Source of the DNA: Prevotella sp.
GTDB taxonomy: Bacteria > Bacteroidota > Bacteroidia > Bacteroidales > Bacteroidaceae
Direction of reading: 5' to 3'
Length of the DNA: 64,000 nt
Assembly (NCBI GenBank): GCA_017475005.1
Contig: JAFVGI010000038.1
Coordinates: forward strand, 1-64,000
Below the pieces are notes generated by a model. That model saw only the letters and a program-made list of their open reading frames with translations, made no database searches and had not been told where the DNA came from. Made by a program: the position numbers and the translations under genes. This document shows positions 1 through 64,000 of this stretch, piece by piece; position 1 is the stretch's first letter, and the number at the start of each line of letters is the position of its first letter.

Positions 1-1487
1 AGGGCTTCAGCAACGGCGCTGTTGAGCGTTATCATAGCAGAAGCACAGTTAGCCTCAGAACCTACAGCACGGAACTCGAAACGGTTGCCGGTGAAGGCGA
101 ATGGAGAGGTACGGTTACGGTCTGTATTGTCGATGAGCAGCTCTGGAATCTCTGGGATATCCATCTTCAGACCCTGCTTGCCTGCCATAGCGAGGAAGTC
201 CTTGTCGGCCTTCTCGATGTGGTCGAGCAGTTCGCTGACCTGCTTGCCGAGGAATGAAGAAACGATTGCAGGAGGTGCCTCGTTAGCGCCCAGACGATGT
301 GCGTTGGTAGCTGACATGATGCTGGCCTTCAGCAGACCGTTGTGCTTATATACACCCATCAAGGTCTCAACGATGAAGGTAGCGAAACGCAGGTTTGCCT
401 CTGCTGTCTTGCCAGGAGCATGGAGCAGGATGCCGTTGTCGGTGCTCAATGACCAGTTGTTGTGCTTACCAGAACCGTTGATGCCTGCGAATGGTTTTTC
501 GTGCAACAGCACACGGAAACCGTGCTTGCGAGCCACACGCTTCATGACTGACATGAGGAGCATATTGTGGTCAACAGCGAGGTTTGTCTCCTCAAAGATA
601 GGAGCCAGCTCAAACTGGTTTGGTGCTACCTCGTTATGACGTGTCTTACAAGGAATACCAAGCTCAAGAGCCTGTATCTCCAGGTCACGCATGAAGGCTG
701 CCACACGCTCAGGAATAGAACCAAAATAGTGGTCGTCCATCTGCTGGTTCTTGGCAGAGTCGTGACCCATCAGGGTACGACCAGTGAGCAGCAGGTCAGG
801 ACGTGCTGCATAGAGTCCTTCGTCAACGAGGAAGTACTCCTGCTCCCAACCGAGGTTGCTCTGTACCTTCTTCACTGAAGGGTCGAAGTAGTGACATACC
901 TCTGTAGCAGCTACGTTAACGGCATGCAGCGCACGCAGCAGTGGTGCCTTATAGTCGAGGGCCTCACCGCTATAAGATATGAAGACTGTAGGGATACAGA
1001 GGGTATCGTCGATAATGAATACAGGAGACGTTGGGTCCCATGCAGAATAGCCGCGTGCCTCAAAGGTAGAACGGATGCCACCAGAAGGGAATGAAGAGGC
1101 ATCAGGCTCCTGCTGAACGAGCAGCTTGCCGCTGAATTCTTCTACCATACCGCCCTTGCCGTCGTGCTCGATAAAAGAGTCGTGCTTCTCGGCAGTACCT
1201 TCGGTAAGTGGCTGGAACCAGTGGGTATAGTGTGTTACGCCATTCTCGGTAGCCCACTGCTTCATACCTGCGGCAACAGCGTCGGCAACCTCACGATCGA
1301 GGCGTGCGCCATTGTCCATAACATCAATCATCTTCTCATAGACGTCCTTTGGAAGATACTTGTACATCTTCTCACGGTTGAAGACCTTGCTTCCGAAATA
1401 CTGTGCGGGTCTCTCACTTGGTGCTTGCACCTCAAGGGGCTTCTTCTTGAAGGCCTCTCCAACTACTTGAAATCTTAATGTTTGCAT
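1..1487 (-). CDS. glnN: Glutamine synthetase type III (partial, C-terminus outside window)
   Basis: ATP-dependent synthesis of glutamine from glutamate and ammonium, in the cytoplasm. The first 495 codons are visible and the rest lies beyond the window edge; the family is usually about 730 residues. Family motifs read directly are GWEQEYFLVD (about residues 213-222), TRHNEVAPNQFELAP, the glycine-loop GINGSGKHNNWSL and RLGANEAPPAI, all typical of the GSIII (GlnN) class common in Bacteroidales. The start MQTLRFQVVG is the first ATG after the upstream repeat tract. It is the last gene of a minus-strand group PII-amtB-barrel-glnN, so uptake, sensing and fixation of ammonium are encoded together. 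A 181-bp gap with a hairpin and a heptamer repeat tract separates it from the barrel gene, so its expression could be partly uncoupled. Identity is secure; co-transcription is inferred. Confidence 0.96.
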   Translation of the reverse strand, partial: MQTLRFQVVGEAFKKKPLEVQAPSERPAQYFGSKVFNREKMYKYLPKDVYEKMIDVMDNGARLDREVADAVAAGMKQWATENGVTHYTHWFQPLTEGTAEKHDSFIEHDGKGGMVEEFSGKLLVQQEPDASSFPSGGIRSTFEARGYSAWDPTSPVFIIDDTLCIPTVFISYSGEALDYKAPLLRALHAVNVAATEVCHYFDPSVKKVQSNLGWEQEYFLVDEGLYAARPDLLLTGRTLMGHDSAKNQQMDDHYFGSIPERVAAFMRDLEIQALELGIPCKTRHNEVAPNQFELAPIFEETNLAVDHNMLLMSVMKRVARKHGFRVLLHEKPFAGINGSGKHNNWSLSTDNGILLHAPGKTAEANLRFATFIVETLMGVYKHNGLLKASIMSATNAHRLGANEAPPAIVSSFLGKQVSELLDHIEKADKDFLAMAGKQGLKMDIPEIPELLIDNTDRNRTSPFAFTGNRFEFRAVGSEANCASAMITLNSAVAEA

Positions 1488-1540
1488 AACTTGAAAATTT
1501 ATAATGATTAATAACTCTAAAACTTCAAATCAAAACTTTT

Positions 1541-1616
1541 AACTCTTCACTCTCAACTCTTCACTCTCAACTCTTCACTCTTAACTCTTAACTTCTCACT
1601 CTCAACTCTCAACTTA
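1541..1616. repeat. Heptamer repeat tract (AACTCTT/CACTCTC type)
   Basis: Ten or more consecutive 7-bp units, mostly AACTCTT alternating with CACTCTC and AACTCTC, all in one 7-bp phase. It fills the gap between the barrel gene and glnN, and on the coding strand reads as GAGAGTG/AAGAGTT units. No reading frame or protein signal is evident. Confidence 0.9.
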
Positions 1617-1627
1617 CCAAAACCTCT

Positions 1628-1648
1628 CCTCCCATATCTCATGGGAGG
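1628..1648 (-). terminator. Hairpin downstream of the barrel gene
   Basis: An 8-bp perfect stem CCTCCCAT/ATGGGAGG with a 5-nt loop lies 20 bp after the barrel stop codon. On the minus strand only a weak T-run follows, so it may be a weak terminator, attenuator or RNA-stabilising hairpin rather than a full terminator. Confidence 0.45.
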
Positions 1649-1668
1649 GAGGAAAAGGTAAATAAAGA

Positions 1669-2379
1669 TTAGGGTTGCAGTGTGAACCCGAAAACTAGAT
1701 ATGCTTTCTGTGAACAAGGGTTACCTGTAACTTGTCCAAAAATAGGTATAGAAAATGAATCAGTAATCTTAATGTCTTTTGTAGCACGCAATGTCAGATT
1801 TGTTACAGCGAAGCCTGTAGTGCCATAGAATGTCGTAGCATAAGGCACGAAACCTGCTGTTGCTGACCAGTCAATCTTAGCGAGCGTGAATGGTACTGTT
1901 GCCTCGAAATAGCTACTGTAGGCACGTTTGCCCTTCTTGGTAAAGCCGTCGTTGCCAGCAAAGTTGGTGTACCACTGCAATGCAACAGGACCGAAGTCAT
2001 ATCCTACATTTGCTTCAAAAACATGGTTTGTACCATGAGCTCCGTACTTGAAGTACCTGCCATCTGGATCAAGACCTTCAGAGAACCAGTAGTCGGTGAT
2101 GCCGACATTGAACTTTCCGAGTGTATATGCCAGAGTCAAGTCAAACTCCTTCACATCGTCAGAATTTGTAAGACCATAGCTGCCCCACGCTGACAGGCTT
2201 AGACCTTTATAGCCAACGCCCAAAGTAGGCTGAACAGCGACACTACCCAAATCCTGACCACGCCAGATATATTGGTTAACGAAATCAGCACATATTGTGG
2301 TTTCTATTTTCTCAGCTTCCTGCGCATAAGCTGTTGCACCAGCAATCAGCATAAATGCAAATAAAACAATCTTTTTCAT
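1669..2379 (-). CDS. Outer-membrane beta-barrel protein in the PII-AmtB-GlnN group
   Basis: A 236-residue exported protein. The chosen start is MKKIVLFAF; an upstream in-frame ATG at 2406 would add nine residues and spoil the signal peptide. Residues 1-19 form a signal peptide ending A-Y-A. The rest alternates polar and aromatic residues, with motifs such as YIWRGQDLG, LSLSAWGSYGL and a C-terminal strand ending FGFTLQP, as in small porin-like barrels (TorF-like putative porins). Function is unknown. Its place between amtB and glnN suggests that it belongs to the ammonium-assimilation group, perhaps letting a nitrogenous solute across the outer membrane. That is inference from position only. 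Barrel nature is fairly sure, the substrate is not. Confidence 0.7.
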   Translation of the reverse strand: MKKIVLFAFMLIAGATAYAQEAEKIETTICADFVNQYIWRGQDLGSVAVQPTLGVGYKGLSLSAWGSYGLTNSDDVKEFDLTLAYTLGKFNVGITDYWFSEGLDPDGRYFKYGAHGTNHVFEANVGYDFGPVALQWYTNFAGNDGFTKKGKRAYSSYFEATVPFTLAKIDWSATAGFVPYATTFYGTTGFAVTNLTLRATKDIKITDSFSIPIFGQVTGNPCSQKAYLVFGFTLQP

Positions 2380-2397
2380 ATCTTTAATAATTAAATT

Positions 2398-2467
2398 ATA
2401 ATTCATAATTCATAATGCATAATGCATATTTTCTATAAACTTTAAACTATAAACTCTAAACTAGTTA
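2398..2467. repeat. Heptamer repeat tract joining two unit types (ATAATTC then CTATAAA)
   Basis: Ten contiguous heptamers: four of ATAATTC/ATAATGC type, one transitional ATATTTT, then CTATAAA/CTTTAAA/CTCTAAA types, and a last unit CTAGTTA that contains the amtB stop codon. The two unit types share one uninterrupted 7-bp phase. Confidence 0.92.
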
Positions 2468-3717
2468 TAACATGCCTCTCCGTGCTCATAGATATCGAGA
2501 CCTTCTTCTTCTATACGCCTGTCAACACGCAGGCCGTGTATCTTCTTGATGCCATAGAACAGAACGAATCCGCATAAAGCAGCCCAGAGGTCTATCATCA
2601 ACACTCCGAAAGTCTGTGCTCCGAAGAAGCCCCATCCACCGCCGTAGAAGGCGCCAGTCTCTGTTGCCAACAGACCTGTCATCAATGTACCGAGGATACC
2701 GCATACACCATGTACAGAGCTTGCACCAACTGGGTCATCGATATGAAGCTTGTGATCTATAAACTCGATAGCGAATACCAGTACCAGTCCGCAGACGAGT
2801 CCGATGATTATAGCACCCAGTGGAGATACCAGGTCACAACCTGCAGTAATACCCACGAGACCTGCCAGCACACCGTTCAGTGTCAGTGAGAGAGAAGGCT
2901 TGCCATACTTAATATATGTAAGGAACATCGTAGCCACACCACCTGCAGCAGCTGCAAGGTTGGTAGTCAGGAATACATGGCTGATAGCGATGCGGTTTAC
3001 CTCACCACTTGCTGCCAACTGAGAACCAGGGTTGAAACCAAACCATCCGAGCCAGAGAATGAAGACACCCAAGGCAGCCATAGTAAGGTTGTGACCAGGG
3101 ATAGCACGGCTCTTATTATCCTTGCCATACTTGCCAAGACGTGGACCCAGTGCCATAGCACCTATCAGGGCCAATACACCACCTACGCTATGTACGATAG
3201 CAGAACCAGCAAAGTCGTGGAAGACATCACCGAATGTGCTCATCATAAATCCGTCAGCAGCATCGTTGCAAAGCCAACCGCCACCCCATGTCCAGTGACC
3301 CTCTACAGGGTATATGATAAGAGAGATAATGGCACTATAGATAAGGTACATAGAGAACTTGGTACGTTCTGCCATAGCACCACTCACGATGGTAGCAGAT
3401 GTAGCACAGAATACTGTTTCGAAAATCAGAAAGCCCTCTACAGGAAGGTCGCTCTCGTAGAATGACAGGTCACCCCAGTTTGGCATACCAATGAAACCAC
3501 CAAGGGTATCAGCACCAAACATAAATCCGAAACCAAGGAAGAAGAACAACAGTGAGCCGAACATGAAATCGACAAAGTTCTTCATCAGGATGTTTGCCGT
3601 GTTCTTACTACGCGTAAAACCAGCCTCACACAGCGCAAAGCCCGGCTGCATCCAGAAAACCAACATGGCTGCCAATAGCATCCATACGGTATCGAGTGAT
3701 AATCCTATTTCGTTCAT
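2461..3717 (-). CDS. amtB: Ammonium transporter AmtB (paralogue 1)
   Basis: Inner-membrane ammonium channel of the Amt/Rh family, 418 residues with about eleven membrane segments. The signature region DFAGSAIVHSVGGVLAL carries the first pore histidine and DPVGASSVHGVCGILGT the second. The N-terminus MNEIGLSLDTVWMLL lacks a long cleavable leader. It lies 50 bp downstream of a PII gene, the classical glnK-amtB pairing in which PII plugs the channel when nitrogen is ample. The stop codon lies inside a heptamer repeat tract that runs towards the barrel gene. A second, divergent Amt is at 12795. Identity is secure. Confidence 0.97.
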   Translation of the reverse strand: MNEIGLSLDTVWMLLAAMLVFWMQPGFALCEAGFTRSKNTANILMKNFVDFMFGSLLFFFLGFGFMFGADTLGGFIGMPNWGDLSFYESDLPVEGFLIFETVFCATSATIVSGAMAERTKFSMYLIYSAIISLIIYPVEGHWTWGGGWLCNDAADGFMMSTFGDVFHDFAGSAIVHSVGGVLALIGAMALGPRLGKYGKDNKSRAIPGHNLTMAALGVFILWLGWFGFNPGSQLAASGEVNRIAISHVFLTTNLAAAAGGVATMFLTYIKYGKPSLSLTLNGVLAGLVGITAGCDLVSPLGAIIIGLVCGLVLVFAIEFIDHKLHIDDPVGASSVHGVCGILGTLMTGLLATETGAFYGGGWGFFGAQTFGVLMIDLWAALCGFVLFYGIKKIHGLRVDRRIEEEGLDIYEHGEACYN

Positions 3718-3767
3718 AATCCAGAAATTTTTTGTGTTTGTGTTGTGTTTGTGTTGTTGTCTCTAAA

Positions 3768-4115
3768 TTACTTTTTGTCTCTTAGAACGGTATCACCATT
3801 CTCACCTGTACGAATGCTCCATGTATCGATGACATCACTGACAAAGATGCGTCCGTCTCCTACCTCACCAGTGTGAGCAATCTTCAATAGCACCTGAACC
3901 GTTGGCTCCATGATGACATCCCTACATACAATCGTTATGGCTACTCGCTCTATCACGTCCGTGGAATACTGCACGCCACGATATATGCGCTCCTGACGAC
4001 TCTGGCCGATGCCGTGAACATCATGATATTCAAACCAGTCAATGTCTGAATGAAGCAATGCTTCCTTCACGTCTTCGAACTTCGTCTTACGAATGATAGC
4101 TTCAATCTTTTTCAT
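3768..4115 (-). CDS. glnB: Nitrogen regulatory protein PII
   Basis: A 115-residue PII signal protein. It shows the conserved N-terminus MKKIEAIIRKTKFEDVKEAL, a T-loop QERIYRGVQYSTDVIERV with a tyrosine where classical PII is uridylylated, and the B/C-loop region HTGEVGDGRIFVSDVID. The usual role is sensing ATP/ADP and 2-oxoglutarate and gating AmtB. The T-loop sequence differs from enterobacterial GlnB/GlnK, so uridylylation cannot be assumed. It is the first gene of the PII-amtB-barrel-glnN group and has a good Bacteroidetes promoter upstream. Whether to name it glnB or glnK is a matter of convention; the amtB linkage fits GlnK. Confidence 0.93.
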   Translation of the reverse strand: MKKIEAIIRKTKFEDVKEALLHSDIDWFEYHDVHGIGQSRQERIYRGVQYSTDVIERVAITIVCRDVIMEPTVQVLLKIAHTGEVGDGRIFVSDVIDTWSIRTGENGDTVLRDKK

Positions 4116-4143
4116 AAATTGTCATTTTTACCTTATTAATATT

Positions 4144-4153
4144 AACCGCGGTT
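4144..4153. promoter_or_regulatory. Palindrome AACCGCGGTT in the PII leader
   Basis: A perfect 10-bp palindrome just downstream of the predicted transcription start of the PII gene. It is a possible operator for a nitrogen regulator, but no protein can be named from sequence. Confidence 0.3.
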
Positions 4154-4175
4154 GCTTTCCTTAAGCTTTCGAGTG

Positions 4176-4207
4176 CAAAATTACGACATTTTGTTATAAT
4201 ACGCAAG
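4176..4207 (-). promoter_or_regulatory. Promoter of the PII-amtB group
   Basis: On the minus strand, CTTG and TAATTTTG are separated by exactly 20 bp. This matches the Bacteroidetes primary sigma consensus TTTG-N19/21-TAnnTTTG. The PII start codon lies about 60 bp downstream. Confidence 0.75.
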
Positions 4208-4385
4208 GATTTTCGTACATTTTGTTTATATAAAATAACTATAACTTACACTTTGTAAACTTTGTTAACACTTTTGCTTTCCATCTGTTTACACTTTGCT
4301 CTATTTATATGCTTTTCTCTTACAAATAGTCATTTGGGACTTTATTGTGGGCGCACACACCCCAAAAACAACCGACCCAAAAACG
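4208..4385. other. AT-rich intergenic stretch
   Basis: Upstream side of the PII promoter and downstream side of the dapL terminator. It is A/T-rich with several TTTAC/TTTGC runs. No gene, RNA or convincing extra promoter is visible. Confidence 0.6.
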
Positions 4386-4417
4386 AAAAAAGCAGCCGCT
4401 CATAACCGAACGACTGC
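4386..4417 (-). terminator. Rho-independent terminator after dapL
   Basis: On the minus strand, GCAGTCGTTC pairs with GAGCGGCTGC (two G-U pairs) across a 6-nt loop and is followed by a six-base T run. It ends the gltB-gltD-dapF-dapL unit. Confidence 0.8.
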
Positions 4418-4431
4418 CTAAGAAGATTATT

Positions 4432-4480
4432 ATAAACTTAAAACTATAAACGCTAAACTCTCAACTCTAAACTATCCACT
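4432..4480. repeat. Heptamer repeat tract (TAAAACT/CTAAACT type)
   Basis: Seven consecutive 7-bp units such as ATAAACT, CTAAACT and CTCAACT between the dapL terminator and dapL. The last unit touches the dapL stop codon. Confidence 0.88.
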
Positions 4481-5714
4481 ACCCCTTTCCCCACTTCTTT
4501 ATTCTCTCTAATGCCTCTGCTGTTGATTCGTGGCTGCCGAAGGCTGTTAACCTAACATACCCTTCCCCACTCGGTCCGAAGCCAGAACCAGGAGTGCATA
4601 CTACGTGGGCTCCATAGAGCAGTTCCTCAAAGAACTGCCATGATGATTTGCCGTCCGGGGTGCGCATCCATATATATGGAGCATTCTCACCGCCGTAACA
4701 ATCATAACCCAAGGAGCGCAGCACTTCGAGCATCTTGGCTGCATTCTCCATGTAATAATCTATTGTTGCCTGTATCTGCTCCTTACCCTCTGGAGTATAG
4801 ATAGCCTCCGCCGCACGTTGGGAGATATAGCTGGTGCCGTTGAACTTGGTACACTGGCGACGGTTCCATAACTTATTGAGCGATATGCGTTCACCCTCAA
4901 AGGTGGCAGCAGTAACATCCTTAGGTACTATGGTATATCCGCAGCGGATGCCCGTAAAACCAGCCGTCTTAGAATAAGAGCGGAACTCTATGGCACACTT
5001 TCTGGCGCCGCGTATCTCATATATAGAATGAGGAATATCAGGGTCTTTGATATAAGCCTGATATGCTGCATCATACAGTATCAGCGCATCATTCTTCAAG
5101 GCATAGTTGACCCACTTGCGCAACTCAGACTTGGTAATCACGGTACCAGTAGGGTTATTGGGATAGCACAGATATATGATGTCAACATGATGATTCTTCG
5201 GAATCTCAGGCACAAAGCCATTCTCTGCCGTGCAGGGAGTATAGGTAACGTATGACCATCTGCCATTTTTGTATGCACCACAACGGCCTATCATGGCGTT
5301 GGAGTCTATATACACAGGATATATCGGATCTGTGACGCAGATAAAGTTATCCCAATGGAGCAATTCCTGGAAGTTTCCGATATCAGACTTTGCTCCATCA
5401 TTGATAAACACCTCATCAATGTCGAGGTGTATGCCACGAGGAATATAATCGTTCTTCAGAATAGCATCACGCAGGAACTCATATCCCTGCTCCGGACCAT
5501 ATCCGTGAAAACTGGATGCCTCTGACATTTCCGCTACTGCTTTCTCCATTGCCGATATAACAGCAGGACAAAGCGGCTGTGTCACATCACCTATTCCCAA
5601 GGATATTACATTTGCCTTGGGGTGAGTAACCTTAAAAGCATTAACCTTCTTTGCTATGTCAGCAAACAAATAGTTATCTTGAAGATTTAAATAATGTACG
5701 TTTACTAAAGCCAT
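4479..5714 (-). CDS. dapL: LL-diaminopimelate aminotransferase
   Basis: Converts tetrahydrodipicolinate directly to LL-diaminopimelate with glutamate as amino donor, bypassing the succinyl or acetyl steps of lysine and peptidoglycan precursor synthesis. The 411-residue length equals the family norm. It is a fold-type I PLP enzyme: the PLP lysine lies in SYSKTAGFTG, preceded by LSLGIGDVTQPL-like and YPNNPTG motifs (here CYPNNPTGTV). It is last in the run gltB-gltD-dapF-dapL; glutamate made by GltBD is the amino donor and DapF acts on the product, so the operon is metabolically coherent. It ends in a repeat tract followed by a strong terminator. Confidence 0.96.
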   Translation of the reverse strand: MALVNVHYLNLQDNYLFADIAKKVNAFKVTHPKANVISLGIGDVTQPLCPAVISAMEKAVAEMSEASSFHGYGPEQGYEFLRDAILKNDYIPRGIHLDIDEVFINDGAKSDIGNFQELLHWDNFICVTDPIYPVYIDSNAMIGRCGAYKNGRWSYVTYTPCTAENGFVPEIPKNHHVDIIYLCYPNNPTGTVITKSELRKWVNYALKNDALILYDAAYQAYIKDPDIPHSIYEIRGARKCAIEFRSYSKTAGFTGIRCGYTIVPKDVTAATFEGERISLNKLWNRRQCTKFNGTSYISQRAAEAIYTPEGKEQIQATIDYYMENAAKMLEVLRSLGYDCYGGENAPYIWMRTPDGKSSWQFFEELLYGAHVVCTPGSGFGPSGEGYVRLTAFGSHESTAEALERIKKWGKG

Positions 5715-5722
5715 CGTTACTC

Positions 5723-5750
5723 AATTTTAAATTTTGAATTATGAATTAAC
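5723..5750. repeat. Heptamer repeat tract between dapF and dapL
   Basis: Four 7-bp units AATTTTA, AATTTTG, AATTATG and AATTAAC. The dapF stop codon lies within the tract, which runs towards the dapL start. Confidence 0.8.
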
Positions 5751-6548
5751 CTCTATCTCTCCGTCGAAGACGAACTCTGCAGGTCCTGTCATATATACAT
5801 GATTATCTGACTCTCTCCATTCTATCTCCAGTGTTCCCCCATCCATAACGATACGTGACTGGCGCCCGCTTCTTCCCGTTACAGATGCCGCCACAGCAGT
5901 AGCACAGGCACCAGTGCCGCATGCCATCGTAATACCGCTGCCTCGCTCCCACACTCGTGTGCGTATCGAACCGTCTACCATCACATGGGCAAACTCAATG
6001 TTACAACGCTGTGGGAAAGCCGGATGTTTCTCAAGAACCGGCCCCGTCACACCCACCTGGTCGATATCATCGGTAAAGATGACATAATGAGGATTGCCCA
6101 TAGAGACAAACGTGCCCTCAACCAGACCATCGGCAGCAACAAACTGTGCCTCGTTATGCAGCACAGGCTCAAGCATATCGACCGTAACACTCTTCACGAT
6201 ACCGTCGGCGACATTCAGCTTCAGCGTCTTAATGCCTGACAGCGTCTGCAGACGTATCTCCGTCTTTGTTGTCAGCCCTCTTTCGTAAAGATATTTCCCG
6301 ATACAACGGCTTGCATTGCCGCACATCATAGCCTCCGAACCATCGGCATTGAAGATGCGCATAGAAAAGTCTGCCTCTGAAACGGACGCCTTGTCTATCA
6401 GCACCAACCCGTCGGAGCCAATACCCTTATGACGGTCGCTCCAGAGTATGGAGGCCTCACCGGGGTCGGCGATGGGATAGCGTGAGACATCGACATATAT
6501 ATAGTCGTTGCCCGCTCCGTGCATCTTAGTAAACTTTATTTTACTCAT
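5739..6548 (-). CDS. dapF: Diaminopimelate epimerase
   Basis: Interconverts LL- and meso-diaminopimelate for lysine and cell-wall synthesis. 269 residues, the usual length. It starts [20 protein letters not shown], the family signature. The two catalytic cysteines lie in [13 protein letters not shown] and [14 protein letters not shown]. It is cofactor-independent and cytoplasmic. It lies 14 bp after gltD and 24 bp before dapL on the same strand. The last codons before the stop are part of a heptamer repeat tract, so the C-terminal residues may vary between strains. Confidence 0.97.
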
Positions 6549-6562
6549 AGGGCTTATGAGAC

Positions 6563-7921
6563 TTATTTGCTGAGAAATTTATCAACCTTCTGGGCTGTCT
6601 GCTTGCCGCTGGCCATAGCGCGAACGACGAGGCTGGCACCATTCGCAGAGTCGCCACAGACGAAGACGTTCTTTGAGTATTCTGGATGTTCTGGCTTGAG
6701 GAATCCCATAGCCAGCAGAACCAGCTCGGCCTTGATGATTTCGGGCTTACCCTTCTCTACCATAATGGGGCGACCACCCTCTGGGTTTGGCTTCCAGTCA
6801 ATCTCCTGCACCTTTACGCCAGTCAGCTTGCCATCCTTGCCAAGAAACTCGAGCGTATTGATGTTCCAACGGCGGGTACAACCTTCTTCGTGCGAAGAGG
6901 TAGTCTTGAGGGTGCGAGGCCAGTTAGGCCAAGGATTCTGTGGGTCCTCAGGACCTTCAACAGGCTTAGGCATAATCTCAATTTGAGTCACACTCTTACA
7001 TCCCTGACGATGGGCAGTACCAATACAGTCAGAACCAGTATCACCACCACCAATCACAAGTACGTCCTTGTCCTTGGCCGTGATGCGCTCATCTTTCGAG
7101 AACTCCATACCGGCCAAAACGCGGTTCTGCTGAGACAGCAACTCGAGAGCGAAGTGCACACCCTTCAATTCGCGGCCAGGGGCTTTGAGATCACGGGCTG
7201 TCGGAGTTCCTGTACTGATTACGACGGCGTCGTAGTCTGAGGTCAGAGGTGAGAGATCAGAGGTGAGAGAGATGTCCTGACCATACTTGAATTCGACGCC
7301 TTCTTTCTCAAGCAGGGCTATGCGGCGGTCGATGATAGCCTTATTAAGCTTGAAGTTTGGAATACCATAGCGGAGCAGTCCGCCGGCAGCTTCGTTCTTC
7401 TCAAATACTGTAACTGTATAGCCCATCAGGTTCAGGTCATTGGCAGCAGCCAGTCCGGCAGGACCGGCACCAATAACAGCAACCTTCTTGCCATTGCGCT
7501 CGATGTTCGTCTTGGGCTGTATATACCCCTCACGGAAAGCACCCTCGATGATGGCGCACTCATCCTCCCTATTGGTGGTTGGCTCGTGGTTGAAGCGGTT
7601 CAGCACACAGGCTTTCTCACAAAGTGCAGGACAGATGCGACCAGTAAACTCTGGGAAGGGATTCGTAGAGGTCAACAGCTTAAAGGCCATTTCCCAGTCA
7701 CCCTTGTATAGAGCATCATTCCATTCTGGGGCTTTGTTGCCCAGCGGACAAGCCCAATGACAGAAGGGCACGCCACAATCCATGCAGCGTGATGCCTGCA
7801 GTTTACGTTCGCGAGTGCTGAGCGTCTGCTCTACCTCGCCAAAATCGTGGATTCTATCGTGAATCGGACGGTATCCCGCCTCCTGGCGGTGTATCTCTAA
7901 AAATGCTTTTGGATTTCCCAT
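6563..7921 (-). CDS. gltD: Glutamate synthase small subunit
   Basis: NADPH-dependent flavoprotein that passes electrons to GltB for glutamate synthesis. 452 residues. N-terminal Fe-S cysteines are at 46, 49, 54 and 58 ([14 protein letters not shown]) with a second set in [14 protein letters not shown]-binding [17 protein letters not shown] (about 147-163) and NAD(P)-binding [17 protein letters not shown] follow. About residues 217-229, just before [11 protein letters not shown], read [10 protein letters not shown] and are encoded by an in-frame heptamer tract (7239-7273), replacing the usual short linker between FAD-domain strands. The upstream gap to gltB is itself a heptamer tract with no clear ribosome binding site. 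Confidence 0.96.
7239..7273. repeat. In-frame heptamer repeat tract inside gltD
   Basis: Five consecutive 7-bp units (GAGGTCA, GAGGTGA, GAGATCA, GAGGTGA, GAGAGAT on the plus strand). On the coding strand it encodes a peptide with a 7-residue period, SDLSPLT then SDYD. Confidence 0.88.
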
Positions 7922-7927
7922 TTTGAC

Positions 7928-7960
7928 AATTGAAAATTGAGAATTGAGAATTGAAAATTA
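7928..7960. repeat. Heptamer repeat tract between gltB and gltD
   Basis: Units AATTGAA, AATTGAG, AATTGAG, AATTGAA then AATTA, whose last bases are the gltB stop codon. It forms nearly the whole intercistronic gap of 36 bp. Confidence 0.92.
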
Positions 7961-10900
7961 GTAGTCGCGCTGGATATTGGCGATCTTCTCCTGTAGTTTC
8001 TTATTCTGCTCTTCTTGCAGAACGCGCTTGTACTCGATAGGTACTACCTGTACGAATTCCTCGCAGTAGTGATTCCAGTCGTCGAGCATACGACCAGCCA
8101 ATGCAGAACCTGTGTGCAGATAGTGCTGACGGATGAGTTCGAGCAGTTCCTTGCGCGATACGCTGTCCTCAACAAGGTTGATTTCAACCATATCCATATT
8201 ACAGAAGTAGTCAAACGTATGGTCTGGGTCATAGACGTATGCCACACCGCCCGACATACCAGCGGCGAAGTTACGACCTGTCTTACCCAGTACGACAACA
8301 CGTCCACCAGTCATATACTCACAGCAGTGGTCGCCGGCACCTTCTATCACAGCGATGGCACCAGAGTTACGCACACCAAAGCGCTCGCCCACCTTACCAT
8401 TGATATAGAGTTCACCAGAGGTGGCACCATACAGGCCTGTGTTACCAGCGATGATGTTATCCTCAGCATGGAATTCCTCATCACTTCGAGCTGGAGGCAG
8501 AATAGAGATGCGACCGCCTGAAAGTCCTTTTCCAAAGTAGTCGTTACACTCGCCTTCGAGCTTCAGGTTAACACCCTTCACAGCAAATGCGCCAAAGCTC
8601 TGACCGGCTGAGCCCTTGAACTTGATATTAATAGTACTATCCGGCAGACCTGCCTCACCATATTTCTTGGCGATGACGCCAGAGAGCATAGTAGTAACGG
8701 CACGATCAGTATTCTTGATGGTGTAGTCGAGTATCACCTCCTCGCCACCGTTGATAGCCTTCTCTGCAGCCTTGATAATCTCTTCGTCCTTCACACCACT
8801 GACCTTAGTAAAGGCGCCACGATCCCAGAACAAAGACTTGTCTGTCTCAGGTTTATGCAGCAGACGACCAAAGTCGATAGTCTTCTGCTTATCAGTAGCA
8901 TTGGCAGTGTCAACCTCTATCAGTTCTGTGTGACCGATAATATCCTTCAGACTCTTCACACCAATCTCGCTGAGGTACTCGCGCACCTGTTCAGCCAGGA
9001 AGGTAAAGAAGTTTACGACGTACTCGGCACGACCTTCGAAGTGCTTACGCAGTTCAGGATTCTGTGTTGCCACACCCATCGGACAGGTATTGGTGTTACA
9101 CTTACGCATCATCACACAACCCAGCACAATCAGGGGCAGCGTGCCAAATGAGAACTCGTCAGCACCCAGCATAGCCATAACGATGACGTCTTTGGCAGTC
9201 TTCAGCTGACCGTCGGTTTGCAGGCGCACCTGATTACGCAGACCGTTGATAACGAGTGTCTGCTGTGTCTCTGCGAGACCTATCTCAGGACTGATACCAG
9301 CAAAGCGCATAGAACTTGCAGGACTTGCACCTGTACCACCTTCGGCACCAGAGATAACGATGAGGTCGGCCTTAGCCTTAGCAACACCAGCAGCGATGGT
9401 TCCTACACCACTCTCGGCAACGAGCTTCACGCTGACGGCAGCTGTTGGGTTGATATTCTTCAAGTCGAAGATGAGCTGAGCCAGGTCCTCAATACTATAG
9501 ATATCGTGATGAGGTGGAGGTGAGATGAGCGAGATACCAGGAATAGCATTTCGCGTCTTGGCAATAATCTCGTTCACTTTGAAGCCAGGCAGCTGACCAC
9601 CCTCACCAGGCTTAGCACCCTGTGCCACCTTAATCTGTATCTCTTCGGCATTCACCAGGTACTCGGCTGTCACACCAAAACGTCCTGATGCTATCTGCTT
9701 GGTCTTACTTGAAAGGCTCACGCCGTCCACCTCTGTATGATAGCGGGCATTGTCTTCACCACCCTCACCAGTGTTAGAGCGTGCACCCAACTTGTTCATG
9801 GCGAGTGCCAAAGCCTCGTGGGCCTCGATACTCAGAGCACCAAAACTCATAGCACCTGTTACGAAGTGCTTTACGATGCTCTCAACGGGCTCCACCTCGT
9901 CGATTGGCGTTGGTTTGGCAGCCTTCTTGAATTTGAAGAAGTCGCGGATGAAGATTGGGCTTTCCTTCTCATCTACCTGAGCTGCCCACTCCTTGAATTT
10001 CTTATAGCTACCCAGACGTGTTGCCAATTGCAGGTTAGCAATCGTCTCAGGATTCCAAGCATGCTTGATACCGTCCTTACGCCAAGCAAACTGACCTTGG
10101 TTCTGGAGCATAGCCTGCTCCTTAGCCTGCTCGTGCAGACGGATAGCATCACGTGCTATCTCCTTCAGGCCTACACCACCTATGGTGCTCACCTCTGTGC
10201 CAAAGTAGCGACGCAGCAGGTCTTCACTTAATCCAATAGACTCGAAAATCTTGGCACCACGATAAGAACGGATGGTACTGATACCCATCTTACTCATAAT
10301 TTTCTTCAAGCCTTTATCTACGGCCTTGATATAGTGAGCCTCTGCGGTAGCGTAATCTTCCTGAATCTTTCCTTTCTTTACTAGGTCGTCGAGCACTGCG
10401 AATGTCATATAAGGACAAATAGCACTTGCGCCATAGCCCAGCAACAGAGCAGCATGCATCACCTCGCGAATCTCACCGCTCTCAACAATCAGGGCTGTCT
10501 GTACACGCTTGCCCACGCTAATTAAATAGTGGTGAACGGCACTTACTGCCAGCAATGATGGGATAGCAGCGTGCTTGTCGTCAATGTCGCGATCAGAGAG
10601 AATGATATAGTTGACTCCTTCGTCAACGCTAGCCTCTGCATCGTGGCACAGTTTATCGAGGGCCTTACGCAGGCCATCCTCACCTTGTGCCATCTCGAAC
10701 AGCATAGCCAACTTCTGGGTCTTGAATCCCTTATAGCGGATGTTACACAGTATATCGAGCTGTGTATTGGTCAAGACTGGCTGTGGCAGGCGAACCATCT
10801 TACAGTTCGATGCATCAGGCGTCAAGATGTTGGTTCCTACGGCTCCGATGTACTCCGTCAAACTCATTACCAACTCCTCACGGATAGGGTCGATGGCAGG

Positions 10901-12451
10901 GTTGGTAACCTGCGCGAACTGCTGACGAAAGTAGTTGAACAGCACCTGCGGGCGGTCGCTGATGACTGCCAGCGGTGTGTCGTTACCCATCGCAGCAACA
11001 GGCTCCTGACCTGCTGTAGCCATTGGGATGATGGTCTTGTCGATATCCTCCTGACCAAAGCCAAAGGTGATGAGCTTCTGCTCGTAGTCTTTCACGCTGA
11101 TATCCACATGACGACCGCTCTTCAGTTTCTCCAGCTGCACGCGGTTTTCGTTCAGCCACTCGCGATAAGGATGAGCCTTAGCGAGCTTCTCCTTTATTTC
11201 GCCGTCATAGTATATCTTACCCTCCTGGGTGTCAATCAGCAGAATCTTTCCTGGCTGCAGACGACCCTTGCTCACTACGTCGCCTGACTCAAAATCCATC
11301 ACGCCAACCTCGCTGGCTACTACCATCATACCACTCTTGGTAATGGTATAGCGGCTTGGGCGCAATCCGTTTCTGTCCAGCATGCCACCAGCATAGCGAC
11401 CATCGCTAAACAGTAATGCTGCAGGACCGTCCCAGGGCTCCATCAGGATAGAGTGATATTCATAGAAGGCCTTCAGGTCCTCGCTGATAGGGTTCTTGTC
11501 GTTAAAACTCTCAGGAACCAAAATAGCCATTGCCTGAGGCAGAGAGAGGCCGCTCAGCATCAGGAACTCGAACACGTTATCAAGTGAGGCTGAGTCGCTC
11601 ATACCTTCCTGCACGATTGGGCGCAAATCCTTGATGTCGCCAAGAGCCTCGCTGTTCAGCACGCTCTCACGAGCCTTCATCCAACCACGGTTACCACGAA
11701 TGGTGTTAATCTCACCGTTGTGGGCCAACAGACGGAATGGCTGTGCCAGCTTCCACTTTGGGAAGGTGTTGGTAGAGAAGCGTGAGTGTACTAGCGCCAA
11801 TCCACTTGTAAAGTAATCGTTCGACAGATCAGGGAAGTAGCGACGCAACTGTCCGCTGGTCAGCATACCTTTATATATAATGTTCTTGTTCGACAGCGAG
11901 CAGATATAGAAGTCCTCGTTGTCGATGCGATTCTCTATACGTTTGCGCACCTTATATAATATACGCTCAAATACAGGTACCTGCTCATCGGAGATGCCTG
12001 TTACGAAAATCTGCTTGATATCTGGCTCCACCTCACGAGCTGCAGCGCCCAGCACTTCTGGGTTTGTAGGCACAGCGCGCAGGTGCATCAGGGTCAGTCC
12101 TTCGCGCTCGATCTCCTCAATCATCACGCTCAGAATGTCCTGCTGCGCCTTCTCGTCTTTTGGCAGGAATACCAAACCGGTTCCATACTTTCCTTTCTCG
12201 GGTACAGGAATACCCTGTAACAGGATAAACTCATGTGGAATCTGCACCATAATACCAGCGCCGTCACCCGTCTTGTCACGAGTCTCAGCACCACGATGCT
12301 CCATATTCTCCAATACCCTCAAAGCATTGTCAACAAGATCATGGCTTTTTCCACCATGTATATTAACAATCATGCCCACACCACAAGCATCATGCTCATA
12401 GCTGCTTTGGTACAGACCTTGACATTGTTCTTGAAGTTTACTTTTTGTCAT
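7958..12451 (-). CDS. gltB: Glutamate synthase large subunit
   Basis: Makes two glutamates from glutamine and 2-oxoglutarate. 1497 residues, full length. Class II amidotransferase domain with nucleophile Cys23 (YEHDACGVGM), implying removal of a 22-residue propeptide, through about residue 430. A central domain and an FMN/synthase domain follow (TGAMSFGALSIEAHEALA, GEGGEDNARY, SGAEGGTGASP), with 3Fe-4S cysteines in CVMMRKCNTNTCPMG. The C-terminal GXGXG domain shows GLSGGRISI and ANTGLYGATSGELYING-like repeats. First gene of gltB-gltD-dapF-dapL, divergent from amtB2-pyrG. Long antisense open frames over it are codon-bias shadows. Confidence 0.98.
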   Translation of the reverse strand: MTKSKLQEQCQGLYQSSYEHDACGVGMIVNIHGGKSHDLVDNALRVLENMEHRGAETRDKTGDGAGIMVQIPHEFILLQGIPVPEKGKYGTGLVFLPKDEKAQQDILSVMIEEIEREGLTLMHLRAVPTNPEVLGAAAREVEPDIKQIFVTGISDEQVPVFERILYKVRKRIENRIDNEDFYICSLSNKNIIYKGMLTSGQLRRYFPDLSNDYFTSGLALVHSRFSTNTFPKWKLAQPFRLLAHNGEINTIRGNRGWMKARESVLNSEALGDIKDLRPIVQEGMSDSASLDNVFEFLMLSGLSLPQAMAILVPESFNDKNPISEDLKAFYEYHSILMEPWDGPAALLFSDGRYAGGMLDRNGLRPSRYTITKSGMMVVASEVGVMDFESGDVVSKGRLQPGKILLIDTQEGKIYYDGEIKEKLAKAHPYREWLNENRVQLEKLKSGRHVDISVKDYEQKLITFGFGQEDIDKTIIPMATAGQEPVAAMGNDTPLAVISDRPQVLFNYFRQQFAQVTNPAIDPIREELVMSLTEYIGAVGTNILTPDASNCKMVRLPQPVLTNTQLDILCNIRYKGFKTQKLAMLFEMAQGEDGLRKALDKLCHDAEASVDEGVNYIILSDRDIDDKHAAIPSLLAVSAVHHYLISVGKRVQTALIVESGEIREVMHAALLLGYGASAICPYMTFAVLDDLVKKGKIQEDYATAEAHYIKAVDKGLKKIMSKMGISTIRSYRGAKIFESIGLSEDLLRRYFGTEVSTIGGVGLKEIARDAIRLHEQAKEQAMLQNQGQFAWRKDGIKHAWNPETIANLQLATRLGSYKKFKEWAAQVDEKESPIFIRDFFKFKKAAKPTPIDEVEPVESIVKHFVTGAMSFGALSIEAHEALALAMNKLGARSNTGEGGEDNARYHTEVDGVSLSSKTKQIASGRFGVTAEYLVNAEEIQIKVAQGAKPGEGGQLPGFKVNEIIAKTRNAIPGISLISPPPHHDIYSIEDLAQLIFDLKNINPTAAVSVKLVAESGVGTIAAGVAKAKADLIVISGAEGGTGASPASSMRFAGISPEIGLAETQQTLVINGLRNQVRLQTDGQLKTAKDVIVMAMLGADEFSFGTLPLIVLGCVMMRKCNTNTCPMGVATQNPELRKHFEGRAEYVVNFFTFLAEQVREYLSEIGVKSLKDIIGHTELIEVDTANATDKQKTIDFGRLLHKPETDKSLFWDRGAFTKVSGVKDEEIIKAAEKAINGGEEVILDYTIKNTDRAVTTMLSGVIAKKYGEAGLPDSTINIKFKGSAGQSFGAFAVKGVNLKLEGECNDYFGKGLSGGRISILPPARSDEEFHAEDNIIAGNTGLYGATSGELYINGKVGERFGVRNSGAIAVIEGAGDHCCEYMTGGRVVVLGKTGRNFAAGMSGGVAYVYDPDHTFDYFCNMDMVEINLVEDSVSRKELLELIRQHYLHTGSALAGRMLDDWNHYCEEFVQVVPIEYKRVLQEEQNKKLQEKIANIQRDY

Positions 12452-12492
12452 ATTATCCTTACTTTTTCTTGCTTTATGTTCAAAACCGGATG

Positions 12493-12500
12493 CAAAGTTA
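12493..12500 (-). promoter_or_regulatory. -7 element upstream of gltB
   Basis: TAACTTTG on the minus strand, about 42 bp before the gltB start, matches TAnnTTTG. No good TTTG is seen at the expected -33 position, so the promoter may need an activator. Confidence 0.55.
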
Positions 12501-12709
12501 GAACATTTGTTTAAAATATCGCACTTTTTCTTTCTTTTTCTGTTATCAATTTTACCAGAAATGACATTTTGCTCTAAATATATACATATTTAAGACAAGA
12601 TGTAAGCAAATCACAAGAAAAATATATTCATAATTGACAAAATGACACTTTAAAAAGATTTCTATATTCATTTTGGCAATATTTTCACCGTTTTTTAAAC
12701 AAATTGTAT
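12501..12709. other. AT-rich divergent control region gltB / amtB2
   Basis: The region between two divergent nitrogen operons. Apart from the two -7 elements at its ends it is A/T-rich, without an open frame, RNA gene or clear palindrome. Confidence 0.5.
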
Positions 12710-12717
12710 TACCTTTG
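12710..12717 (+). promoter_or_regulatory. -7 element upstream of amtB2
   Basis: TACCTTTG followed by CACC, about 77 bp before the amtB2 ATG. The -33 match is poor, as for gltB across the same region, which fits regulated nitrogen promoters. A leader of about 70 nt is predicted. Confidence 0.55.
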
Positions 12718-12794
12718 CACCGTCATTTAGCAAAATGGTATTCAAAAAGGATTGTTTTTGTTTATATAATATAAAAAGGTAAAAAGGAACAGGT

Positions 12795-14204
12795 ATGAAG
12801 ATAAAGAAACGTTGGAAAATCCTAATGACTGCAATGACACTTATAGCTGTTGCAGGTTTGGCGGTGGGAGAACCATCTTTTGACTGCGACTGGTCAGTCA
12901 TCTCGGCCGCCGATGTAGCATGGATAATAACTGCTACCATTTTTGTACTGATGATGACACCAGGTCTGTCATTCTTCTATGGCGGCATGGTAGGTGCAAA
13001 GAACGTAATATCAACAATGTTGCAGTCGTTTATAGCGATGGGACTCATCTCTGTATTGTGGGTTGTCGTCGGTTTCTCGCTGTGCTTCGGCGATGACATC
13101 GGAGGCATTATCGGTAATCCGCTCACATTCCTAATGTTCCAGGGTGTAGGCGGTGAGGTATATACCACTCCGGCAGGCAACGTATTAGGCGGTGCAACAA
13201 TTCCATTGGCATTGTTTGCCCTTTTCCAGATGAAGTTTGCCATCATCACGCCGTCACTGATCACAGGTTCTTTTGCAGAGCGTGTGCGTTTCTCTGCATA
13301 TATGTTCTTCATGATGTTTTTCTTCTTCGTTATCTACTGTCCGTTGGCTCATATGACATGGCATCCAGAAGGACTCTTCATGAAGTGGGGCGTCATCGAC
13401 TTCGCTGGTGGTATTGTCGTACACGCCTCATCAGGCGTAGCAGCCTTAGCAGGCGCCATCTATCTCGGACGACGCAGCACAGAGAAAAGCGAGCCAGCAA
13501 ACATTCCTTTCGTATTACTCGGCGCCGCCATGCTGTGGTTGGGATGGTTCGGCTTCAACGCGGGTTCTTCCCTTCATGCTGACGGACAGGCTGTAAAGGC
13601 ATTCCTTAATACCAATACCGCTTCTGCAACAGCCATGATGACTTGGATATTCTTTGACTGTCTTCGCGGCAGAAAGCCATCCGCTATGGGTGCTGCCGTA
13701 GGTTGTGTGGTAGGCCTGGTGGCCATCACTCCATCAGCAGGTTACGTCACCGTAGGACAGAGTATCTTCATCGCTTTTGTCATCACGCTCATCTGTAACG
13801 TTGCTGTATATTGGCGTTCACGCAGTAGTATCGACGACGCCCTCGACGTATTCCCGACTCATGGTACTGGCGGTATCTTCGGCACAGTACTGACGGGTAT
13901 CTTCATTCAGGAGGGTCTAATAGCCGGTACATGGGAAGGCTTTGTGATATTTCTCTACCATCTTTTGGCTATAGTAATAGTTTTCTTCTATACCTTTGCC
14001 ATGAGTTGGTTGGGCTACAAACTCATCGACCATCTTATCCCAATGCGCGTATCTCCATACAGCGAGAAGGTTGGTCTCGACTTCTCACAGCACGATGAGC
14101 ACTATGGTCTTGCATACATAGACGAACGCGAGCTTGCAGAGTATGAGGAGCACCTGAAGGAGAAAGTGAAAGTGAAGGTCAAGAGACAAAAAGCAAAAGA
14201 TTAA
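12795..14204 (+). CDS. amtB: Ammonium transporter AmtB (paralogue 2)
   Basis: A second Amt/Rh channel, 469 residues. It has an N-terminal hydrophobic leader (residues about 9-25), the family motif TPGLSFFYGGMVGAKN, the first pore histidine in DFAGGIVVHASSGVAAL and the second in VFPTHGTGGIFGTV. It is longer than paralogue 1 and ends in a charged, lysine/valine-rich tail (EKVKVKVKRQKAKD). It is preceded by a good AAAAAGGAAC ribosome binding site. It overlaps pyrG by one base (TAATG), so translation is coupled and ammonium import is tied to CTP synthesis. No PII gene is adjacent to this copy. Confidence 0.97.
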   Translation: MKIKKRWKILMTAMTLIAVAGLAVGEPSFDCDWSVISAADVAWIITATIFVLMMTPGLSFFYGGMVGAKNVISTMLQSFIAMGLISVLWVVVGFSLCFGDDIGGIIGNPLTFLMFQGVGGEVYTTPAGNVLGGATIPLALFALFQMKFAIITPSLITGSFAERVRFSAYMFFMMFFFFVIYCPLAHMTWHPEGLFMKWGVIDFAGGIVVHASSGVAALAGAIYLGRRSTEKSEPANIPFVLLGAAMLWLGWFGFNAGSSLHADGQAVKAFLNTNTASATAMMTWIFFDCLRGRKPSAMGAAVGCVVGLVAITPSAGYVTVGQSIFIAFVITLICNVAVYWRSRSSIDDALDVFPTHGTGGIFGTVLTGIFIQEGLIAGTWEGFVIFLYHLLAIVIVFFYTFAMSWLGYKLIDHLIPMRVSPYSEKVGLDFSQHDEHYGLAYIDERELAEYEEHLKEKVKVKVKRQKAKD

Positions 14205-15811
14205 TGGCAGACACAAAATACATCTTCATCACAGGCGGTGTGGTCTCTTCATTAGGCAAGGGTATCATTTCTGCCAGCATCGGAAAACTGCTGCAGGCAC
14301 GCGGCTATAATGTAACCATCCAGAAGTTCGACCCGTATATCAACATCGACCCTGGCACCCTGAATCCTTACGAGCACGGTGAGTGCTACGTGACGGAGGA
14401 CGGTTTTGAGACCGACTTGGATTTGGGTCACTACGAGCGCTTTACGGGTATTCACACGACACGAAACAACTCTATAACAACAGGCCGTATTTACAAGACG
14501 GTGATAGATCGCGAGCGTCATGGTGACTATCTGGGTAAAACCATTCAGGTAGTGCCCCATATCACCGATGAGATTAAGCGTCGCATGCTGCGTGAAGAAG
14601 AAAAGGACGAGCATTTTGATTTTGTGATAACCGAAGTGGGCGGCACCATCGGTGATATTGAGAGTGCGCCGTTTATGGAGGCTATCCGTCAGTTGCGTTG
14701 GCAACTGGGTCGCAATGCGGTATGCGTACACCTCACCTATGTGCCCTATCTGAAGGCTGCCGACGAACTTAAAACAAAACCCACACAGCACAGTGTCAAG
14801 GAACTGCAGGGAATGGGAATACAACCTGACATCCTCGTACTGCGCACAGAACGTCATCTGGACGACAGCATGCGCATGAAGGTGGCTTCGTTCTGTAACG
14901 TTGACCTGGAGTGCGTGGTGCAGAGCGAGGATATGCCAAGCATCTATGAGGTGCCAGTGAGCATGCAGCACCAGGGACTGGATGCTGCCATCATGCGGAA
15001 GATTGGTATTCCTGTCGGTGAGACGCCCGCTATGAAACCTTGGCACGATTTCCTTGCCAAGCAGCGTAACGCCAAGCGCGAGGTACACATCGGACTGGTT
15101 GGTAAGTACGACCTGCAGGATGCTTATAAGAGCATACGCGAGAGTCTGAATCTGGCTGGTATATATAATGACGTGAAAGCCAAGCTTCACTTTGTGAACA
15201 GCGAGGAAATCACCAAGCAGAACGTGGCCGAGAAATTGGAAGGCTTGCAGGGCATTGTGGTTTGTCCAGGTTTCGGTCAGCGTGGCATAGAAGGCAAGAT
15301 TATCGCAGCCGAATACACCCGCACACACGACATCCCAACCTTTGGTATCTGTCTGGGTATGCAGATGATGGTGATAGAGTTTGCCCGCAACGTATTGGGT
15401 TACAAGGATGCCAATAGCCGCGAGATGGACGAGCAGACACCCCACAACGTTATAGACATCATGGAGGAGCAGAAGAGCATCACTCAGATGGGTGGTACGA
15501 TGCGACTGGGTGCCTATGAATGCGAACTGAAGGAAGGAAGCAGAGTCTTTGAGGCATACGGCAAGGAATCAATGATTAAGGAAAGGCACAGACATCGCTA
15601 CGAATTCAATAATGCGTACAAGAAGGAATACGAGGAAAATGGCATGAAGTGCGTGGGCATAAACCCTGCCGCAGATCTTGTGGAGATAGTCGAAATACCG
15701 GAAAAGAAATGGTATATAGGCACTCAGTTCCATCCTGAGTATTCATCGACGGTACTGCATCCGCACCCACTGTTTATGGACTTCGTTCGGACATGCGAAA
15801 AAGATACCTAG
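14204..15811 (+). CDS. pyrG: CTP synthase
   Basis: Aminates UTP to CTP using glutamine or ammonia. 535 residues, normal. N-terminal synthase domain starts YIFITGGVVSSLGKGIISAS (ATP-binding). The C-terminal class I amidotransferase has its nucleophile in FGICLGMQ and the His-Glu pair in GTQFHPEYSS. It is translationally coupled to amtB2 through TAATG. The stop codon (TAG) lies inside the first copy of a 16-bp direct repeat. A 397-codon antisense frame over this gene is treated as a shadow. Confidence 0.98.
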   Translation: MADTKYIFITGGVVSSLGKGIISASIGKLLQARGYNVTIQKFDPYINIDPGTLNPYEHGECYVTEDGFETDLDLGHYERFTGIHTTRNNSITTGRIYKTVIDRERHGDYLGKTIQVVPHITDEIKRRMLREEEKDEHFDFVITEVGGTIGDIESAPFMEAIRQLRWQLGRNAVCVHLTYVPYLKAADELKTKPTQHSVKELQGMGIQPDILVLRTERHLDDSMRMKVASFCNVDLECVVQSEDMPSIYEVPVSMQHQGLDAAIMRKIGIPVGETPAMKPWHDFLAKQRNAKREVHIGLVGKYDLQDAYKSIRESLNLAGIYNDVKAKLHFVNSEEITKQNVAEKLEGLQGIVVCPGFGQRGIEGKIIAAEYTRTHDIPTFGICLGMQMMVIEFARNVLGYKDANSREMDEQTPHNVIDIMEEQKSITQMGGTMRLGAYECELKEGSRVFEAYGKESMIKERHRHRYEFNNAYKKEYEENGMKCVGINPAADLVEIVEIPEKKWYIGTQFHPEYSSTVLHPHPLFMDFVRTCEKDT

Positions 15812-15839
15812 GTAAGTTAGGACAAGATACCTAGGTAAG
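15801..15839. repeat. 16-bp direct repeat, each copy holding palindrome TACCTAGGTA
   Basis: AAGATACCTAGGTAAG occurs at 15801-15816 and again at 15824-15839, a 23-bp spacing. Each copy contains a 10-bp perfect palindrome. The first copy includes the pyrG stop codon; the second lies 32 bp before the purF start. It could be a duplication or a pair of operator sites. Confidence 0.85.
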
Positions 15840-15871
15840 ATTTTAAAGGTATTAGAATATTCAAAAAAACA

Positions 15872-17665
15872 ATGGAACAGCTGAAGCATGAATGTGGTGT
15901 GGCGATGATTCGCTTATTAAAGCCCCTGGAATACTACGAACGTAAATACGGCACACGTAGTTACGGCTTAGGGAAACTGTGTCTAATGATGGAGAAGCAG
16001 CACAATCGTGGCCAAGAGGGTGCTGGCATTGCGGGAGTTAGTCTTAACATGCCTGTAGGACAGGAATACATGTTTCGCGAACGTGCTGAAGGCAAGAATG
16101 CTATCTCCGAAGTGTTCAAACGAATAAACGACGGACAATTAACGATTGACAGCGACTCTGCGCCCAATAGCAACTCTCAGCTCCCTACTCTCAACTCTCA
16201 ACTATTGATGGGCCACCTCCGCTATTCCACAACAGGAAAGAGCGGCCTGCAATATGTGCATCCATTCCTGCGTCGCAACAACTGGCGTGCAAAGAATCTC
16301 GCTATTTGTGGCAACTTCAACATGACAAACATGGAAGAGGTCTTCACCTTCCTCACCAACCAGGGTCAGTCGCCACGAATGTGTGGCGATTCCTATATCA
16401 CGCTTGAACTGATGGGACATCGCCTGGACCGTGAAGCGGAGCGCCTCTTTCGCATAGCAAAAGAAAAAAATCTTGAGGGATATGACATCACTGGTTACAT
16501 AGATGACAATATCGAGATATCGAATGTATTGCGCACCACGATGCCCCATTTTGATGGCGGTTATGTGATGTGTGGCATGACAGGCAGCGGTGAGATGTTC
16601 GCCATTCGCGACCCTTGGGGAATACGTCCCGCATTCTGGTATCAGGATGAAGAGGTTGCAGTCATTGCTTCAGAACGTCCTGTCATTCAGACCTGCTTCA
16701 ACCTTGCTACAAGCGACATCAAGGAATTATCTCCCGGACAAGCTATCATCATCCACAGAAATGGTTGCTGTAAACTGGAACAGATAATAGAACCCAAGCA
16801 GCCGAGTGCTTGTTGTTTTGAACGCATATACTTCAGTCGTGGTAATGACGGAGACATCTACCAGGAACGCAAACGTTTGGGAGAGCAGCTGACTCCTACC
16901 ATCATGAAGGCCATCAACGATGATGTCAGCAATACAGTCTTCTCATATATCCCTAACACGGCAGAGATTGCCTTCTATGGCATGACAGACGGTGTTCGTC
17001 GCACACACAATGATGTCAGGACAGAGAAAGTGGTATGGAAGGACATAAAGCTACGCACCTTCATCAGCGAAGGTAATGAGCGTAACGACCTCGCTGCCCA
17101 TGTGTATGACATTACATACGGTTCCGTAAGGGCTGGGAAGGACAATCTGGTCATCATCGACGACAGCATCGTGCGTGGCACGACTCTCAAGGAGAGTATT
17201 TTGAAAATCCTCGAGCGGCTGCATCCCAAGAAGATTGTTATGGTCAGCAGTTCGCCACAGATACGATACCCTGACTATTACGGCATTGATATGTCACACC
17301 TTGAGGAACTGTGTGTCTTCCGTGCTGCCATAGCATTGATAAAGGAACGTGGCATGCAGCAACTCATTGCTGAGACATACAACCTGTGCAAGACCAGTCC
17401 TTTGGCTGCCAATCATGTACGCAGAATATATGCTCCCTTCAGCATCGACGAACTGAACAAGAAGATAGTAGAGTTACTTCGTCCGAAAGATATGCATACA
17501 CCCGTGGAACTGGTATTCCAAAGCATAGAGGGTTTGCACATGGCATGTCCCAATCATCCTGGTGACTGGTATTTTACTGGTCACTACCCTACCCCTGGCG
17601 GCATTCGTTTAGTAAACCAGGCATTCATTCATTACGTCGAAGATATATTAAAGTTACAATTATAA
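15872..17665 (+). CDS. purF: Amidophosphoribosyltransferase family protein (long Bacteroidetes form)
   Basis: Glutamine phosphoribosylpyrophosphate amidotransferase family; the canonical role is the first step of purine synthesis. 597 residues, longer than the roughly 500 of enteric PurF. Nucleophile Cys8 (MEQLKHECGVA) implies a 7-residue propeptide. RYSTTGKSG of the amidotransferase domain follows, and the PRPP-binding loop VIIDDSIVRGTT lies in the C-terminal half. About residues 100-111 (SQLPTLN-SQLL) are encoded by an in-frame heptamer tract and sit directly before MGHLRYST. It lies in a cluster of glutamine-using enzymes rather than with pur genes, so a specialised second PurF is possible. 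Confidence 0.85.
   Translation: MEQLKHECGVAMIRLLKPLEYYERKYGTRSYGLGKLCLMMEKQHNRGQEGAGIAGVSLNMPVGQEYMFRERAEGKNAISEVFKRINDGQLTIDSDSAPNSNSQLPTLNSQLLMGHLRYSTTGKSGLQYVHPFLRRNNWRAKNLAICGNFNMTNMEEVFTFLTNQGQSPRMCGDSYITLELMGHRLDREAERLFRIAKEKNLEGYDITGYIDDNIEISNVLRTTMPHFDGGYVMCGMTGSGEMFAIRDPWGIRPAFWYQDEEVAVIASERPVIQTCFNLATSDIKELSPGQAIIIHRNGCCKLEQIIEPKQPSACCFERIYFSRGNDGDIYQERKRLGEQLTPTIMKAINDDVSNTVFSYIPNTAEIAFYGMTDGVRRTHNDVRTEKVVWKDIKLRTFISEGNERNDLAAHVYDITYGSVRAGKDNLVIIDDSIVRGTTLKESILKILERLHPKKIVMVSSSPQIRYPDYYGIDMSHLEELCVFRAAIALIKERGMQQLIAETYNLCKTSPLAANHVRRIYAPFSIDELNKKIVELLRPKDMHTPVELVFQSIEGLHMACPNHPGDWYFTGHYPTPGGIRLVNQAFIHYVEDILKLQL
16171..16205. repeat. In-frame heptamer repeat tract inside purF
   Basis: Five 7-bp units: CAACTCT, CAGCTCC, CTACTCT, CAACTCT, CAACTAT. 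It encodes the 7-residue-periodic peptide SQLPTLN then SQLL in the amidotransferase domain. Confidence 0.9.
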
Positions 17666-17681
17666 AAAAAGGAAATAAAAG

Positions 17682-19346
17682 ATGTGTGGAATTACAGCTA
17701 TACTGAATGTAAAAGAGCAGACGCACGAACTGCGTGAAAAAGCTCTTAAGATGAGTCAGAAGATACGTCATCGCGGTCCTGACTGGAGTGGTATATATTG
17801 CGGTGGCAGTGCTATCCTCGCTCATGAAAGGTTAAGCATCGTAGATCCGGAGAGTGGTGGACAGCCGCTTTACTCTCCTGACAAGAAACATGTACTTGCT
17901 GTCAATGGTGAGATATATAACCATCAGGAGATACGCCGCCTGTATGCTGGGCAGTATGATTTCCAGACAAAGAGCGACTGCGAAGTTATCCTTGCCCTCT
18001 ACAGGGAGAAAGGCATCGACTTCCTTGAAGACATCAGCGGCATATTCGCCTTTGTGCTTTATGATGAGGAGAAAGACGAATTTCTGATTGCAAGAGACCC
18101 CATCGGTGTCATACCATTGTATATCGGTTATGATGACGATGGAACGGTATATGTAGGCTCAGAACTGAAAGCTCTTGAGGGTTTCTGTCAACATTACGAG
18201 CCATTCTTGCCAGGACATTACTATTGGAGTCGTGAGCCTGGCATGAAGCGATATTATAAACGTGATTGGATGCAGTATGAAGCTGTCAAGGATAATGGCG
18301 CCTCTGTTGCTGCCATACATGATGCTCTGGAGAATGCAGTAAAACGTCAGCTCATGTCTGATGTGCCATACGGTGTATTGCTCTCTGGAGGTCTTGACTC
18401 CTCTGTCATCTCCGCCATTGCTGAGAAATATTCCGAGATGCGCATTGAGAACGACTCTCGCACCAAGGCTTACTGGCCTCGCCTTCACTCTTTCGCAGTA
18501 GGACTGAAAGGGGCTCCTGACCTTGCAAAGGCAAAGCTGGTAGCAGACCATATCGGCACCGTTCACCATGAGATAAACTACACCATTCAGGAGGGTCTTG
18601 ATGCCATCCGCGATGTCATATATTACATCGAGACATACGACGTAACAACTGTCCGAGCTTCTACTCCTATGTACCTGCTGGCACGTGTCATAAAGTCTAT
18701 GGGAATAAAGATGGTGCTTAGCGGAGAAGGAGCAGACGAGATATTCGGAGGCTACCTGTATTTCCACAAGGCACCTGATGCAAAGGCTTTTCATGAAGAG
18801 ACCGTTCGCAAACTCTCCAGGTTATATCTCTATGACTGTCTGCGTGCCAACAAGAGTCTCTCAGCATGGGGCGTAGAAGGACGTGTGCCGTTCCTCGATA
18901 AGGAATTCCTCGATGTTGCAATGCGAACCAACCCCGAAGCAAAGATGTGTCCGGGCAAGACAATGGAGAAGCGCATTGTGCGTGAGGCCTTTGCCGACCT
19001 GCTGCCAGAAGAAGTTGCTTGGCGTCAGAAGGAGCAGTTTTCTGATGGTGTGGGATATTCATGGATTGATACCCTGAAGCAGATAACCTCCGAGGCTGTC
19101 ACAGATGAGCAGATGGCACATGCAGCAGAACGATTCCCAAACAATCCTCCACAGAACAAAGAGGAGTATTACTATCGTTCCATCTTTGCGGAACACTTCC
19201 CCAGCGACTCTGCTGCCAAGAGTGTGCCGAGCGAAGCCAGCGTAGCTTGTTCTACAGCAATAGCTCTGGAATGGGATGAGGCATTTAAAAATATGAATGA
19301 CCCTAGCGGAAGAGCCGTAAAAGGAGTTCATGAACAAGCGTATTAA
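17682..19346 (+). CDS. asnB: Asparagine synthase B (glutamine-hydrolysing)
   Basis: Amidates aspartate with glutamine nitrogen and ATP. 554 residues as in E. coli AsnB. Catalytic Cys2 (MCGITAIL) begins the class II amidotransferase domain, with HRGPDWSG and VNGEIYNH; the synthetase domain has the PP-loop LLSGGLDSSVIS and SGEGADEIFGGY. Preceded by a purine-rich binding site AAGGAAATAAAAG. It is in the same plus-strand run as purF and carA, 16 bp after purF. The C-terminus (EWDEAFKNMNDPSGRA) matches the family. Confidence 0.97.
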   Translation: MCGITAILNVKEQTHELREKALKMSQKIRHRGPDWSGIYCGGSAILAHERLSIVDPESGGQPLYSPDKKHVLAVNGEIYNHQEIRRLYAGQYDFQTKSDCEVILALYREKGIDFLEDISGIFAFVLYDEEKDEFLIARDPIGVIPLYIGYDDDGTVYVGSELKALEGFCQHYEPFLPGHYYWSREPGMKRYYKRDWMQYEAVKDNGASVAAIHDALENAVKRQLMSDVPYGVLLSGGLDSSVISAIAEKYSEMRIENDSRTKAYWPRLHSFAVGLKGAPDLAKAKLVADHIGTVHHEINYTIQEGLDAIRDVIYYIETYDVTTVRASTPMYLLARVIKSMGIKMVLSGEGADEIFGGYLYFHKAPDAKAFHEETVRKLSRLYLYDCLRANKSLSAWGVEGRVPFLDKEFLDVAMRTNPEAKMCPGKTMEKRIVREAFADLLPEEVAWRQKEQFSDGVGYSWIDTLKQITSEAVTDEQMAHAAERFPNNPPQNKEEYYYRSIFAEHFPSDSAAKSVPSEASVACSTAIALEWDEAFKNMNDPSGRAVKGVHEQAY

Positions 19347-19348
19347 AA

Positions 19349-19369
19349 AGTGAAGAATGAGAAGCAATA
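19349..19369. repeat. Short heptamer run at the carA start
   Basis: Three units AGTGAAG, AATGAGA, AGCAATA between the asnB stop and the likely carA ATG. It supplies the only purine-rich ribosome binding region for carA. Confidence 0.5.
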
Positions 19370-22242
19370 TGAATGACGCAAAACTGATACTGGATAATGG
19401 GGTCATCTTTTACGGAAAGAGTTTTGGTTACGAAGGCAATACATCAGGAGAGGTTGTCTTCAACACAGCCATGACAGGATATCCCGAAAGTCTTACTGAC
19501 CCAAGTTATGCTGGACAGATATTAGTGATGACATATCCCCTCGTGGGCAACTATGGTGTTCCTTCCACAGAGATTGCAGATAATGGATTGCCTCTGTTCA
19601 TGGAGAGTGACAAGATACATGTCAAAGCACTCATCGTTGCTGACTACAGCAACGACTATTCCCACTGGAATGCACAAAACTCCCTGGCATCGTGGTTGAA
19701 GGAAGAAAAGATTCCTGCTCTTACAGGCATTGATACACGCCGCCTCACGAAGATAATCCGTGAACATGGTGTGATGAAAGGAAGAATAGAAATAAGTGAA
19801 GAGTTAAGAATTAAGAGTGAAGAATCATCAGATTACGGATCTATCAACTGGGTCGAGAAAGTATCCTGCAAAGACGTAATCACCTACAAACCCGAAAATT
19901 CTCAATTGTCAATTATCAATTCTCAATTGAAAAAAGTCGTGCTAGTCGATTGCGGCGTAAAGGCTAACATCATACGTTGTCTGTTAAGACGAGGCGTTGA
20001 GGTAATTCGTGTGCCTTGGGATTATGACTTCAACCAATTGGAGTTTGATGGTCTATTCCTTGCCAACGGTCCTGGTGACCCTGAGCGTTGTGATATAGCA
20101 GTACAGCATATCCGTCAGTTCCTCAACAACGAACAAGTGCGCCCTTGCATGGGAATATGTCTGGGTAACCAGTTGCTTGCCCGTGCTGCAGGAGCAAAGA
20201 CATACAAGCTTAAGTACGGACATCGTTCTCATAACCAACCAGTGCAGCAGGTTGGCACCACAAAATGTTTCATAACATCCCAAAATCACGGATATGCCGT
20301 AGATGACAACACCCTACCAGAAGATTGGGAACCACTGTTCGTAAATATGAACGACGGTTCAAATGAAGGCATACGCCACAAAACGAATCCTTGGTTCTCA
20401 GCACAGTTCCATCCAGAGGCCTGCTCCGGCCCTATTGATACAGAGTGGATGTTTGATGAATTCGTGTCTCTATTAGAGGTCGGAGGCAAGAATTCAGAAG
20501 TTAGAGATTCCCAACTTTCACCTCTCAACTCTCACCTTTCAACTTTCACCTCTCAACTCCCCAAGAAGGTTCTCCTTCTTGGCTCTGGTGCCCTGAAGAT
20601 TGGTCAGGCAGGAGAATTTGACTATAGCGGCTCACAAGCCCTGAAGGCACTGAAAGAAGAAGGCATAGAGACAGTACTCATCAATCCTAATATTGCGACA
20701 GTACAGACCTCCGAAGGCATTGCCGACAAAGTATATTTCCAGCCCGTCCGTGCTGATTTCGTTGAGCGTGTCATTGCTCAGGAACGTCCTGACGGCATTC
20801 TCCTCTCCTTTGGCGGACAGACGGCCCTCAACTGCGGCGTGGAGTTGTATCAGAATGGTGTCCTCGAACGCTACGGCGTGCAGGTTCTCGGAACACCTAT
20901 CCAGGCCATCATCGATACAGAAGACCGCGACTTGTTCGTAAAACGTCTTAATGAGATAGATGTCAAGACGATAAAGAGTGAGGCTTGCAACACCATCGAA
21001 GAGGTGAAGAAGGCTGCCACAGCCCTTGGATATCCTGTTATCCTGCGTGCTGCATACGCTCTCGGAGGACTGGGTTCTGGATTCTGTGATAATGAGGAAC
21101 AACTGCTCCGTCAGGCAGAAGAAGCATTCTCTTTCTCGCCACAGATTCTCGTAGAGAAATCTCTCAAGGGATGGAAGGAGATAGAGTACGAAGTGGTGCG
21201 TGACAAATACGACAACTGCATCACTGTCTGTAACATGGAAAACTTTGACCCACTCGGCATACATACCGGTGAGTCGATAGTAGTAGCCCCCAGTCAGACA
21301 CTCTCCAATGCCGAATACCATAAGCTGCGTGCCATCGCCATCAAGATAATACGCCATATCGGTATCGTGGGCGAATGTAATGTGCAGTATGCCCTCGACC
21401 CTGAGTCGGAGGATTATCGCGTCATTGAAGTCAATGCACGTCTCAGCCGTTCCTCTGCCCTTGCATCAAAAGCCACAGGCTACCCTCTCGCCTTTGTGGC
21501 AGCAAAACTGGGATTGGGATATGGACTCTTCGAACTCAAGAATTCCGTCACCAAGACGACCACAGCATTCTTTGAGCCAGCACTCGACTATGTAGTATGT
21601 AAGATACCACGCTGGGACCTCACCAAGTTCCAAGGTGTAAACCACCAATTGGGTTCTTCAATGAAGAGTGTAGGAGAAATAATGGCTATCGGGCGCACCT
21701 TTGAAGAATCCATACAGAAAGGACTGCGTATGATAGGACAGGGCATGCACGGCTTCGTGGATAACCACGAAATAAAAATCAACGACATCGCTGCCGAGCT
21801 CCACTCCCCTACTGACACACGAATCTTTGCAGTAGCGAAAGCACTCCAGATGGGATATACCATAGAGCAGATACACAAGCTCACGATGATAGACCGTTGG
21901 TTCTTGCAAAAGCTGAAATACATTGTTGACATCAACCACGCCCTGCAGGAATATTCCCACCTGTCAGAGTTGTATCAGTTCCTGCCGCAAAGTGAGATGT
22001 TGGAGTATGTTGAAGAAGAAGACTTCCTTACCCTCCTTTACGATGCAAAGGTATATGGTTTCTCCGACTTCCAGATAGCGCGAGCACTGGGTTTCGAGAC
22101 ATATTTCAATATGGAGAAAGCTGGTCTCATCATCCGCCAGTGGAGAAAGGAATACGGCATCCTACCACTCGTAAACCAGATAGACACCCTCGCGGCAGAA
22201 TATCCCGCCCAGACGAACTATCTGTACCTTTCATACGTATAA
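19369..22242 (+). CDS. carA-carB: Fused carbamoyl-phosphate synthase: CarA joined to the N-terminal half of CarB
   Basis: One 957-residue frame (start MNDAKLILDNG; ATG at 19357 is an alternative). Residues 1-373 are the CarA small subunit, with amidotransferase nucleophile Cys264 (GICLGNQ) and His348/Glu350 (QFHPEACSG). Residues about 374-398 are a linker encoded by a heptamer tract (SQLSPLN-SHLSTFT-SQLP). Residues 399-957 are the first half of CarB: VLLLGSGALKIGQAGEFDYSG, the carboxyphosphate ATP-grasp domain, then the oligomerisation domain ending TNYLYLSY. CarB is normally about 1070 residues; the carbamoyl-phosphate ATP-grasp and allosteric domains are absent and no frame downstream restores them. 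Two further in-frame heptamer tracts lie within CarA (about residues 142-155 and 176-188). Either this copy is non-functional or half-CarB works as a dimer. Confidence 0.88.
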   Translation: MNDAKLILDNGVIFYGKSFGYEGNTSGEVVFNTAMTGYPESLTDPSYAGQILVMTYPLVGNYGVPSTEIADNGLPLFMESDKIHVKALIVADYSNDYSHWNAQNSLASWLKEEKIPALTGIDTRRLTKIIREHGVMKGRIEISEELRIKSEESSDYGSINWVEKVSCKDVITYKPENSQLSIINSQLKKVVLVDCGVKANIIRCLLRRGVEVIRVPWDYDFNQLEFDGLFLANGPGDPERCDIAVQHIRQFLNNEQVRPCMGICLGNQLLARAAGAKTYKLKYGHRSHNQPVQQVGTTKCFITSQNHGYAVDDNTLPEDWEPLFVNMNDGSNEGIRHKTNPWFSAQFHPEACSGPIDTEWMFDEFVSLLEVGGKNSEVRDSQLSPLNSHLSTFTSQLPKKVLLLGSGALKIGQAGEFDYSGSQALKALKEEGIETVLINPNIATVQTSEGIADKVYFQPVRADFVERVIAQERPDGILLSFGGQTALNCGVELYQNGVLERYGVQVLGTPIQAIIDTEDRDLFVKRLNEIDVKTIKSEACNTIEEVKKAATALGYPVILRAAYALGGLGSGFCDNEEQLLRQAEEAFSFSPQILVEKSLKGWKEIEYEVVRDKYDNCITVCNMENFDPLGIHTGESIVVAPSQTLSNAEYHKLRAIAIKIIRHIGIVGECNVQYALDPESEDYRVIEVNARLSRSSALASKATGYPLAFVAAKLGLGYGLFELKNSVTKTTTAFFEPALDYVVCKIPRWDLTKFQGVNHQLGSSMKSVGEIMAIGRTFEESIQKGLRMIGQGMHGFVDNHEIKINDIAAELHSPTDTRIFAVAKALQMGYTIEQIHKLTMIDRWFLQKLKYIVDINHALQEYSHLSELYQFLPQSEMLEYVEEEDFLTLLYDAKVYGFSDFQIARALGFETYFNMEKAGLIIRQWRKEYGILPLVNQIDTLAAEYPAQTNYLYLSYV
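19795..19829. repeat. In-frame heptamer repeat tract 1 inside carA
   Basis: Units AGTGAAG, AGTTAAG, AATTAAG, AGTGAAG then AATCATC. Encodes a charged stretch SEELRIK-SEESS with a 7-residue period. Confidence 0.88.
19897..19931. repeat. In-frame heptamer repeat tract 2 inside carA
   Basis: Units AATTCTC, AATTGTC, AATTATC, AATTCTC, AATTGAA. Encodes NSQLSII-NSQL directly before the amidotransferase domain strand KKVVLVDCG, that is, at the boundary between the two CarA domains. Confidence 0.9.
20511..20559. repeat. Heptamer repeat tract at the CarA-CarB junction
   Basis: Seven contiguous units: CCAACTT then TCACCTC, TCAACTC, TCACCTT, TCAACTT, TCACCTC, TCAACTC. It occupies the place where a carA stop and carB start would be expected and is open in the frame that joins them. 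Confidence 0.93.
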
Positions 22243-22376
22243 CCGCTAGGCGCGACGAACAAATGAGTGACCCTAAAAAAAAGAGGTATATCACACGTTG
22301 ATATGCCTCTTTTTTTTTAAGAAAGTACGGAAAAATATTTAAACTTTAAACTTACCACTGACTATAAACTATAACC
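22243..22376. other. Non-coding gap after carB
   Basis: Contains the terminator at 22282 and most of a heptamer tract at 22338. No frame here resembles the missing CarB half. Confidence 0.7.
22282..22318 (+). terminator. Rho-independent terminator after carA-carB
   Basis: A 12-bp stem AGAGGTATATCA / TGATATGCCTCT (one G-U pair) with loop CACGT and an eight-base T run. An A run on the other side makes it plausible in both directions. It ends the amtB2-pyrG-purF-asnB-car unit 39 bp after the stop. Confidence 0.92.
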
Positions 22377-22391
22377 TTAACCGTTAACCAT
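22338..22391. repeat. Heptamer repeat tract (TTTAAAC to ACCGTTA types)
   Basis: Units TTTAAAC, TTTAAAC, TTACCAC, TGACTAT, AAACTAT, AACCTTA, ACCGTTA run in one 7-bp phase and shift from TTTAAAC-like to GTTAACC-like units. The end overlaps the stop of the small minus-strand frame at 22377. Confidence 0.75.
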
Positions 22392-22472
22392 CTCATAGCC
22401 CTCAGCTATGATTCGTTTCTCTACCGCTTTGCCATTCTCTACTATCGTCATTGCGTAGGCGAGGTCTATCAT
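22377..22472 (-). pseudogene. Small open frame, probable gene fragment
   Basis: A 31-codon frame MIDLAYAMTIVENGKAVEKR and onward. The same frame stays open upstream for about 17 more codons with no start codon before a stop, so it looks like the C-terminal remnant of a longer gene. No family is recognised. It sits beside a smalltalk gene, where Bacteroidales mobile cassettes often carry small accessory genes. Confidence 0.3.
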
Positions 22473-22564
22473 GTTCTTCTTTTCCTTGAAGGCAATGATG
22501 CTCTGCTTCCTTATTTCACTCCTCTATCACTCCTTTTTTTTACTCCCCTTTTAAATTAAACACT

Positions 22565-22687
22565 ATGGATAAAAAGAATTTTTGGCAGATGCTGGCGAAG
22601 GTAATAGTAGCGGCACTAACGGCTGCATTGACAGCAATAACAACTACATCATGTATGGGATATGGCCCATTAACGGTTAAAGGTTAG
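22565..22687 (+). CDS. Smalltalk family peptide
   Basis: A 40-residue peptide, MDKKNFWQMLAKVIVAALTA followed by a second hydrophobic stretch and TTTSCMG. The pattern of a charged N-terminus with a Trp, a hydrophobic AALTA segment and a terminal SCM matches the Bacteroidales smalltalk proteins, tiny peptides of unknown function normally found between an HU-like DNA-binding gene and an N-acetylmuramoyl-L-alanine amidase. No amidase follows here, and the HU-like relic is 3.6 kb away on the other strand. The last residues (LTVKG) and stop come from a GGTTAAA/GGTTAGC heptamer tract that may have replaced the original end. Confidence 0.7.
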   Translation: MDKKNFWQMLAKVIVAALTAALTAITTTSCMGYGPLTVKG

Positions 22688-22697
22688 CGGTTAGCGA
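22670..22697. repeat. Heptamer repeat tract at the smalltalk stop
   Basis: Units TTAACGG, TTAAAGG, TTAGCGG, TTAGCGA. The smalltalk stop codon is within the third unit. Confidence 0.85.
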
Positions 22698-22786
22698 AAA
22701 GTAAAATATGTGTGCCCACACAGAAGAAAAATAACATTTTTGGGGTGCTTTTTGTTACTCTCGCTTGAAAAAAAATCAGATAAAAA

Positions 22787-22818
22787 TTTTGTTTTTTGCA
22801 CACTAAATCGTATCTTTG
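22787..22818 (+). promoter_or_regulatory. Promoter of the two secreted-protein genes
   Basis: TTTTG, 19 bp, then TATCTTTG followed by CAGG: a near-perfect Bacteroidetes promoter. A leader of about 60 nt is predicted before the ATG at 22888. Confidence 0.85.
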
Positions 22819-22887
22819 CAGGCAGAATGTTAAAGCTCCATAGTGAGCTTCGGTTGTATAATAACTAAGATTAAAATTATTACGCTT

Positions 22888-23304
22888 ATGAAAGCAAGAC
22901 AGATACTATTAACTCTGTTGCTCACACTATTTGCGGTGGGCAGCTGGGCCGACGATGCGAAGATTATCGTGTGGCAAAAAGACGGCAAGACGACGGAGGT
23001 TCTGTTCAACCAAATGCCGGAGTTTACGTATCAGGACGGTAACGTTTCCATCCAGAATGGAGGTACCATGCTGTCGTGGTCGCTGGCCAATCTGCAAAAG
23101 TTCACATTCAAGGACATTGAGGGCAAGCCTACAATTATCAAAGACGTGGAGACCACGCCCAAGCTCGACATTACGAAGGGCTATGCTGTCTATGACCTCA
23201 ATGGACAGCTTCTCAAAAAGCAGATTTGCTCGCTCTCTGAACTCCCCAAGGGGACGTATATCCTAAAGGACGGTAGTGTAACGATTAAAGTAGTGAAGCA
23301 ATGA
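22888..23304 (+). CDS. Small secreted protein of unknown function
   Basis: 138 residues with the start chosen at MKARQILLTLLL, giving a clear signal peptide (cleaved after SWA); an ATG at 22843 would add 15 residues upstream and is less likely. After the signal, IIVWQKDGKTTEVLFNQMPEFTY resembles the N-terminal module of the next protein. The C-terminus YAVYDLNGQLLKK ... LPKGTYILKDGSVTIKV resembles the end of many Bacteroidetes secreted proteins, like part of a type IX sorting domain but without certainty. It overlaps the next gene by four bases (ATGA), so the pair is co-translated. Function is not known. Confidence 0.7.
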   Translation: MKARQILLTLLLTLFAVGSWADDAKIIVWQKDGKTTEVLFNQMPEFTYQDGNVSIQNGGTMLSWSLANLQKFTFKDIEGKPTIIKDVETTPKLDITKGYAVYDLNGQLLKKQICSLSELPKGTYILKDGSVTIKVVKQ

Positions 23305-26222
23305 AAAAGATGATACTCTCCATGTGGCTGCTAATGCTCAGTATGGTTGCCACCGCCCAGACTTTCGTTGTTGTTGACAAGAACGGCACCCGCACCGCCT
23401 ATGACGTCAGCAGGTTGGATAGTGTGACGTTCCAACAGACGCCTCCTGGCTTTACGATACATGAAGTAGTCTCTGAAGAAGGTGAGACACCTGTTGAGCC
23501 TACCCAGGAAACAACAACTTACACCTTCGACAACGTACAGAGTTTCTCGGGCGACCCCGACTTCCTTTTCTCACATCCCGATACCGTATATGTCGTAGCC
23601 GATGGTCAGGACTTCAAGTTCCAGCTGCGCACTAATGTGGAATACAGCTACAAAACCTCTGCCAACTGGTTGTTGCAGATAGCGACCGATTTCTCTGAGA
23701 CCGACTCTCTCAGCTTTACAGCCAGTATGAACCCAATGACCACACAGCGTATTGGGTATATTGCGTTTACAAGCAAGGATGATAGCCAGAAAGACACCCT
23801 TTGGGTTGTGCAGGCAGGCAAGTATGACTCCCGTTATATAGACATCGACTGGACAAAGACAACGCTTGACAGTTTCAATGAAGAAAGTGGAGAAGCCCAA
23901 CTTACCTTCAGTGGCGATGTGCCCGTTATGGGCGATTATGATGTGGTGCTATTACCCAAAGACGGTAGCTACATAATCCGACTGATTAATGATGTGCAGC
24001 AAGCAGATGGCAGCAAGACGGTTACTCTATCTACTCGTCAAGGTCTGATGGGCAATCTGTTCAAGAACACGAAGTTCACCCTTGCTACCGAAACAGGAGG
24101 ACAAAATGCTCAGCGAGGTATGAGACTTTCAAAAGAGGCCGACCAATCCGTTTATCTGCCTACAAAGGTAGAGATACTGAATGGCGACAGATATGTCGAG
24201 ATATACAATGCCAACAAACCTGCAAGCTACGGAGCTTCCGGAAGCAAGTTGACCTCTTATCCTGCAGGGGCTCCTGTGGACCTCGAGAAAGAGTTTGTCA
24301 GCTGGGAATTTAATGATGACGGACGCGTGCTTTGGGAGAGCGGTATGCAGTCGCTTTCTTGGGAAAAACTGAACTTCAACATCGGGTTGAAGGGTCGCTT
24401 CTCGTTCGACTTCGGTGACGTTGCCTTTGAGAAGGTTCGCATGGGCGACCTGCAGAATCTAAAGATTACCCTTGAGGGCGGCTTCGACACAGAACTTGTC
24501 ATGAAGTATGCCGTAGCCAGCGAGGTAAGCTACGAGAAGGAGTGGACACTGAAAGAGAATGCTATCCCCGACCTGAGGTACACCTTCATGGTGGGTACCG
24601 TTCCTGTTTACATCAATGTTGGTGCCGACCTTATGGCTAACGTCAGCTTGGGCGCTTCCGGCGAAGCTTCTATCACTACGGGCGTGAAGGCATCGAATAC
24701 AGTAAGTTATGGCGTAGAATGGGATGCCGAGAAGGGTCTCTCGAAAATCTCCGAATGCGAGAAGAACCTCGAACTCGTAGGCCCGGACCTGGGTATTCAG
24801 GCACACGCCGAGGCTCGCGCTACCGTTTATCCTCAAATAGAAATAGGTATATATAAGGTGCTCTGCCCTACCATCAGCCCACAGCCATACCTCAAGGCTG
24901 AAGCCGACGGCCGACTGGTAGATAACCAATACGTGGCTTGGAATGCTGGTGTCTCAACAGGTGTTGACCTCGGACTAGGACTATGTCTCGACCTCTTCTT
25001 CTGGAAGAAAGACCTTGGCGAGATTGATCCTATCAATGTGTTCGACCTGCCGCTGGTCAGCCTGCCTGACGAGATTGAGTTGCTTAACGACCCGAAGGAG
25101 GAGGAAGTGCTCATCAATAGTAAGCGCGAAATAAAATACCACGTAACGAACAAGATTAATCTGACTGGTACTACCTACAATGCTCCTGGCGTACTGGTGA
25201 AGTTCGAGGCAGAAGGTGGCGAACTTGACAGTGAGTACGGCTATACCGATGCTGAAGGCAACGTCAGCGCCTTCTTTACTCTTACCGATACGAAGGGTGG
25301 CAAGGTAATGGCAGAGGTCGTGCTTGGTGCTGAGGGCGAAGAACCTGCTGAAGGAGAGGAAGCAGAAGATGCCATCAAGGCTGATGACTGGACGGCAATT
25401 GCTATTGACCATCGTCTGACACCATCACCTGCTTCTCAGGAGATTGAGAAAGACGCTGCTGCTGCCATCATCTATAAGTTGGAACGCTACACCTCGAAGA
25501 CCGGAGAATGGACAGGCTTCGGCGGACAGACCATAGAGTTCGAAGCTACAGGTGGTACTGTGGCTCCCACATCGGCTGTGACGGCACAAGATGGTACCGT
25601 TGCTATCACCCTCACCCCTGAGGCTGAAGCTACCGAAGGCAAAGTTACGGGTTCTACTTCAGGCAAGGATCCCGATCCTTGGGGTAAGGTCAGTTCTGCT
25701 ACCGTCAAAATCAAAGAAGAAGGTGGTGGCGGCGAAGGTGGTGAGATCATTGACGACGGCCTGAAGAAGGCTGACTCACTAAAGGACAATGTATATGTCA
25801 TTGACGAAACCGAATACGACCTTGCCGGTGAGGAAGACTATGCATATTGGAGTACAGGCTCTACTGGCAGCGGCTATAATATAGACTTCTGCAAGGAACA
25901 TCCTCAATACGCTACCGTCGGTTGGGGTGGTATCTTCAACGTCACCGACGAAATGGTAGGAAAAGAGATTGATTACCTGGCAGAGAAGGCCAAAGGTAAC
26001 GAGACGCTGTTTGTCAGCCTTGGTACTTTCATTGACCCATCAGCAGGCTGGGAAGCACAAAATAACATGATTGAATTCAACGCCGATGACTTGACCGAAG
26101 CCAAGTTCCTGATTAAGGATAACGGCGACAATACCATGAGTGCCCTGGCTCACTTAAAGAGTACTGACGGGCATGAGGGTTGGTTCAAGCTTAAGGCAAC
26201 CAAGTCACCATGGGCGCAATAG
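23301..26222 (+). CDS. Large secreted protein with BACON-like and Ig-like domains
   Basis: 973 residues with signal peptide (residues 1-19, ending ATA). The N-terminal module FVVVDKNGTRTAYDVSRLDS (about 22-41) echoes the upstream small protein. A BACON-like domain spans about residues 93-175, ending DTLWVVQAG. A beta-rich central region follows. Two bacterial Ig-like (Big_1/invasin-like) segments occur at about 615-690 and 720-805, the first containing VLVKFEAEGGELDSEYGYTD. An acidic linker and an unknown C-terminal domain rich in W, D and G follow. Probably exported and surface-associated. BACON domains occur in Bacteroidetes carbohydrate- or mucin-related proteins, but no enzyme domain is visible. 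The function is unknown. Confidence 0.75.
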   Translation: MKKMILSMWLLMLSMVATAQTFVVVDKNGTRTAYDVSRLDSVTFQQTPPGFTIHEVVSEEGETPVEPTQETTTYTFDNVQSFSGDPDFLFSHPDTVYVVADGQDFKFQLRTNVEYSYKTSANWLLQIATDFSETDSLSFTASMNPMTTQRIGYIAFTSKDDSQKDTLWVVQAGKYDSRYIDIDWTKTTLDSFNEESGEAQLTFSGDVPVMGDYDVVLLPKDGSYIIRLINDVQQADGSKTVTLSTRQGLMGNLFKNTKFTLATETGGQNAQRGMRLSKEADQSVYLPTKVEILNGDRYVEIYNANKPASYGASGSKLTSYPAGAPVDLEKEFVSWEFNDDGRVLWESGMQSLSWEKLNFNIGLKGRFSFDFGDVAFEKVRMGDLQNLKITLEGGFDTELVMKYAVASEVSYEKEWTLKENAIPDLRYTFMVGTVPVYINVGADLMANVSLGASGEASITTGVKASNTVSYGVEWDAEKGLSKISECEKNLELVGPDLGIQAHAEARATVYPQIEIGIYKVLCPTISPQPYLKAEADGRLVDNQYVAWNAGVSTGVDLGLGLCLDLFFWKKDLGEIDPINVFDLPLVSLPDEIELLNDPKEEEVLINSKREIKYHVTNKINLTGTTYNAPGVLVKFEAEGGELDSEYGYTDAEGNVSAFFTLTDTKGGKVMAEVVLGAEGEEPAEGEEAEDAIKADDWTAIAIDHRLTPSPASQEIEKDAAAAIIYKLERYTSKTGEWTGFGGQTIEFEATGGTVAPTSAVTAQDGTVAITLTPEAEATEGKVTGSTSGKDPDPWGKVSSATVKIKEEGGGGEGGEIIDDGLKKADSLKDNVYVIDETEYDLAGEEDYAYWSTGSTGSGYNIDFCKEHPQYATVGWGGIFNVTDEMVGKEIDYLAEKAKGNETLFVSLGTFIDPSAGWEAQNNMIEFNADDLTEAKFLIKDNGDNTMSALAHLKSTDGHEGWFKLKATKSPWAQ

Positions 26223-26250
26223 TTTAATCACGCCAGAATATACAATCAAG

Positions 26251-26280
26251 GAGCCTGCCCCAACGGTTGGCTCTTTTTTT
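26251..26280 (+). terminator. Probable terminator after the secreted pair
   Basis: GAGCC and GGCTC flank an imperfect inner stem, followed by a seven-base T run, 28 bp after the stop codon. Confidence 0.65.
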
Positions 26281-26327
26281 CTAACTAAATAAAACTTTTT
26301 TCCGTAAGCGATGAATAGCAGTCTTCG

Positions 26328-26660
26328 TTACCTGAACACCACCTTACGTGTGCGGATGAGACTCTTTGCCACCTCGTTGACGTCCTCTACGGCCTGAGCA
26401 TTCATGCCGAAGCGCAGTGTGCCGAGTCCTGGGATAGATACGGAGTGTCCCTCTGTCACCCATGCCTTGATGACTTCACCGATGGCGTCCCATGCACCTT
26501 TGAGAGCGCCCCTTTGGATACCGCTGCGGACAGATGCCTAGGCAATCACCTTTGCCTCAGTGAGGTTGCTGTACTTTTCCGGACGCATGAGGTAACGAAG
26601 AGTACCGGCGTCGGTCTTGTTGAACTTTACAAGAGTCTGTTGTGCTTTAATGTTAATCAT
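26328..26660 (-). pseudogene. HU-like DNA-binding protein, broken
   Basis: Reads as 110 codons starting MINIKAQQTLVKFNKTDAGT, with an amber stop as codon 41 (26538-26540) in an otherwise continuous frame. After the stop the frame continues ASVRSGIQRGALKGAWDAIG and SIPGLGTLRFGMNAQAVEDV, the HU-HIG type fold found in Bacteroidales DNA-binding proteins. It also stops early at KVVFR, where relatives continue for dozens of residues. Both lesions point to decay. In this order, such genes are normally followed by smalltalk and amidase genes. A -7 element lies upstream at 26893. Confidence 0.75.
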
Positions 26661-26835
26661 TTCCTGAATCCTTTCTTTTTTTTAGTTTGTTAATAATAGT
26701 TGTTTGTTATCCTGAATATCACCTTTCCTTTCACTTACTGCAGGTCGTTCCAGTAGAGGTGATTTTATTTTGTCGGCGGAAGTAATCGTATCTTTAGCAC
26801 GCTTTCACTAAGCGAAGCGACTGAAAGAAATTTTG

Positions 26836-26851
26836 CGCGTCGGCCGACGCG
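26836..26851. repeat. 16-bp perfect palindrome CGCGTCGGCCGACGCG
   Basis: A G/C-rich palindrome in otherwise moderate-GC DNA, in the predicted leader of the HU-like relic. It could be a regulator binding site or part of a mobile-element end. Confidence 0.6.
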
Positions 26852-26892
26852 ATGGATTTTGTCCGAGGAAGCTTGTTTCTCGTTTCTGTTTG

Positions 26893-26900
26893 CAAAGGTA
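26893..26900 (-). promoter_or_regulatory. -7 element upstream of the HU-like relic
   Basis: TACCTTTG on the minus strand, about 230 bp before the relic start codon; no TTTG at -33. It implies a long untranslated leader containing the 16-bp palindrome. Confidence 0.45.
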
Positions 26901-26981
26901 CTCATATTTTAGCACCCTATGAAAAAAGCCGACTTAAACCTTTTGTTAAAATATGTAAAAGAATATATGGCTTGATTGAGG

Positions 26982-27150
26982 GCGTCACAAACGTCACTTT
27001 AGTTTTTCTGAAAATACACATAATATAGAGAGAAAAAACTCAAAAACTCGCGAACCTTATATATAATGGAATAAATAATTATATTATTATAAATATATGT
27101 CTCTGTGAAATGTCTGTTTTTGCGAAAATGACGTGTGACGCTTGTGACGC
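26982..27150. repeat. Inverted repeat pair (GCGTCACAAACGTCAC / GTGACGCTTGTGACGC)
   Basis: The arms at 26982-26997 and 27135-27150 are inverted copies with 15 of 16 matches, and each arm is itself a near-direct repeat of GTGACGYTT. They bracket about 137 bp of A/T-rich DNA. Confidence 0.75.
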
Positions 27151-27235
27151 TTCTAGTAGTTTAAAGAGTTTAAAAGTTTAAAGTGTTTAAGTTTATGGTG
27201 ACGGTCAAAAGTGGAAATAAAAATGGGCTGGGATG

Positions 27236-27631
27236 TTACTGTGAACGGCGTTCGTGGTCATACTTGCTTGTAGGACATTCACGCTTTGCGCAATTCACGC
27301 AGGTTTTATTGCCTGAATAATGTGCATACTGGGTACAGCCGCAGCCGTTATTGCAGGCACCATATTCATAATCTATAATAGCACGCTCCTCTTTGGATGA
27401 TGACGTCTCATCTGAAGAAGGAGCGTTGTTGTTGGCATTATTATCATTATCAGCAGATTCATCACCAGCCTCGTGTCCTTCGTCTGTCTCTGTAGAATAG
27501 ATCGTCTCCTCCCACTCTGCTTTCTCGGCAGGCTCGTCTTTAGTAAAACAGGAGACGCCGTATATAAGGGTGCAACCACATGCAGCGGCAATAACGCCCC
27601 ATAACAATTTCTTTTTACTTCTTTTTTCCAT
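27236..27631 (-). CDS. Small membrane-anchored protein with Cys-rich C-terminus
   Basis: 131 residues, not recognised. A basic N-terminus MEKRSKKK is followed by a hydrophobic segment (about 9-28) ending in a cysteine, so it is either a membrane anchor or an atypical lipoprotein signal. The middle is acidic and rich in E, D, N and S (low complexity, about 32-83). The C-terminus holds a compact cysteine cluster: ACNNGCGCTQYAHYSGNK then TCVNCAKREC, which looks able to bind a metal such as zinc. It begins immediately after the GH43 stop codon (TAA then ATG), so the two genes are co-transcribed and probably co-translated. Function is unknown. Confidence 0.65.
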   Translation of the reverse strand: MEKRSKKKLLWGVIAAACGCTLIYGVSCFTKDEPAEKAEWEETIYSTETDEGHEAGDESADNDNNANNNAPSSDETSSSKEERAIIDYEYGACNNGCGCTQYAHYSGNKTCVNCAKRECPTSKYDHERRSQ

Positions 27632-28687
27632 TTAGTTTGTTGGAACGACAGGGATGATGTTGCCGTTCTTATCGAACTTCATGGCATCGATGCACACTTC
27701 CCTATGGGTGCCTGGTACGCCGTTGCCGGCATTTACGAATTGTGGATTGATGCGATGATATACTATGCGCCAGTCGTCACGATAAGTTACATTATTGATG
27801 CCGTTCTTTCCCTTCTTCACCTTTGACGGCAGGAGGATAACGGAATTGTGCGCTGTACCGTAAATCTTCTGGTCAGGCACCTGAGAGATTACCATATAGT
27901 GGTTTTCGTCTATGCTGATGGGACCAAGCGGAGAAGCGCTTGTGCCGTAGCATACATGATAGTTTGGAGAACCTGTATCGTCAACCGACCACATGAAGTA
28001 ATACTTGCCCTTACGATAAAAGACATAGGCGCCTTCTCTGTATGCCCACGTCTGCAGGCTACCGCCCTTAGGAGTAAGGTTAACCTTTGTCTCGGGCTTG
28101 ATGCTTACCATATCGTCATTGAGCTCTGCACCAGCCATAAAGCCGTTGCCCCAATAGAGGTAATACTTACCGGAAACAGGATCTTGGAACACATCGACAT
28201 CGATGGCCTGTCCACCTCTCAATCCCTCAGGTCTGTCGGCATCGGTAACGATAGGGTTATCGAGAGCCTTGAAAGGTCCTACGGGGCTGTCGCTGATGGC
28301 GCAGCTTATCTCCTTGCGGTTTGACTTTGGATTATGGGCAGAGAAATAGAAGTAGTACTGATATTTCACGCTCTTGTCTGCTGCAACAGTCTTGCGCTCT
28401 ATGATACATGGAGCCCACGCATTACCAGTAGCCCAAGGCACCTGGTCGCTCTTGGCATCGAGCATCACACCTTCATCCTTCCATGTCTTCAAATCGTCGG
28501 AAGAGAACACGCTAAAGGTCCATCCTCCCCAGCCTGGCAGGCCGTCGGTGGTGCTATAGATATAATACTTTCCTGTCTGCTCAGCAAACAGCACTTCCGG
28601 GTCTGCATGAAAACCTGGCAGAACAGGATTACCGGCATACATAAACAATGCTGACAATGTAGCCGCAAATGTGGTAAGGAGTTTCAT
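27632..28687 (-). CDS. Glycoside hydrolase family 43 protein
   Basis: Secreted five-bladed beta-propeller glycosidase, 351 residues, signal peptide about 1-18. The catalytic base is Asp29 in VLPGFHADPEVLF. The pKa-modulating Asp lies in QAIDVDVFQDP and the acid Glu in YREGAYVFYRKGKYYFMWS. GH43 enzymes mostly act as alpha-L-arabinofuranosidases, beta-xylosidases or related exo-enzymes on plant polysaccharides; the substrate cannot be told here. No SusC/SusD pair is adjacent, so it is not in a polysaccharide utilisation locus in this window. The upstream gap to hslR is a heptamer tract, and the next gene follows directly. Confidence 0.88.
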   Translation of the reverse strand: MKLLTTFAATLSALFMYAGNPVLPGFHADPEVLFAEQTGKYYIYSTTDGLPGWGGWTFSVFSSDDLKTWKDEGVMLDAKSDQVPWATGNAWAPCIIERKTVAADKSVKYQYYFYFSAHNPKSNRKEISCAISDSPVGPFKALDNPIVTDADRPEGLRGGQAIDVDVFQDPVSGKYYLYWGNGFMAGAELNDDMVSIKPETKVNLTPKGGSLQTWAYREGAYVFYRKGKYYFMWSVDDTGSPNYHVCYGTSASPLGPISIDENHYMVISQVPDQKIYGTAHNSVILLPSKVKKGKNGINNVTYRDDWRIVYHRINPQFVNAGNGVPGTHREVCIDAMKFDKNGNIIPVVPTN

Positions 28688-28691
28688 ATTT

Positions 28692-28733
28692 GGTTAAGGG
28701 TTAACGGTTAGCGGTTAGCGTTAATTATGAATT
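28692..28733. repeat. Heptamer repeat tract between hslR and GH43
   Basis: Units GGTTAAG, GGTTAAC, GGTTAGC, GGTTAGC, then GTTAATT and ATGAATT: two unit types in one phase. The hslR stop codon is at its edge and the tract fills the 44-bp gap. Confidence 0.92.
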
Positions 28734-29172
28734 ATTCTTCGTCGAACATTTCGTCGTCGTCATCCCAGCCGAACATGGCGGGATCAACGAAGGCGTCAAG
28801 GGCTCTGCGGTCTTTCTTGGTGGGACGTCCTGTGCCTCGCGCTCTGTCTATGAAGCCGCTGATGCGTGACATCTCCAGGAGTTCGTATTGCTTCGGGTCT
28901 GTGACATTCTCATACACCACGCTGATGAGCTTCGCCCCTACCCTCGTCTCTATAGCATTGAGAATCTTGAAGGAATAGGTAATGGGAGGTTTCTTTACCG
29001 ACACCACCTCACCGACCTTGACAGTCCTTGAAGGCTTGAGCACCTGTCCGTCAACAGTAACCCTGCCGTTCTTGCAGGCATCGGCAGCAATGGTGCGGGT
29101 CTTGAAGATGCGAGCGGCCCACAGCCACTTGTCAAGACGGGCGGATTCCTGATATTTTAGAGCATTGGACAT
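28732..29172 (-). CDS. hslR: S4-domain RNA-binding protein, Hsp15-like
   Basis: 146 residues. The N-terminal S4 domain RLDKWLWAARIFKTRTIAAD ... KNGRVTVDGQVLKPSRTV matches heat-shock protein 15, which binds stalled 50S subunits carrying peptidyl-tRNA. The C-terminal region is basic, then ends in an acidic tail (GWDDDDEMFDEE), a Bacteroidetes feature. It sits in the minus-strand housekeeping run downstream of queF. The name is by homology; heat induction cannot be judged. Confidence 0.88.
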   Translation of the reverse strand: MSNALKYQESARLDKWLWAARIFKTRTIAADACKNGRVTVDGQVLKPSRTVKVGEVVSVKKPPITYSFKILNAIETRVGAKLISVVYENVTDPKQYELLEMSRISGFIDRARGTGRPTKKDRRALDAFVDPAMFGWDDDDEMFDEE

Positions 29173-29173
29173 A

Positions 29174-29201
29174 GAGAGGTGAGAGGTAAGAGGTAATTAT
29201 G
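29174..29201. repeat. Heptamer repeat tract between queF and hslR
   Basis: Units GAGAGGT, GAGAGGT, AAGAGGT, AATTATG; contains the queF stop codon and runs to the hslR start. Confidence 0.8.
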
Positions 29202-29667
29202 CATTAAGCCCTGACCTGTTTTTGAGTCTCTCCCACGCCAGCTCTTCGTATTTTGTACCTGGGCGGCCGTAGTTGGCAAAGGGATAGATGCTGATGCCAC
29301 CACGAGGAACGAAGAGTCCCAGAACCTCTATATACTTTGGGTCCATGAGTTTTATGAGGTCCTTCATGATGATGTTCACGCAGTCCTCATGGAAGTCACC
29401 ATGATTTCTGAACGAGAAGAGATACAGCTTCAAGCTCTTGCTCTCCACCATTCTCTTGTCGGGCATGTACATTATCTTTATCTCCGCAAAGTCAGGCTGT
29501 CCCGTTATAGGACACAGCGACGTGAACTCTAAGCAGTTGAACTGTACCCAGTAGTCATTGTTCGGATGCAGGTTTTCGAAAGTCTCAAGTACATCAGGAT
29601 TATAATCCATCATGTACTCGGTCTTTCTTCCCAAGGCCTTGAGGCCACTATTCTTCCTGTCTGTCAT
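29197..29667 (-). CDS. queF: 7-cyano-7-deazaguanine reductase (preQ1 synthase)
   Basis: NADPH-dependent reduction of the preQ0 nitrile to preQ1 in queuosine tRNA modification. 156 residues, the short type I form. Catalytic Cys52 in [11 protein letters not shown] forms the thioimide; the substrate-binding segment [20 protein letters not shown] follows. It overlaps the upstream DUF5606 gene by 20 bases. Other queuosine genes are not in the window. Confidence 0.95.
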
Positions 29668-30088
29668 CGATATTCTCTCCGTTGGTTGGTTTCATTATCT
29701 CCTCGAAGTCAGTAACGCCGGCCTCAACGAGGATATTGTACCACTGCAGCAGTTTCTTGATATCAGAAGCATGCACGCGCTCTCTGTCGAAGTTTGGCAG
29801 GAACTTTGCCATATACTCCTGCAGCTGGTCGCCGCTGGCTTTCTTATAATCGAGGGATGACTTCTTACCACCTTCCATATCGCGGAGGGCACAAAGGATT
29901 TCTCCCAATGGCTTGTCATCTTCTTCTGTGTACATACAGATGTCTGCAAGAGATGTAACACGGTCCTTCACGAAAGCAGGAATGCGCTTATGGTCAATGA
30001 GTCCTTCTACGATAAGTCTTCCGTTAGCACGTGATACGAGTTCATATAATCCAGGTTTTCCTGAGATAGCTAAAATAGTCTTTGCCAT
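29648..30088 (-). CDS. DUF5606 family protein
   Basis: 146 residues, start [20 protein letters not shown], which matches the Bacteroidetes DUF5606 family: a small N-terminal domain followed by a helical region ([20 protein letters not shown]). Cytoplasmic, no signal or membrane segment. It overlaps coaE by 19 bases upstream and queF by 20 downstream, so translation of the three is probably coupled. Function is unknown. Confidence 0.8.
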
Positions 30089-30603
30089 ATTTCTTCTATT
30101 TGTTTTGGTAAATCTTTATTTCCGTCATTATCGATTACGAAATCTGCTCTCTCCGCCACTTTCTCCTGCGGATACTGTGCATCAATCCATTGCTCTGCCT
30201 TCTCTCTCGTGATACCGTCGCGGGACATTATCCTCTCTATCCTCACCTCTCTGGGAGCTGTTACGGCAATCACTTTGTCAACATACTGTTCGAGATGAGC
30301 CTCATAGATGATAGCACACTCCATCCATTCATAGTCGGAATTGAGGAAGTCTTTTATCACCGCAGGGTGCACTATGCTGTTTATTGCCTGTTTGTTCTCC
30401 TCAGACTTCAGCAAGAATGCCGCAATGGTCTGTTTGTCAAGTCCTCCAATCAGTTCCTTCAGCTGCCGTCTTATCTCCGGCGACTGTGCTATGAGACGTT
30501 TTGCAGCATTGTCGGTATCATATATCTTCACTCCCTTTTCGCGGAGCAAAGCGCAGACATACGATTTTCCGGCCCCTATGCCACCTGTCAGACAACACCT
30601 CAT
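30070..30603 (-). CDS. coaE: Dephospho-CoA kinase
   Basis: Last step of coenzyme A synthesis, phosphorylating the ribose 3'-OH. 177 residues, slightly short for the family. The P-loop GGIGAGKSYVCALL is at the N-terminus, then YDTDNAAKRLI, HPAVIKDFL and the lid region RIERIMSRDGITREKAEQWI. It overlaps the YbbR-domain gene by four bases upstream (ATGA) and the DUF5606 gene downstream. Confidence 0.94.
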   Translation of the reverse strand: MRCCLTGGIGAGKSYVCALLREKGVKIYDTDNAAKRLIAQSPEIRRQLKELIGGLDKQTIAAFLLKSEENKQAINSIVHPAVIKDFLNSDYEWMECAIIYEAHLEQYVDKVIAVTAPREVRIERIMSRDGITREKAEQWIDAQYPQEKVAERADFVIDNDGNKDLPKQIEEIWQRLF

Positions 30604-31541
30604 TGTGTACGCTCTATTACGTAGTCAACAGCAGTCGTCGTGAGCCAAGCCTTAAGAACATAGTCAGGCTTAGAGGTAATAGACAGTCTCAACTTATCCT
30701 TTGACGAACGCTCCGCAAGGTCCTCGGCATTTACTGATACTGTGAACTGCTCCGGCCTTAACCGATTTGCCATTGATGCCCCAACGGACACCTTTACATC
30801 CACCCTTCCAGGGAAGGTCTTCAGCAACAGCTGAGGAGGCAGGTTAATGGCTGTAACAGGAACATTTATCAATTTCTCGGTCAGTCGGTCAACGACTACA
30901 CGCACCCTTGCCTGGGTGAGATTGGTCTTTGCTCCCCATATACGGGCAATAGGAACGAGTTTTGTCACCGAGTTATCCACATCCTCAATATCCTTCGGTT
31001 CCGTATATACGGCATTGATAGTATCGAGGGCACTATTTGATGCCATCACTATCACGCTGTCAGGATCAACCTTTATGTTCATAACGTAAAAATTGGTCTT
31101 GGCAGTAGCAGTACCACTATATATCAACGGCACTTTTTTCTGTGAGCCGTGACTATAGTAGAAATCAAGATGGTCAGCCTTTACGGCCAAAACAGTACAT
31201 GTCTCTCCAAAGCGTGTACGGAGCAGTTTCTGCAGGTCTGAGGGGGCTACGACACCTTTACCCAGCTGGCCGGCATACAGATGGAACGGCAGACGAACTA
31301 CACGCATATTGTCAAAATAGAGGTATTTGACAAGATAGTAGCCCTTATCTCTCACCATTACCCGAATGGTATCGGGGAGAGGTTCTGTAATGACAGTATT
31401 TGCCGGAATATCTGCTAACTCCAAACGCACCTCCACGTCCGACTCATACGTTTCGTTCAATGTGGTGAGAACCCAGAATATGGCACTCATCACAAGAAAG
31501 AAGAGAAAGACGAAAAAATCTTTGGAAAGGAGACGTCTCAT
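30600..31541 (-). CDS. YbbR-domain protein
   Basis: 313 residues: an N-terminal membrane anchor (about 9-28, FFVFLFFLVMSAIFWVLTTL) followed by extracytoplasmic YbbR-like beta repeats, for example IPANTVITEPLPDTIRVMV and VPVTAINLPPQLLLKTFPGR. In Firmicutes YbbR (CdaR) regulates the c-di-AMP cyclase. Here it lies between yajC and coaE as in other Bacteroidetes and no cyclase gene is adjacent, so the role is open. It abuts yajC with no gap. Confidence 0.8.
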   Translation of the reverse strand: MRRLLSKDFFVFLFFLVMSAIFWVLTTLNETYESDVEVRLELADIPANTVITEPLPDTIRVMVRDKGYYLVKYLYFDNMRVVRLPFHLYAGQLGKGVVAPSDLQKLLRTRFGETCTVLAVKADHLDFYYSHGSQKKVPLIYSGTATAKTNFYVMNIKVDPDSVIVMASNSALDTINAVYTEPKDIEDVDNSVTKLVPIARIWGAKTNLTQARVRVVVDRLTEKLINVPVTAINLPPQLLLKTFPGRVDVKVSVGASMANRLRPEQFTVSVNAEDLAERSSKDKLRLSITSKPDYVLKAWLTTTAVDYVIERTQ

Positions 31542-31856
31542 TTACTTTGTCTGCTGAGCAGCAGCGTTTGCAAATACATAGTTTTTATCGACGTTGATAA
31601 CGACACCCTTGGATATCTCTACATCAACGCTACCATCTTCGATATTCACCTTTTTGATGGTACCATACATACCACCGGCAGTAATGATTCTCATGCCCTC
31701 AGAAAGAGAATTCTGGAAGTTGCGTATCTCCTTCTGCTTCTTCTGTTGTGGACGAATCATGAAAAAATACATAATGGCGAAGATAGCCAACATCATGATA
31801 ATCATAGAGTAGCCACCGCCCTGTGCTGACTGTGCAGCAAGAATTACGTTTGTCAT
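31542..31856 (-). CDS. yajC: Preprotein translocase subunit YajC
   Basis: Small inner-membrane partner of SecDF in protein export. 104 residues with one membrane segment (about 17-34, MIIMMLAIFAIMYFFMI) followed by RPQQKKQKEIRNFQNSL, the family signature, and the cytoplasmic SEGMRIITAGGMYGTIKKV. It overlaps nusB by four bases. Confidence 0.95.
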   Translation of the reverse strand: MTNVILAAQSAQGGGYSMIIMMLAIFAIMYFFMIRPQQKKQKEIRNFQNSLSEGMRIITAGGMYGTIKKVNIEDGSVDVEISKGVVINVDKNYVFANAAAQQTK

Positions 31857-32764
31857 AATAATTTCTTTATTTTAAGATTTTTTTCTTTTGCTATTGCGTC
31901 CAGGATACCATTTATGAACTTTCCTGATTTTGGTGTAGAGTATTCATTTGCCAGTTCCACATACTCGTTGATGGTAACAGGAATAGGTATCTTGGGGAAG
32001 TTTATCATCTCGGCTATTGCCAACTGCATGATGACGATATCCATCTTTGCCAATCTTGAAAAGTCCCATGCTTTGCATGCCTCCTTTATGTACTGCTGAT
32101 ACTCCTCAGCATTCTTCAATGTTGCATAGAGTAACTGATGGGCATATTCCTCATCGTCGTTATCTCTGTATTCAGGCAACAGTTCCTGTTCACTCCCTGC
32201 CTTCTCGTCAAAGCGTCCGATGGTCTTCAGCACGAAGGTATCAATAATATCCTTGTCGCCGTTCCAGTAGAGGCTTTCAGATTCCAGGATATCATCGAGA
32301 CTCTCGTTATCTTGGATATGCTTTTTGTAAAGCTGTTTCCACATAGCCTTACTGTCTTCATAACTGGAGTTGACATCACATTTCACTGTCTCTTCCTCCT
32401 GCATCTCAAGAAGCAGGTTCTTCACAAATTCCGCCTTTTGCTCCCAAATATCGCCATTTGTCTCCACGAAGGAACGCAACTGGGTATTCTCTTCCAGCTG
32501 CAACGCGAATTTATTATACACAAATGCATTTTGGGGTATTGTCCTACCCTCGCGTTCTGCCTTGGTGTTTATAATTTCATAACGCTTGCGAGCCATCTTT
32601 GTGACAGCGCAAATGAGTAGGAGAAGGTTGTTATATAGTTGGTATGCCTTTGACAACGACAATTTCAACTCATTATCTGCCTTTGTCATATTACTCTCCT
32701 CATTCTGGGAGTAAGCATACGCTAACTGAACTACTTTAATACGTATAAGATCGCGATTTACCAT
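31853..32764 (-). CDS. nusB: Transcription antitermination factor NusB (long form)
   Basis: 303 residues from MVNRDLIRIKVVQLAYAYSQ; an upstream in-frame ATG at 32803 is rejected because it precedes the promoter -7 box. The NusB core is C-terminal (about 200-300: AKMDIVIMQLAIAEMI, IPVTINEYVELANEY). The long helical N-terminal part is typical of Bacteroidetes. NusB with NusE promotes rRNA antitermination. It heads the run nusB-yajC-ybbR-coaE-DUF5606-queF. The -7 element ends only four bases before the ATG, so the mRNA may be leaderless. Confidence 0.92.
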   Translation of the reverse strand: MVNRDLIRIKVVQLAYAYSQNEESNMTKADNELKLSLSKAYQLYNNLLLLICAVTKMARKRYEIINTKAEREGRTIPQNAFVYNKFALQLEENTQLRSFVETNGDIWEQKAEFVKNLLLEMQEEETVKCDVNSSYEDSKAMWKQLYKKHIQDNESLDDILESESLYWNGDKDIIDTFVLKTIGRFDEKAGSEQELLPEYRDNDDEEYAHQLLYATLKNAEEYQQYIKEACKAWDFSRLAKMDIVIMQLAIAEMINFPKIPIPVTINEYVELANEYSTPKSGKFINGILDAIAKEKNLKIKKLL

Positions 32765-32768
32765 GTTG

Positions 32769-32776
32769 CAAAGGTA
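32769..32776 (-). promoter_or_regulatory. -7 element of nusB, almost touching the start codon
   Basis: TACCTTTG, four bases, then ATG. The -33 element is weak. Transcription would begin at or next to the start codon. Confidence 0.6.
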
Positions 32777-32847
32777 CAAAGAAAAGCAGAGAGGCAGGGG
32801 CATATTACCATTTTAGTAGCGCCTTTTTTACTTTTTTTCAAGAAAAA

Positions 32848-32879
32848 CTTGTGTATATCGCAAAAAAATATTACCTTTG
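32848..32879 (+). promoter_or_regulatory. Promoter of rplY
   Basis: CTTG, exactly 20 bp, TACCTTTG. The -33 region reads AAGAAAAACTTGTGTATAT and is nearly identical to that of rprX at 59360. A leader of about 85 nt precedes the ATG. Confidence 0.85.
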
Positions 32880-32970
32880 CACCCACTTTTAAAGAAAAAG
32901 TTGCTTTTTGAAGCATCCGTGTGATGGTGAATTAAGCATTTTATCAACTTAATTTAGAGTAACACAAGTT

Positions 32971-33576
32971 ATGTTAGAAATCAGTCTTACAGGTACTAAG
33001 CGTACCGAAACAGGTAAGAGGGCATCACGTTTGATGCGTAAGGAAGGTCTTGTACCATGTAACCTTTATGGTGAGAAAAAAGGTGAGAACGGTTTGCCAG
33101 AGGCATTAGCATTCTCTATTCCTTTCTCAGAGCTCCGCAAGGCTATCTACACTCCTCACATCTACATCATTAATCTTAACATCGACGGTGAGAAGCACAT
33201 GGCTATCTCAAAGGAGATGCAGTTCCACCCAGTAACAGACGCACCTCTGCACGTTGACTTCCTCGAGGTAACTCCCGAAAAGCCAATCACAGTAGGTATT
33301 CCTGTTAACCTCGTTGGTCTTGCTGCTGGTGTACGTCTCGGTGGTCGTATGTCACTTTCTATCCGTCAGATTAAGGTTACAGCTCCATACAGCCAGATTC
33401 CAGAGAAACTTGACGTTGACGTTACAGCTCTTGAAATCGGTAAGTCAATCAAGGTTGGTGACCTCTCATATCCAGGCATCACACTTGCTACTTCTCCAGA
33501 GGTTATCGTATGCTCTGTGAAGATGACACGTGCCGCTATGTCTGCAGCTGCAGCAGAAGCAGAGGCTGCTTCATAA
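32971..33576 (+). CDS. rplY: 50S ribosomal protein L25 (Ctc form)
   Basis: Binds 5S rRNA. 201 residues: the N-terminal L25 domain (MLEISLTGTKRTETGKRASR, about 1-92) and the C-terminal TL5/Ctc domain (about 98-185, FLEVTPEKPITVGIPVNLVG), ending in an Ala/Glu-rich tail. It has its own strong promoter, divergent from nusB, and is followed after 11 bp by pth, a common pairing. Confidence 0.96.
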   Translation: MLEISLTGTKRTETGKRASRLMRKEGLVPCNLYGEKKGENGLPEALAFSIPFSELRKAIYTPHIYIINLNIDGEKHMAISKEMQFHPVTDAPLHVDFLEVTPEKPITVGIPVNLVGLAAGVRLGGRMSLSIRQIKVTAPYSQIPEKLDVDVTALEIGKSIKVGDLSYPGITLATSPEVIVCSVKMTRAAMSAAAAEAEAAS

Positions 33577-33587
33577 GAATTTGACTA

Positions 33588-34151
33588 GTGGAGAAATATC
33601 TCATAGTGGGTCTCGGTAACCCCGGACCTGAATATCACGAAACGCGTCATAACGTCGGTTGGATGGTGATTGACGCGTTTGCAAAAAGCCAAGACGCTAT
33701 GTTTGAAGACAAGCGTTTTGGCTTTCTTGCACAAACCTCCGTGCGAGGACGTAAGCTTTTCCTGCTCAAGCCAACAACGTTTATGAATCTCTCTGGTAAT
33801 GCCGTACGCTATTGGTTGGAGAAGGAAAACATTCCGAACAATCATCTTCTCGTTATTGTTGATGACAAGGACCTTCCACAAGGGAAGTTCCGCCTCAGAG
33901 GAAAAGGCTCTGGCGGCAGCCATAACGGCTTGGGACACATCCAGCAGCTCATCGGTCAGGATTATGCACGCCTGAGAATTGGCATCGGCAGCGAATTCTC
34001 TCGCGGACAGCAGGTGGATTATGTGTTAGGGAAATTCTCTGACGAAGAGAAAAAAACTCTGGAGTCTGTCATAAAGACCTCCGAAGAGATTATAAAATCA
34101 TTTGTCCTCGCAGGAGTTGACGTAACGATGAATCAGTTCAACAGAAAATAA
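33588..34151 (+). CDS. pth: Peptidyl-tRNA hydrolase
   Basis: Frees tRNA from prematurely released peptidyl-tRNA. 187 residues, GTG start, because the conserved N-terminus [20 protein letters not shown] begins directly after it and no ATG is nearby. The catalytic His lies in ETRHNVGW, with the conserved FMNLSG and GSGGSHNGL motifs. It is co-transcribed with rplY and ends at a terminator. Confidence 0.96.
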
Positions 34152-34161
34152 CACCAAACAT

Positions 34162-34189
34162 AAAGTCCGATGCACTTGCACCGGACTTT
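34162..34189 (+). terminator. Hairpin terminator after pth
   Basis: AAAGTCCGATGCA pairs with TGCACCGGACTTT (one mismatch). T-rich sequence TCTTGTTTT follows. Just 10 bp after the pth stop. Confidence 0.75.
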
Positions 34190-34243
34190 CTTGTTTTCAG
34201 AGCCTTTTCTTCATGTCGATATATCGTTATAACGAAAGGCCCC

Positions 34244-34271
34244 TTAATTCATAATTCTTAATTACTTAAAA
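34244..34271. repeat. Heptamer repeat tract at the end of the barrel gene
   Basis: Units TTAATTC, ATAATTC, TTAATTA, CTTAAAA; the last contains the stop codon of the minus-strand outer-membrane gene. Confidence 0.8.
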
Positions 34272-37200
34272 TCTTCTTCCGCCGCCGAAGCCGCCACCAG
34301 GACCTCCTCCAGGGAATCCGCCTTGGAAGTTTCCTCTTGGCCTATCGCCGCCAGGACCGCCTTCGCGGTTACCCTGACGCTGCTGCTGACGGGCCTCTTT
34401 GCCACCAAAGGCATTGAAGCGGAATATCACATGCAGCATAGCATAGCAGTTGATGCTGTTGTACCAAGAATCGCGTCTTGAGTTGGCATCGATAGCTCTT
34501 GAGAAGCTGCTTCTCTGATTCAGGATATCATAGAACTGCAAAGAAACTGTCAAAGGCTTGCCATCGAGGAAGCTCTGAGATATCTGTGCATTCCATATAA
34601 ACTCATTAGTATTGGCTGTAGCGTCAGCATATCCGCGTCTTGACGACATGTGAGCACTCGTAGAGAATCCTGTTCCCCAAGGTGCGGTAATGGTGATATC
34701 CGTACCATACGAGTAGTTCCACGTATTCATATTAGAGTTTGGCTGCAGCTTATTCTTATTTATTTGATAGTCAACATTACCGTTCAATTCTACCTCGAGC
34801 CAGTCGTTTCTGTAGCTCAGGCCCAGACGCTGTCCCAGACTCGTAGTGCGAGTGTAGTTCTTTTCTGCTGTAGCATCTCTGTCAAGGTTCACATAGTTCA
34901 CGCTGTTGACATAACGGAAATTTGTAAAAGAGTTGAAGTTCCATACTCCCGTAGTATCTATCGATGCGTTGTACATGAAGGCAGAGTTGACGTTCCAGTT
35001 GCCGTTGATGTTCTGTGGCTGCGATGTACGACCGCCCGTTCTCTCGTCGTATGTCACCATGTTCGATACGCTGTTGCGGGTGTTGCTGTAGTTTATGAAC
35101 GCCATAATGCTGTTGAAGTGGCTCTGCAGGTAGTTGTTATACCTCAGCGAGAAGTCCTGTGTGAACGACGGCTTCAGGTATGGGTTACCCATGCTGATGT
35201 TCAGCGGGTCAGTATCGTCCACGATAGGCAACATATCCTCCATTGACGGCTGGCTGGTACGACCGCGATAGTTGAGTCGGATGCTCTTCTGTTTGTTGAA
35301 ACGATATCTGAAATCCAACGTTGGGGTTATATTGCTGACACTTCTCTTTGCCACAGTGTCCAATCCCAAGTGCTGATAAGTCAGCTTCTGATTCTGTGGC
35401 TGATACAGCACACCCAAGTTGAGGTTATAGTTGTTTGTCGTTCTACGCCAAGTCAGCTCCAGTTCGTGGGTATAGTTGTCATACTCCGAATATCGGCTCT
35501 GATCCTTGTCATAGAAGATAGAGGAAGAATTAAACGGGCCGTACATACCCACATAGTCGTCGAACGAACGGTAATTCATCATAGATGGTATGCGCGCCAT
35601 AAAGTCATTCGGGTCGTAAATAGGCAACGGAGTAGAATCGTATAATACTCTGCTGAAGTCGTATGTAGATCTCTCGCTGGTCCTGTTGCTGTATCTGTAC
35701 ATATATCTGAACACCAGGAACGAGAACTTTGAGAGCCTCTCCGTATATGACAGCGAATTCTGGAATTCCCAGTTCTTAGACGGTGTCACGTTATACCTGT
35801 TTCTGTAGTATGACGAGTCATTCTGCAGATACAGCTCCACATACTGTGTGTTCAGCGACTCGTTGTCGCTGTTGCTTGTAGAGTAGCGTCCCTGCCACGT
35901 AAGGCTGTTGTTACGTTGAGAGAGGCGTCTGCTTACAGTAGCATTGACATTGAACGAAGTACTGGTGCTATAGCTGAGGGATTTATTCTCCCTGCGGTTC
36001 ACGCGGAACTTATAGTCTGTAGTCCTCTCGATGGCATTCATCATCGCACTGTCCAATGGGTCAACAACACCATCAAAGCTGTAAGGGTCCATGTTGAAGG
36101 TAGCATTAACACTACTTGACCTACTGTCATTCTTGTTAGTGCTGAAGGATGGGCGAATCTGGATAGTCGTCAACGTATCGGGTTTCCACTCCAATCGTCC
36201 GCTCAAGTTCCAGGAATTAGAACGGCTGTAGTTCTGACTTGCACTATTACCGAACGAACCTGTCTTTGAGACAAAGTTTTCTGTTGATGTGGTTGTGTTG
36301 TTGTCTGTATCATTATGGTTATATCTTGCAGAAAAATCAACCCTCAACTTATCCTTAATCTCGTAGTTATAGTTCAGTCCCAACATCTTTGGTGCAGACA
36401 ATCCGTTGTTGCCGCCGCCGAAGCCACCTCTGCCGCCGAAGCCTCTGTCACCAGTATTGTTGGCGTTGCCAAACACCATAATGCGGCTGTTATCCTTCAT
36501 ATATCCCGCCATCACACGCTCAGCATAACGGCTCTTGGTTCCTACGGCAAGGTCTATATTTGAAAGGAAGCCCTTATTCATGCCCCTCTTTATGCCGAAG
36601 TCCAACACGGTCTGTTCCTCGCCGTCATCAACGCCTGTCATCTTTGCAAGGTCACTCTTTTCGTCATAGGCCTTCACCTTTTCTATAATGGATGTCGGAA
36701 GATTCTTCAGCGCTGTCTGTGTGTCGCCAGTCATAAATTCCTTACCGTCCACCATTATTTTCTTCACCTCCTTACCATTGATGGTAATCTTTCCGCTGTC
36801 ATCAATCTGCGCTCCAGGCAGGCGTTTCACAAGTTCCTCAACCACAGAGCCTTCCGGAGTTCTGTAGGCAGCAGCATTATAAATGAAGGTATCCTCCTTC
36901 ACCACCACCTTTGCAGCAACGCCATTGGCAATGACCTCCTTCAGCAATATCGCATCAGTCTCCATATTCACCCTTCCGAAAGCAAAGTCGTTATCATTGC
37001 TGATAGTGATGTCTCTCGTCATGGTCTTGTAGCCAATGACACTCATTTTAAGGATATACTTGCCATTTTCCGGTGCTTTTACGGTAAAATGTCCGTCCAT
37101 ATCACTGACGCTTCCTGCCACATAAGTGGAGTCAGTCTTCAGCAGTTGGATGGTTACCTGCATGATGCCCTCCTTAGACTCTTTGTCAACGAGAGTACCG

Positions 37201-37316
37201 GTAATAGCGCGTTCTTTAGCCTGTTTTGTTACCTGAACAGTATCTGCTTCCTGTGCCGATATCACCATCGAACAGAGCAAAAAGATAAATGATAATAGTG
37301 CAATAAATAGTTTCAT
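34266..37316 (-). CDS. TonB-receptor-like outer-membrane beta-barrel protein
   Basis: 1016 residues. Signal peptide about 1-21 (ISA cleavage), then a carboxypeptidase-regulatory-like beta-sandwich (about 36-118, ITGTLVDKESKEGIMQVTIQ), a plug-like region (about 125-235, VEELVKRLPGAQIDDSGKIT and KKIMVDGKEF), and a large barrel rich in Asn, Ser, Tyr and Arg of the OMP_b-brl_3 type. The C-terminus is a Gly/Arg/Pro-rich tail (about 975-1016, GGFPGGGPGGGFGGGRRF), unusual because barrels normally end on a strand with a terminal aromatic. A second Gly-rich segment (FGGRGGFGGGN) occurs near residue 295. No SusD partner. Substrate unknown. Confidence 0.82.
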   Translation of the reverse strand: MKLFIALLSFIFLLCSMVISAQEADTVQVTKQAKERAITGTLVDKESKEGIMQVTIQLLKTDSTYVAGSVSDMDGHFTVKAPENGKYILKMSVIGYKTMTRDITISNDNDFAFGRVNMETDAILLKEVIANGVAAKVVVKEDTFIYNAAAYRTPEGSVVEELVKRLPGAQIDDSGKITINGKEVKKIMVDGKEFMTGDTQTALKNLPTSIIEKVKAYDEKSDLAKMTGVDDGEEQTVLDFGIKRGMNKGFLSNIDLAVGTKSRYAERVMAGYMKDNSRIMVFGNANNTGDRGFGGRGGFGGGNNGLSAPKMLGLNYNYEIKDKLRVDFSARYNHNDTDNNTTTSTENFVSKTGSFGNSASQNYSRSNSWNLSGRLEWKPDTLTTIQIRPSFSTNKNDSRSSSVNATFNMDPYSFDGVVDPLDSAMMNAIERTTDYKFRVNRRENKSLSYSTSTSFNVNATVSRRLSQRNNSLTWQGRYSTSNSDNESLNTQYVELYLQNDSSYYRNRYNVTPSKNWEFQNSLSYTERLSKFSFLVFRYMYRYSNRTSERSTYDFSRVLYDSTPLPIYDPNDFMARIPSMMNYRSFDDYVGMYGPFNSSSIFYDKDQSRYSEYDNYTHELELTWRRTTNNYNLNLGVLYQPQNQKLTYQHLGLDTVAKRSVSNITPTLDFRYRFNKQKSIRLNYRGRTSQPSMEDMLPIVDDTDPLNISMGNPYLKPSFTQDFSLRYNNYLQSHFNSIMAFINYSNTRNSVSNMVTYDERTGGRTSQPQNINGNWNVNSAFMYNASIDTTGVWNFNSFTNFRYVNSVNYVNLDRDATAEKNYTRTTSLGQRLGLSYRNDWLEVELNGNVDYQINKNKLQPNSNMNTWNYSYGTDITITAPWGTGFSTSAHMSSRRGYADATANTNEFIWNAQISQSFLDGKPLTVSLQFYDILNQRSSFSRAIDANSRRDSWYNSINCYAMLHVIFRFNAFGGKEARQQQRQGNREGGPGGDRPRGNFQGGFPGGGPGGGFGGGRRF

Positions 37317-37372
37317 AACTGCTTTCTATGACGTAAGTCTTTTAGAGAGGTTTAAATGTTTTTTTCATAAAA

Positions 37373-37404
37373 CTTGCACGAATAAAAAAAAAAGTGTAAA
37401 TTTG
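37373..37404 (+). promoter_or_regulatory. Promoter of the lipoprotein / carboxynorspermidine synthase pair
   Basis: CTTG, 20 bp, TAAATTTG followed by CACC. About 50 bp before the GTG start at 37455. Confidence 0.8.
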
Positions 37405-37454
37405 CACCTTGAAAGTTTTACACCGAAACCAAAACGAAAACATACATTACAAAA

Positions 37455-38288
37455 GTGAGACAAATATTTGCATTTATAGGCATCGTCTGTTTACTGTTCT
37501 TCAGTTGTTCCAAGAAAGAACAGGGCAAAGAGCAGCAGGCTCTTGGTTATACAGACATAAAAGTGGACATCAAGGGTGACTCAATGGTATATGGTCTTAT
37601 CTGTGATGGCACCACCGATTCGGTTATCGTCCTGTGGCCCTTCTCCGGTGACCCTGTGACATACGACTGCATTGATGCTCACGATAATCACCGTATCATC
37701 GGCAAGCCATCAATAGGCGACTGGGTAGGAATTATACGAGACTCTACTGACACAACAGTCGTTACGATGGCTATAAATCTGGATCAGCTGAAGGGTACAT
37801 GGACCTATCCCGTCATTCCCGTGATGAAAGATTTGCAGAAGATGAGTCCACGAATGCAGAAGCGTATGATGGCCGATATGCCTGACTCAATAAAGAACAC
37901 ATATCTGGTGCCACGCGAATATGGCTTCACCCTGAAGCGCGCTCATCAGGCACAGGCTGTGGGACACGTTCGCTCAGCAAGTACACTGCAATCGGACTCT
38001 CCAGTAGAATATCCGAAGGTGAAGCGCTACGTACAATGGCACATGCTTAACGGAAGACTCATCTTGGTATCGGCAGACAGAAAACCATCCAAGGAATCTG
38101 ATATGAATGCTCCGGTAGAAATAAAGATGGACACTTTGGATTTCGTTTATATGGATAATGATTCGCTCATAATGACCCAAAACGGAGTACGCATTGGTTT
38201 CCACCGCAAAGAGAGCGCTATGGCTGCCAATGCGGAGGCTAACAAGGCGCAGGCTAAAATTGATTCTATAAAACAACAGGAAAGATGA
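37455..38288 (+). CDS. Lipoprotein of unknown function
   Basis: 277 residues with a GTG start; the signal peptide IFAFIGIVCLLFFSC ends in a lipobox with the modified Cys at about 18, followed by SKKEQGKEQQ. The body shows VYGLICDGTTDSVIVLWPFS and a C-terminal helical segment rich in Ala and Lys (AMAANAEANKAQAKIDSIKQ). No family is recognised with confidence; similar lipoproteins are common in Prevotella. It overlaps the next gene by four bases (ATGA), so they are co-translated, but a functional link to polyamine synthesis is only inferred. Confidence 0.7.
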   Translation: MRQIFAFIGIVCLLFFSCSKKEQGKEQQALGYTDIKVDIKGDSMVYGLICDGTTDSVIVLWPFSGDPVTYDCIDAHDNHRIIGKPSIGDWVGIIRDSTDTTVVTMAINLDQLKGTWTYPVIPVMKDLQKMSPRMQKRMMADMPDSIKNTYLVPREYGFTLKRAHQAQAVGHVRSASTLQSDSPVEYPKVKRYVQWHMLNGRLILVSADRKPSKESDMNAPVEIKMDTLDFVYMDNDSLIMTQNGVRIGFHRKESAMAANAEANKAQAKIDSIKQQER

Positions 38289-39517
38289 AAATACTTATGA
38301 TTGGTGCTGGCGGCGTCGCTACTGTTGCTGCCCACAAGATTGCACAGAACTCCGATGTCTTCACCGACTTCACAATAGCAAGCAGGAGAAAAGAGAAGTG
38401 TGATGTTTTGGCAAAGGTACTGAAGGACAAATATGGCATCAGCGTCAAGACAGCGCAGTTAGATGCTGACGATGTAGAACAGCTGAAGGCATTGTTCAAA
38501 ACCTACCAGCCAGAACTGTGTCTCAACCTGGCTCTGCCTTATCAGGACCTTACCATTATGGATGCTTGTCTGGCATGTGGCGTAAACTATATGGATACTG
38601 CCAACTATGAGCCGAAGGACGAAGCGCATTTTGAGTATTCCTGGCAATGGGCCTATATGGACCGCTTCAAGGAGGCAGGCCTTACAGCAATCCTTGGTTG
38701 CGGCTTCGACCCAGGTGTGAGCGGAGTATATACCGCCTATGCTGCAAAGCACCACTTTGACGAGATACAATATCTTGATATTGTGGATTGTAATGCCGGC
38801 AACCACCACAAGGCTTTCGCTACCAACTTCAACCCAGAGATAAATATCCGCGAGATAACCCAAAAGGGCCTCTATTACAAAGACGGACAATGGCTGGAGA
38901 CAGAGCCGCTGGAGGTTCACAAGGCTCTAACCTACCCTAACATAGGCCCGAGAGAGTCATACCTGATGCACCACGAGGAGTTGGAAAGTCTCGTAAAGAA
39001 CTATCCAACCATCAAGCAGGCACGTTTCTGGATGACCTTCGGTCAGCAGTATCTGACATACCTTGACGTGATACAGAATATCGGAATGTCACGCATTGAC
39101 GAGGTTGCCTATGAGGCTCCTCTGGCTGACGGCTCCGGTAAGACTGTAAAGGTGAACATCGTTCCTCTGCAGTTCCTCAAGGCTGTGCTTCCTAATCCGC
39201 AGGACTTGGGCGAGAACTACGAGGGCGAGACAAGTATCGGTTGTCGCATTCGTGGCATAAAGGACTGTAAGGAACAAACATACTACGTCTATAACAACTG
39301 CAGCCATCAGGCAGCCTTCCAGGAGACAGGCATGCAGGGCGTGAGCTACACCACCGGTGTACCAGCTATGATTGGTGCTATGATGTTTGCAAAGGGACTG
39401 TGGAAGAAACCCGGCGTATGGAATGTAGAAGACTTTGACCCGGATCCATTTATGGAACAGTTGAATAAACAAGGTCTCCCTTGGCATGAAGTTTTTAATG
39501 AGGACTTGGAACTGTAG
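38285..39517 (+). CDS. Carboxynorspermidine synthase (saccharopine dehydrogenase family)
   Basis: NADPH-dependent reductive condensation of aspartate semialdehyde with diaminopropane or putrescine to carboxy-(nor)spermidine, in the alternative polyamine pathway. 410 residues. Rossmann start MKILMIGAGGVATVAAHKIA, then SRRKEKCD, the catalytic-region GCGFDPGVSGVYTAYAAKHH and NCSHQAAFQETGMQGVSYTT, which match the CASDH group better than lysine-forming saccharopine dehydrogenases. The decarboxylase partner (nspC) is not in the window. Downstream is a long heptamer tract leading to recA. Confidence 0.85.
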   Translation: MKILMIGAGGVATVAAHKIAQNSDVFTDFTIASRRKEKCDVLAKVLKDKYGISVKTAQLDADDVEQLKALFKTYQPELCLNLALPYQDLTIMDACLACGVNYMDTANYEPKDEAHFEYSWQWAYMDRFKEAGLTAILGCGFDPGVSGVYTAYAAKHHFDEIQYLDIVDCNAGNHHKAFATNFNPEINIREITQKGLYYKDGQWLETEPLEVHKALTYPNIGPRESYLMHHEELESLVKNYPTIKQARFWMTFGQQYLTYLDVIQNIGMSRIDEVAYEAPLADGSGKTVKVNIVPLQFLKAVLPNPQDLGENYEGETSIGCRIRGIKDCKEQTYYVYNNCSHQAAFQETGMQGVSYTTGVPAMIGAMMFAKGLWKKPGVWNVEDFDPDPFMEQLNKQGLPWHEVFNEDLEL

Positions 39518-39525
39518 ATAATTAA

Positions 39526-39580
39526 AGTGAAGAGTGAAGAATAATTATAAATTTTCAATTATCAATTTTCAATATACAAA
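39526..39580. repeat. Heptamer repeat tract before recA
   Basis: Eight contiguous units moving from AGTGAAG through AATAATT and ATAAATT to TTCAATT/ATCAATT, ending directly at the recA ATG. It leaves recA without a recognisable Shine-Dalgarno sequence. Confidence 0.92.
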
Positions 39581-40624
39581 ATGGCAGACGAAAACAAACT
39601 TAAGGCCCTCGCCGCTGCGATGGCGAAAATAGAGAAAGACTTCGGTAAGGGTGCTATCATGAAGCTCGGTGACGAGAAGATAGAAAATGTCGAAGTGATA
39701 CCATCTGGTTCTCTCGGACTTGACATAGCTCTCGGCGTAGGCGGTTATCCACGAGGACGTATCATCGAAATATATGGTCCTGAGTCATCAGGTAAGACAA
39801 CTCTCGCCCTCCATGCAATGGCAGAGGTGCAGAAGACTGGCGGCATTGCTGCTTTCATAGATGCCGAGCATGCCTTTGACCGCTTCTATGCTGCCAATCT
39901 GGGAGTAGATGTCGATAATCTCTTCATCTCACAGCCCGACAACGGAGAGCAGGCTCTGCAGATTGCTGACCAGCTCATTTCTTCGGCTGCCGTTGACATC
40001 ATCGTCATCGACTCTGTTGCTGCTCTGACACCAAAGGCAGAGATTGAGGGCGAGATGGGTGACAATAAGGTAGGCCTGCAGGCACGCCTGATGTCACAGG
40101 CTCTGCGAAAGATGACCTCTACCATAGCAAAGACAAACACCACCTGTATCTTCATCAACCAGTTGCGTGAGAAAATTGGTGTGATGTTCGGCAACCCAGA
40201 GACAACAACGGGTGGTAACGCCCTGAAGTTCTACGCTTCTGTCCGCATCGACGTCAGAAAGGCTACACCTATAAAGAATGGTGATGAGATAATCGGTAAC
40301 CTCACAAAGGTAAAGATTGTAAAGAACAAGGTAGCACCTCCTTTCCGCAAGTGCGAATTCGACATTTTGTATGGCAGCGGTGTCAGCAGAGTTGGTGAAA
40401 TCCTCGACATAGCGGTAAACAAGGGTATCGTCAAGAAGACCGGTTCATGGTTCTCTTACGGCCAGTCAAAACTAGCTCAGGGTCGCGAGGCATGCGTCAG
40501 ATTGCTGAAAGACAATGTGGAACTTTGCGAAGAATTAGAAGCAAAGATAAAGGTAACGCCAGACCCTGTCAAGGAAAAAGGCGCCAAAGGCAAAGCAGAA
40601 GAAACAGAAGCAGATAATGCATAA
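39581..40624 (+). CDS. recA: Recombinase RecA
   Basis: ATP-dependent strand exchange and SOS co-protease. 347 residues, normal. Walker [10 protein letters not shown] (about 67-75), Walker B region [20 protein letters not shown], loop L2 region [20 protein letters not shown] and [12 protein letters not shown]. The acidic C-terminal tail ([10 protein letters not shown]) ends in codons that are part of a heptamer tract. The start codon directly abuts another heptamer tract. Confidence 0.99.
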
Positions 40625-40634
40625 TTCATAATTC
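40614..40634. repeat. Heptamer repeat tract between recA and pepT
   Basis: Units ATAATGC, ATAATTC, ATAATTC. The first encodes the last residues of RecA and the stop codon spans the first and second; the pepT ATG is four bases after the tract. Confidence 0.8.
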
Positions 40635-40638
40635 TTCG

Positions 40639-41805
40639 ATGCTCAATAGTCTCGTAAACAGATTTCTCAAATACACCACGTTTGACACGCAGTCAGACGA
40701 GAATGCTCAGACGACGCCCAGCACAGCAAAGCAACTTGTCTTTGCACGCTATCTACGCGACGAAATGATAGCAGAGGGACTGAGTGATGTAGTACTCGAT
40801 GATATTGGGTACTTGTATGCTACCCTACCAGCGAATACAGAGACGGAAGGAGTGCCCGTGATAGGCTTCATTGCCCACTATGACACTTCTCCCGATTGCT
40901 CTGGAGCAGGAATAAATGCATACATCACACACGATGACAAAACGGGCGAGGATATCATCTGGGCAAATGCCGACGGCGGACCTGAGCAGACCCTCCTCGG
41001 TGCTGACGACAAGGCAGGAATAGCGGAGATAATGCAAGCGATGTGTTACCTGCGTGACCACCCGGAGATACCACACGGCACGATACGCATAGGCTTTAAT
41101 CCCGACGAGGAGATAGGTCTAGGAGCACACCATTTCGACGTCGAGCGCTTCGGTTGCGACTTTGCCTACACCATCGACGGTGGTGCTGAAGGTGAACTGG
41201 AATACGAGAACTTCAATGCCGCCTCAGCAAAGATAACCATCAAGGGTTTCAGCATACACCCCGGATATGCCAAAGGCCGTATGATAAATGCCGGACGTAT
41301 CGCGACAGAGTTTGTCAGCATGATGCCTGCAGAGCAGACGCCAGAACAGACAGAAGGGTATGAAGGCTTCTGGCACCTCACAAATATCGACGGCTCCTGT
41401 TCTGAGGCCCATCTCAACTACATAATCCGTGATCACGACCGCGAGAACTTCACAAAGCGCAAGGCCTTCATACAAGGTGTTGCCGAAGTGATAAATAGCA
41501 AATACGGCGCAGGGACCTGCGAGTGTGTTGTAGCTGACCAGTATTACAACATGCTCGAGAAGATAGCCCCCCACATTAATATAATAGAGCGTGCCAAGCA
41601 GGCAATGCTAGATGCCGGCGTAGAACCCAAGGTGCAACCCATCCGTGGCGGTACCGACGGAGCGCAGCTGTCGTTCAAGGGACTACCCTGCCCCAACATC
41701 TTCACCGGTGCCATAGATTTTCATGGGCCCAACGAACACGTCAGCATACAGACAATGCAGAAGGCTATGATGACAATCGTCAACATCTGTAGGAATAACC
41801 TATAA
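40639..41805 (+). CDS. pepT: Tripeptide aminopeptidase PepT (shortened)
   Basis: Zinc M20B peptidase removing N-terminal residues from tripeptides; cytoplasmic. 388 residues versus about 405-410 for the family. Metal-binding motifs are present: [61 protein letters not shown] and a C-terminal [17 protein letters not shown]. The segment between [11 protein letters not shown] and TLLGADD is about 20-25 residues shorter than usual, lacking the P-x-F-x-L ... LI-x-DG stretch. All catalytic residues remain, so it is probably active. Confidence 0.93.
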
Positions 41806-41853
41806 CCCTAATAATGTTGCTTTAATTATATATACATTTATAAATAGACTGTT

Positions 41854-43359
41854 ATGTTCAAAAGTTTCCAAGGATATCATCTCGTGGATGCGTATCGCAA
41901 ATTACGTTACGAGAGAAGAAAACACCCAAAAAATATTTTCAAAACCTTATTAAAGGCTTGCTTTGTTGTGATGGTGACACTTGTGCTGTGGAACCTGCCA
42001 GTAACTGCGTTCGGCATTGACGGACTGACCATCGTTCAGCAGCGTATAATCGCCATTTTCGTTTTCGCTACGCTGATGTGGATACTTCACATCATCTCGT
42101 CATGGGCCACGTCGGTTGCTATCATCGGACTGATGCTGCTGTTTACATCGACAAGTGGTATAGCGCCGATGTGTAATCCTGAAGAGGTGGGGGAACTGCT
42201 GCCATATAAAGGCATTATGGCATGCTTTGCCGACCCTGTCATCATGCTCTTCATCGGTGGTTTCATTCTAGCCATTGCCGCTACAAAGACTGGACTCGAT
42301 GCCCAACTGGCAAAGGTCTTGCTGAAGCCGTTCGGCAAAAAAAGCGACAACGTGCTATTGGGCTTCCTGCTCATCACGGGCCTGTTCTCAATGTTTGTGT
42401 CAAATACAGCTACGGCAGCTATGATGCTCACGTTCCTGACACCAGTATTCAAACAGTTGCCTCCCGAAGGAAAAGGGCGTATAGCGCTGGCTATGTCAAT
42501 ACCGGTTGCTGCCAACCTCGGCGGAATGGGTACCCCAATCGGAACGCCTCCTAACGCCATTGCAATAAAATACCTGAACGACCCCGAAGGATTGAATCTA
42601 AACGTTGGATTCGGCGAGTGGATGATGTTCATGGTGCCCTTGGTGGCTGTACTACTGTTCATCGGATGGATGATGCTCCGTTGGATGTTCCCGTTCAAGC
42701 AAAAGAACATCGAACTGGTCATCGAAGGTAATATGAAGAAGAACATACAGACCTACATCGTCATCGTGACCTTTATTGTTACCGTAGCACTCTGGATTTG
42801 CGAAAAATGGACGGGCATCAACTCCTACACCGTTGCGCTTATACCATTTATGATATTCACCCTTGCCGGCATCATAGACAAGCATGACCTCGAAGAAATA
42901 AACTGGTCAGTCATCTGGATGGTAGCAGGCGGTTTTGCTCTGGGTTACGGCCTTAATCAGTCGGGATTGGCTGCATTGGCTATCAAGAGTGTACCATTCG
43001 GTGAATTCTCACCAATAATCATCCTCGTTCTCTCAGGCATAATATGCTATCTGCTTTCAAACTTCATAAGCAATTCGGCTACAGCAGCCCTGCTGATGCC
43101 TATCCTCACACTTGTTTGTACGGCAATGGGTGACAAACTGTCCCCCATCGGAGGCACGCCTACCGTACTTATAGGAATAGCCATTGCTGCTTCAAGCGCT
43201 ATGATACTACCCGTATCCACACCGCCTAACGCATTAGCCTTCTCTACTGACCTCGTCGAACAGAAAGACATGGTAAGAATAGGCATCATCATGGGTATCG
43301 TCTCAATGTTGCTTGGATACTCCCTGCTATATATTATGGGGATTATGAATGTTATTTAA
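41854..43359 (+). CDS. DASS-family (SLC13) sodium-coupled anion transporter
   Basis: Inner-membrane transporter, 501 residues, about twelve membrane segments. The two SNT signature motifs of the divalent anion/sodium symporter family are present: FVSNTATAAMM and FISNSATAALL, with GGMGTPIGTPPNAIA and the matching VSTPPNALAFS hairpin near the C-terminus. Typical substrates are C4-dicarboxylates, citrate or sulfate. It is 23 bp before a glycyl radical enzyme gene on the same strand, so the two may share a regulon and a carboxylate substrate. That link is inference. Confidence 0.88.
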   Translation: MFKSFQGYHLVDAYRKLRYERRKHPKNIFKTLLKACFVVMVTLVLWNLPVTAFGIDGLTIVQQRIIAIFVFATLMWILHIISSWATSVAIIGLMLLFTSTSGIAPMCNPEEVGELLPYKGIMACFADPVIMLFIGGFILAIAATKTGLDAQLAKVLLKPFGKKSDNVLLGFLLITGLFSMFVSNTATAAMMLTFLTPVFKQLPPEGKGRIALAMSIPVAANLGGMGTPIGTPPNAIAIKYLNDPEGLNLNVGFGEWMMFMVPLVAVLLFIGWMMLRWMFPFKQKNIELVIEGNMKKNIQTYIVIVTFIVTVALWICEKWTGINSYTVALIPFMIFTLAGIIDKHDLEEINWSVIWMVAGGFALGYGLNQSGLAALAIKSVPFGEFSPIIILVLSGIICYLLSNFISNSATAALLMPILTLVCTAMGDKLSPIGGTPTVLIGIAIAASSAMILPVSTPPNALAFSTDLVEQKDMVRIGIIMGIVSMLLGYSLLYIMGIMNVI

Positions 43360-43382
43360 CGACAGGTACAGTATATAATAAC

Positions 43383-45782
43383 ATGAACTATAGCATCAAG
43401 CATCCAGAGAACGAGGGCGGTATGAACGGTCGCATAAGGCGGCTGCGCCAGCAGAATTTCGATACACCGACAACACTCAGTATCGAACGTGCTCTCATCG
43501 AGACCGAGTTCTACAAGAAATACTACGGCACAATGCCGACACCGGTACTGCGCGCCCGAAACTTCTACGAGATATGCAAGAAGAAGACTCTCTACATCGG
43601 TGACGACGAACTCATCGTGGGCGAACGCGGACCTGTGCCAAAGGCGGTGCCGACTTTCCCTGAGCTGACGTGCCACTCTGTGGAGGACCTGCACACCCTC
43701 GACACCCGCGAGCTGCAGAGCTACCACATCTCCCAGGAGGACATAGACACCTACGAACGCGAGGTGATACCATACTGGGCCGGCAAGACACAGAGGGAGC
43801 GTATCTTCAACCATGTATCGAAGGAATGGGAAGAGGCATATCATGCCGGAGTGTTTACGGAGTTCATGGAACAGCGTGCAGCAGGACATACCGCTATGGA
43901 TGGAAAGATGTACCATACTGGTCTGCTGGAAGTAAAAGAGCGCATACAACAGCGCATCAAGGCTCTCGACTATATCAACGACCCTGAAGCAACGGACAAG
44001 CAGCAGGAATTGGAGGCGATGGAGATATCATGCGATGCAGCCATTCTCTTTGCAGAGAGGCACGCCGACCTTGCAGAACAGATGGCGAGCAAGGCGACCA
44101 ACCCACAGCGCAAGGAGGAACTGAAGAAAATTGCGGACGTTTGCCGATGGGTTCCGGCTCACGCACCACGCGATATGTGGGAGGCTATACAGATGTACTG
44201 GTTCGTTCATCTAGGTACGGTGACGGAGTTGAACGGATGGGACTCCATGAATCCCGGGCACATCGACCAGCACCTATTCCCATTCTACGAAAAGGGGCTT
44301 GCCGAAGGCACACTGACACGCGACAAGGCGAAGGAACTTCTGTCGTGCTTGTGGATAAAATTCAACAACCAGCCTGCTCCTCCGAAGGTAGGTGTTACGG
44401 CATTGGAGTCAGGTACATACAACGACTTCACCAACATCAACATCGGAGGCATTGACCGCGAGGGCAAAAGCGGCGTGAACGAGCTGTCGTACATGATTCT
44501 GGAGATACAGGAGGAGCTACACCAGCTACAGCCAGGCCTCAGCATACACATTGCCAAGAACACTCCCGACGACTTTTTGACGACTGGTCTGAAGGTGATA
44601 CGTCTGGGTCACGGATACCCAAGCATCTTCAATCCCGACACCTACGTGGAGGAGATGACGCGTGCCGGCAAGAGCATCGAGGATGCCCGCGAGGGTGGAT
44701 GCTCCGGATGCATCGAGGTGGGAGCTTTCGGCAAAGAAGCATACCTGCTGACGGGTTACCTGAATACCCCAAAGATTCTGGAGATAACGCTGAGCAACGG
44801 CATCGACCCCGAGACAGGAAGGAAATTGGGACTCAAAACGGGCGACCCACGAACATTCAAGAACTTCGAGGAACTCTACGAAGCGTGGCGCAAGCAGATG
44901 GAGTATTTCGTAAACCTGAAACTCTCCGTCAACAACTACATCGAGCGTATGTTCTCGCTCTATGCCCCTGCCACATTCCTCAGCCTCTACATCGATGACT
45001 GCATAGAGAAGGGCCGCGACTACTACAGCGGCGGAGCACGCTACAATACGACATACATACAGTGTACAGGTCTCGGCACCATTACCGACTGCTTCACAAC
45101 GCTGAAGAAACACGTCTTCGAGGAAGGGCGCTACACTATGGACGAGATACTTGAGGCTTGCAGAAGCAATTGGGAGAATGAGGAAAAGATGCGCCTCTAC
45201 ATTCGCAACCACACACCATTCTTCGGCAATGATGACGCCTATGCCGACGACATCGCCGTGAGGGTTTATGATGACCTGGTGAAGGCTGTTGAGGGACATC
45301 CCAACACACGCGGTGGACAGACACACCTAAATATGCTTTCTACCACCTGCCACAACTACTTCGGTTCTGTATGCGGCGCTACGCCTAACGGACGCTTTGC
45401 GCACTTCGCCATCAGCGATGGCACATCACCAGCTCACGGCAGTGACTCACACGGTCCTACGGCGGTAGTAAAGTCTCTGGGCAAACTCGACCAGACAAAG
45501 AGTGGCGGTACGCTGCTCAATGTGCGCTTCACACCGCAGCTGTTTAGGCGTGATGAGGATGTGAAGAAATGTGCCAGTCTCATACGCACTTACTTCAAGT
45601 TCGGCGGTCACCACATACAGTTCAACATCGTGGATACAGAGACGCTGCTGGATGCCCAAAAGCATCCTGACAATTACCGTGACCTGCTGGTGCGCGTGGC
45701 GGGTTATTCTGACTATTTCAATGATATGACGGAACAGCTGCAGAACGAAATCATTGCCCGCACAGAAAACGAGGTTTGTTAA
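43383..45782 (+). CDS. hypD: Glycyl radical enzyme, probably trans-4-hydroxy-L-proline dehydratase
   Basis: Anaerobic radical enzyme of the pyruvate formate-lyase superfamily, 799 residues. The glycyl radical site is Gly774 in VRVAGYSDYF, and the catalytic thiyl Cys443 with general-base Glu445 lies in GGCSGCIEVGAFGKEAYLL. The single active-site cysteine followed by x-E marks an eliminase (dehydratase or lyase) rather than formate-lyase. The GCSGC-x-EVGAFGKEAY context is as remembered for 4-hydroxyproline dehydratase (HypD) of gut bacteria, which makes pyrroline-5-carboxylate. proC, often beside hypD, is not here. A DASS transporter precedes and the activase follows. The exact substrate is moderately sure. 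Confidence 0.8.
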   Translation: MNYSIKHPENEGGMNGRIRRLRQQNFDTPTTLSIERALIETEFYKKYYGTMPTPVLRARNFYEICKKKTLYIGDDELIVGERGPVPKAVPTFPELTCHSVEDLHTLDTRELQSYHISQEDIDTYEREVIPYWAGKTQRERIFNHVSKEWEEAYHAGVFTEFMEQRAAGHTAMDGKMYHTGLLEVKERIQQRIKALDYINDPEATDKQQELEAMEISCDAAILFAERHADLAEQMASKATNPQRKEELKKIADVCRWVPAHAPRDMWEAIQMYWFVHLGTVTELNGWDSMNPGHIDQHLFPFYEKGLAEGTLTRDKAKELLSCLWIKFNNQPAPPKVGVTALESGTYNDFTNINIGGIDREGKSGVNELSYMILEIQEELHQLQPGLSIHIAKNTPDDFLTTGLKVIRLGHGYPSIFNPDTYVEEMTRAGKSIEDAREGGCSGCIEVGAFGKEAYLLTGYLNTPKILEITLSNGIDPETGRKLGLKTGDPRTFKNFEELYEAWRKQMEYFVNLKLSVNNYIERMFSLYAPATFLSLYIDDCIEKGRDYYSGGARYNTTYIQCTGLGTITDCFTTLKKHVFEEGRYTMDEILEACRSNWENEEKMRLYIRNHTPFFGNDDAYADDIAVRVYDDLVKAVEGHPNTRGGQTHLNMLSTTCHNYFGSVCGATPNGRFAHFAISDGTSPAHGSDSHGPTAVVKSLGKLDQTKSGGTLLNVRFTPQLFRRDEDVKKCASLIRTYFKFGGHHIQFNIVDTETLLDAQKHPDNYRDLLVRVAGYSDYFNDMTEQLQNEIIARTENEVC

Positions 45783-45783
45783 T

Positions 45784-45818
45784 AATTGACAGTTGACAAT
45801 TGACAATTGGAAATTAGA
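45784..45818. repeat. Heptamer repeat tract between the radical enzyme and its activase
   Basis: Units AATTGAC, AGTTGAC, AATTGAC, AATTGGA, AATTAGA, starting two bases after the stop codon of the enzyme gene. The following TTGAAC repeats lead to the activase TTG start. Confidence 0.88.
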
Positions 45819-45838
45819 CTCTTGAACGTTTTGAACTT

Positions 45839-46747
45839 TTGAGACCTGTAGTCTTCGACATAAAGCGTTACGCCCTTAACGATGGCCCTGGCATCCGCAC
45901 GACGATATTCTTCAGCGGTTGCCCGTTGCGTTGCGTGTGGTGCCACAATCCCGAATCATGGGATGCACACCCTCACAAGATGTACAAGCAGAAAAAATGC
46001 ATCGGCTGTCTGTCGTGCGTAGACGCATGCCCCGAGGGAGCCATTACGCTGACTGCTGACGGCATACGTCCCGTAGAAGGTGTGAAATGCCTGCGCTACG
46101 GACGTTGTGCCAGCGAGTGTCCGACCCTCGCCCTGGAGATGTGCGGAAGGGAATGGAGCATGGAAGAGCTAATGGCAGAGATAGAGAAAGAACGCGATAT
46201 CATGACCGACAGCGGTGGCGGTGTGACATTATGCGGCGGCGAGCCGCTGTTTCAGCCGGAGGCAACAATAGCGGTGCTTGATGAGTTGGGACGACGAGGG
46301 TTTCATCGCACGGTAGATACCACCCTCTTTGCCGACCCCGAAATAGTACGCGAGGTGGCAAAGCGCTGCGAGCTGCTGCTGGTGGATATGAAGATTATGG
46401 ACCCTGACCTCCACCGCCGCTATACGGGCGTTTCCAACGAGAGGATCCTCGACAACCTGCGACTCATAGCAGAACTCGGCACACCATACTATGTGCGCAT
46501 ACCTCTCATTGAGGGCATCAATGCCGACGAATCGAATATAGAGGCAACGACAGCCTTCCTCGACAGTTTGCCAAATCATAAGGGACTTTGCGGCGTCAAC
46601 CTGCTGCCCTATCATGACGTAGGGCGCGACAAACACCGCCGCCTGTGGTCAATATATAACCCTGACGGCCTCACGATGTCTGCCCCAAGCGATGAAACAA
46701 TGCAGCGGTGCGCAGAACAATTTAAGAAACACGGGTATAACGTTTAA
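45839..46747 (+). CDS. Glycyl radical enzyme activase (radical SAM)
   Basis: Installs the glycyl radical on the upstream enzyme using S-adenosylmethionine. 302 residues. Radical SAM cysteines 28, 32 and 35 (GCPLRCVWC). A ferredoxin-like insert has Cys54, 57, 60, 64 and Cys84, 90, 94, as in activases of eliminase-type radical enzymes. GGGVTLCGGEPL is the SAM-binding stretch. The only start that keeps the conserved N-terminus (VVFDIKRYALNDGPGIRTTI) is TTG at 45839; there is no ATG nearby, and the preceding DNA is repeat-derived, so the original start may have been altered. Confidence 0.92.
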   Translation: MRPVVFDIKRYALNDGPGIRTTIFFSGCPLRCVWCHNPESWDAHPHKMYKQKKCIGCLSCVDACPEGAITLTADGIRPVEGVKCLRYGRCASECPTLALEMCGREWSMEELMAEIEKERDIMTDSGGGVTLCGGEPLFQPEATIAVLDELGRRGFHRTVDTTLFADPEIVREVAKRCELLLVDMKIMDPDLHRRYTGVSNERILDNLRLIAELGTPYYVRIPLIEGINADESNIEATTAFLDSLPNHKGLCGVNLLPYHDVGRDKHRRLWSIYNPDGLTMSAPSDETMQRCAEQFKKHGYNV

Positions 46748-46762
46748 CGGTTAAAGGTTATT
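46742..46762. repeat. Heptamer repeat tract between convergent stop codons
   Basis: Units GTTTAAC, GGTTAAA, GGTTATT. Contains the activase stop codon and reaches the stop of the minus-strand Lnb-NlpC gene. Confidence 0.75.
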
Positions 46763-48437
46763 GTCCTACTCTTCGGGCGCCGAGATAGCGCTGGGCATAA
46801 TAAGTATCTGTAGAACGCGATATGACAACGCCGCCACGGCTGCTGGAATGAATGAAGAGAAAGGTGTCAGCAGACCTATCAACCTCCGTCACTATTCCCA
46901 CATGGCCTACGTCAGAACCTATCGTGCTACCAGAGAAAAACACCAAATCACCCGGACGTATTTGATTGCGCTTAATGGGAGTGTTGCGGGCATATTGGTC
47001 ACGCGAAGAGCGTCCGATGGAGATACCTTTCAGTCCATAGACATAGCTGGTAAAGCCGGAGCAGTCGAAGCCGCGAGGGTCTGCACCGCCGCTGCGATAT
47101 TTCGTGCCAAGAAGCGACATTGCCTGAGAAAGAACGGCATCATTCTGCACCTTCCTAATGCCATAAACATCATCTTTTGCCACTCTTGAAGAACTGTGAC
47201 AGGAAGCAAATAATAAGCTAAGAGTGAAAAGTGAAAAGTGAAGAATAGGGGATGAAGACTTTTTCCTCAGATTTATATTTAACAAGGCCATGCAACCGAG
47301 GACGCAGCCAAGCATTACGACTCCTTCGGCATAGCTTTGCACAAAGCCCATCACGAGGAACAGTACTGCACAGCCGAGGATTATTTCCCAACGATGCTGC
47401 ACCCCACACTTAGGATGAGCAAGCCAGAAGAGAAGCGGATTGAAAATGAGTATCTGGAAATTCAGAGACACTGTGGGATGCTGAGAGAACAGCATACAGA
47501 ATAGCAATATTCCCGGAACGGCATAGAGACAGCAGATTGCGTAGTCGATGTAAGGTGAGAGGTGAAAGGCGAAAGGTGAAAGGCGAGAGATAAAGAATCT
47601 CTTTACGATGCACCAGATGATGATGATGACAGACAGAATGGCGCAGACGTCGAAGGGACTCAGCGGAAAGCCCTTCATCGGCTCAAAGTGTGGTGTTCCG
47701 GACTTAAGAACAACGATGTCTTCATCGACAAGCTTTCGCTTATTGCCGTCAAAATCGACTACGAAGGTATGGTTGAAGTCACTCATGAGGCGATCCGGAA
47801 TAAACTCAGCCTCGTAGTTTGTAGTCTTCACATCTGACAACACACCAAGCAGGAAATCATTCCCCCACTCTGCCCAAGGCGAACTGGCCGTCTTCTGGTG
47901 TATCAACTCACGATACGTCAGCGGATTATCGTCAGGACGCTCCACCACCTTCTCGCCACTGATGGCACCGAGGATGATGTCACGAGCCTTCGTAGTGCAA
48001 TTGTTGTAGAAATAGTTATACCGATACTTTATGTTCTCGGGCCGCACGCTCTCTGCCAGAGCCGCCATAAAGACGCGTTTCTCCTCAGACGTCATGTTAA
48101 TGTGCTGCTGATGGACAGCGCTACCGAAATAGCGATATTCTGCAAGAAAATCACTATAATTGTATAACGCCATCATATAGTCGGTGAGACCGAAGACAAA
48201 GCGGAGCACGAAATTACTCTCCGAAGAGTCGAAAGCGCCATAGTTGACGGCGATATCCATATTCTTCTGAGGATTAACGATACGTATTGCCGTATGACCA
48301 TAGAGGCTGTAAATCTCGTCATGCGGCTCACACGTCATGAGATACACCTGAATAGAATCATAGGACTCTGCCTTTGCCGTGCTACAGAAGCACATGCATA
48401 TAAAAAAAACCTTAAAAAGTAAAATAATTCGTTTCAC
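46758..48437 (-). CDS. Fusion of an Lnb-like (DUF4105) membrane protein and an NlpC/P60 peptidase
   Basis: 559 residues from a GTG start (VKRIILLFKVFF, signal peptide to AKA); an upstream ATG at 48551 lies beyond the promoter. Residues about 25-250 are a DUF4105/Lnb periplasmic domain with YGHTAIRI (His48) and NNCTTKARD (Cys147). Membrane segments occupy about 262-390. This is the layout of Lnb, the Bacteroides lipoprotein N-acyltransferase. Residues about 425-559 are an NlpC/P60 cell-wall peptidase with Cys459 (FDCSGF), His512 (GHVGI) and His530. The junction (about 396-413) is encoded by a heptamer tract and reads SLFTLSLLFASC, a lipobox-like signal. A second tract (about 285-296) lies between membrane segments. 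Confidence 0.82.
   Translation of the reverse strand: MKRIILLFKVFFICMCFCSTAKAESYDSIQVYLMTCEPHDEIYSLYGHTAIRIVNPQKNMDIAVNYGAFDSSESNFVLRFVFGLTDYMMALYNYSDFLAEYRYFGSAVHQQHINMTSEEKRVFMAALAESVRPENIKYRYNYFYNNCTTKARDIILGAISGEKVVERPDDNPLTYRELIHQKTASSPWAEWGNDFLLGVLSDVKTTNYEAEFIPDRLMSDFNHTFVVDFDGNKRKLVDEDIVVLKSGTPHFEPMKGFPLSPFDVCAILSVIIIIWCIVKRFFISRLSPFAFHLSPYIDYAICCLYAVPGILLFCMLFSQHPTVSLNFQILIFNPLLFWLAHPKCGVQHRWEIILGCAVLFLVMGFVQSYAEGVVMLGCVLGCMALLNINLRKKSSSPILHFSLFTLSLLFASCHSSSRVAKDDVYGIRKVQNDAVLSQAMSLLGTKYRSGGADPRGFDCSGFTSYVYGLKGISIGRSSRDQYARNTPIKRNQIRPGDLVFFSGSTIGSDVGHVGIVTEVDRSADTFLFIHSSSRGGVVISRSTDTYYAQRYLGARRVGQ
47216..47250. repeat. Heptamer repeat tract at the Lnb / NlpC-P60 junction
   Basis: Units AGCTAAG, AGTGAAA, AGTGAAA, AGTGAAG, AATAGGG (plus strand). 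In frame on the coding strand it encodes part of the hydrophobic segment that precedes the peptidase domain. Confidence 0.9.
47553..47594. repeat. In-frame heptamer repeat tract inside the Lnb-like domain
   Basis: Units AGGTGAG, AGGTGAA, AGGCGAA, AGGTGAA, AGGCGAG, AGATAAA. Encodes RLSPFAF-HLSPYI between two membrane segments. Confidence 0.9.
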
Positions 48438-48442
48438 GGCTG

Positions 48443-48450
48443 CAAAATTA
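48443..48450 (-). promoter_or_regulatory. -7 element of the Lnb-NlpC gene
   Basis: TAATTTTG, five bases, then the GTG start codon; no good -33 match. Back to back with the divergent -7 element at 48464. Confidence 0.55.
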
Positions 48451-48463
48451 CGCTTTTTTTTTG

Positions 48464-48471
48464 TACTTTTG
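48464..48471 (+). promoter_or_regulatory. -7 element of the barrel-lptC operon
   Basis: TACTTTTG followed by TGCC, about 30 bp before the ATG at 48502. It is divergent from the minus-strand element 13 bp away, so the two promoters overlap. Confidence 0.6.
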
Positions 48472-48501
48472 TGCCAAATTGTAAAAAAACAACTGAAAAT
48501 A

Positions 48502-49848
48502 ATGAAAAAAAGTGTTTTTTCGCTTATAACAATCATAACCCTGCTGCTCACATTTCCAGTAGCATCATTATACGCTCAAGGAGACACCAGCTCGCCATAT
48601 TCACAGTATGGTGTAGGTCTGTTGAGTGACCAGTCTATCGGTATGAGCCGTGGTATGAACGGTGTCGGCATCGGTCTTAAGGAACAAGGTCAGGTGAACT
48701 ATCTCAACCCAGCCACATACTCCCAGATAGACTCTACTACATTCATCTTTGACGCTGCTATGACATTGCAGACAGCCAACTTCAGGGAAACTACTGCACA
48801 GGGAACAAGAAGCCTCAACGCCAGAGATGCCAGTTTTGAGTATGCCGTAGCATCATTCAGAGTAAGAAAACATCTCGGCATGTCATTCGGTATCCTACCA
48901 TACAGCGTAGTAGGGTACGACTACTCCACAAAGCCAAAGATTATCAACAACTATGTGCAATACCCCGTAACAGAGACCAAGACAAGCGTTTCTACCCAGA
49001 ACACCGGTAGCGGCGGACTGCGTATGGTATATCTCGGTGCTGGATGGGCCATAACCGACAAACTATCCATCGGTACTAACGTAAACTACATGTGGGGAAC
49101 ACTGGACAACCTGCTCGTCACCACTTATACTGACTCATATGTCAAGTCGCTATCCAGATACTACACCGCAACAATAAGCACAGTAAAACTGGACTTCGGT
49201 GTAAACTACTCCCTATCCCTCGACAAAAAGAATGTGCTGACAATGGGTCTTACCTTCTCTCCCGGATATCGCATGGGAGCCAGCCCTCGCTGTGAGGTAA
49301 TAACATCGAATTCACAGTCAGCCGTAAACGACACAACTCTATACAAGGCGCAGGACGCCCTGAGACTTCCTACCACCATCGGTGCAGGCGTTTCGTGGAA
49401 GCACAACAACAAATGGATTGTAGGACTCGACTACACCTATCAGGGATGGTCGAAGATGAATGCCGTAGATTACATCTCAGAGAAGACAGGCAAAAACATG
49501 GGTGACGACACCGACGGCTTTAATGACAGGCACAAGATAAACGTTGGTGCACAATACTGCAAGAATGCCAACGGCCGTTCTTTCAAAGACAGGATAAGAT
49601 TCCGATTTGGTGCAGGATACACTACATCGTACCTCCTCATCAACGACCAAAAAGGACCAAGAGAGATATCCTTGAGTGCCGGCGTAGGCCTTCCCATCAT
49701 CAACGTATATAATACCCGTTCGATGCTCAACGTCAGCTTCCAATGGGTAAACACCAATGCCACAGGAATGATACGCGACAATACGTTTCGCATAAACCTG
49801 GGACTGACATTCAATGAACGCTGGTTCGCAAAATGGAAGTTCGAGTAA
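48502..49848 (+). CDS. Outer-membrane beta-barrel protein, FadL-like
   Basis: 448 residues; the start MKKSVFSLITII is chosen over an upstream ATG at 48379 because it gives a proper signal peptide (cleaved after LYA) and lies after the promoter. The mature N-terminus SPYSQYGVGLLSDQSIGMSR and NYLNPATYSQIDSTTFIFDA are typical of Bacteroidetes FadL/OmpP1-like barrels encoded next to lptC. The C-terminus ends FAKWKFE, a terminal aromatic strand. It overlaps lptC by 16 bases. A hydrophobic-compound porin or a role in envelope assembly is possible; the substrate is unknown. Confidence 0.78.
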   Translation: MKKSVFSLITIITLLLTFPVASLYAQGDTSSPYSQYGVGLLSDQSIGMSRGMNGVGIGLKEQGQVNYLNPATYSQIDSTTFIFDAAMTLQTANFRETTAQGTRSLNARDASFEYAVASFRVRKHLGMSFGILPYSVVGYDYSTKPKIINNYVQYPVTETKTSVSTQNTGSGGLRMVYLGAGWAITDKLSIGTNVNYMWGTLDNLLVTTYTDSYVKSLSRYYTATISTVKLDFGVNYSLSLDKKNVLTMGLTFSPGYRMGASPRCEVITSNSQSAVNDTTLYKAQDALRLPTTIGAGVSWKHNNKWIVGLDYTYQGWSKMNAVDYISEKTGKNMGDDTDGFNDRHKINVGAQYCKNANGRSFKDRIRFRFGAGYTTSYLLINDQKGPREISLSAGVGLPIINVYNTRSMLNVSFQWVNTNATGMIRDNTFRINLGLTFNERWFAKWKFE

Positions 49849-50489
49849 ACATCTCCCATTATACCTCATTACTCTTATTTGTTGTTCTCTCTGTTTTGTG
49901 CGCATGTTCCGAGCAGAAAGAGCACACTGCTGATGCCATCAATCCGGAAGACTCCGTTTCGGTGATGATATCCTACGGCATCAACACCCTCGTTTCCGAC
50001 TCCGGTGTCATGAAATATCGCATTGTGGCAGAGAAGTGGGAAGTCAACGAGATAAAGAATCCCCCACGATGGTTCTTCCCAAGAGGACTCTTCATGGAAC
50101 AGTTTGACGAGAAATTCCACGTAGAGACATACATCCAGGCCGACACCGCCTACAACTACACCCAACAGAAGCTGTGGCATCTCATCGGCAATGTACGAGT
50201 GAAGACAGTTGACGGTCTGCGCTTCTGGAGCGAAGAGCTGTGGTGGGACCAAAACAGACACGAGCTGTATTCAAACCTGTATTCACACGTAGTTACTCCC
50301 GAACGAGAGATAGAGGGAGCATACTTCACGAGTGATGAACACATGAGACATTACAAGGTAACAAACACGAAAGGCAACTTCATAAGAGAGGAAGAAAAAG
50401 GCCCTGATAACACAGCAACAGCAAACGACTCAACAGCCCCAGCAAAGAGAAGTCCGGCAAAACCGACCCTTCCGACGATTAACAGATAA
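49833..50489 (+). CDS. lptC: LPS export ABC transporter periplasmic protein LptC
   Basis: 218 residues. The N-terminal segment ends LSVLCACSEQK, a lipobox-like signal with Cys at about 25. The LptC core is DTAYNYTQQKLWHLIGNVRVKTVDGLRFWSEELWWDQNRHELYSN, with the beta-jellyroll W-rich pattern. It carries lipopolysaccharide from LptB2FG towards LptA. A Pro/Ala/Thr-rich tail (about 190-218) follows. It lies in an envelope operon between a barrel gene and a CBS-domain membrane protein. Confidence 0.9.
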   Translation: MEVRVNISHYTSLLLFVVLSVLCACSEQKEHTADAINPEDSVSVMISYGINTLVSDSGVMKYRIVAEKWEVNEIKNPPRWFFPRGLFMEQFDEKFHVETYIQADTAYNYTQQKLWHLIGNVRVKTVDGLRFWSEELWWDQNRHELYSNLYSHVVTPEREIEGAYFTSDEHMRHYKVTNTKGNFIREEEKGPDNTATANDSTAPAKRSPAKPTLPTINR

Positions 50490-50491
50490 AC

Positions 50492-51739
50492 ATGGACATA
50501 AATCTTGCCATATACATTTTTATTGCATTGCTTTTCTCCGCATTCTTTTCGGGGATGGAGATAGCTTATGTGTCAAGCAACAGGATGCTTGCAGAAATGA
50601 AGGGTGACGACAGCAACCTCAACCATCGCATCGTAGATCACTTCTACATGCACCCAAGCACCTTCGTTACCACAATGCTTGTCGGAAACAATATAGCTCT
50701 CGTCATCTACGGCATCCTTATCGCAAAGTTATTTGACAGTACTATATTTGCCAACGAGCCAGAAGCTTTCAGGCTGATGGCAGACACTATATTATCGACA
50801 ATCATCGTGCTCTTCATGGGAGAATTCCTTCCCAAAACGATTTTCAAGAACAATGCCAACTTCCTGCTAGATGTAATGGCATTCCCTACATGTATTTGTT
50901 ACATCCTGCTCTACCCTATTTCGAAAGCATGTGTGCTCATCTCTAAGGCTCTGCTAAAACTGCTCGGAGTAAACATGGGGCAGGAAAAGCCTAAGGAAGA
51001 ATTCTCAAAGGTGGAGTTGGATTACCTGGTGCAGCAGAGTGACAACCCAGAGGTACAGATATTCCATAACGCATTAGACCTTGCAGACACCAAGGTAAGA
51101 GACTGTATGGTTCCAAGAACAGAGATTAATGCCATCGAGAAATCAGCACCCTTGAAGGAACTGAAAGAGAAATTCATCGAAAGTGGTAATTCCAAACTGC
51201 TTGTCTATAACGAAGACATTGACCATATCATAGGTTACATCCACACCCAAGAACTCTTCCGCATCACAAAGGAATGGAACACTCACATACAGCAGATATC
51301 CTTCGTACCAGAGACAATGGCAGTAAAGAAACTGATGGAGAACCTGCTGGCACAGAAAAAGAGTATCGCAGTAGTTGTAGATGAGTTTGGCGGCACCAGC
51401 GGCATTGTGGCGCTGGAAGATATTGTGGAAGAGATTATCGGCGAAATAGAAGACGAACACGACAACACCAACTATATCTGTCGCCAGACGAATGATGGCG
51501 GTTACCTCGTTTCTGCACGCCTTGAGATAGAGAGAATCAACGAAACACTCGGCATAGAACTACCTGAGAGTGAAGACTATAAGACTTTGGGAGGACTCAT
51601 TCTCACACAATATCAGAAATTCCCAAAACTCAACGAAGTAATAGCTCTTGACGGTTGGGAATGTAAGATTCTCAAGAACACAAAAACAAAAATAGAACTC
51701 GTCAAACTCACAAAAGTTGACGAAAAATTTGGTGATTAG
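50492..51739 (+). CDS. CNNM/HlyC-CorC family membrane protein (hemolysin-like)
   Basis: 415 residues. The N-terminal CNNM (DUF21) membrane domain (about 1-175) starts INLAIYIFIALLFSAFFSGM and includes MLVGNNIALVIYGIL and MGEFLPKTIF. A CBS pair (about 200-320, VRDCMVPRTEINAIEKSAPL, VVDEFGGTSGIVALEDIVEE) and a C-terminal CorC_HlyC domain (about 335-410) follow. Relatives are implicated in magnesium or cobalt efflux; GldE of gliding Bacteroidetes is in the same family. Three bases after lptC. The 3' end contains the -33 element of the ppiD promoter. Confidence 0.9.
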   Translation: MDINLAIYIFIALLFSAFFSGMEIAYVSSNRMLAEMKGDDSNLNHRIVDHFYMHPSTFVTTMLVGNNIALVIYGILIAKLFDSTIFANEPEAFRLMADTILSTIIVLFMGEFLPKTIFKNNANFLLDVMAFPTCICYILLYPISKACVLISKALLKLLGVNMGQEKPKEEFSKVELDYLVQQSDNPEVQIFHNALDLADTKVRDCMVPRTEINAIEKSAPLKELKEKFIESGNSKLLVYNEDIDHIIGYIHTQELFRITKEWNTHIQQISFVPETMAVKKLMENLLAQKKSIAVVVDEFGGTSGIVALEDIVEEIIGEIEDEHDNTNYICRQTNDGGYLVSARLEIERINETLGIELPESEDYKTLGGLILTQYQKFPKLNEVIALDGWECKILKNTKTKIELVKLTKVDEKFGD

Positions 51740-51759
51740 GAAAAAAAGATGTACCTTTG
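51728..51759 (+). promoter_or_regulatory. Promoter of ppiD
   Basis: TTTG, exactly 20 bp, TACCTTTG. The -33 element is inside the end of the upstream coding region and the stop codon lies in the spacer. Confidence 0.85.
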
Positions 51760-51822
51760 TGCTCGATTTTATGCACGTACACGCGCAAGGACAGAAGCAA
51801 AAAACAAAAACAATATAAAATT

Positions 51823-53871
51823 ATGGCAGTATTAGGAAAAATCAGAAGCAAAGGAGCATTGCTGGTAAGTATTATCGGCTTGGGCTTGTTTGCATTCATC
51901 GCAGAGGAAGCATTCCGTTCATGCGAGTCAACAAAAAACAACGAACGTCAGCAGATTGCTGAAGTATTAGGCGAGAAGCTCACCTATCAGGAGTATCAGG
52001 ACCTCATTGATGAGTACACAGAGGTTATCAAAATGACACAGGGTCAGGAAACCCTCAATGAGGATCAGCTCAACCAAGTTCGCGACATGGTATGGAATCA
52101 GTACATCCAGAACTCACTCATTGCTAACGAAGCAAAGAAACTCGGTCTGAAAGTTACTGACGACGAAATTCGCGACATTCTGAATCAGGGCACAAATCCA
52201 ATGTTGATGCAGACACCATTTGTCAATCAGCAGACAGGACGCTTTGATGCAAACATCCTCAAGCAGTTTATGAGCGAATACAAGAAGGCGCAGACCTCTA
52301 ATCCACAGCAAGCAGAGCAGATGCGTACCATCTATCGCTACTGGACATTCATGGAGAAGAGCCTCCGTCAGCAAATCCTTGCACAGAAATATCAAACCCT
52401 CTTGGGTTCTACCTTCTTCTCTAACAAAATTGAGGCAAAGCAGCTGTTCAACGAGGATAACACAGAGGCAAACATTGAACTTGGTGTATTCTCTTATGCT
52501 ACCATCAACGACAAAGACATCGAGGTGTCTGAGTCTGACCTCAAAGCAAAATATGATGAGCTGAAGCCACGTTTCAAACAAACAGAAGAAACACGTGACA
52601 TCAAGTATGTTTCCGTTAAGGTTACAGCATCTGCTAACGACCGTGCTGCAACATTCAATGAGGTTAAGAACTTCGCTGCAAAACTCGCTACAGAAAACGA
52701 CCCTGCAGAGATAGTACGTAAGTCTGGTTCATCTATTGCATACCTCGGTGTTCCTGTATTGAAGACAGCATATCCAATGGACATTCAGAATCAGATTGAT
52801 TCAGTTAGTGTCGGCTCTACATCTGCTATCAAGGAGAACACACAGGACAACACACTCAACGTTATCAAGGTTATCTCTAAGCAGGAATTGCCTGACTCTA
52901 TACAGTATGCTATCATCAACGATGGCAAGGAAGGTGAGCCACAGTGGATTACGACAGCACAGTATCAGAATGTTCCTTCTATGGATGTGAACACACAGAA
53001 TTATATCAATGCTCTGAACACAACAGCTGTTGGTGAGACACGCACTCTAAACCTTACAGGCGACACCCTCACCTTCAAGGTTCTTGACCGCAAGGGCATG
53101 AAGACAAAGTATGTTGCTGCTATCATCAAGAAGCCAATAGACTTCTCTAAGGAAACATATTCTGCTGCATACAACAAGTTCTCACAATTTGTTTCTGGCA
53201 ACCAGAATGTCGAGAGCCTGGAGAAGGCTGCAAAGAAGTTCGGATATCAGGTATTGGAGTCACCAAGCCTTCGTAGCGGACAGCACCTCATTGCAGGCAT
53301 TCATGGTTCGCACGACGCTCTTAAGTGGGCTTTTGAAACAGAAGATGAGAATACAGTCTCTCCTCTCTATGAGTGTGGTGACAATGACAACCTCCTCGTT
53401 CTTGCTCTGACAAAGATTAACAAGAAGGGTTACATGGATATAAACAACACCATGCTGAAAGAATACCTGAAGACTGAAGTCATCAAGGACAAGAAAGCCG
53501 CTAAGCTTATCGAAAAGGCAAAGGGTGCAAAGAGCATTGCTGATGCAAAGAAGCAGGGCGCACAGATTGTGCCAGTTCAGCAAGTTACATTCTCTTCTCC
53601 AGCATTCGTCGCTTCTACAGGTGCTGCAGAACCAGCACTTAGCGGTGCTGTAGCAGGAACACAGAATGGCAAGTTCTCCAAGGCTCCTGTTAAGGGTAAT
53701 GGTGGCGTATATGTCTTCAATGTTAAGAACAAACTCAGCCGCGCTATGCAGTATAACGAGAAAGAATATATGCAGCGTCAGGCACAGCGCCAGATGCAAA
53801 TGGCTGGCAACTTTATGCAGGAACTGTATTTGAAAGCGAAAGTAAAAGACAACAGATATATGTTCTTCTAA
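51823..53871 (+). CDS. ppiD: Periplasmic peptidyl-prolyl isomerase/chaperone, PpiD-like
   Basis: 682 residues from MAVLGKIRSKGALLVSIIGL; an upstream ATG at 51757 is inside the promoter and is rejected. One N-terminal membrane anchor (about 11-29), then a SurA_N-type helical domain (about 40-210, QQIAEVLGEKLTYQEYQDLI) and a parvulin-like region (about 215-340), followed by a long C-terminal part. It is thought to help fold outer-membrane proteins leaving SecYEG, which fits its place after barrel and lptC genes. It has its own promoter and a strong terminator. Confidence 0.9.
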   Translation: MAVLGKIRSKGALLVSIIGLGLFAFIAEEAFRSCESTKNNERQQIAEVLGEKLTYQEYQDLIDEYTEVIKMTQGQETLNEDQLNQVRDMVWNQYIQNSLIANEAKKLGLKVTDDEIRDILNQGTNPMLMQTPFVNQQTGRFDANILKQFMSEYKKAQTSNPQQAEQMRTIYRYWTFMEKSLRQQILAQKYQTLLGSTFFSNKIEAKQLFNEDNTEANIELGVFSYATINDKDIEVSESDLKAKYDELKPRFKQTEETRDIKYVSVKVTASANDRAATFNEVKNFAAKLATENDPAEIVRKSGSSIAYLGVPVLKTAYPMDIQNQIDSVSVGSTSAIKENTQDNTLNVIKVISKQELPDSIQYAIINDGKEGEPQWITTAQYQNVPSMDVNTQNYINALNTTAVGETRTLNLTGDTLTFKVLDRKGMKTKYVAAIIKKPIDFSKETYSAAYNKFSQFVSGNQNVESLEKAAKKFGYQVLESPSLRSGQHLIAGIHGSHDALKWAFETEDENTVSPLYECGDNDNLLVLALTKINKKGYMDINNTMLKEYLKTEVIKDKKAAKLIEKAKGAKSIADAKKQGAQIVPVQQVTFSSPAFVASTGAAEPALSGAVAGTQNGKFSKAPVKGNGGVYVFNVKNKLSRAMQYNEKEYMQRQAQRQMQMAGNFMQELYLKAKVKDNRYMFF

Positions 53872-53874
53872 ATT

Positions 53875-53903
53875 AAAAGGGGAGTACATCACTCCCCTTT
53901 TTA
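53875..53903 (+). terminator. Rho-independent terminator after ppiD
   Basis: An 11-bp perfect stem AAAAGGGGAGT / ACTCCCCTTTT with a 5-nt loop and further Ts; four bases after the stop codon. Confidence 0.9.
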
Positions 53904-53949
53904 ATTAAATAAGGTACATTATACTACAATACAATACTAAAACAATTTT

Positions 53950-55761
53950 ATGAGTAACACAAAAGAGAAACTCTTCGGCGAGTTCCAAGCGCCCACCAAG
54001 CAAGAATGGCTTGACAAGATTGGCGTGGACCTGAAAGGTGCAGATTTTCAGAAGCGCTTGGTATGGAAGACTCCCGAAGGATTCAGCGTACAACCTTTTT
54101 ATCAAAGAGACGACGTAGAAAAACTTTCTACTCCCTACTCTATGCCAGGTGAATTTCCTTTTGTTCGCGGTAACAAAAAGAATGACAACACATGGTACAT
54201 CCGTCAGGAGATTGAAGCCAACGATGCCAAAGCAGCTAATGCGAAAGCTCTCGACATCCTCAACAAAGGTATTGACTCTTTGTCATTCACTATCCCTGGA
54301 GACAGCGTTTCTGCAGAATTTGTCGAGGCACTCCTCAAGGACATTTACTGTGATTGTGTAGAACTAAACTTCAACACCTGCAAGCGTCATTCAGTAGAAT
54401 TGGCAGAGATTCTGGTAGCATACTTTGAGAAGAAGGGCTACGACAAGGAGAAAATCGTCGGTTCTATTGATTGGGATCCGATGGATAAGATTCTTCAGGG
54501 AAAGCCAGTTGACCACATCATTAACGTTATGAACACCTATGCTGTACCATTGGTTAACACCCTAAAGGATTATCCAAACTTCCGCTGCATCACCGTAAAT
54601 GCTGTAGACCTCAGCAATAAAGGTGCTTACTGCATGCAGGAATTAGGTTACGCTCTCGCATGGGGTAACGAATATATGCAGCAGCTGACAGATGCAGGTG
54701 TTGATGCTACTTTGGCAGCAAAGAAAATAAAGTTCAACATGGGTATCTCCGAGAACTATTTCATGGAGATAGCAAAGTTCCGTGCAGGACGTATGCTGTG
54801 GGCAGAAATCGTTAAGCAATATAACCCACAATGTGACTGTGCTTGTAAGATGATTGTGAATGCTATTACTACAGAATATAACATGACAATCTTCGATGCT
54901 CATGTTAATCTGCTTCGCTCACAAACAGAAACAATGTCAGCAGCTCTTGCCGGTGTTCACTCTATTGTAGTAACTCCATTCGATGCTGCATACGAAAAGC
55001 CAGATGATTTCTCTGAGCGTATAGCACGCAATCAGCAACTTCTGCTGAAGGAAGAGTGTCACTTCAATACCGTTGTTGACCCTTCTGCCGGCTCTTATTA
55101 TATCGAGACCCTTACAGAATCTCTTGCTAAAGAAGCTTGGAAGGTTTTCCTCTCTGTGGAAGAGAAAGGTGGTTTCCTCGAGGCTATCAAGAGTGGTACG
55201 GTACAGGAGGATATTGATGCTACAAATGCAAAGCGTCACACCCTTGCTGCACAGCGTCGTGAATTTATCCTCGGAACCAACCAGTTCCCTAACTTCAACG
55301 AGAAGAGCGAAGGAAAGCGTCCTCTCAACAACACACGTCTTGCTGCTGATTTCGAGAACCTGCGTCTCGCCACAGAAGGTGCAGCAAAACAACCCGTTGC
55401 CTTCATGCTTACCATCGGTAGCTTGGTTTGGAGACAGGCTCGTGCACAGTTCTCATGCAACTTCCTCGCTTCTGCAGGATACAAGGTTATTGACAATCTT
55501 GGTTTCCCAACTATAGAAGAAGGCATCGAGGCTGCTATGAAAGCAAATGCCGATATCGTTGTGCTCTGTTCTTCTGATGAAGAATATGCAGAGTATGCAA
55601 TTCCTGCTTTCAAGGCGCTCAACAATCGTGCAATGTTCGTCGTTGCTGGTGCTCCTGAATGTATGGAAGACCTGAAGAAAGAAGGTATCGAGAACTTTAT
55701 TCATGTAAAAGTGAATCAGCTTGAGACACTGAAAGAGTTTAACGCTAAACTGGGGATATAA
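53950..55761 (+). CDS. mutA: Methylmalonyl-CoA mutase small subunit
   Basis: Non-catalytic partner of MutB in the adenosylcobalamin-dependent interconversion of succinyl-CoA and methylmalonyl-CoA, part of propionate formation from succinate. 603 residues. It starts [20 protein letters not shown]. It shows the mutase TIM-barrel ([40 protein letters not shown]), but the C-terminal cobalamin-like domain lacks the DxHxxG motif ([15 protein letters not shown]), as expected for the small subunit. It is two bases before mutB. No clear promoter match upstream. Confidence 0.95.
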
Positions 55762-55763
55762 TC

Positions 55764-57932
55764 ATGGCTAGAAAAGATTTTAAAAATATTGATATCTTCT
55801 CTGGCATAGAGAAGACAGACGGTTCTGCATGGCAGAAAGAAAATAATATACAGTATGTATGGAAGACCCCTGAGCACATTGAGGTAAAGTCTGCATACAC
55901 CAAAGAAGACCTCGAGGGTATGGAGCATCTCGACTACACAGCAGGTATTCCTCCTTTCTTGCGTGGTCCTTATTCAATGATGTATCCATTCCGTCCTTGG
56001 ACCATCCGTCAGTATGCTGGTTTCTCAACGGCAGAAGAGTCTAACGCCTTCTATCGTCGTAACCTGGCATCTGGTCAGAAGGGACTTTCTGTTGCCTTCG
56101 ACCTTCCAACTCATCGCGGTTACGACCCTGACAATATGCGTGTTGTAGGTGATGTTGGTAAGGCTGGTGTGTCTATTTGTTCCGTAGAGAACATGAAGGT
56201 GCTCTTCGATGGTATTCCTCTTAACAAGATGTCTGTCTCTATGACTATGAACGGTGCCGTTCTTCCTATCATGGCATTCTACATCGTTGCAGGTTTGGAG
56301 CAGGGTGCAAAACTTGAAGAGATGGCTGGTACCATCCAGAATGATATCCTCAAAGAGTTTATGGTGCGTAACACTTATATCTACCCACCAGCATTCTCAA
56401 TGAAGATTATTGCCGACATCTTCGAGTACACTTCACAGAAGATGCCTAAGTTCAACAGCATCTCTATCTCTGGCTACCACATGCAGGAGGCAGGTGCTAC
56501 AGCAGATATAGAATTGGCATACACCCTTGCTGACGGTCTGGAGTATCTCCGTGCTGGTGTTAATGCCGGCATTGATATTGATGCTTTCGCACCACGTCTG
56601 AGTTTCTTCTGGGCTATCGGTGTTAACCACTTCATGGAGATTGCCAAGATGCGTGCAGGTCGTCTGTTGTGGGCAAAGATTGTAAAGAGCTTCGGAGCAA
56701 AGAATCCTAAGTCAATGGCTCTTCGTACTCACTCTCAGACATCTGGATGGTCACTAACAGAGCAAGATCCATTCAACAACGTTGGACGTACCGTTATCGA
56801 GGCTATGGGTGCCGTTTTGGGTCATACTCAGTCGCTGCATACTAACTCTCTCGATGAGGCTATTGCTCTGCCAACCGACTTCTCTGCTCGTATTGCCCGT
56901 AATACACAGATCTACATACAGAACGAGACAAAGGTATGTAAGGAAATAGACCCTTGGGCTGGTTCTTATTATGTCGAGACCCTCACCAACGAACTCGTAC
57001 ACAAAGCATGGTCTCTCATTCAGGAGATTGAGTCTCTGGGAGGTATGGCAAAAGCTATCGAGACAGGCGTTCCAAAGATGCGTATTGAGGAAGCAGCAGC
57101 TCGTACTCAGGCTCGCATCGACTCTGGACAGCAGACTATCGTTGGTACCAACAAATATCGTCTTGACCACGAAGATCCAATCGATATCCTTGAGGTTGAT
57201 AACTCTGCCGTTCGCAAGCAACAGGAAGAGAATCTTGCTAAGCTCAAGGCTAATCGTGACGAGGCAGCTTGTAAGGCAGCTCTCGATGCTATCACAGCAT
57301 GCGTACAGGAGTATGCTGATGGCAAGAAGTCAGAGAACAACCTCCTCGACCTTGCCGTCAAGGCAGCTCAGGTACGTTGTACCCTCGGAGAAATCTCTGA
57401 TGCCTGTGAGAAAGTAGTAGGACGTTATAAAGCAGTAATTAGAACTATTTCAGGCGTGTATAGTGCAGAAGCAAAGAGTGACAGCCAGTTTGAGAAGGCT
57501 TGTCAGCTCACAGAAGAGTTCGCACAGAAGGAAGGTCGTCGTCCACGTATCTTCATCGCAAAGATGGGTCAGGATGGTCACGACAGAGGTGCGAAAGTAG
57601 TAGCAACAGGTTATGCCGACTGTGGTTTTGACGTTGATATGGGCCCATTGTTCCAGACACCGGCAGAAGCAGCACGTGAGGCAGTAGAAAATGACGTTCA
57701 CATCGTAGGCGTTTCATCTCTCGCTGCTGGTCACAAGACCCTCATCCCTGCCCTCTTCGAGGAACTCAAGAAACTGGGACGTGAGGATATCATGGTGGTA
57801 GCAGGCGGTGTCATACCAGCTCAGGACTACGACTTCCTCTATCAGGCTGGCGTAGCTGCTATCTTCGGTCCTGGTACTCCAATAGCAAAATCTGCTATTG
57901 AGATGATGAATATCCTATTGGATAAGGAATGA
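55764..57932 (+). CDS. mutB: Methylmalonyl-CoA mutase large subunit
   Basis: Catalytic, B12-binding subunit, 722 residues. Substrate and barrel motifs are [40 protein letters not shown] and [15 protein letters not shown]. The C-terminal cobalamin domain has the DxHxxG motif Asp604-x-His606-x-x-Gly609 ([10 protein letters not shown]), whose His606 is the lower cobalt ligand, then [14 protein letters not shown] and [17 protein letters not shown]. It overlaps recF by four bases. The epimerase and MeaB-type chaperone are not in the window. Confidence 0.98.
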
Positions 57933-59008
57933 TACTTAACTCTATATCTATACTGAATTATAGAAACATTGAAGCGGCTGAACTTGTCTTTTCCGACAAG
58001 TTCAACTGCTTTATTGGAAATAACGGCGAGGGGAAGACCAACCTTCTAGATGCCCTCTATTTCCTGTCTTTCTGCCATTCTATGTTTACCAACGTAGATT
58101 CGCAGATGATAATGCATGAGAAAGACTTCTTCATGCTAAATGGCAAATATGATACCGGCGACGATATCTCCGTCGGCATGAAACGCGGCCATAAAAAGAC
58201 TTTCAAACGTAACGGAAAAGCTTACCGCAAACTTTCCGAACACATTGGTCTCATACCCCTGATATGTGTTTCCCCTGACGATGTATCCATCATCTCTGGC
58301 GGCAGCGAAGAACGCAGACGTTTTCTTGATATTGTCATTTCCCAATACGACAATGCATACATCGAATACCTGAATCGATACAACAAAGCGCTACAGCAAC
58401 GCAATGCATTACTGAAGCAGGCCGCAGAGGAAGATATACCGTGCGATATGTCGCTCATGGATCTGTGGGAAGAAGAGATGGCATCAAACGGTGAGGAAAT
58501 TTTCAAACGCCGCAACGACTTCGTAGAACGCTTCATCCCTGTCTTTAATAATATATATAAGGAGATAAGTGGTGAACACGAGGAAGTATCCCTTCGCTAT
58601 CAATCACATTGTCAACGCGGACCACTTTTGGAGGTGATACAACGCGACAGACACAGAGACCTTGCCGTAGGATACTCCATGCACGGCATTCACAAGGATG
58701 ACCTCGAGATGCTCATTGGAGGCTTTCCTATGAAACGTGAGGCCAGCCAGGGACAGACAAAGACTTATGTCATATCCCTCAAGTTGGCACAGTTCGACTT
58801 CCTCAAGGAAAGTCCCCTGTTGCTTCTCGACGATGTATTCGATAAGCTCGATTCCCATCGCGTTGAAAACATCATCAAGATGGTATCTGGAAAAGATTTT
58901 GGACAGATATTCATAACAGACACCAATCGCGAACATCTTGATAAGATATTGTCAAAAGGTCATTTCGACTACAAACTATTCAACGTGGAAGGAGGGCATT
59001 TTGTTTAA
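57929..59008 (+). CDS. recF: DNA replication and repair protein RecF
   Basis: SMC-like ATPase that loads RecA at gaps with RecO and RecR. 359 residues. It starts [20 protein letters not shown]; Walker [12 protein letters not shown] (about 31-41), the signature region [20 protein letters not shown], and Walker [15 protein letters not shown]. Its ATG overlaps the mutB stop (ATGA), so it is translationally linked to a metabolic gene, away from dnaA/dnaN. The DUF721 gene starts inside its last codons. Confidence 0.96.
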
Positions 59009-59288
59009 GCGTTATCCACAGAGTATTAACGATGTCACGAATCAGTTTATGCGTGAGTATTCTCTCGAAGGACCACTTCTTGAGAGACGCCTTATAGCCT
59101 CTTGGAAAGAAGTGATGCCCGCAGCAGAATCCTATACCGAAAACATCGAAATACGCAATCAGACATTAATAATCAAAATATCATCACCAGCCCTGAGAAA
59201 CGACCTCCTGATGAGACGCACAGAACTCACCAAACTATTAAACGACAAGGTAGGAGCCAACATAATTAACGATATACGATTCTTTTAG
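59001..59288 (+). CDS. DUF721 (DciA-like) protein
   Basis: 95 residues, starting at TTG 59001 with a strong Shine-Dalgarno GGAGGG five bases upstream, inside the end of recF; ATG 58938 would extend the protein well beyond the family's usual N-terminus ([20 protein letters not shown]). The family includes DciA, a helicase loader or operator found beside recF or dnaA genes, and the core LIASWKEVMPAAESYTENIE is characteristic. The recF linkage supports a DNA-replication role; direct evidence is lacking. Confidence 0.85.
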   Translation: MFKRYPQSINDVTNQFMREYSLEGPLLERRLIASWKEVMPAAESYTENIEIRNQTLIIKISSPALRNDLLMRRTELTKLLNDKVGANIINDIRFF

Positions 59289-59366
59289 GTATAGTTGCAT
59301 ATTTGCAATTATAGAAATATTTTTTTGTTAATACTTGCGATTTTATTCTATCTTTTTAAGAAAAAT

Positions 59367-59398
59367 CTTGTGTATATAATTCTATTATCGTAACTTTG
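59367..59398 (+). promoter_or_regulatory. Promoter of rprX-rprY
   Basis: CTTG, exactly 20 bp, TAACTTTG followed by CAGC. The preceding AAGAAAAATCTTGTGTATAT nearly equals the rplY promoter upstream segment. Confidence 0.85.
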
Positions 59399-59422
59399 CA
59401 GCAGAATTTTAATTAACACAGG

Positions 59423-60967
59423 ATGAAGAAATCAACAATTTGGATTATTGCAATTATCATGGTAGTGTCATTTACGGCTCTGCTATGGCTTCAGTTTTCC
59501 TACATCTCCGAGATGGCGAAAATGAAGAAAGAGCAATTTGACGAATCTGTTACCCGAGCCCTATACACAGCAGCCCACGACCTTGAACTCAACGAGACAC
59601 TTACCTATCTTGAGAAAGACGTCAACGAAACCGAGCGCAAGGCCCAAAAGGCCGATTCTGTAATGACCAGCAACAGCCTTGGCGGTCCTGTACAGCACTC
59701 TCATCAATTCTCCGTAACAGGCGACGACGGAACGATATACTCTTCTTTTGAGTTGCAGACCTTCACACTCTCTCCTCGTAAAGGCCTCATGAAGAGCGAC
59801 AAAAACGCATGGGCAGAGGCACAGAAATCAATGCAGCAGATTATTCGCAATCGTGTAATCTATCAAAAGGCCCTCCTTGACGAGGTAATATATACCATAT
59901 TATATACAGCAAGTGATAAGCCCCTGAGACAACGCATCAATTTCAAGCAACTTGATCAGGATATCCGTGCCCAGCTTCTCAATAATGGCATTGACATACC
60001 CTATCACTTCACCGTCACCACATACAACGGTACTGAAGTATTCCGCTGTTCCGAATATAGCGAACAAGGTAAAGAGATAACATATTCACAGCAGATATTC
60101 ACCAATGGACCCGCTGTAAAGTCTGGTTACCTGAATGTGCACTTTCCCGACATTAACGCGTATATCTATTCCAGTATTCGTTTCATGATACCAGCGCTTA
60201 TCTTCACGGGAATATTGCTGCTAACCTTTCTCTTCACTATCATTATCATATTCCGTCAGAAACGTTTCTCCGAGATGCGTAATGACTTCATCAATAATAT
60301 GACCCACGAGTTGAAGACCCCTATCTCCAGCATCTCCCTTGCTTCACAGATGCTCTCTGACAAGAGTGTCACGAAGAGTGATGATATGGTGAATCATCTT
60401 GGTAACGTCATCGGTGACGAGAGCAAACGTCTGCGCTTCCTTGTTGAGAAGGTTCTTCAGATGTCAATGTTCGACCGTAAGAAGGTGGCCTTCAAGATGA
60501 AAGAACACGACATTAACGAACTTGTAGAGAACATCGCCAACTCCTTCTCACTCCGCGTAGAACATACCGGTGGTAAGGTTTATACAGAGGTAGAAGCAGT
60601 AGAGTCTGATATCTTTATAGAAGAGACCCATTTCAGTAATGTCATCTTCAACCTCATTGATAATGCTGTAAAATATCGTAAGCCCGACGAGCCCCTTAAC
60701 ATCTATATACGCACATGGAACCCTTCCTCAGGAAAAGTCTCTGTCTCTATCCGCGATACCGGCATCGGAATCAAGAAGGAGAACCTCAAGAAAATCTTCG
60801 AGCAGTTCTACCGTGTACACACCGGCAATCGCCACGATGTCAAAGGCTTTGGCCTGGGTCTGGCATACGTAAAGAAAGTAATAGACCTCCACAAGGGCAC
60901 AATAACTGCCGACTCTGAATACGGCAAAGGAACGACATTCACAATAACAATTGATACAATTAATTAA
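59423..60967 (+). CDS. rprX: Sensor histidine kinase RprX
   Basis: 514 residues. Two membrane segments (about 5-24 and 253-277) bracket a periplasmic sensor region. HisKA has phospho-acceptor His295 (NNMTHELKTPISSI), followed by a HATPase domain with N-box NLIDNAVKYRK, GIGIKKENLKKIFEQF and GFGLGLAYVKKVI. It matches the RprX kinase of Bacteroides. It is followed directly by its regulator, 12 bp away. The signal sensed is not known from sequence. Confidence 0.92.
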   Translation: MKKSTIWIIAIIMVVSFTALLWLQFSYISEMAKMKKEQFDESVTRALYTAAHDLELNETLTYLEKDVNETERKAQKADSVMTSNSLGGPVQHSHQFSVTGDDGTIYSSFELQTFTLSPRKGLMKSDKNAWAEAQKSMQQIIRNRVIYQKALLDEVIYTILYTASDKPLRQRINFKQLDQDIRAQLLNNGIDIPYHFTVTTYNGTEVFRCSEYSEQGKEITYSQQIFTNGPAVKSGYLNVHFPDINAYIYSSIRFMIPALIFTGILLLTFLFTIIIIFRQKRFSEMRNDFINNMTHELKTPISSISLASQMLSDKSVTKSDDMVNHLGNVIGDESKRLRFLVEKVLQMSMFDRKKVAFKMKEHDINELVENIANSFSLRVEHTGGKVYTEVEAVESDIFIEETHFSNVIFNLIDNAVKYRKPDEPLNIYIRTWNPSSGKVSVSIRDTGIGIKKENLKKIFEQFYRVHTGNRHDVKGFGLGLAYVKKVIDLHKGTITADSEYGKGTTFTITIDTIN

Positions 60968-60979
60968 AATTTTACTATT

Positions 60980-61702
60980 ATGCAAATCATGGATGAAAAT
61001 TTGAGAATCCTCCTCTGTGAGGATGATGAGAACTTAGGCATGTTGCTTCGCGAGTATCTTCAGGCAAAAGGCTACAACACAGACCTGTGCCCTGATGGTG
61101 AAGCTGGCTATCGTGCATTCCTCAAGACCCATTACGACATCTGCGTTCTGGATGTTATGATGCCAAAGAAAGATGGTTTCCAACTGGCAAAGGAGATACG
61201 TCAGTCAAACACTGACGTTCCTATCATCTTCCTCACTGCCCGTCAGATGAAGGAAGATATCCTTGAAGGCTTTAAGATTGGTGCTGATGACTATATCACA
61301 AAGCCATTCTCTATGGAAGAACTCGTCTTCCGTATTGAAGCTATTCTTCGCCGTATGCGTGGTAAGAAGACTAAGGAAGCTACACAGTATCAGATTGGCA
61401 AGTTCCTCTTCGACACCCAGAAGCAGCTTCTCTCTTTTGAAGGCAAGGAACCACGTAAACTCACTACGAAAGAAAACGACCTTCTGGCACTTCTCTGCAG
61501 TCACGGCAATGAAATCCTTCAGCGCGACTTTGCATTGAAGACAATCTGGATTGACGACAACTATTTCAATGCCCGTTCTATGGATGTTTATATCACCAAG
61601 CTTCGTAAGCACCTCAAGGATGACCCAGAGATAGAAATCATCAACATCCACGGCAAGGGATACAAGCTCATCATCCCTAACTCACCTGAAGCGGAAGAAT
61701 AA
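60980..61702 (+). CDS. rprY: Response regulator RprY
   Basis: 240 residues; start MQIMDENLRILLCEDDENLG, although the second ATG at 60989 is an equally good start. OmpR/PhoB type: receiver domain with phospho-acceptor Asp58 (YDICVLDVMMP) and Lys in DYITKPFSMEE, then a winged-helix DNA-binding domain (about 135-235, RKLTTKENDLLALLCSHGNE, NARSMDVYITKLRKHL). In Bacteroides RprY controls envelope- and sodium-related genes. Its stop overlaps the next ATG by one base (TAATG). Confidence 0.94.
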   Translation: MQIMDENLRILLCEDDENLGMLLREYLQAKGYNTDLCPDGEAGYRAFLKTHYDICVLDVMMPKKDGFQLAKEIRQSNTDVPIIFLTARQMKEDILEGFKIGADDYITKPFSMEELVFRIEAILRRMRGKKTKEATQYQIGKFLFDTQKQLLSFEGKEPRKLTTKENDLLALLCSHGNEILQRDFALKTIWIDDNYFNARSMDVYITKLRKHLKDDPEIEIINIHGKGYKLIIPNSPEAEE

Positions 61703-62421
61703 TGCAGGCAATGATATTTGCTGCCGGAAAAGGCACACGACTGAAACCGCTCACCGATGTCATACCAAAGGCATTGGTGCCGGTTGACGACGTGCCTCTC
61801 ATCCAGAGAGTCATGCAGAAGATTGTTGATAGCGGCGCCACAAGAGTCGTTGTCAACATCCATCATCATGCGCGACAACTGGAGAACTATCTCTCGCTGT
61901 TGCAGATGAAGTTTCCGACTGTCGAGATACTCATCTCTGACGAGAGCGGCAACCTCCTTGATACCGGTGGCGGCATAAAGCATGCAAGGGAGCTCTTTTC
62001 TGACGTCCCTCCCACCCCAGTGCTCATACACAACTGCGACATCCTCAGCAATGTCAATCTTGCCGACTTCTACGCCTCCCATCAAGGCGATGCCACACTC
62101 CTCGTCTCCCAACGCGAGACACAACGCTATCTCTGTTTCGACGACGATATGCGTTTGGTTGGATGGACTAACATCGCTACGGGAGAGGTAAAGGGCACCA
62201 AGACGGACAACCTCTATGCCTTCAGCGGCATACACATCATGTCACAGCAACTGATGCAGCGCATGGACGCCTATCCTGACATCTTCCCTATCATGGACTT
62301 CTATCTGCATGAATGCGCTACGGCAGACATTCGCGGATGCCTAAAAACCGACCTCCGCCTGCTGGATGTCGGAAAAACTGACACATTAGAAAAAGCAACA
62401 GAATTCTTATGCAAAAAATAA
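61702..62421 (+). CDS. Sugar-phosphate nucleotidyltransferase family protein
   Basis: 239 residues with the nucleotidyltransferase signature [20 protein letters not shown] at the N-terminus and [14 protein letters not shown] as the metal-binding Asp region. No hexapeptide acyltransferase repeats follow. It resembles MurNAc-1-phosphate uridylyltransferase (MurU) and mannose- or glucose-1-phosphate nucleotidyltransferases; the exact sugar cannot be decided. Coupled to rprY by TAATG and overlapping guaA by 13 bases. Confidence 0.85.
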
Positions 62422-63950
62422 TCATTTTAGACTTTGGTTCACAGACCACCCAGCTCATAGGCCGCCGTGTCCGCGAGCTCGATACCTTCTGTGAAATCAT
62501 GCCTTACAACAAATACCCTGAAGACGATTCCGACGTAATCGGTGTCATCCTCAGCGGTTCCCCATTCTCTGTTCACGACCCAGAAGGCTTCAAGCCAGAC
62601 CTCTCACGCTTCGTAGGACGTCTGCCAGTATTGGGCATCTGCTATGGAGCACAGTATTACTCATACTCTAACGGAGGAAAGGTTGAGAAAACCAACACCC
62701 GTGAATACGGACGTGCCAACCTTGCATTTATCGACAAGGAGAATAGTCTCTTCAAGGGTTTTGATGACAACTCACAGGTATGGATGAGTCATGGTGACTC
62801 TATTACCGCCATCCCTTCCGACTGCAAATGCATCGCCTCTACCGCTGATGTAAAATATGCTGCCTATTGTTCCGAGAAGGCTCCTGTATGGGCAGTGCAG
62901 TTCCACCCCGAGGTATTCCATACCCTGCAGGGCTCTCTGCTCCTGAAGAACTTCGTAGTAGATATCTGCGGTTCCAAGCAAGACTGGTCAGCAGCCTCTT
63001 TCGTTGATACTACCGTCCGCGAACTCAAGGAGCAGTTGGGTGACGACAAGGTAATCCTCGGACTCTCCGGCGGTGTTGACAGCTCTGTATGTGCCGTGCT
63101 TCTCAATAAGGCCATCGGAAAGAATCTCACATGTATCTTCGTTGATCACGGCATGCTCCGCAAGAATGAGTTCCGCGATGTCATGCACGACTACGAGTGT
63201 CTCGGCCTTAATGTCATTGGTGTTGATGCCAGCGAGAAGTTCTTTGCCGACCTCGCAGGTGTTACCGACCCGGAGCAAAAGCGTAAGATTATAGGTCGCG
63301 ACTTCGTGGAGGTCTTCAATGCAGAAGCCAAGAAGCAGACGGGAGCCAAGTGGCTTGCACAGGGTACTATTTATCCCGACAGGATAGAATCCCTCAACAT
63401 CACTGGAAAGGTCATCAAGTCCCACCATAACGTGGGTGGTTTGCCAGAAGAGATGCATCTCTCACTCTGCGAACCTCTGAAGTGGCTCTTCAAAGATGAA
63501 GTCCGCCGTGTAGGACGCTCTCTCGGAATGCCCGACCATCTCATCAATCGTCATCCATTCCCAGGTCCGGGACTTGCCGTACGCATACTGGGTGACATCA
63601 CCCCTGAGAAGGTCCGCATCCTGCAAGATGCCGATGACATCTACATCCGCCACATGCGAGAATACACCATGCCCGACGGAACAAAGCTCTATGACAACAT
63701 CTGGCAGGCAGGCACCATACTGCTCTCCACCGTCAAGAGTGTTGGCGTCATGGGCGATGAACGCACTTATGAGCATCCAGTTGCTCTGCGTGCTGTCACC
63801 AGTACCGATGCTATGACAGCCGACTGGGCACATCTGCCATACGACTTCATGGCGAAAGTATCCAATGAAATCATCAACAAAGTCAAAGGCGTTAACAGAG
63901 TATGTTACGACATCTCTTCAAAACCACCTTCGACAATTGAATGGGAGTAA
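62409..63950 (+). CDS. guaA: GMP synthase (glutamine-hydrolysing)
   Basis: Aminates XMP to GMP. 513 residues, normal. The class I amidotransferase domain has nucleophile Cys78 ([10 protein letters not shown]) and the QFHPEVFH pair. The ATP-PPase domain has [14 protein letters not shown], and the C-terminal dimerisation domain has [14 protein letters not shown], ending KPPSTIEWE. Its ATG lies within the last codons of the nucleotidyltransferase gene, giving coupled translation. Confidence 0.98.
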
Positions 63951-64000
63951 CAACAAATTAGAATGCTTTAATTATCAGTACCTTTGGCTCTGCCAAGGGT
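63951..64000. other. Sequence after guaA to the window edge
   Basis: Contains TACCTTTG at 63979-63986, a possible -7 element of the next gene, without a clear -33 match. Too little remains to call a gene. Confidence 0.3.

Follow-up and report, generated by a model that had tools for sequence, protein, structure and literature searches.

Heptad tracts in the window

The window is a stretch of 64,000 nucleotides from a Prevotella sp. genome (referred to as G000; contig JAFVGI010000038.1, positions 1 to 64,000, assembly GCA_017475005.1). Short tandem repeats with a period of 7 bp are dispersed within it, some in the gaps between genes and others within coding sequence. The tracts located in gaps are the following.

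1534..1614, plus strand: heptad tract AACTCTT/CACTCTC in a 181-bp gap, with a 14-bp higher-order repeat
2391..2464, plus strand: two fused heptad tracts that fill the 54-bp gap 3' of the ammonium transporter gene, the first unit overlapping the stop codon of that gene and the other end overlapping the next start codon
4431..4475, plus strand: heptad tract adjoining the stop codon at 4479
5720..5750, plus strand: short heptad tract that overlaps the diaminopimelate epimerase stop codon
7921..7963, minus strand: heptad tract AATTNTC that takes up all of the gltB-gltD gap between the stop and the start codon
22669..22697, minus strand: tract GCTAACC in a long gap
28690..28724, minus strand: tract GCTAACC/GTTAACC, bounded by the stop at 28732 and the start at 28687
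29175..29196, unstranded: short tract (Tandem Repeats Finder unit AGAGGTA) in the gap 29173-29196, under the stricter threshold
39526..39582, unstranded: two oppositely oriented tracts in the 63-bp gap 5' of recA
40614..40634, unstranded: short tract ATAATTC spanning the recA stop codon, under the stricter threshold
45779..45818, minus strand: tract beginning in the stop codon of a pyruvate-formate-lyase-like gene, sense strand ATTGACA

Those located within genes are listed separately.

7235..7270, minus strand: heptad tract TCTNACC, in frame within a GltD loop; the tract is called in relatives G041 and G013 as well
16171..16203, plus strand: heptad tract CAACTCT in gene 15872-17665, which has a weak glutamine amidotransferase match; found by Tandem Repeats Finder only, under the stricter threshold
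19795..19823, minus strand: in-frame tract SEELRIKSEE between two CarA domains
19896..19930, plus strand: in-frame tract ENSQLSIINSQLK between two CarA domains
20512..20559, plus strand: in-frame tract SPLNSHLSTFTSQL where CarA meets CarB in a fused ORF
47215..47247, minus strand: in-frame tract in gene 46758-48536
47549..47589, minus strand: in-frame tract in gene 46758-48536

The in-frame tracts of GltD and CarAB mean that heptad repeats get into the coding sequence of core enzymes.

Tandem Repeats Finder at a score of 30 gave 55 rows in the window, in which 24 separate places have a period of 7 or 14; the last of these stops at 47586. The family is real, as the first-pass annotation had claimed, and each of the eight tracts singled out there has a self-match of 0.71–0.88 at lag 7 and of at most 0.44 at lags 4–6 and 8–10. 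A stricter caller that ignores unit sequence (at lag 7, at least 17 matches in 21 bases) found 15 tracts in the window, 6 of which are inside called genes. This caller was also applied to a 464-kb sample made up of the window and 20 stretches of 20 kb from the same genome. It returned 108 tracts of period 7, 12 of period 6, 4 of period 8 and 8 of period 9, so that the excess over periods 6 and 8 on which the family had been staked is present in this genome. The excess is kept across thresholds from 15 to 19 of 21, and three simulated copies with block-wise first-order composition contained no period-7 tract. Scaled from this sample, the whole genome holds several hundred such places. Small samples of some relatives have period 8 on a par with period 7 (G001, 4 and 4; G022, 5 and 4).

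Period-7 tracts prefer intergenic DNA. While 91% of bases are called coding, 73 of the 108 tracts are in gaps, 30 are in genes and 5 are at stretch edges. The uneven spread described earlier stands to the extent that no tract is found past 47.6 kb, where about 3.4 would be expected and the chance of finding none is 0.035. It is partly trivial because there is little intergenic DNA in the 47.6–64 kb region, 517 bases as against 3,931 before it.

The shared unit and its recurrence between loci

The combination of a constant period with changing sequence had been taken to point away from any single motif. This is not supported, as one consensus fits the tracts and unit types recur between loci. 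An unsupervised fit gave one degenerate, strand-asymmetric unit, TNTNAAY/RTTNANA, with a log-likelihood of 1639 compared to 1068 ± 26 for column-permuted tracts. The 108 tracts have 46 distinct modal units, and 172 pairs of tracts in G000 have an identical one, where 13.5 are expected from 7-mers drawn from the gaps of the same genome. The corresponding figures for four relatives are 12 versus 0.7, 32 versus 0.5, 43 versus 0.8 and 475 versus 1.2. Recurrence therefore exceeds the local-sequence expectation by about 13 times in G000 and by 13 to about 400 times over the five genomes. The favoured spellings mostly differ among these genomes, each being repeated at many loci. This genome-specificity is not absolute, since modal units are common to G000 and G061 in 2.2% of pairs, near the 3.0% within G000, which counts against the reading preferred below.

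Identity between units within a tract falls with distance (0.81, 0.79, 0.73 and 0.62 at successive lags). Neighbouring units are thus more alike than distant ones, which supports internal duplication. The proposal of a process that copies 7-bp steps is upheld in this respect and by the strictness of the step, but not as purely local copying, which does not predict unit types recurring across loci. Replication slippage, in which each tract grows in place out of its own sequence with 7 nt as the favoured slip length, would produce the 7-bp steps, the local homogenisation and the 14-bp higher-order pattern. It would also suit the unique flanks in G000 and the polymerase-contact idea attributed to Mrazek 2007, as quoted in the available parts of PMC4692102 and PMC4679880. 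Slippage by itself is nonetheless an unlikely explanation, given the single consensus and modal units that are identical between loci so far beyond gap 7-mers. Non-uniform 21-mers are also shared between loci (20 pairs versus 8.2 ± 2.9), although the null used here also breaks local order and part of this excess may be local duplication.

Repeated flanks are rare around the tracts of G000 (8 of 216) and G061 (2 of 62). The remaining 208 and 60 flanks are unique, therefore it is the tract itself that recurs in these genomes and not a larger element. No longer element of the REP or MITE type with shared flanks was found in either genome, and it is highly improbable that the tracts are modules of an ordinary dispersed element of this kind that contains heptads. 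This is nevertheless true for much of G042, where an ATTCAAA array of about 39 bp is present at dozens of sites and sits in larger mosaic repeats, with 50 of 76 flanks repeated. Repeated flanks number 11 of 46 in G009 and 7 of 54 in G008, and these three genomes count against the satellite reading that follows.

The reading preferred here, to which we give an even chance, is that the tracts form a passive heptanucleotide satellite spread over the genome, which has grown in steps of 7 bp and been copied from one gap into others. Arrays would grow by duplication in steps of 7 bp and also of 14 bp, and units would be copied from gap to gap within the genome by a homology- or template-switch-dependent process. 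Selection would set where the arrays persist, namely in gaps and in the bases just 3' of, or overlapping, the stop codon. Arrays within genes would be kept mostly in the stop-poor orientation, with three cases in the window apparently at domain junctions.

Stop codons, start codons and gene ends

The tracts avoid genes and adjoin stop codons, and array and stop codon often share a phase. This is the case for 26 of 47 in G000 (6.0 expected) and 7 of 15 in G061 (2.6 expected). In the other samples from the genus phase-locking is not significant (4 of 23 versus 2.3 expected, p 0.28), and tracts of G008 (3 of 16 versus 2.0) and G009 (3 of 15 versus 0.9) favour gene ends weakly.

In tracts that touch a stop codon or are within 12 bp of one, the coding strand has more G than C (139:35). 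This polarity is gone at 13–60 bp (24:22), a distance limit that gives a quantitative rule any mechanism has to satisfy. R-loops and Rho are disfavoured as the cause, since both would keep the polarity along the untranslated RNA. For the passive satellite, the polarity is best read as that of arrays that would have been born on the stop codon itself or carried through it, because stop codons have no C. Two observations speak against the passive-satellite reading as a whole. GGGAATC units, which by our reading contain no stop codon, have the same polarity in the available text of Rehm 2015 (PMC4692102), and tract-free gaps at cyanobacterial loci (65:39) and other-phylum loci (27:16) already lean to G over C after stops. 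Tract-free gaps of G000 (59:80), of the genus (108:151) and of named Bacteroidota (33:47) do not have this lean.

A selected translation safety device, with about one stop per 7-nt unit giving stops in all three frames, has a slight chance of being correct. At stops the coding strand is mostly RTTNANA, which has 0.84 stop triplets a unit there, and the polarity is limited to contact with the stop. Permuted columns, however, yield 0.77 ± 0.03, which indicates that stops are hardly selected, and tracts in genes (0.81) and in mid-gap (0.85) are nearly as stop-rich. Units with few stops also have the same polarity (14:4). With so slight an excess over permuted columns, stop codons do not explain the consensus, and a unit defined by them is not supported.

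Tandem binding sites for RNA- or DNA-binding proteins, tuning translation of the downstream gene, would account for the shared consensus and for the 19 tracts of G000 that abut start codons. S1, Csp and Csr family proteins have been proposed as binders of heptamers (MacGregor 2015, PMC4679880, in the text available). The orientation of cyanobacterial tracts no further than 12 bp from a start is 23:2, and that of start-side tracts in G000 is 10:9, without the single start-upstream orientation of the Beggiatoaceae TAACTGA repeats. Tracts are also found in convergent gaps and within genes, and the pattern is entirely absent from 8 of 60 genomes of the genus. The gltB-gltD gap argues further against this cis-regulatory role, which is very unlikely. 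In other species the same gap has other units, 8-mers or no repeat, while the bounding codons are unmoved. The possibility raised at the outset of identical, non-varying tracts is thereby contradicted between species.

No copying event was directly visible among the relatives with which the window was compared; most of these have 71–84% DNA identity, and their gaps have turned over. The native stop is kept in most of the tract-bearing genes compared, 8 of 11 ending within 2 residues of the ortholog. Of the other three, two are off by 13 and 15 residues, and the third, off by 314, was probably paired wrongly; a twelfth gene, in which the match stopped far from its end, was left out. It is not supported that tracts generally supply new stops by running into genes, as C-termini are conserved about as often without them (zero difference from the ortholog in 5 of 11 genes with a tract and 17 of 37 without).

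Distribution and comparison with known heptamer systems

Among the 60 genomes of the genus, the density of pattern matches ranges from 0 to about 169 per Mb. The relatives without matches include G012 and G017, whose tract samples are just 4.6 kb from tiny first contigs and thus uninformative. Density does not track mutS1, and loss of mismatch repair is rejected as the main cause. The median is 32.8 per Mb in the 8 genomes without mutS1 and 24.1 in the others (p 0.38), mutS1 being above the cut-off in 52 of 60 genomes, several of which are incomplete. A mutL was found in 56 of 60, including G000. Replication-strand polarity is likewise rejected, as forward matches in G061 reach 2.99 of 3.33 Mb; apparent forward-only matches up to 1.7 Mb were an artefact of listing order. 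A 20-stretch sample with 31 tracts has no clear strand bias relative to GC skew.

TNTCAAY arrays occur in some ten bacterial groups of phylum rank. The correlation of the unit fit with that in G000, given here without a chance level, is 0.81 for G009, 0.89 for named Bacteroidota, 0.68 for G008, 0.65 for Firmicutes, 0.68 for other phyla and 0.51 for Cyanobacteria, the named loci having been chosen by the TNTCAAY pattern. The same unit is not claimed across phyla. A trans-acting activity in tract-rich lineages might write heptads or copy them between loci. A polymerase or a template-switching repair pathway that moves in 7-nt steps and loosely favours TNTNAAY would be one example. This reading is quite unlikely, but if true it would account for one degenerate consensus with largely genome-specific unit sets, and for TNTCAAY in so many groups with such swings in density. 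With zero to hundreds of matches, unit sets that recur, gene ends that are conserved and gaps that are soon replaced, this one genus is a natural experiment on the writing of intergenic DNA.

The STRR of filamentous cyanobacteria are 7-nt tandem repeats in intergenic DNA, and Paludibacter propionicigenes belongs to the Bacteroidales. The kinship in kind with heptanucleotide repeats elsewhere is supported, and 7-letter repeats are already known in other bacteria (MacGregor 2015; Rehm 2015). The first-pass annotation knew of no description in Bacteroidales, which is not entirely accurate, since MacGregor 2015 (PMC4679880) has TAACTGA heptamers in five Bacteroidetes, including P. propionicigenes. 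The available text of that paper places TAACTGA direct repeats in Beggiatoaceae, Cyanobacteria and some Bacteroidetes. It describes differences between the intergenic regions of two Cyanothece strains as mostly indels in 7-nt increments, and cites Mrazek 2007 for 7-nt units being the most frequent among long simple sequence repeats in most of the repeat-rich genomes of that study. Like the tracts described here, TAACTGA repeats have a 7-nt unit and are dispersed and mostly intergenic, located near start codons or, in one Flexibacter set, reversed just past the stop. They have one fixed unit whose single-base variants are rarely repeated in the main genome studied, whereas the consensus here is loose and many variants are repeated. 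TAACTGA, in any rotation or on either strand, is absent from the 60 commonest units here.

The GGGAATC and GGGGA(C/T)T heptamers of Xanthomonas and Nostoc (Rehm 2015, PMC4692102) have G runs and form quadruplexes in vitro; runs of three or more G are absent from the same 60 units. In the portion of that paper available, these repeats have no preference for the leading or lagging strand, and differ in length and sequence at one gene pair between two species. As here, they are mostly intergenic and near or over stop codons, and their G strand is the coding strand 3' of genes, which is the same stop-side polarity as that of the tracts described here.

Heptad tracts and their unit

Heptad tracts, arrays of a loose 7 bp unit reading TNTNAAY on one strand and RTTNANA on the other, are a real and abundant feature. 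Tandem Repeats Finder returned 55 rows at score 30 in the window, from which period 7 or 14 was counted at 24 separate places. A unit-blind caller, in which 17 of 21 bases must equal the base 7 further on, identified 15 tracts within the window. It found 108 in 464 kb of the genome to which the window belongs (G000; 2.36 Mb, 72 contigs), a count that may be biased upward because the sample is made up of the window and 20 stretches of 20 kb drawn from contigs known through a repeat-pattern search. The same 464 kb contained 12 tracts of period 6, 4 of period 8 and 8 of period 9, and no period-7 tracts were found in three simulated copies whose first-order composition was taken from the sequence one block at a time. 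The excess of period 7 over periods 6 and 8 is thus upheld in this genome, and is stable across caller thresholds of 15 to 19 of 21. Among relatives, period 8 compares with period 7 at 7 versus 27 tracts in G008 (4 versus 108 in G000), and the two are about equal in the small samples of G022 (4 versus 5) and G001 (4 versus 4). A second, small excess in the G000 sample is at period 11, where none of the eleven tracts has a base in a called gene.

The last of the 24 places ends at 47586. The uneven spread noted previously therefore stands as an absence of tracts beyond 47.6 kb, but this is due in part to there being few gaps, with 517 intergenic bases after that point versus 3,931 before it (chance of zero tracts 0.035).

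A constant period without one motif had also been proposed. Instead, a single 7-position profile (T, any, T, any, A, A or C, C or T) fits the 108 tracts when strand and phase are left free, with a log-likelihood of 1639 versus 1068 ± 26 when columns are permuted per tract (10 permutations; 1063 ± 21 in 5 more). Position 2 is the most variable between adjacent units (0.30 versus 0.11–0.17 at the other positions; 464 pairs, with pairs having more than 3 differences left out). Likeness of units falls with distance in the 54 tracts having five or more units, being 0.81, 0.79, 0.73 and 0.62 at lags 1 to 4, and some tracts contain higher-order 14 bp repeats.

Position relative to genes and stop codons

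Genes were assigned with a home-made codon-usage caller, by which 91% of bases are coding. Of the 108 G000 tracts, 73 fall in gaps; genes hold 30, and the other 5 are at the edges of stretches. Where a tract-bearing gap has 60 bp or more to spare (40 gaps), a gene end is no more than 12 bp away for 23 tracts versus 6.9 expected; this preference is weak in the relatives G008 (3/16 versus 2.0) and G009 (3/15 versus 0.9). TNTNAAY is the sense strand of 21 of the 30 in-gene tracts, a sense with 0.23 stops per unit, and the encoded peptides include ENSQLSIINSQLK. In the window such tracts occur in a loop of GltD, in the linker that separates the two domains of CarA, and in a fused ORF where CarA meets CarB. 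The fused ORF, at 19369–22242, joins CarA to the first half of CarB, the second half being outside it. It aligns to residues 35–951 of a mitochondrial carbamoyl-phosphate synthase (1489 residues) and has three heptad tracts at domain junctions.

A stop triplet is found exactly 7 bp on in 26 of the 47 stop-touching tracts of G000, where 6.0 are expected at random phase, and in 7 of 15 (2.6 expected) in the relative G061. The other genus samples, with 4 of 23 versus 2.3, are not significant. Polarity was assessed on pooled tracts, those of G000 and its relatives together with those at 80 named loci of other bacteria. Coding-strand G>C : C>G was 139:35 for tracts overlapping the stop or starting within 12 bp of it (p = 7e-16, p-values being nominal since a heptad pattern was used to pick the named loci and tracts within a genome are non-independent), 24:22 at 13–60 bp and 15:34 at 61–120 bp. 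Counted without G061, the ratio was 65:25 where the stop lies outside the array, 14:4 for units that contain few stops and 23:4 in convergent gaps (9:2 and 14:2). Tract-free gaps have no G>C lean in G000 (59:80), the genus (108:151) or named Bacteroidota (33:47), and some lean in cyanobacterial (65:39) and other-phylum loci (27:16). Gene ends were within 2 residues of unmoved in 8 of 11 cases compared.

Variation between species and recurrence within genomes

Of 60 genomes, 39 have a gltD match, and the region was compared at 30 of these loci, including that of G000. The end of gltB (...DY-stop or EY-stop) and the start of gltD are conserved where readable and the gap between them differs. A tract was called within ~170 bp upstream of gltD in 9 of the 30 loci (L041 is cut in the gap). 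By eye, the units include AATTNTC in G000, ATGTTCA in G013, ATTATCA in both G022 and G007 and, read on the opposite strand, ATTAAGA in G015; other loci have 8-mers (G018, G048) or no repeat. Compared between species, these heptads are therefore not the identical, non-varying tracts that the first-pass annotation had set against its own proposal, and further gaps show similar differences. The eight-base arrays (L033, L048) are, by eye, of AAGGTAAA type, so steps other than 7 also occur. A tract in the GltD loop was called in 3 of 30 loci. GltD matched as two pieces in G044:C14:23983-25407 and G066:C18:68235-69662, joining near the loop that bears the window's tract, as if the sequence there were different or longer.

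Two other relatives, G042 and G003, share 88–89% identity across the two longest blocks matched between them. Of three regions aligned, identity ends no more than a few bases past the stop codon in one and within ~15 bases of it in another, giving way in both cases to repeats that are not the same; in the third, the genes present are different. In contrast to G000, G042 tracts are built into larger dispersed repeats as modules. Its gaps (L264–L294) are mosaics of such modules, among them a ~39 bp ATTCAAA array, a RAGTTGAC octamer array and a GTAGGGACAGACGCCCTCGTCTGTCC palindrome, some copies being 176 bp apart.

The 108 G000 tracts have 46 distinct modal units (commonest 7-mer spellings), giving 172 identical pairs versus 13.5 expected (maximum 36 in 500 draws) from 7-mers drawn from gaps of the same genome. 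Corresponding values are 12 versus 0.7 in G008, 32 versus 0.5 in G009 (mainly TGTCAAC, TGTCACC and TGTCAAT), 43 versus 0.8 in G061 and 475 versus 1.2 in G042. Identity is seen in 3–68% of pairs within a genome and 0–2.2% between genomes. The highest sharing, G000 with G061, is nearly the 3.0% inside G000, therefore the genome-specificity of units is not absolute. Only 8 of 216 G000 flanks match elsewhere in the sample, which indicates that the tract itself recurs and no larger element; matching flanks number 2 of 62 in G061, 7 of 54 in G008, 11 of 46 in G009 and 50 of 76 in G042. From recurrent units and mostly unique G000 flanks, we infer copying of units between loci.

The tracts are best read as a passive heptanucleotide satellite. 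Its arrays would grow by 7 bp steps and be copied from gap to gap, and selection would keep it out of coding sequence.

Distribution and comparison with known heptamers

Across 60 genomes of the genus, heptad pattern matches range from 0 (8 genomes) to 168.5 per Mb, with a median of 24, overlapping matches in one tract being counted separately. In G009 (99% complete) and G000, mutL is present, and mutS1 has no match over the cut-off, with a weak MutS-like match only. A cross-phylum search used six TNTCAAY units, and 80 of at least 118 matches, many from MAGs, were listed. Among the matches listed, record titles fall into what we take to be Cyanobacteria, Bacteroidetes, Clostridia/Firmicutes, Acidobacteria and Planctomycetota, together with Akkermansia, Ignavibacteriae, Desulfonema and other Deltaproteobacteria, Treponema and Caldithrix.

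In a literature search covering a minority of subscription journals, no paper was seen among those listed on unit sets that recur and are specific to a genome, on a degenerate unit common to the tracts, on a distance limit to the polarity, or on heptad tracts in this genus. In the main genome studied by MacGregor (2015, PMC4679880), TAACTGA heptamers mostly sit just before start codons, and some Bacteroidetes also have them. G-rich heptamers of Xanthomonas and Nostoc lie on the coding strand, beside stop codons or overlapping them, and at matching pairs of genes they vary from one of two species to the other (Rehm 2015, PMC4692102); Huang and Mrazek 2014 (PMC4060949) is cited beside these. Heptamer tracts, their placing at gene ends and their stop polarity are therefore already known from other phyla.
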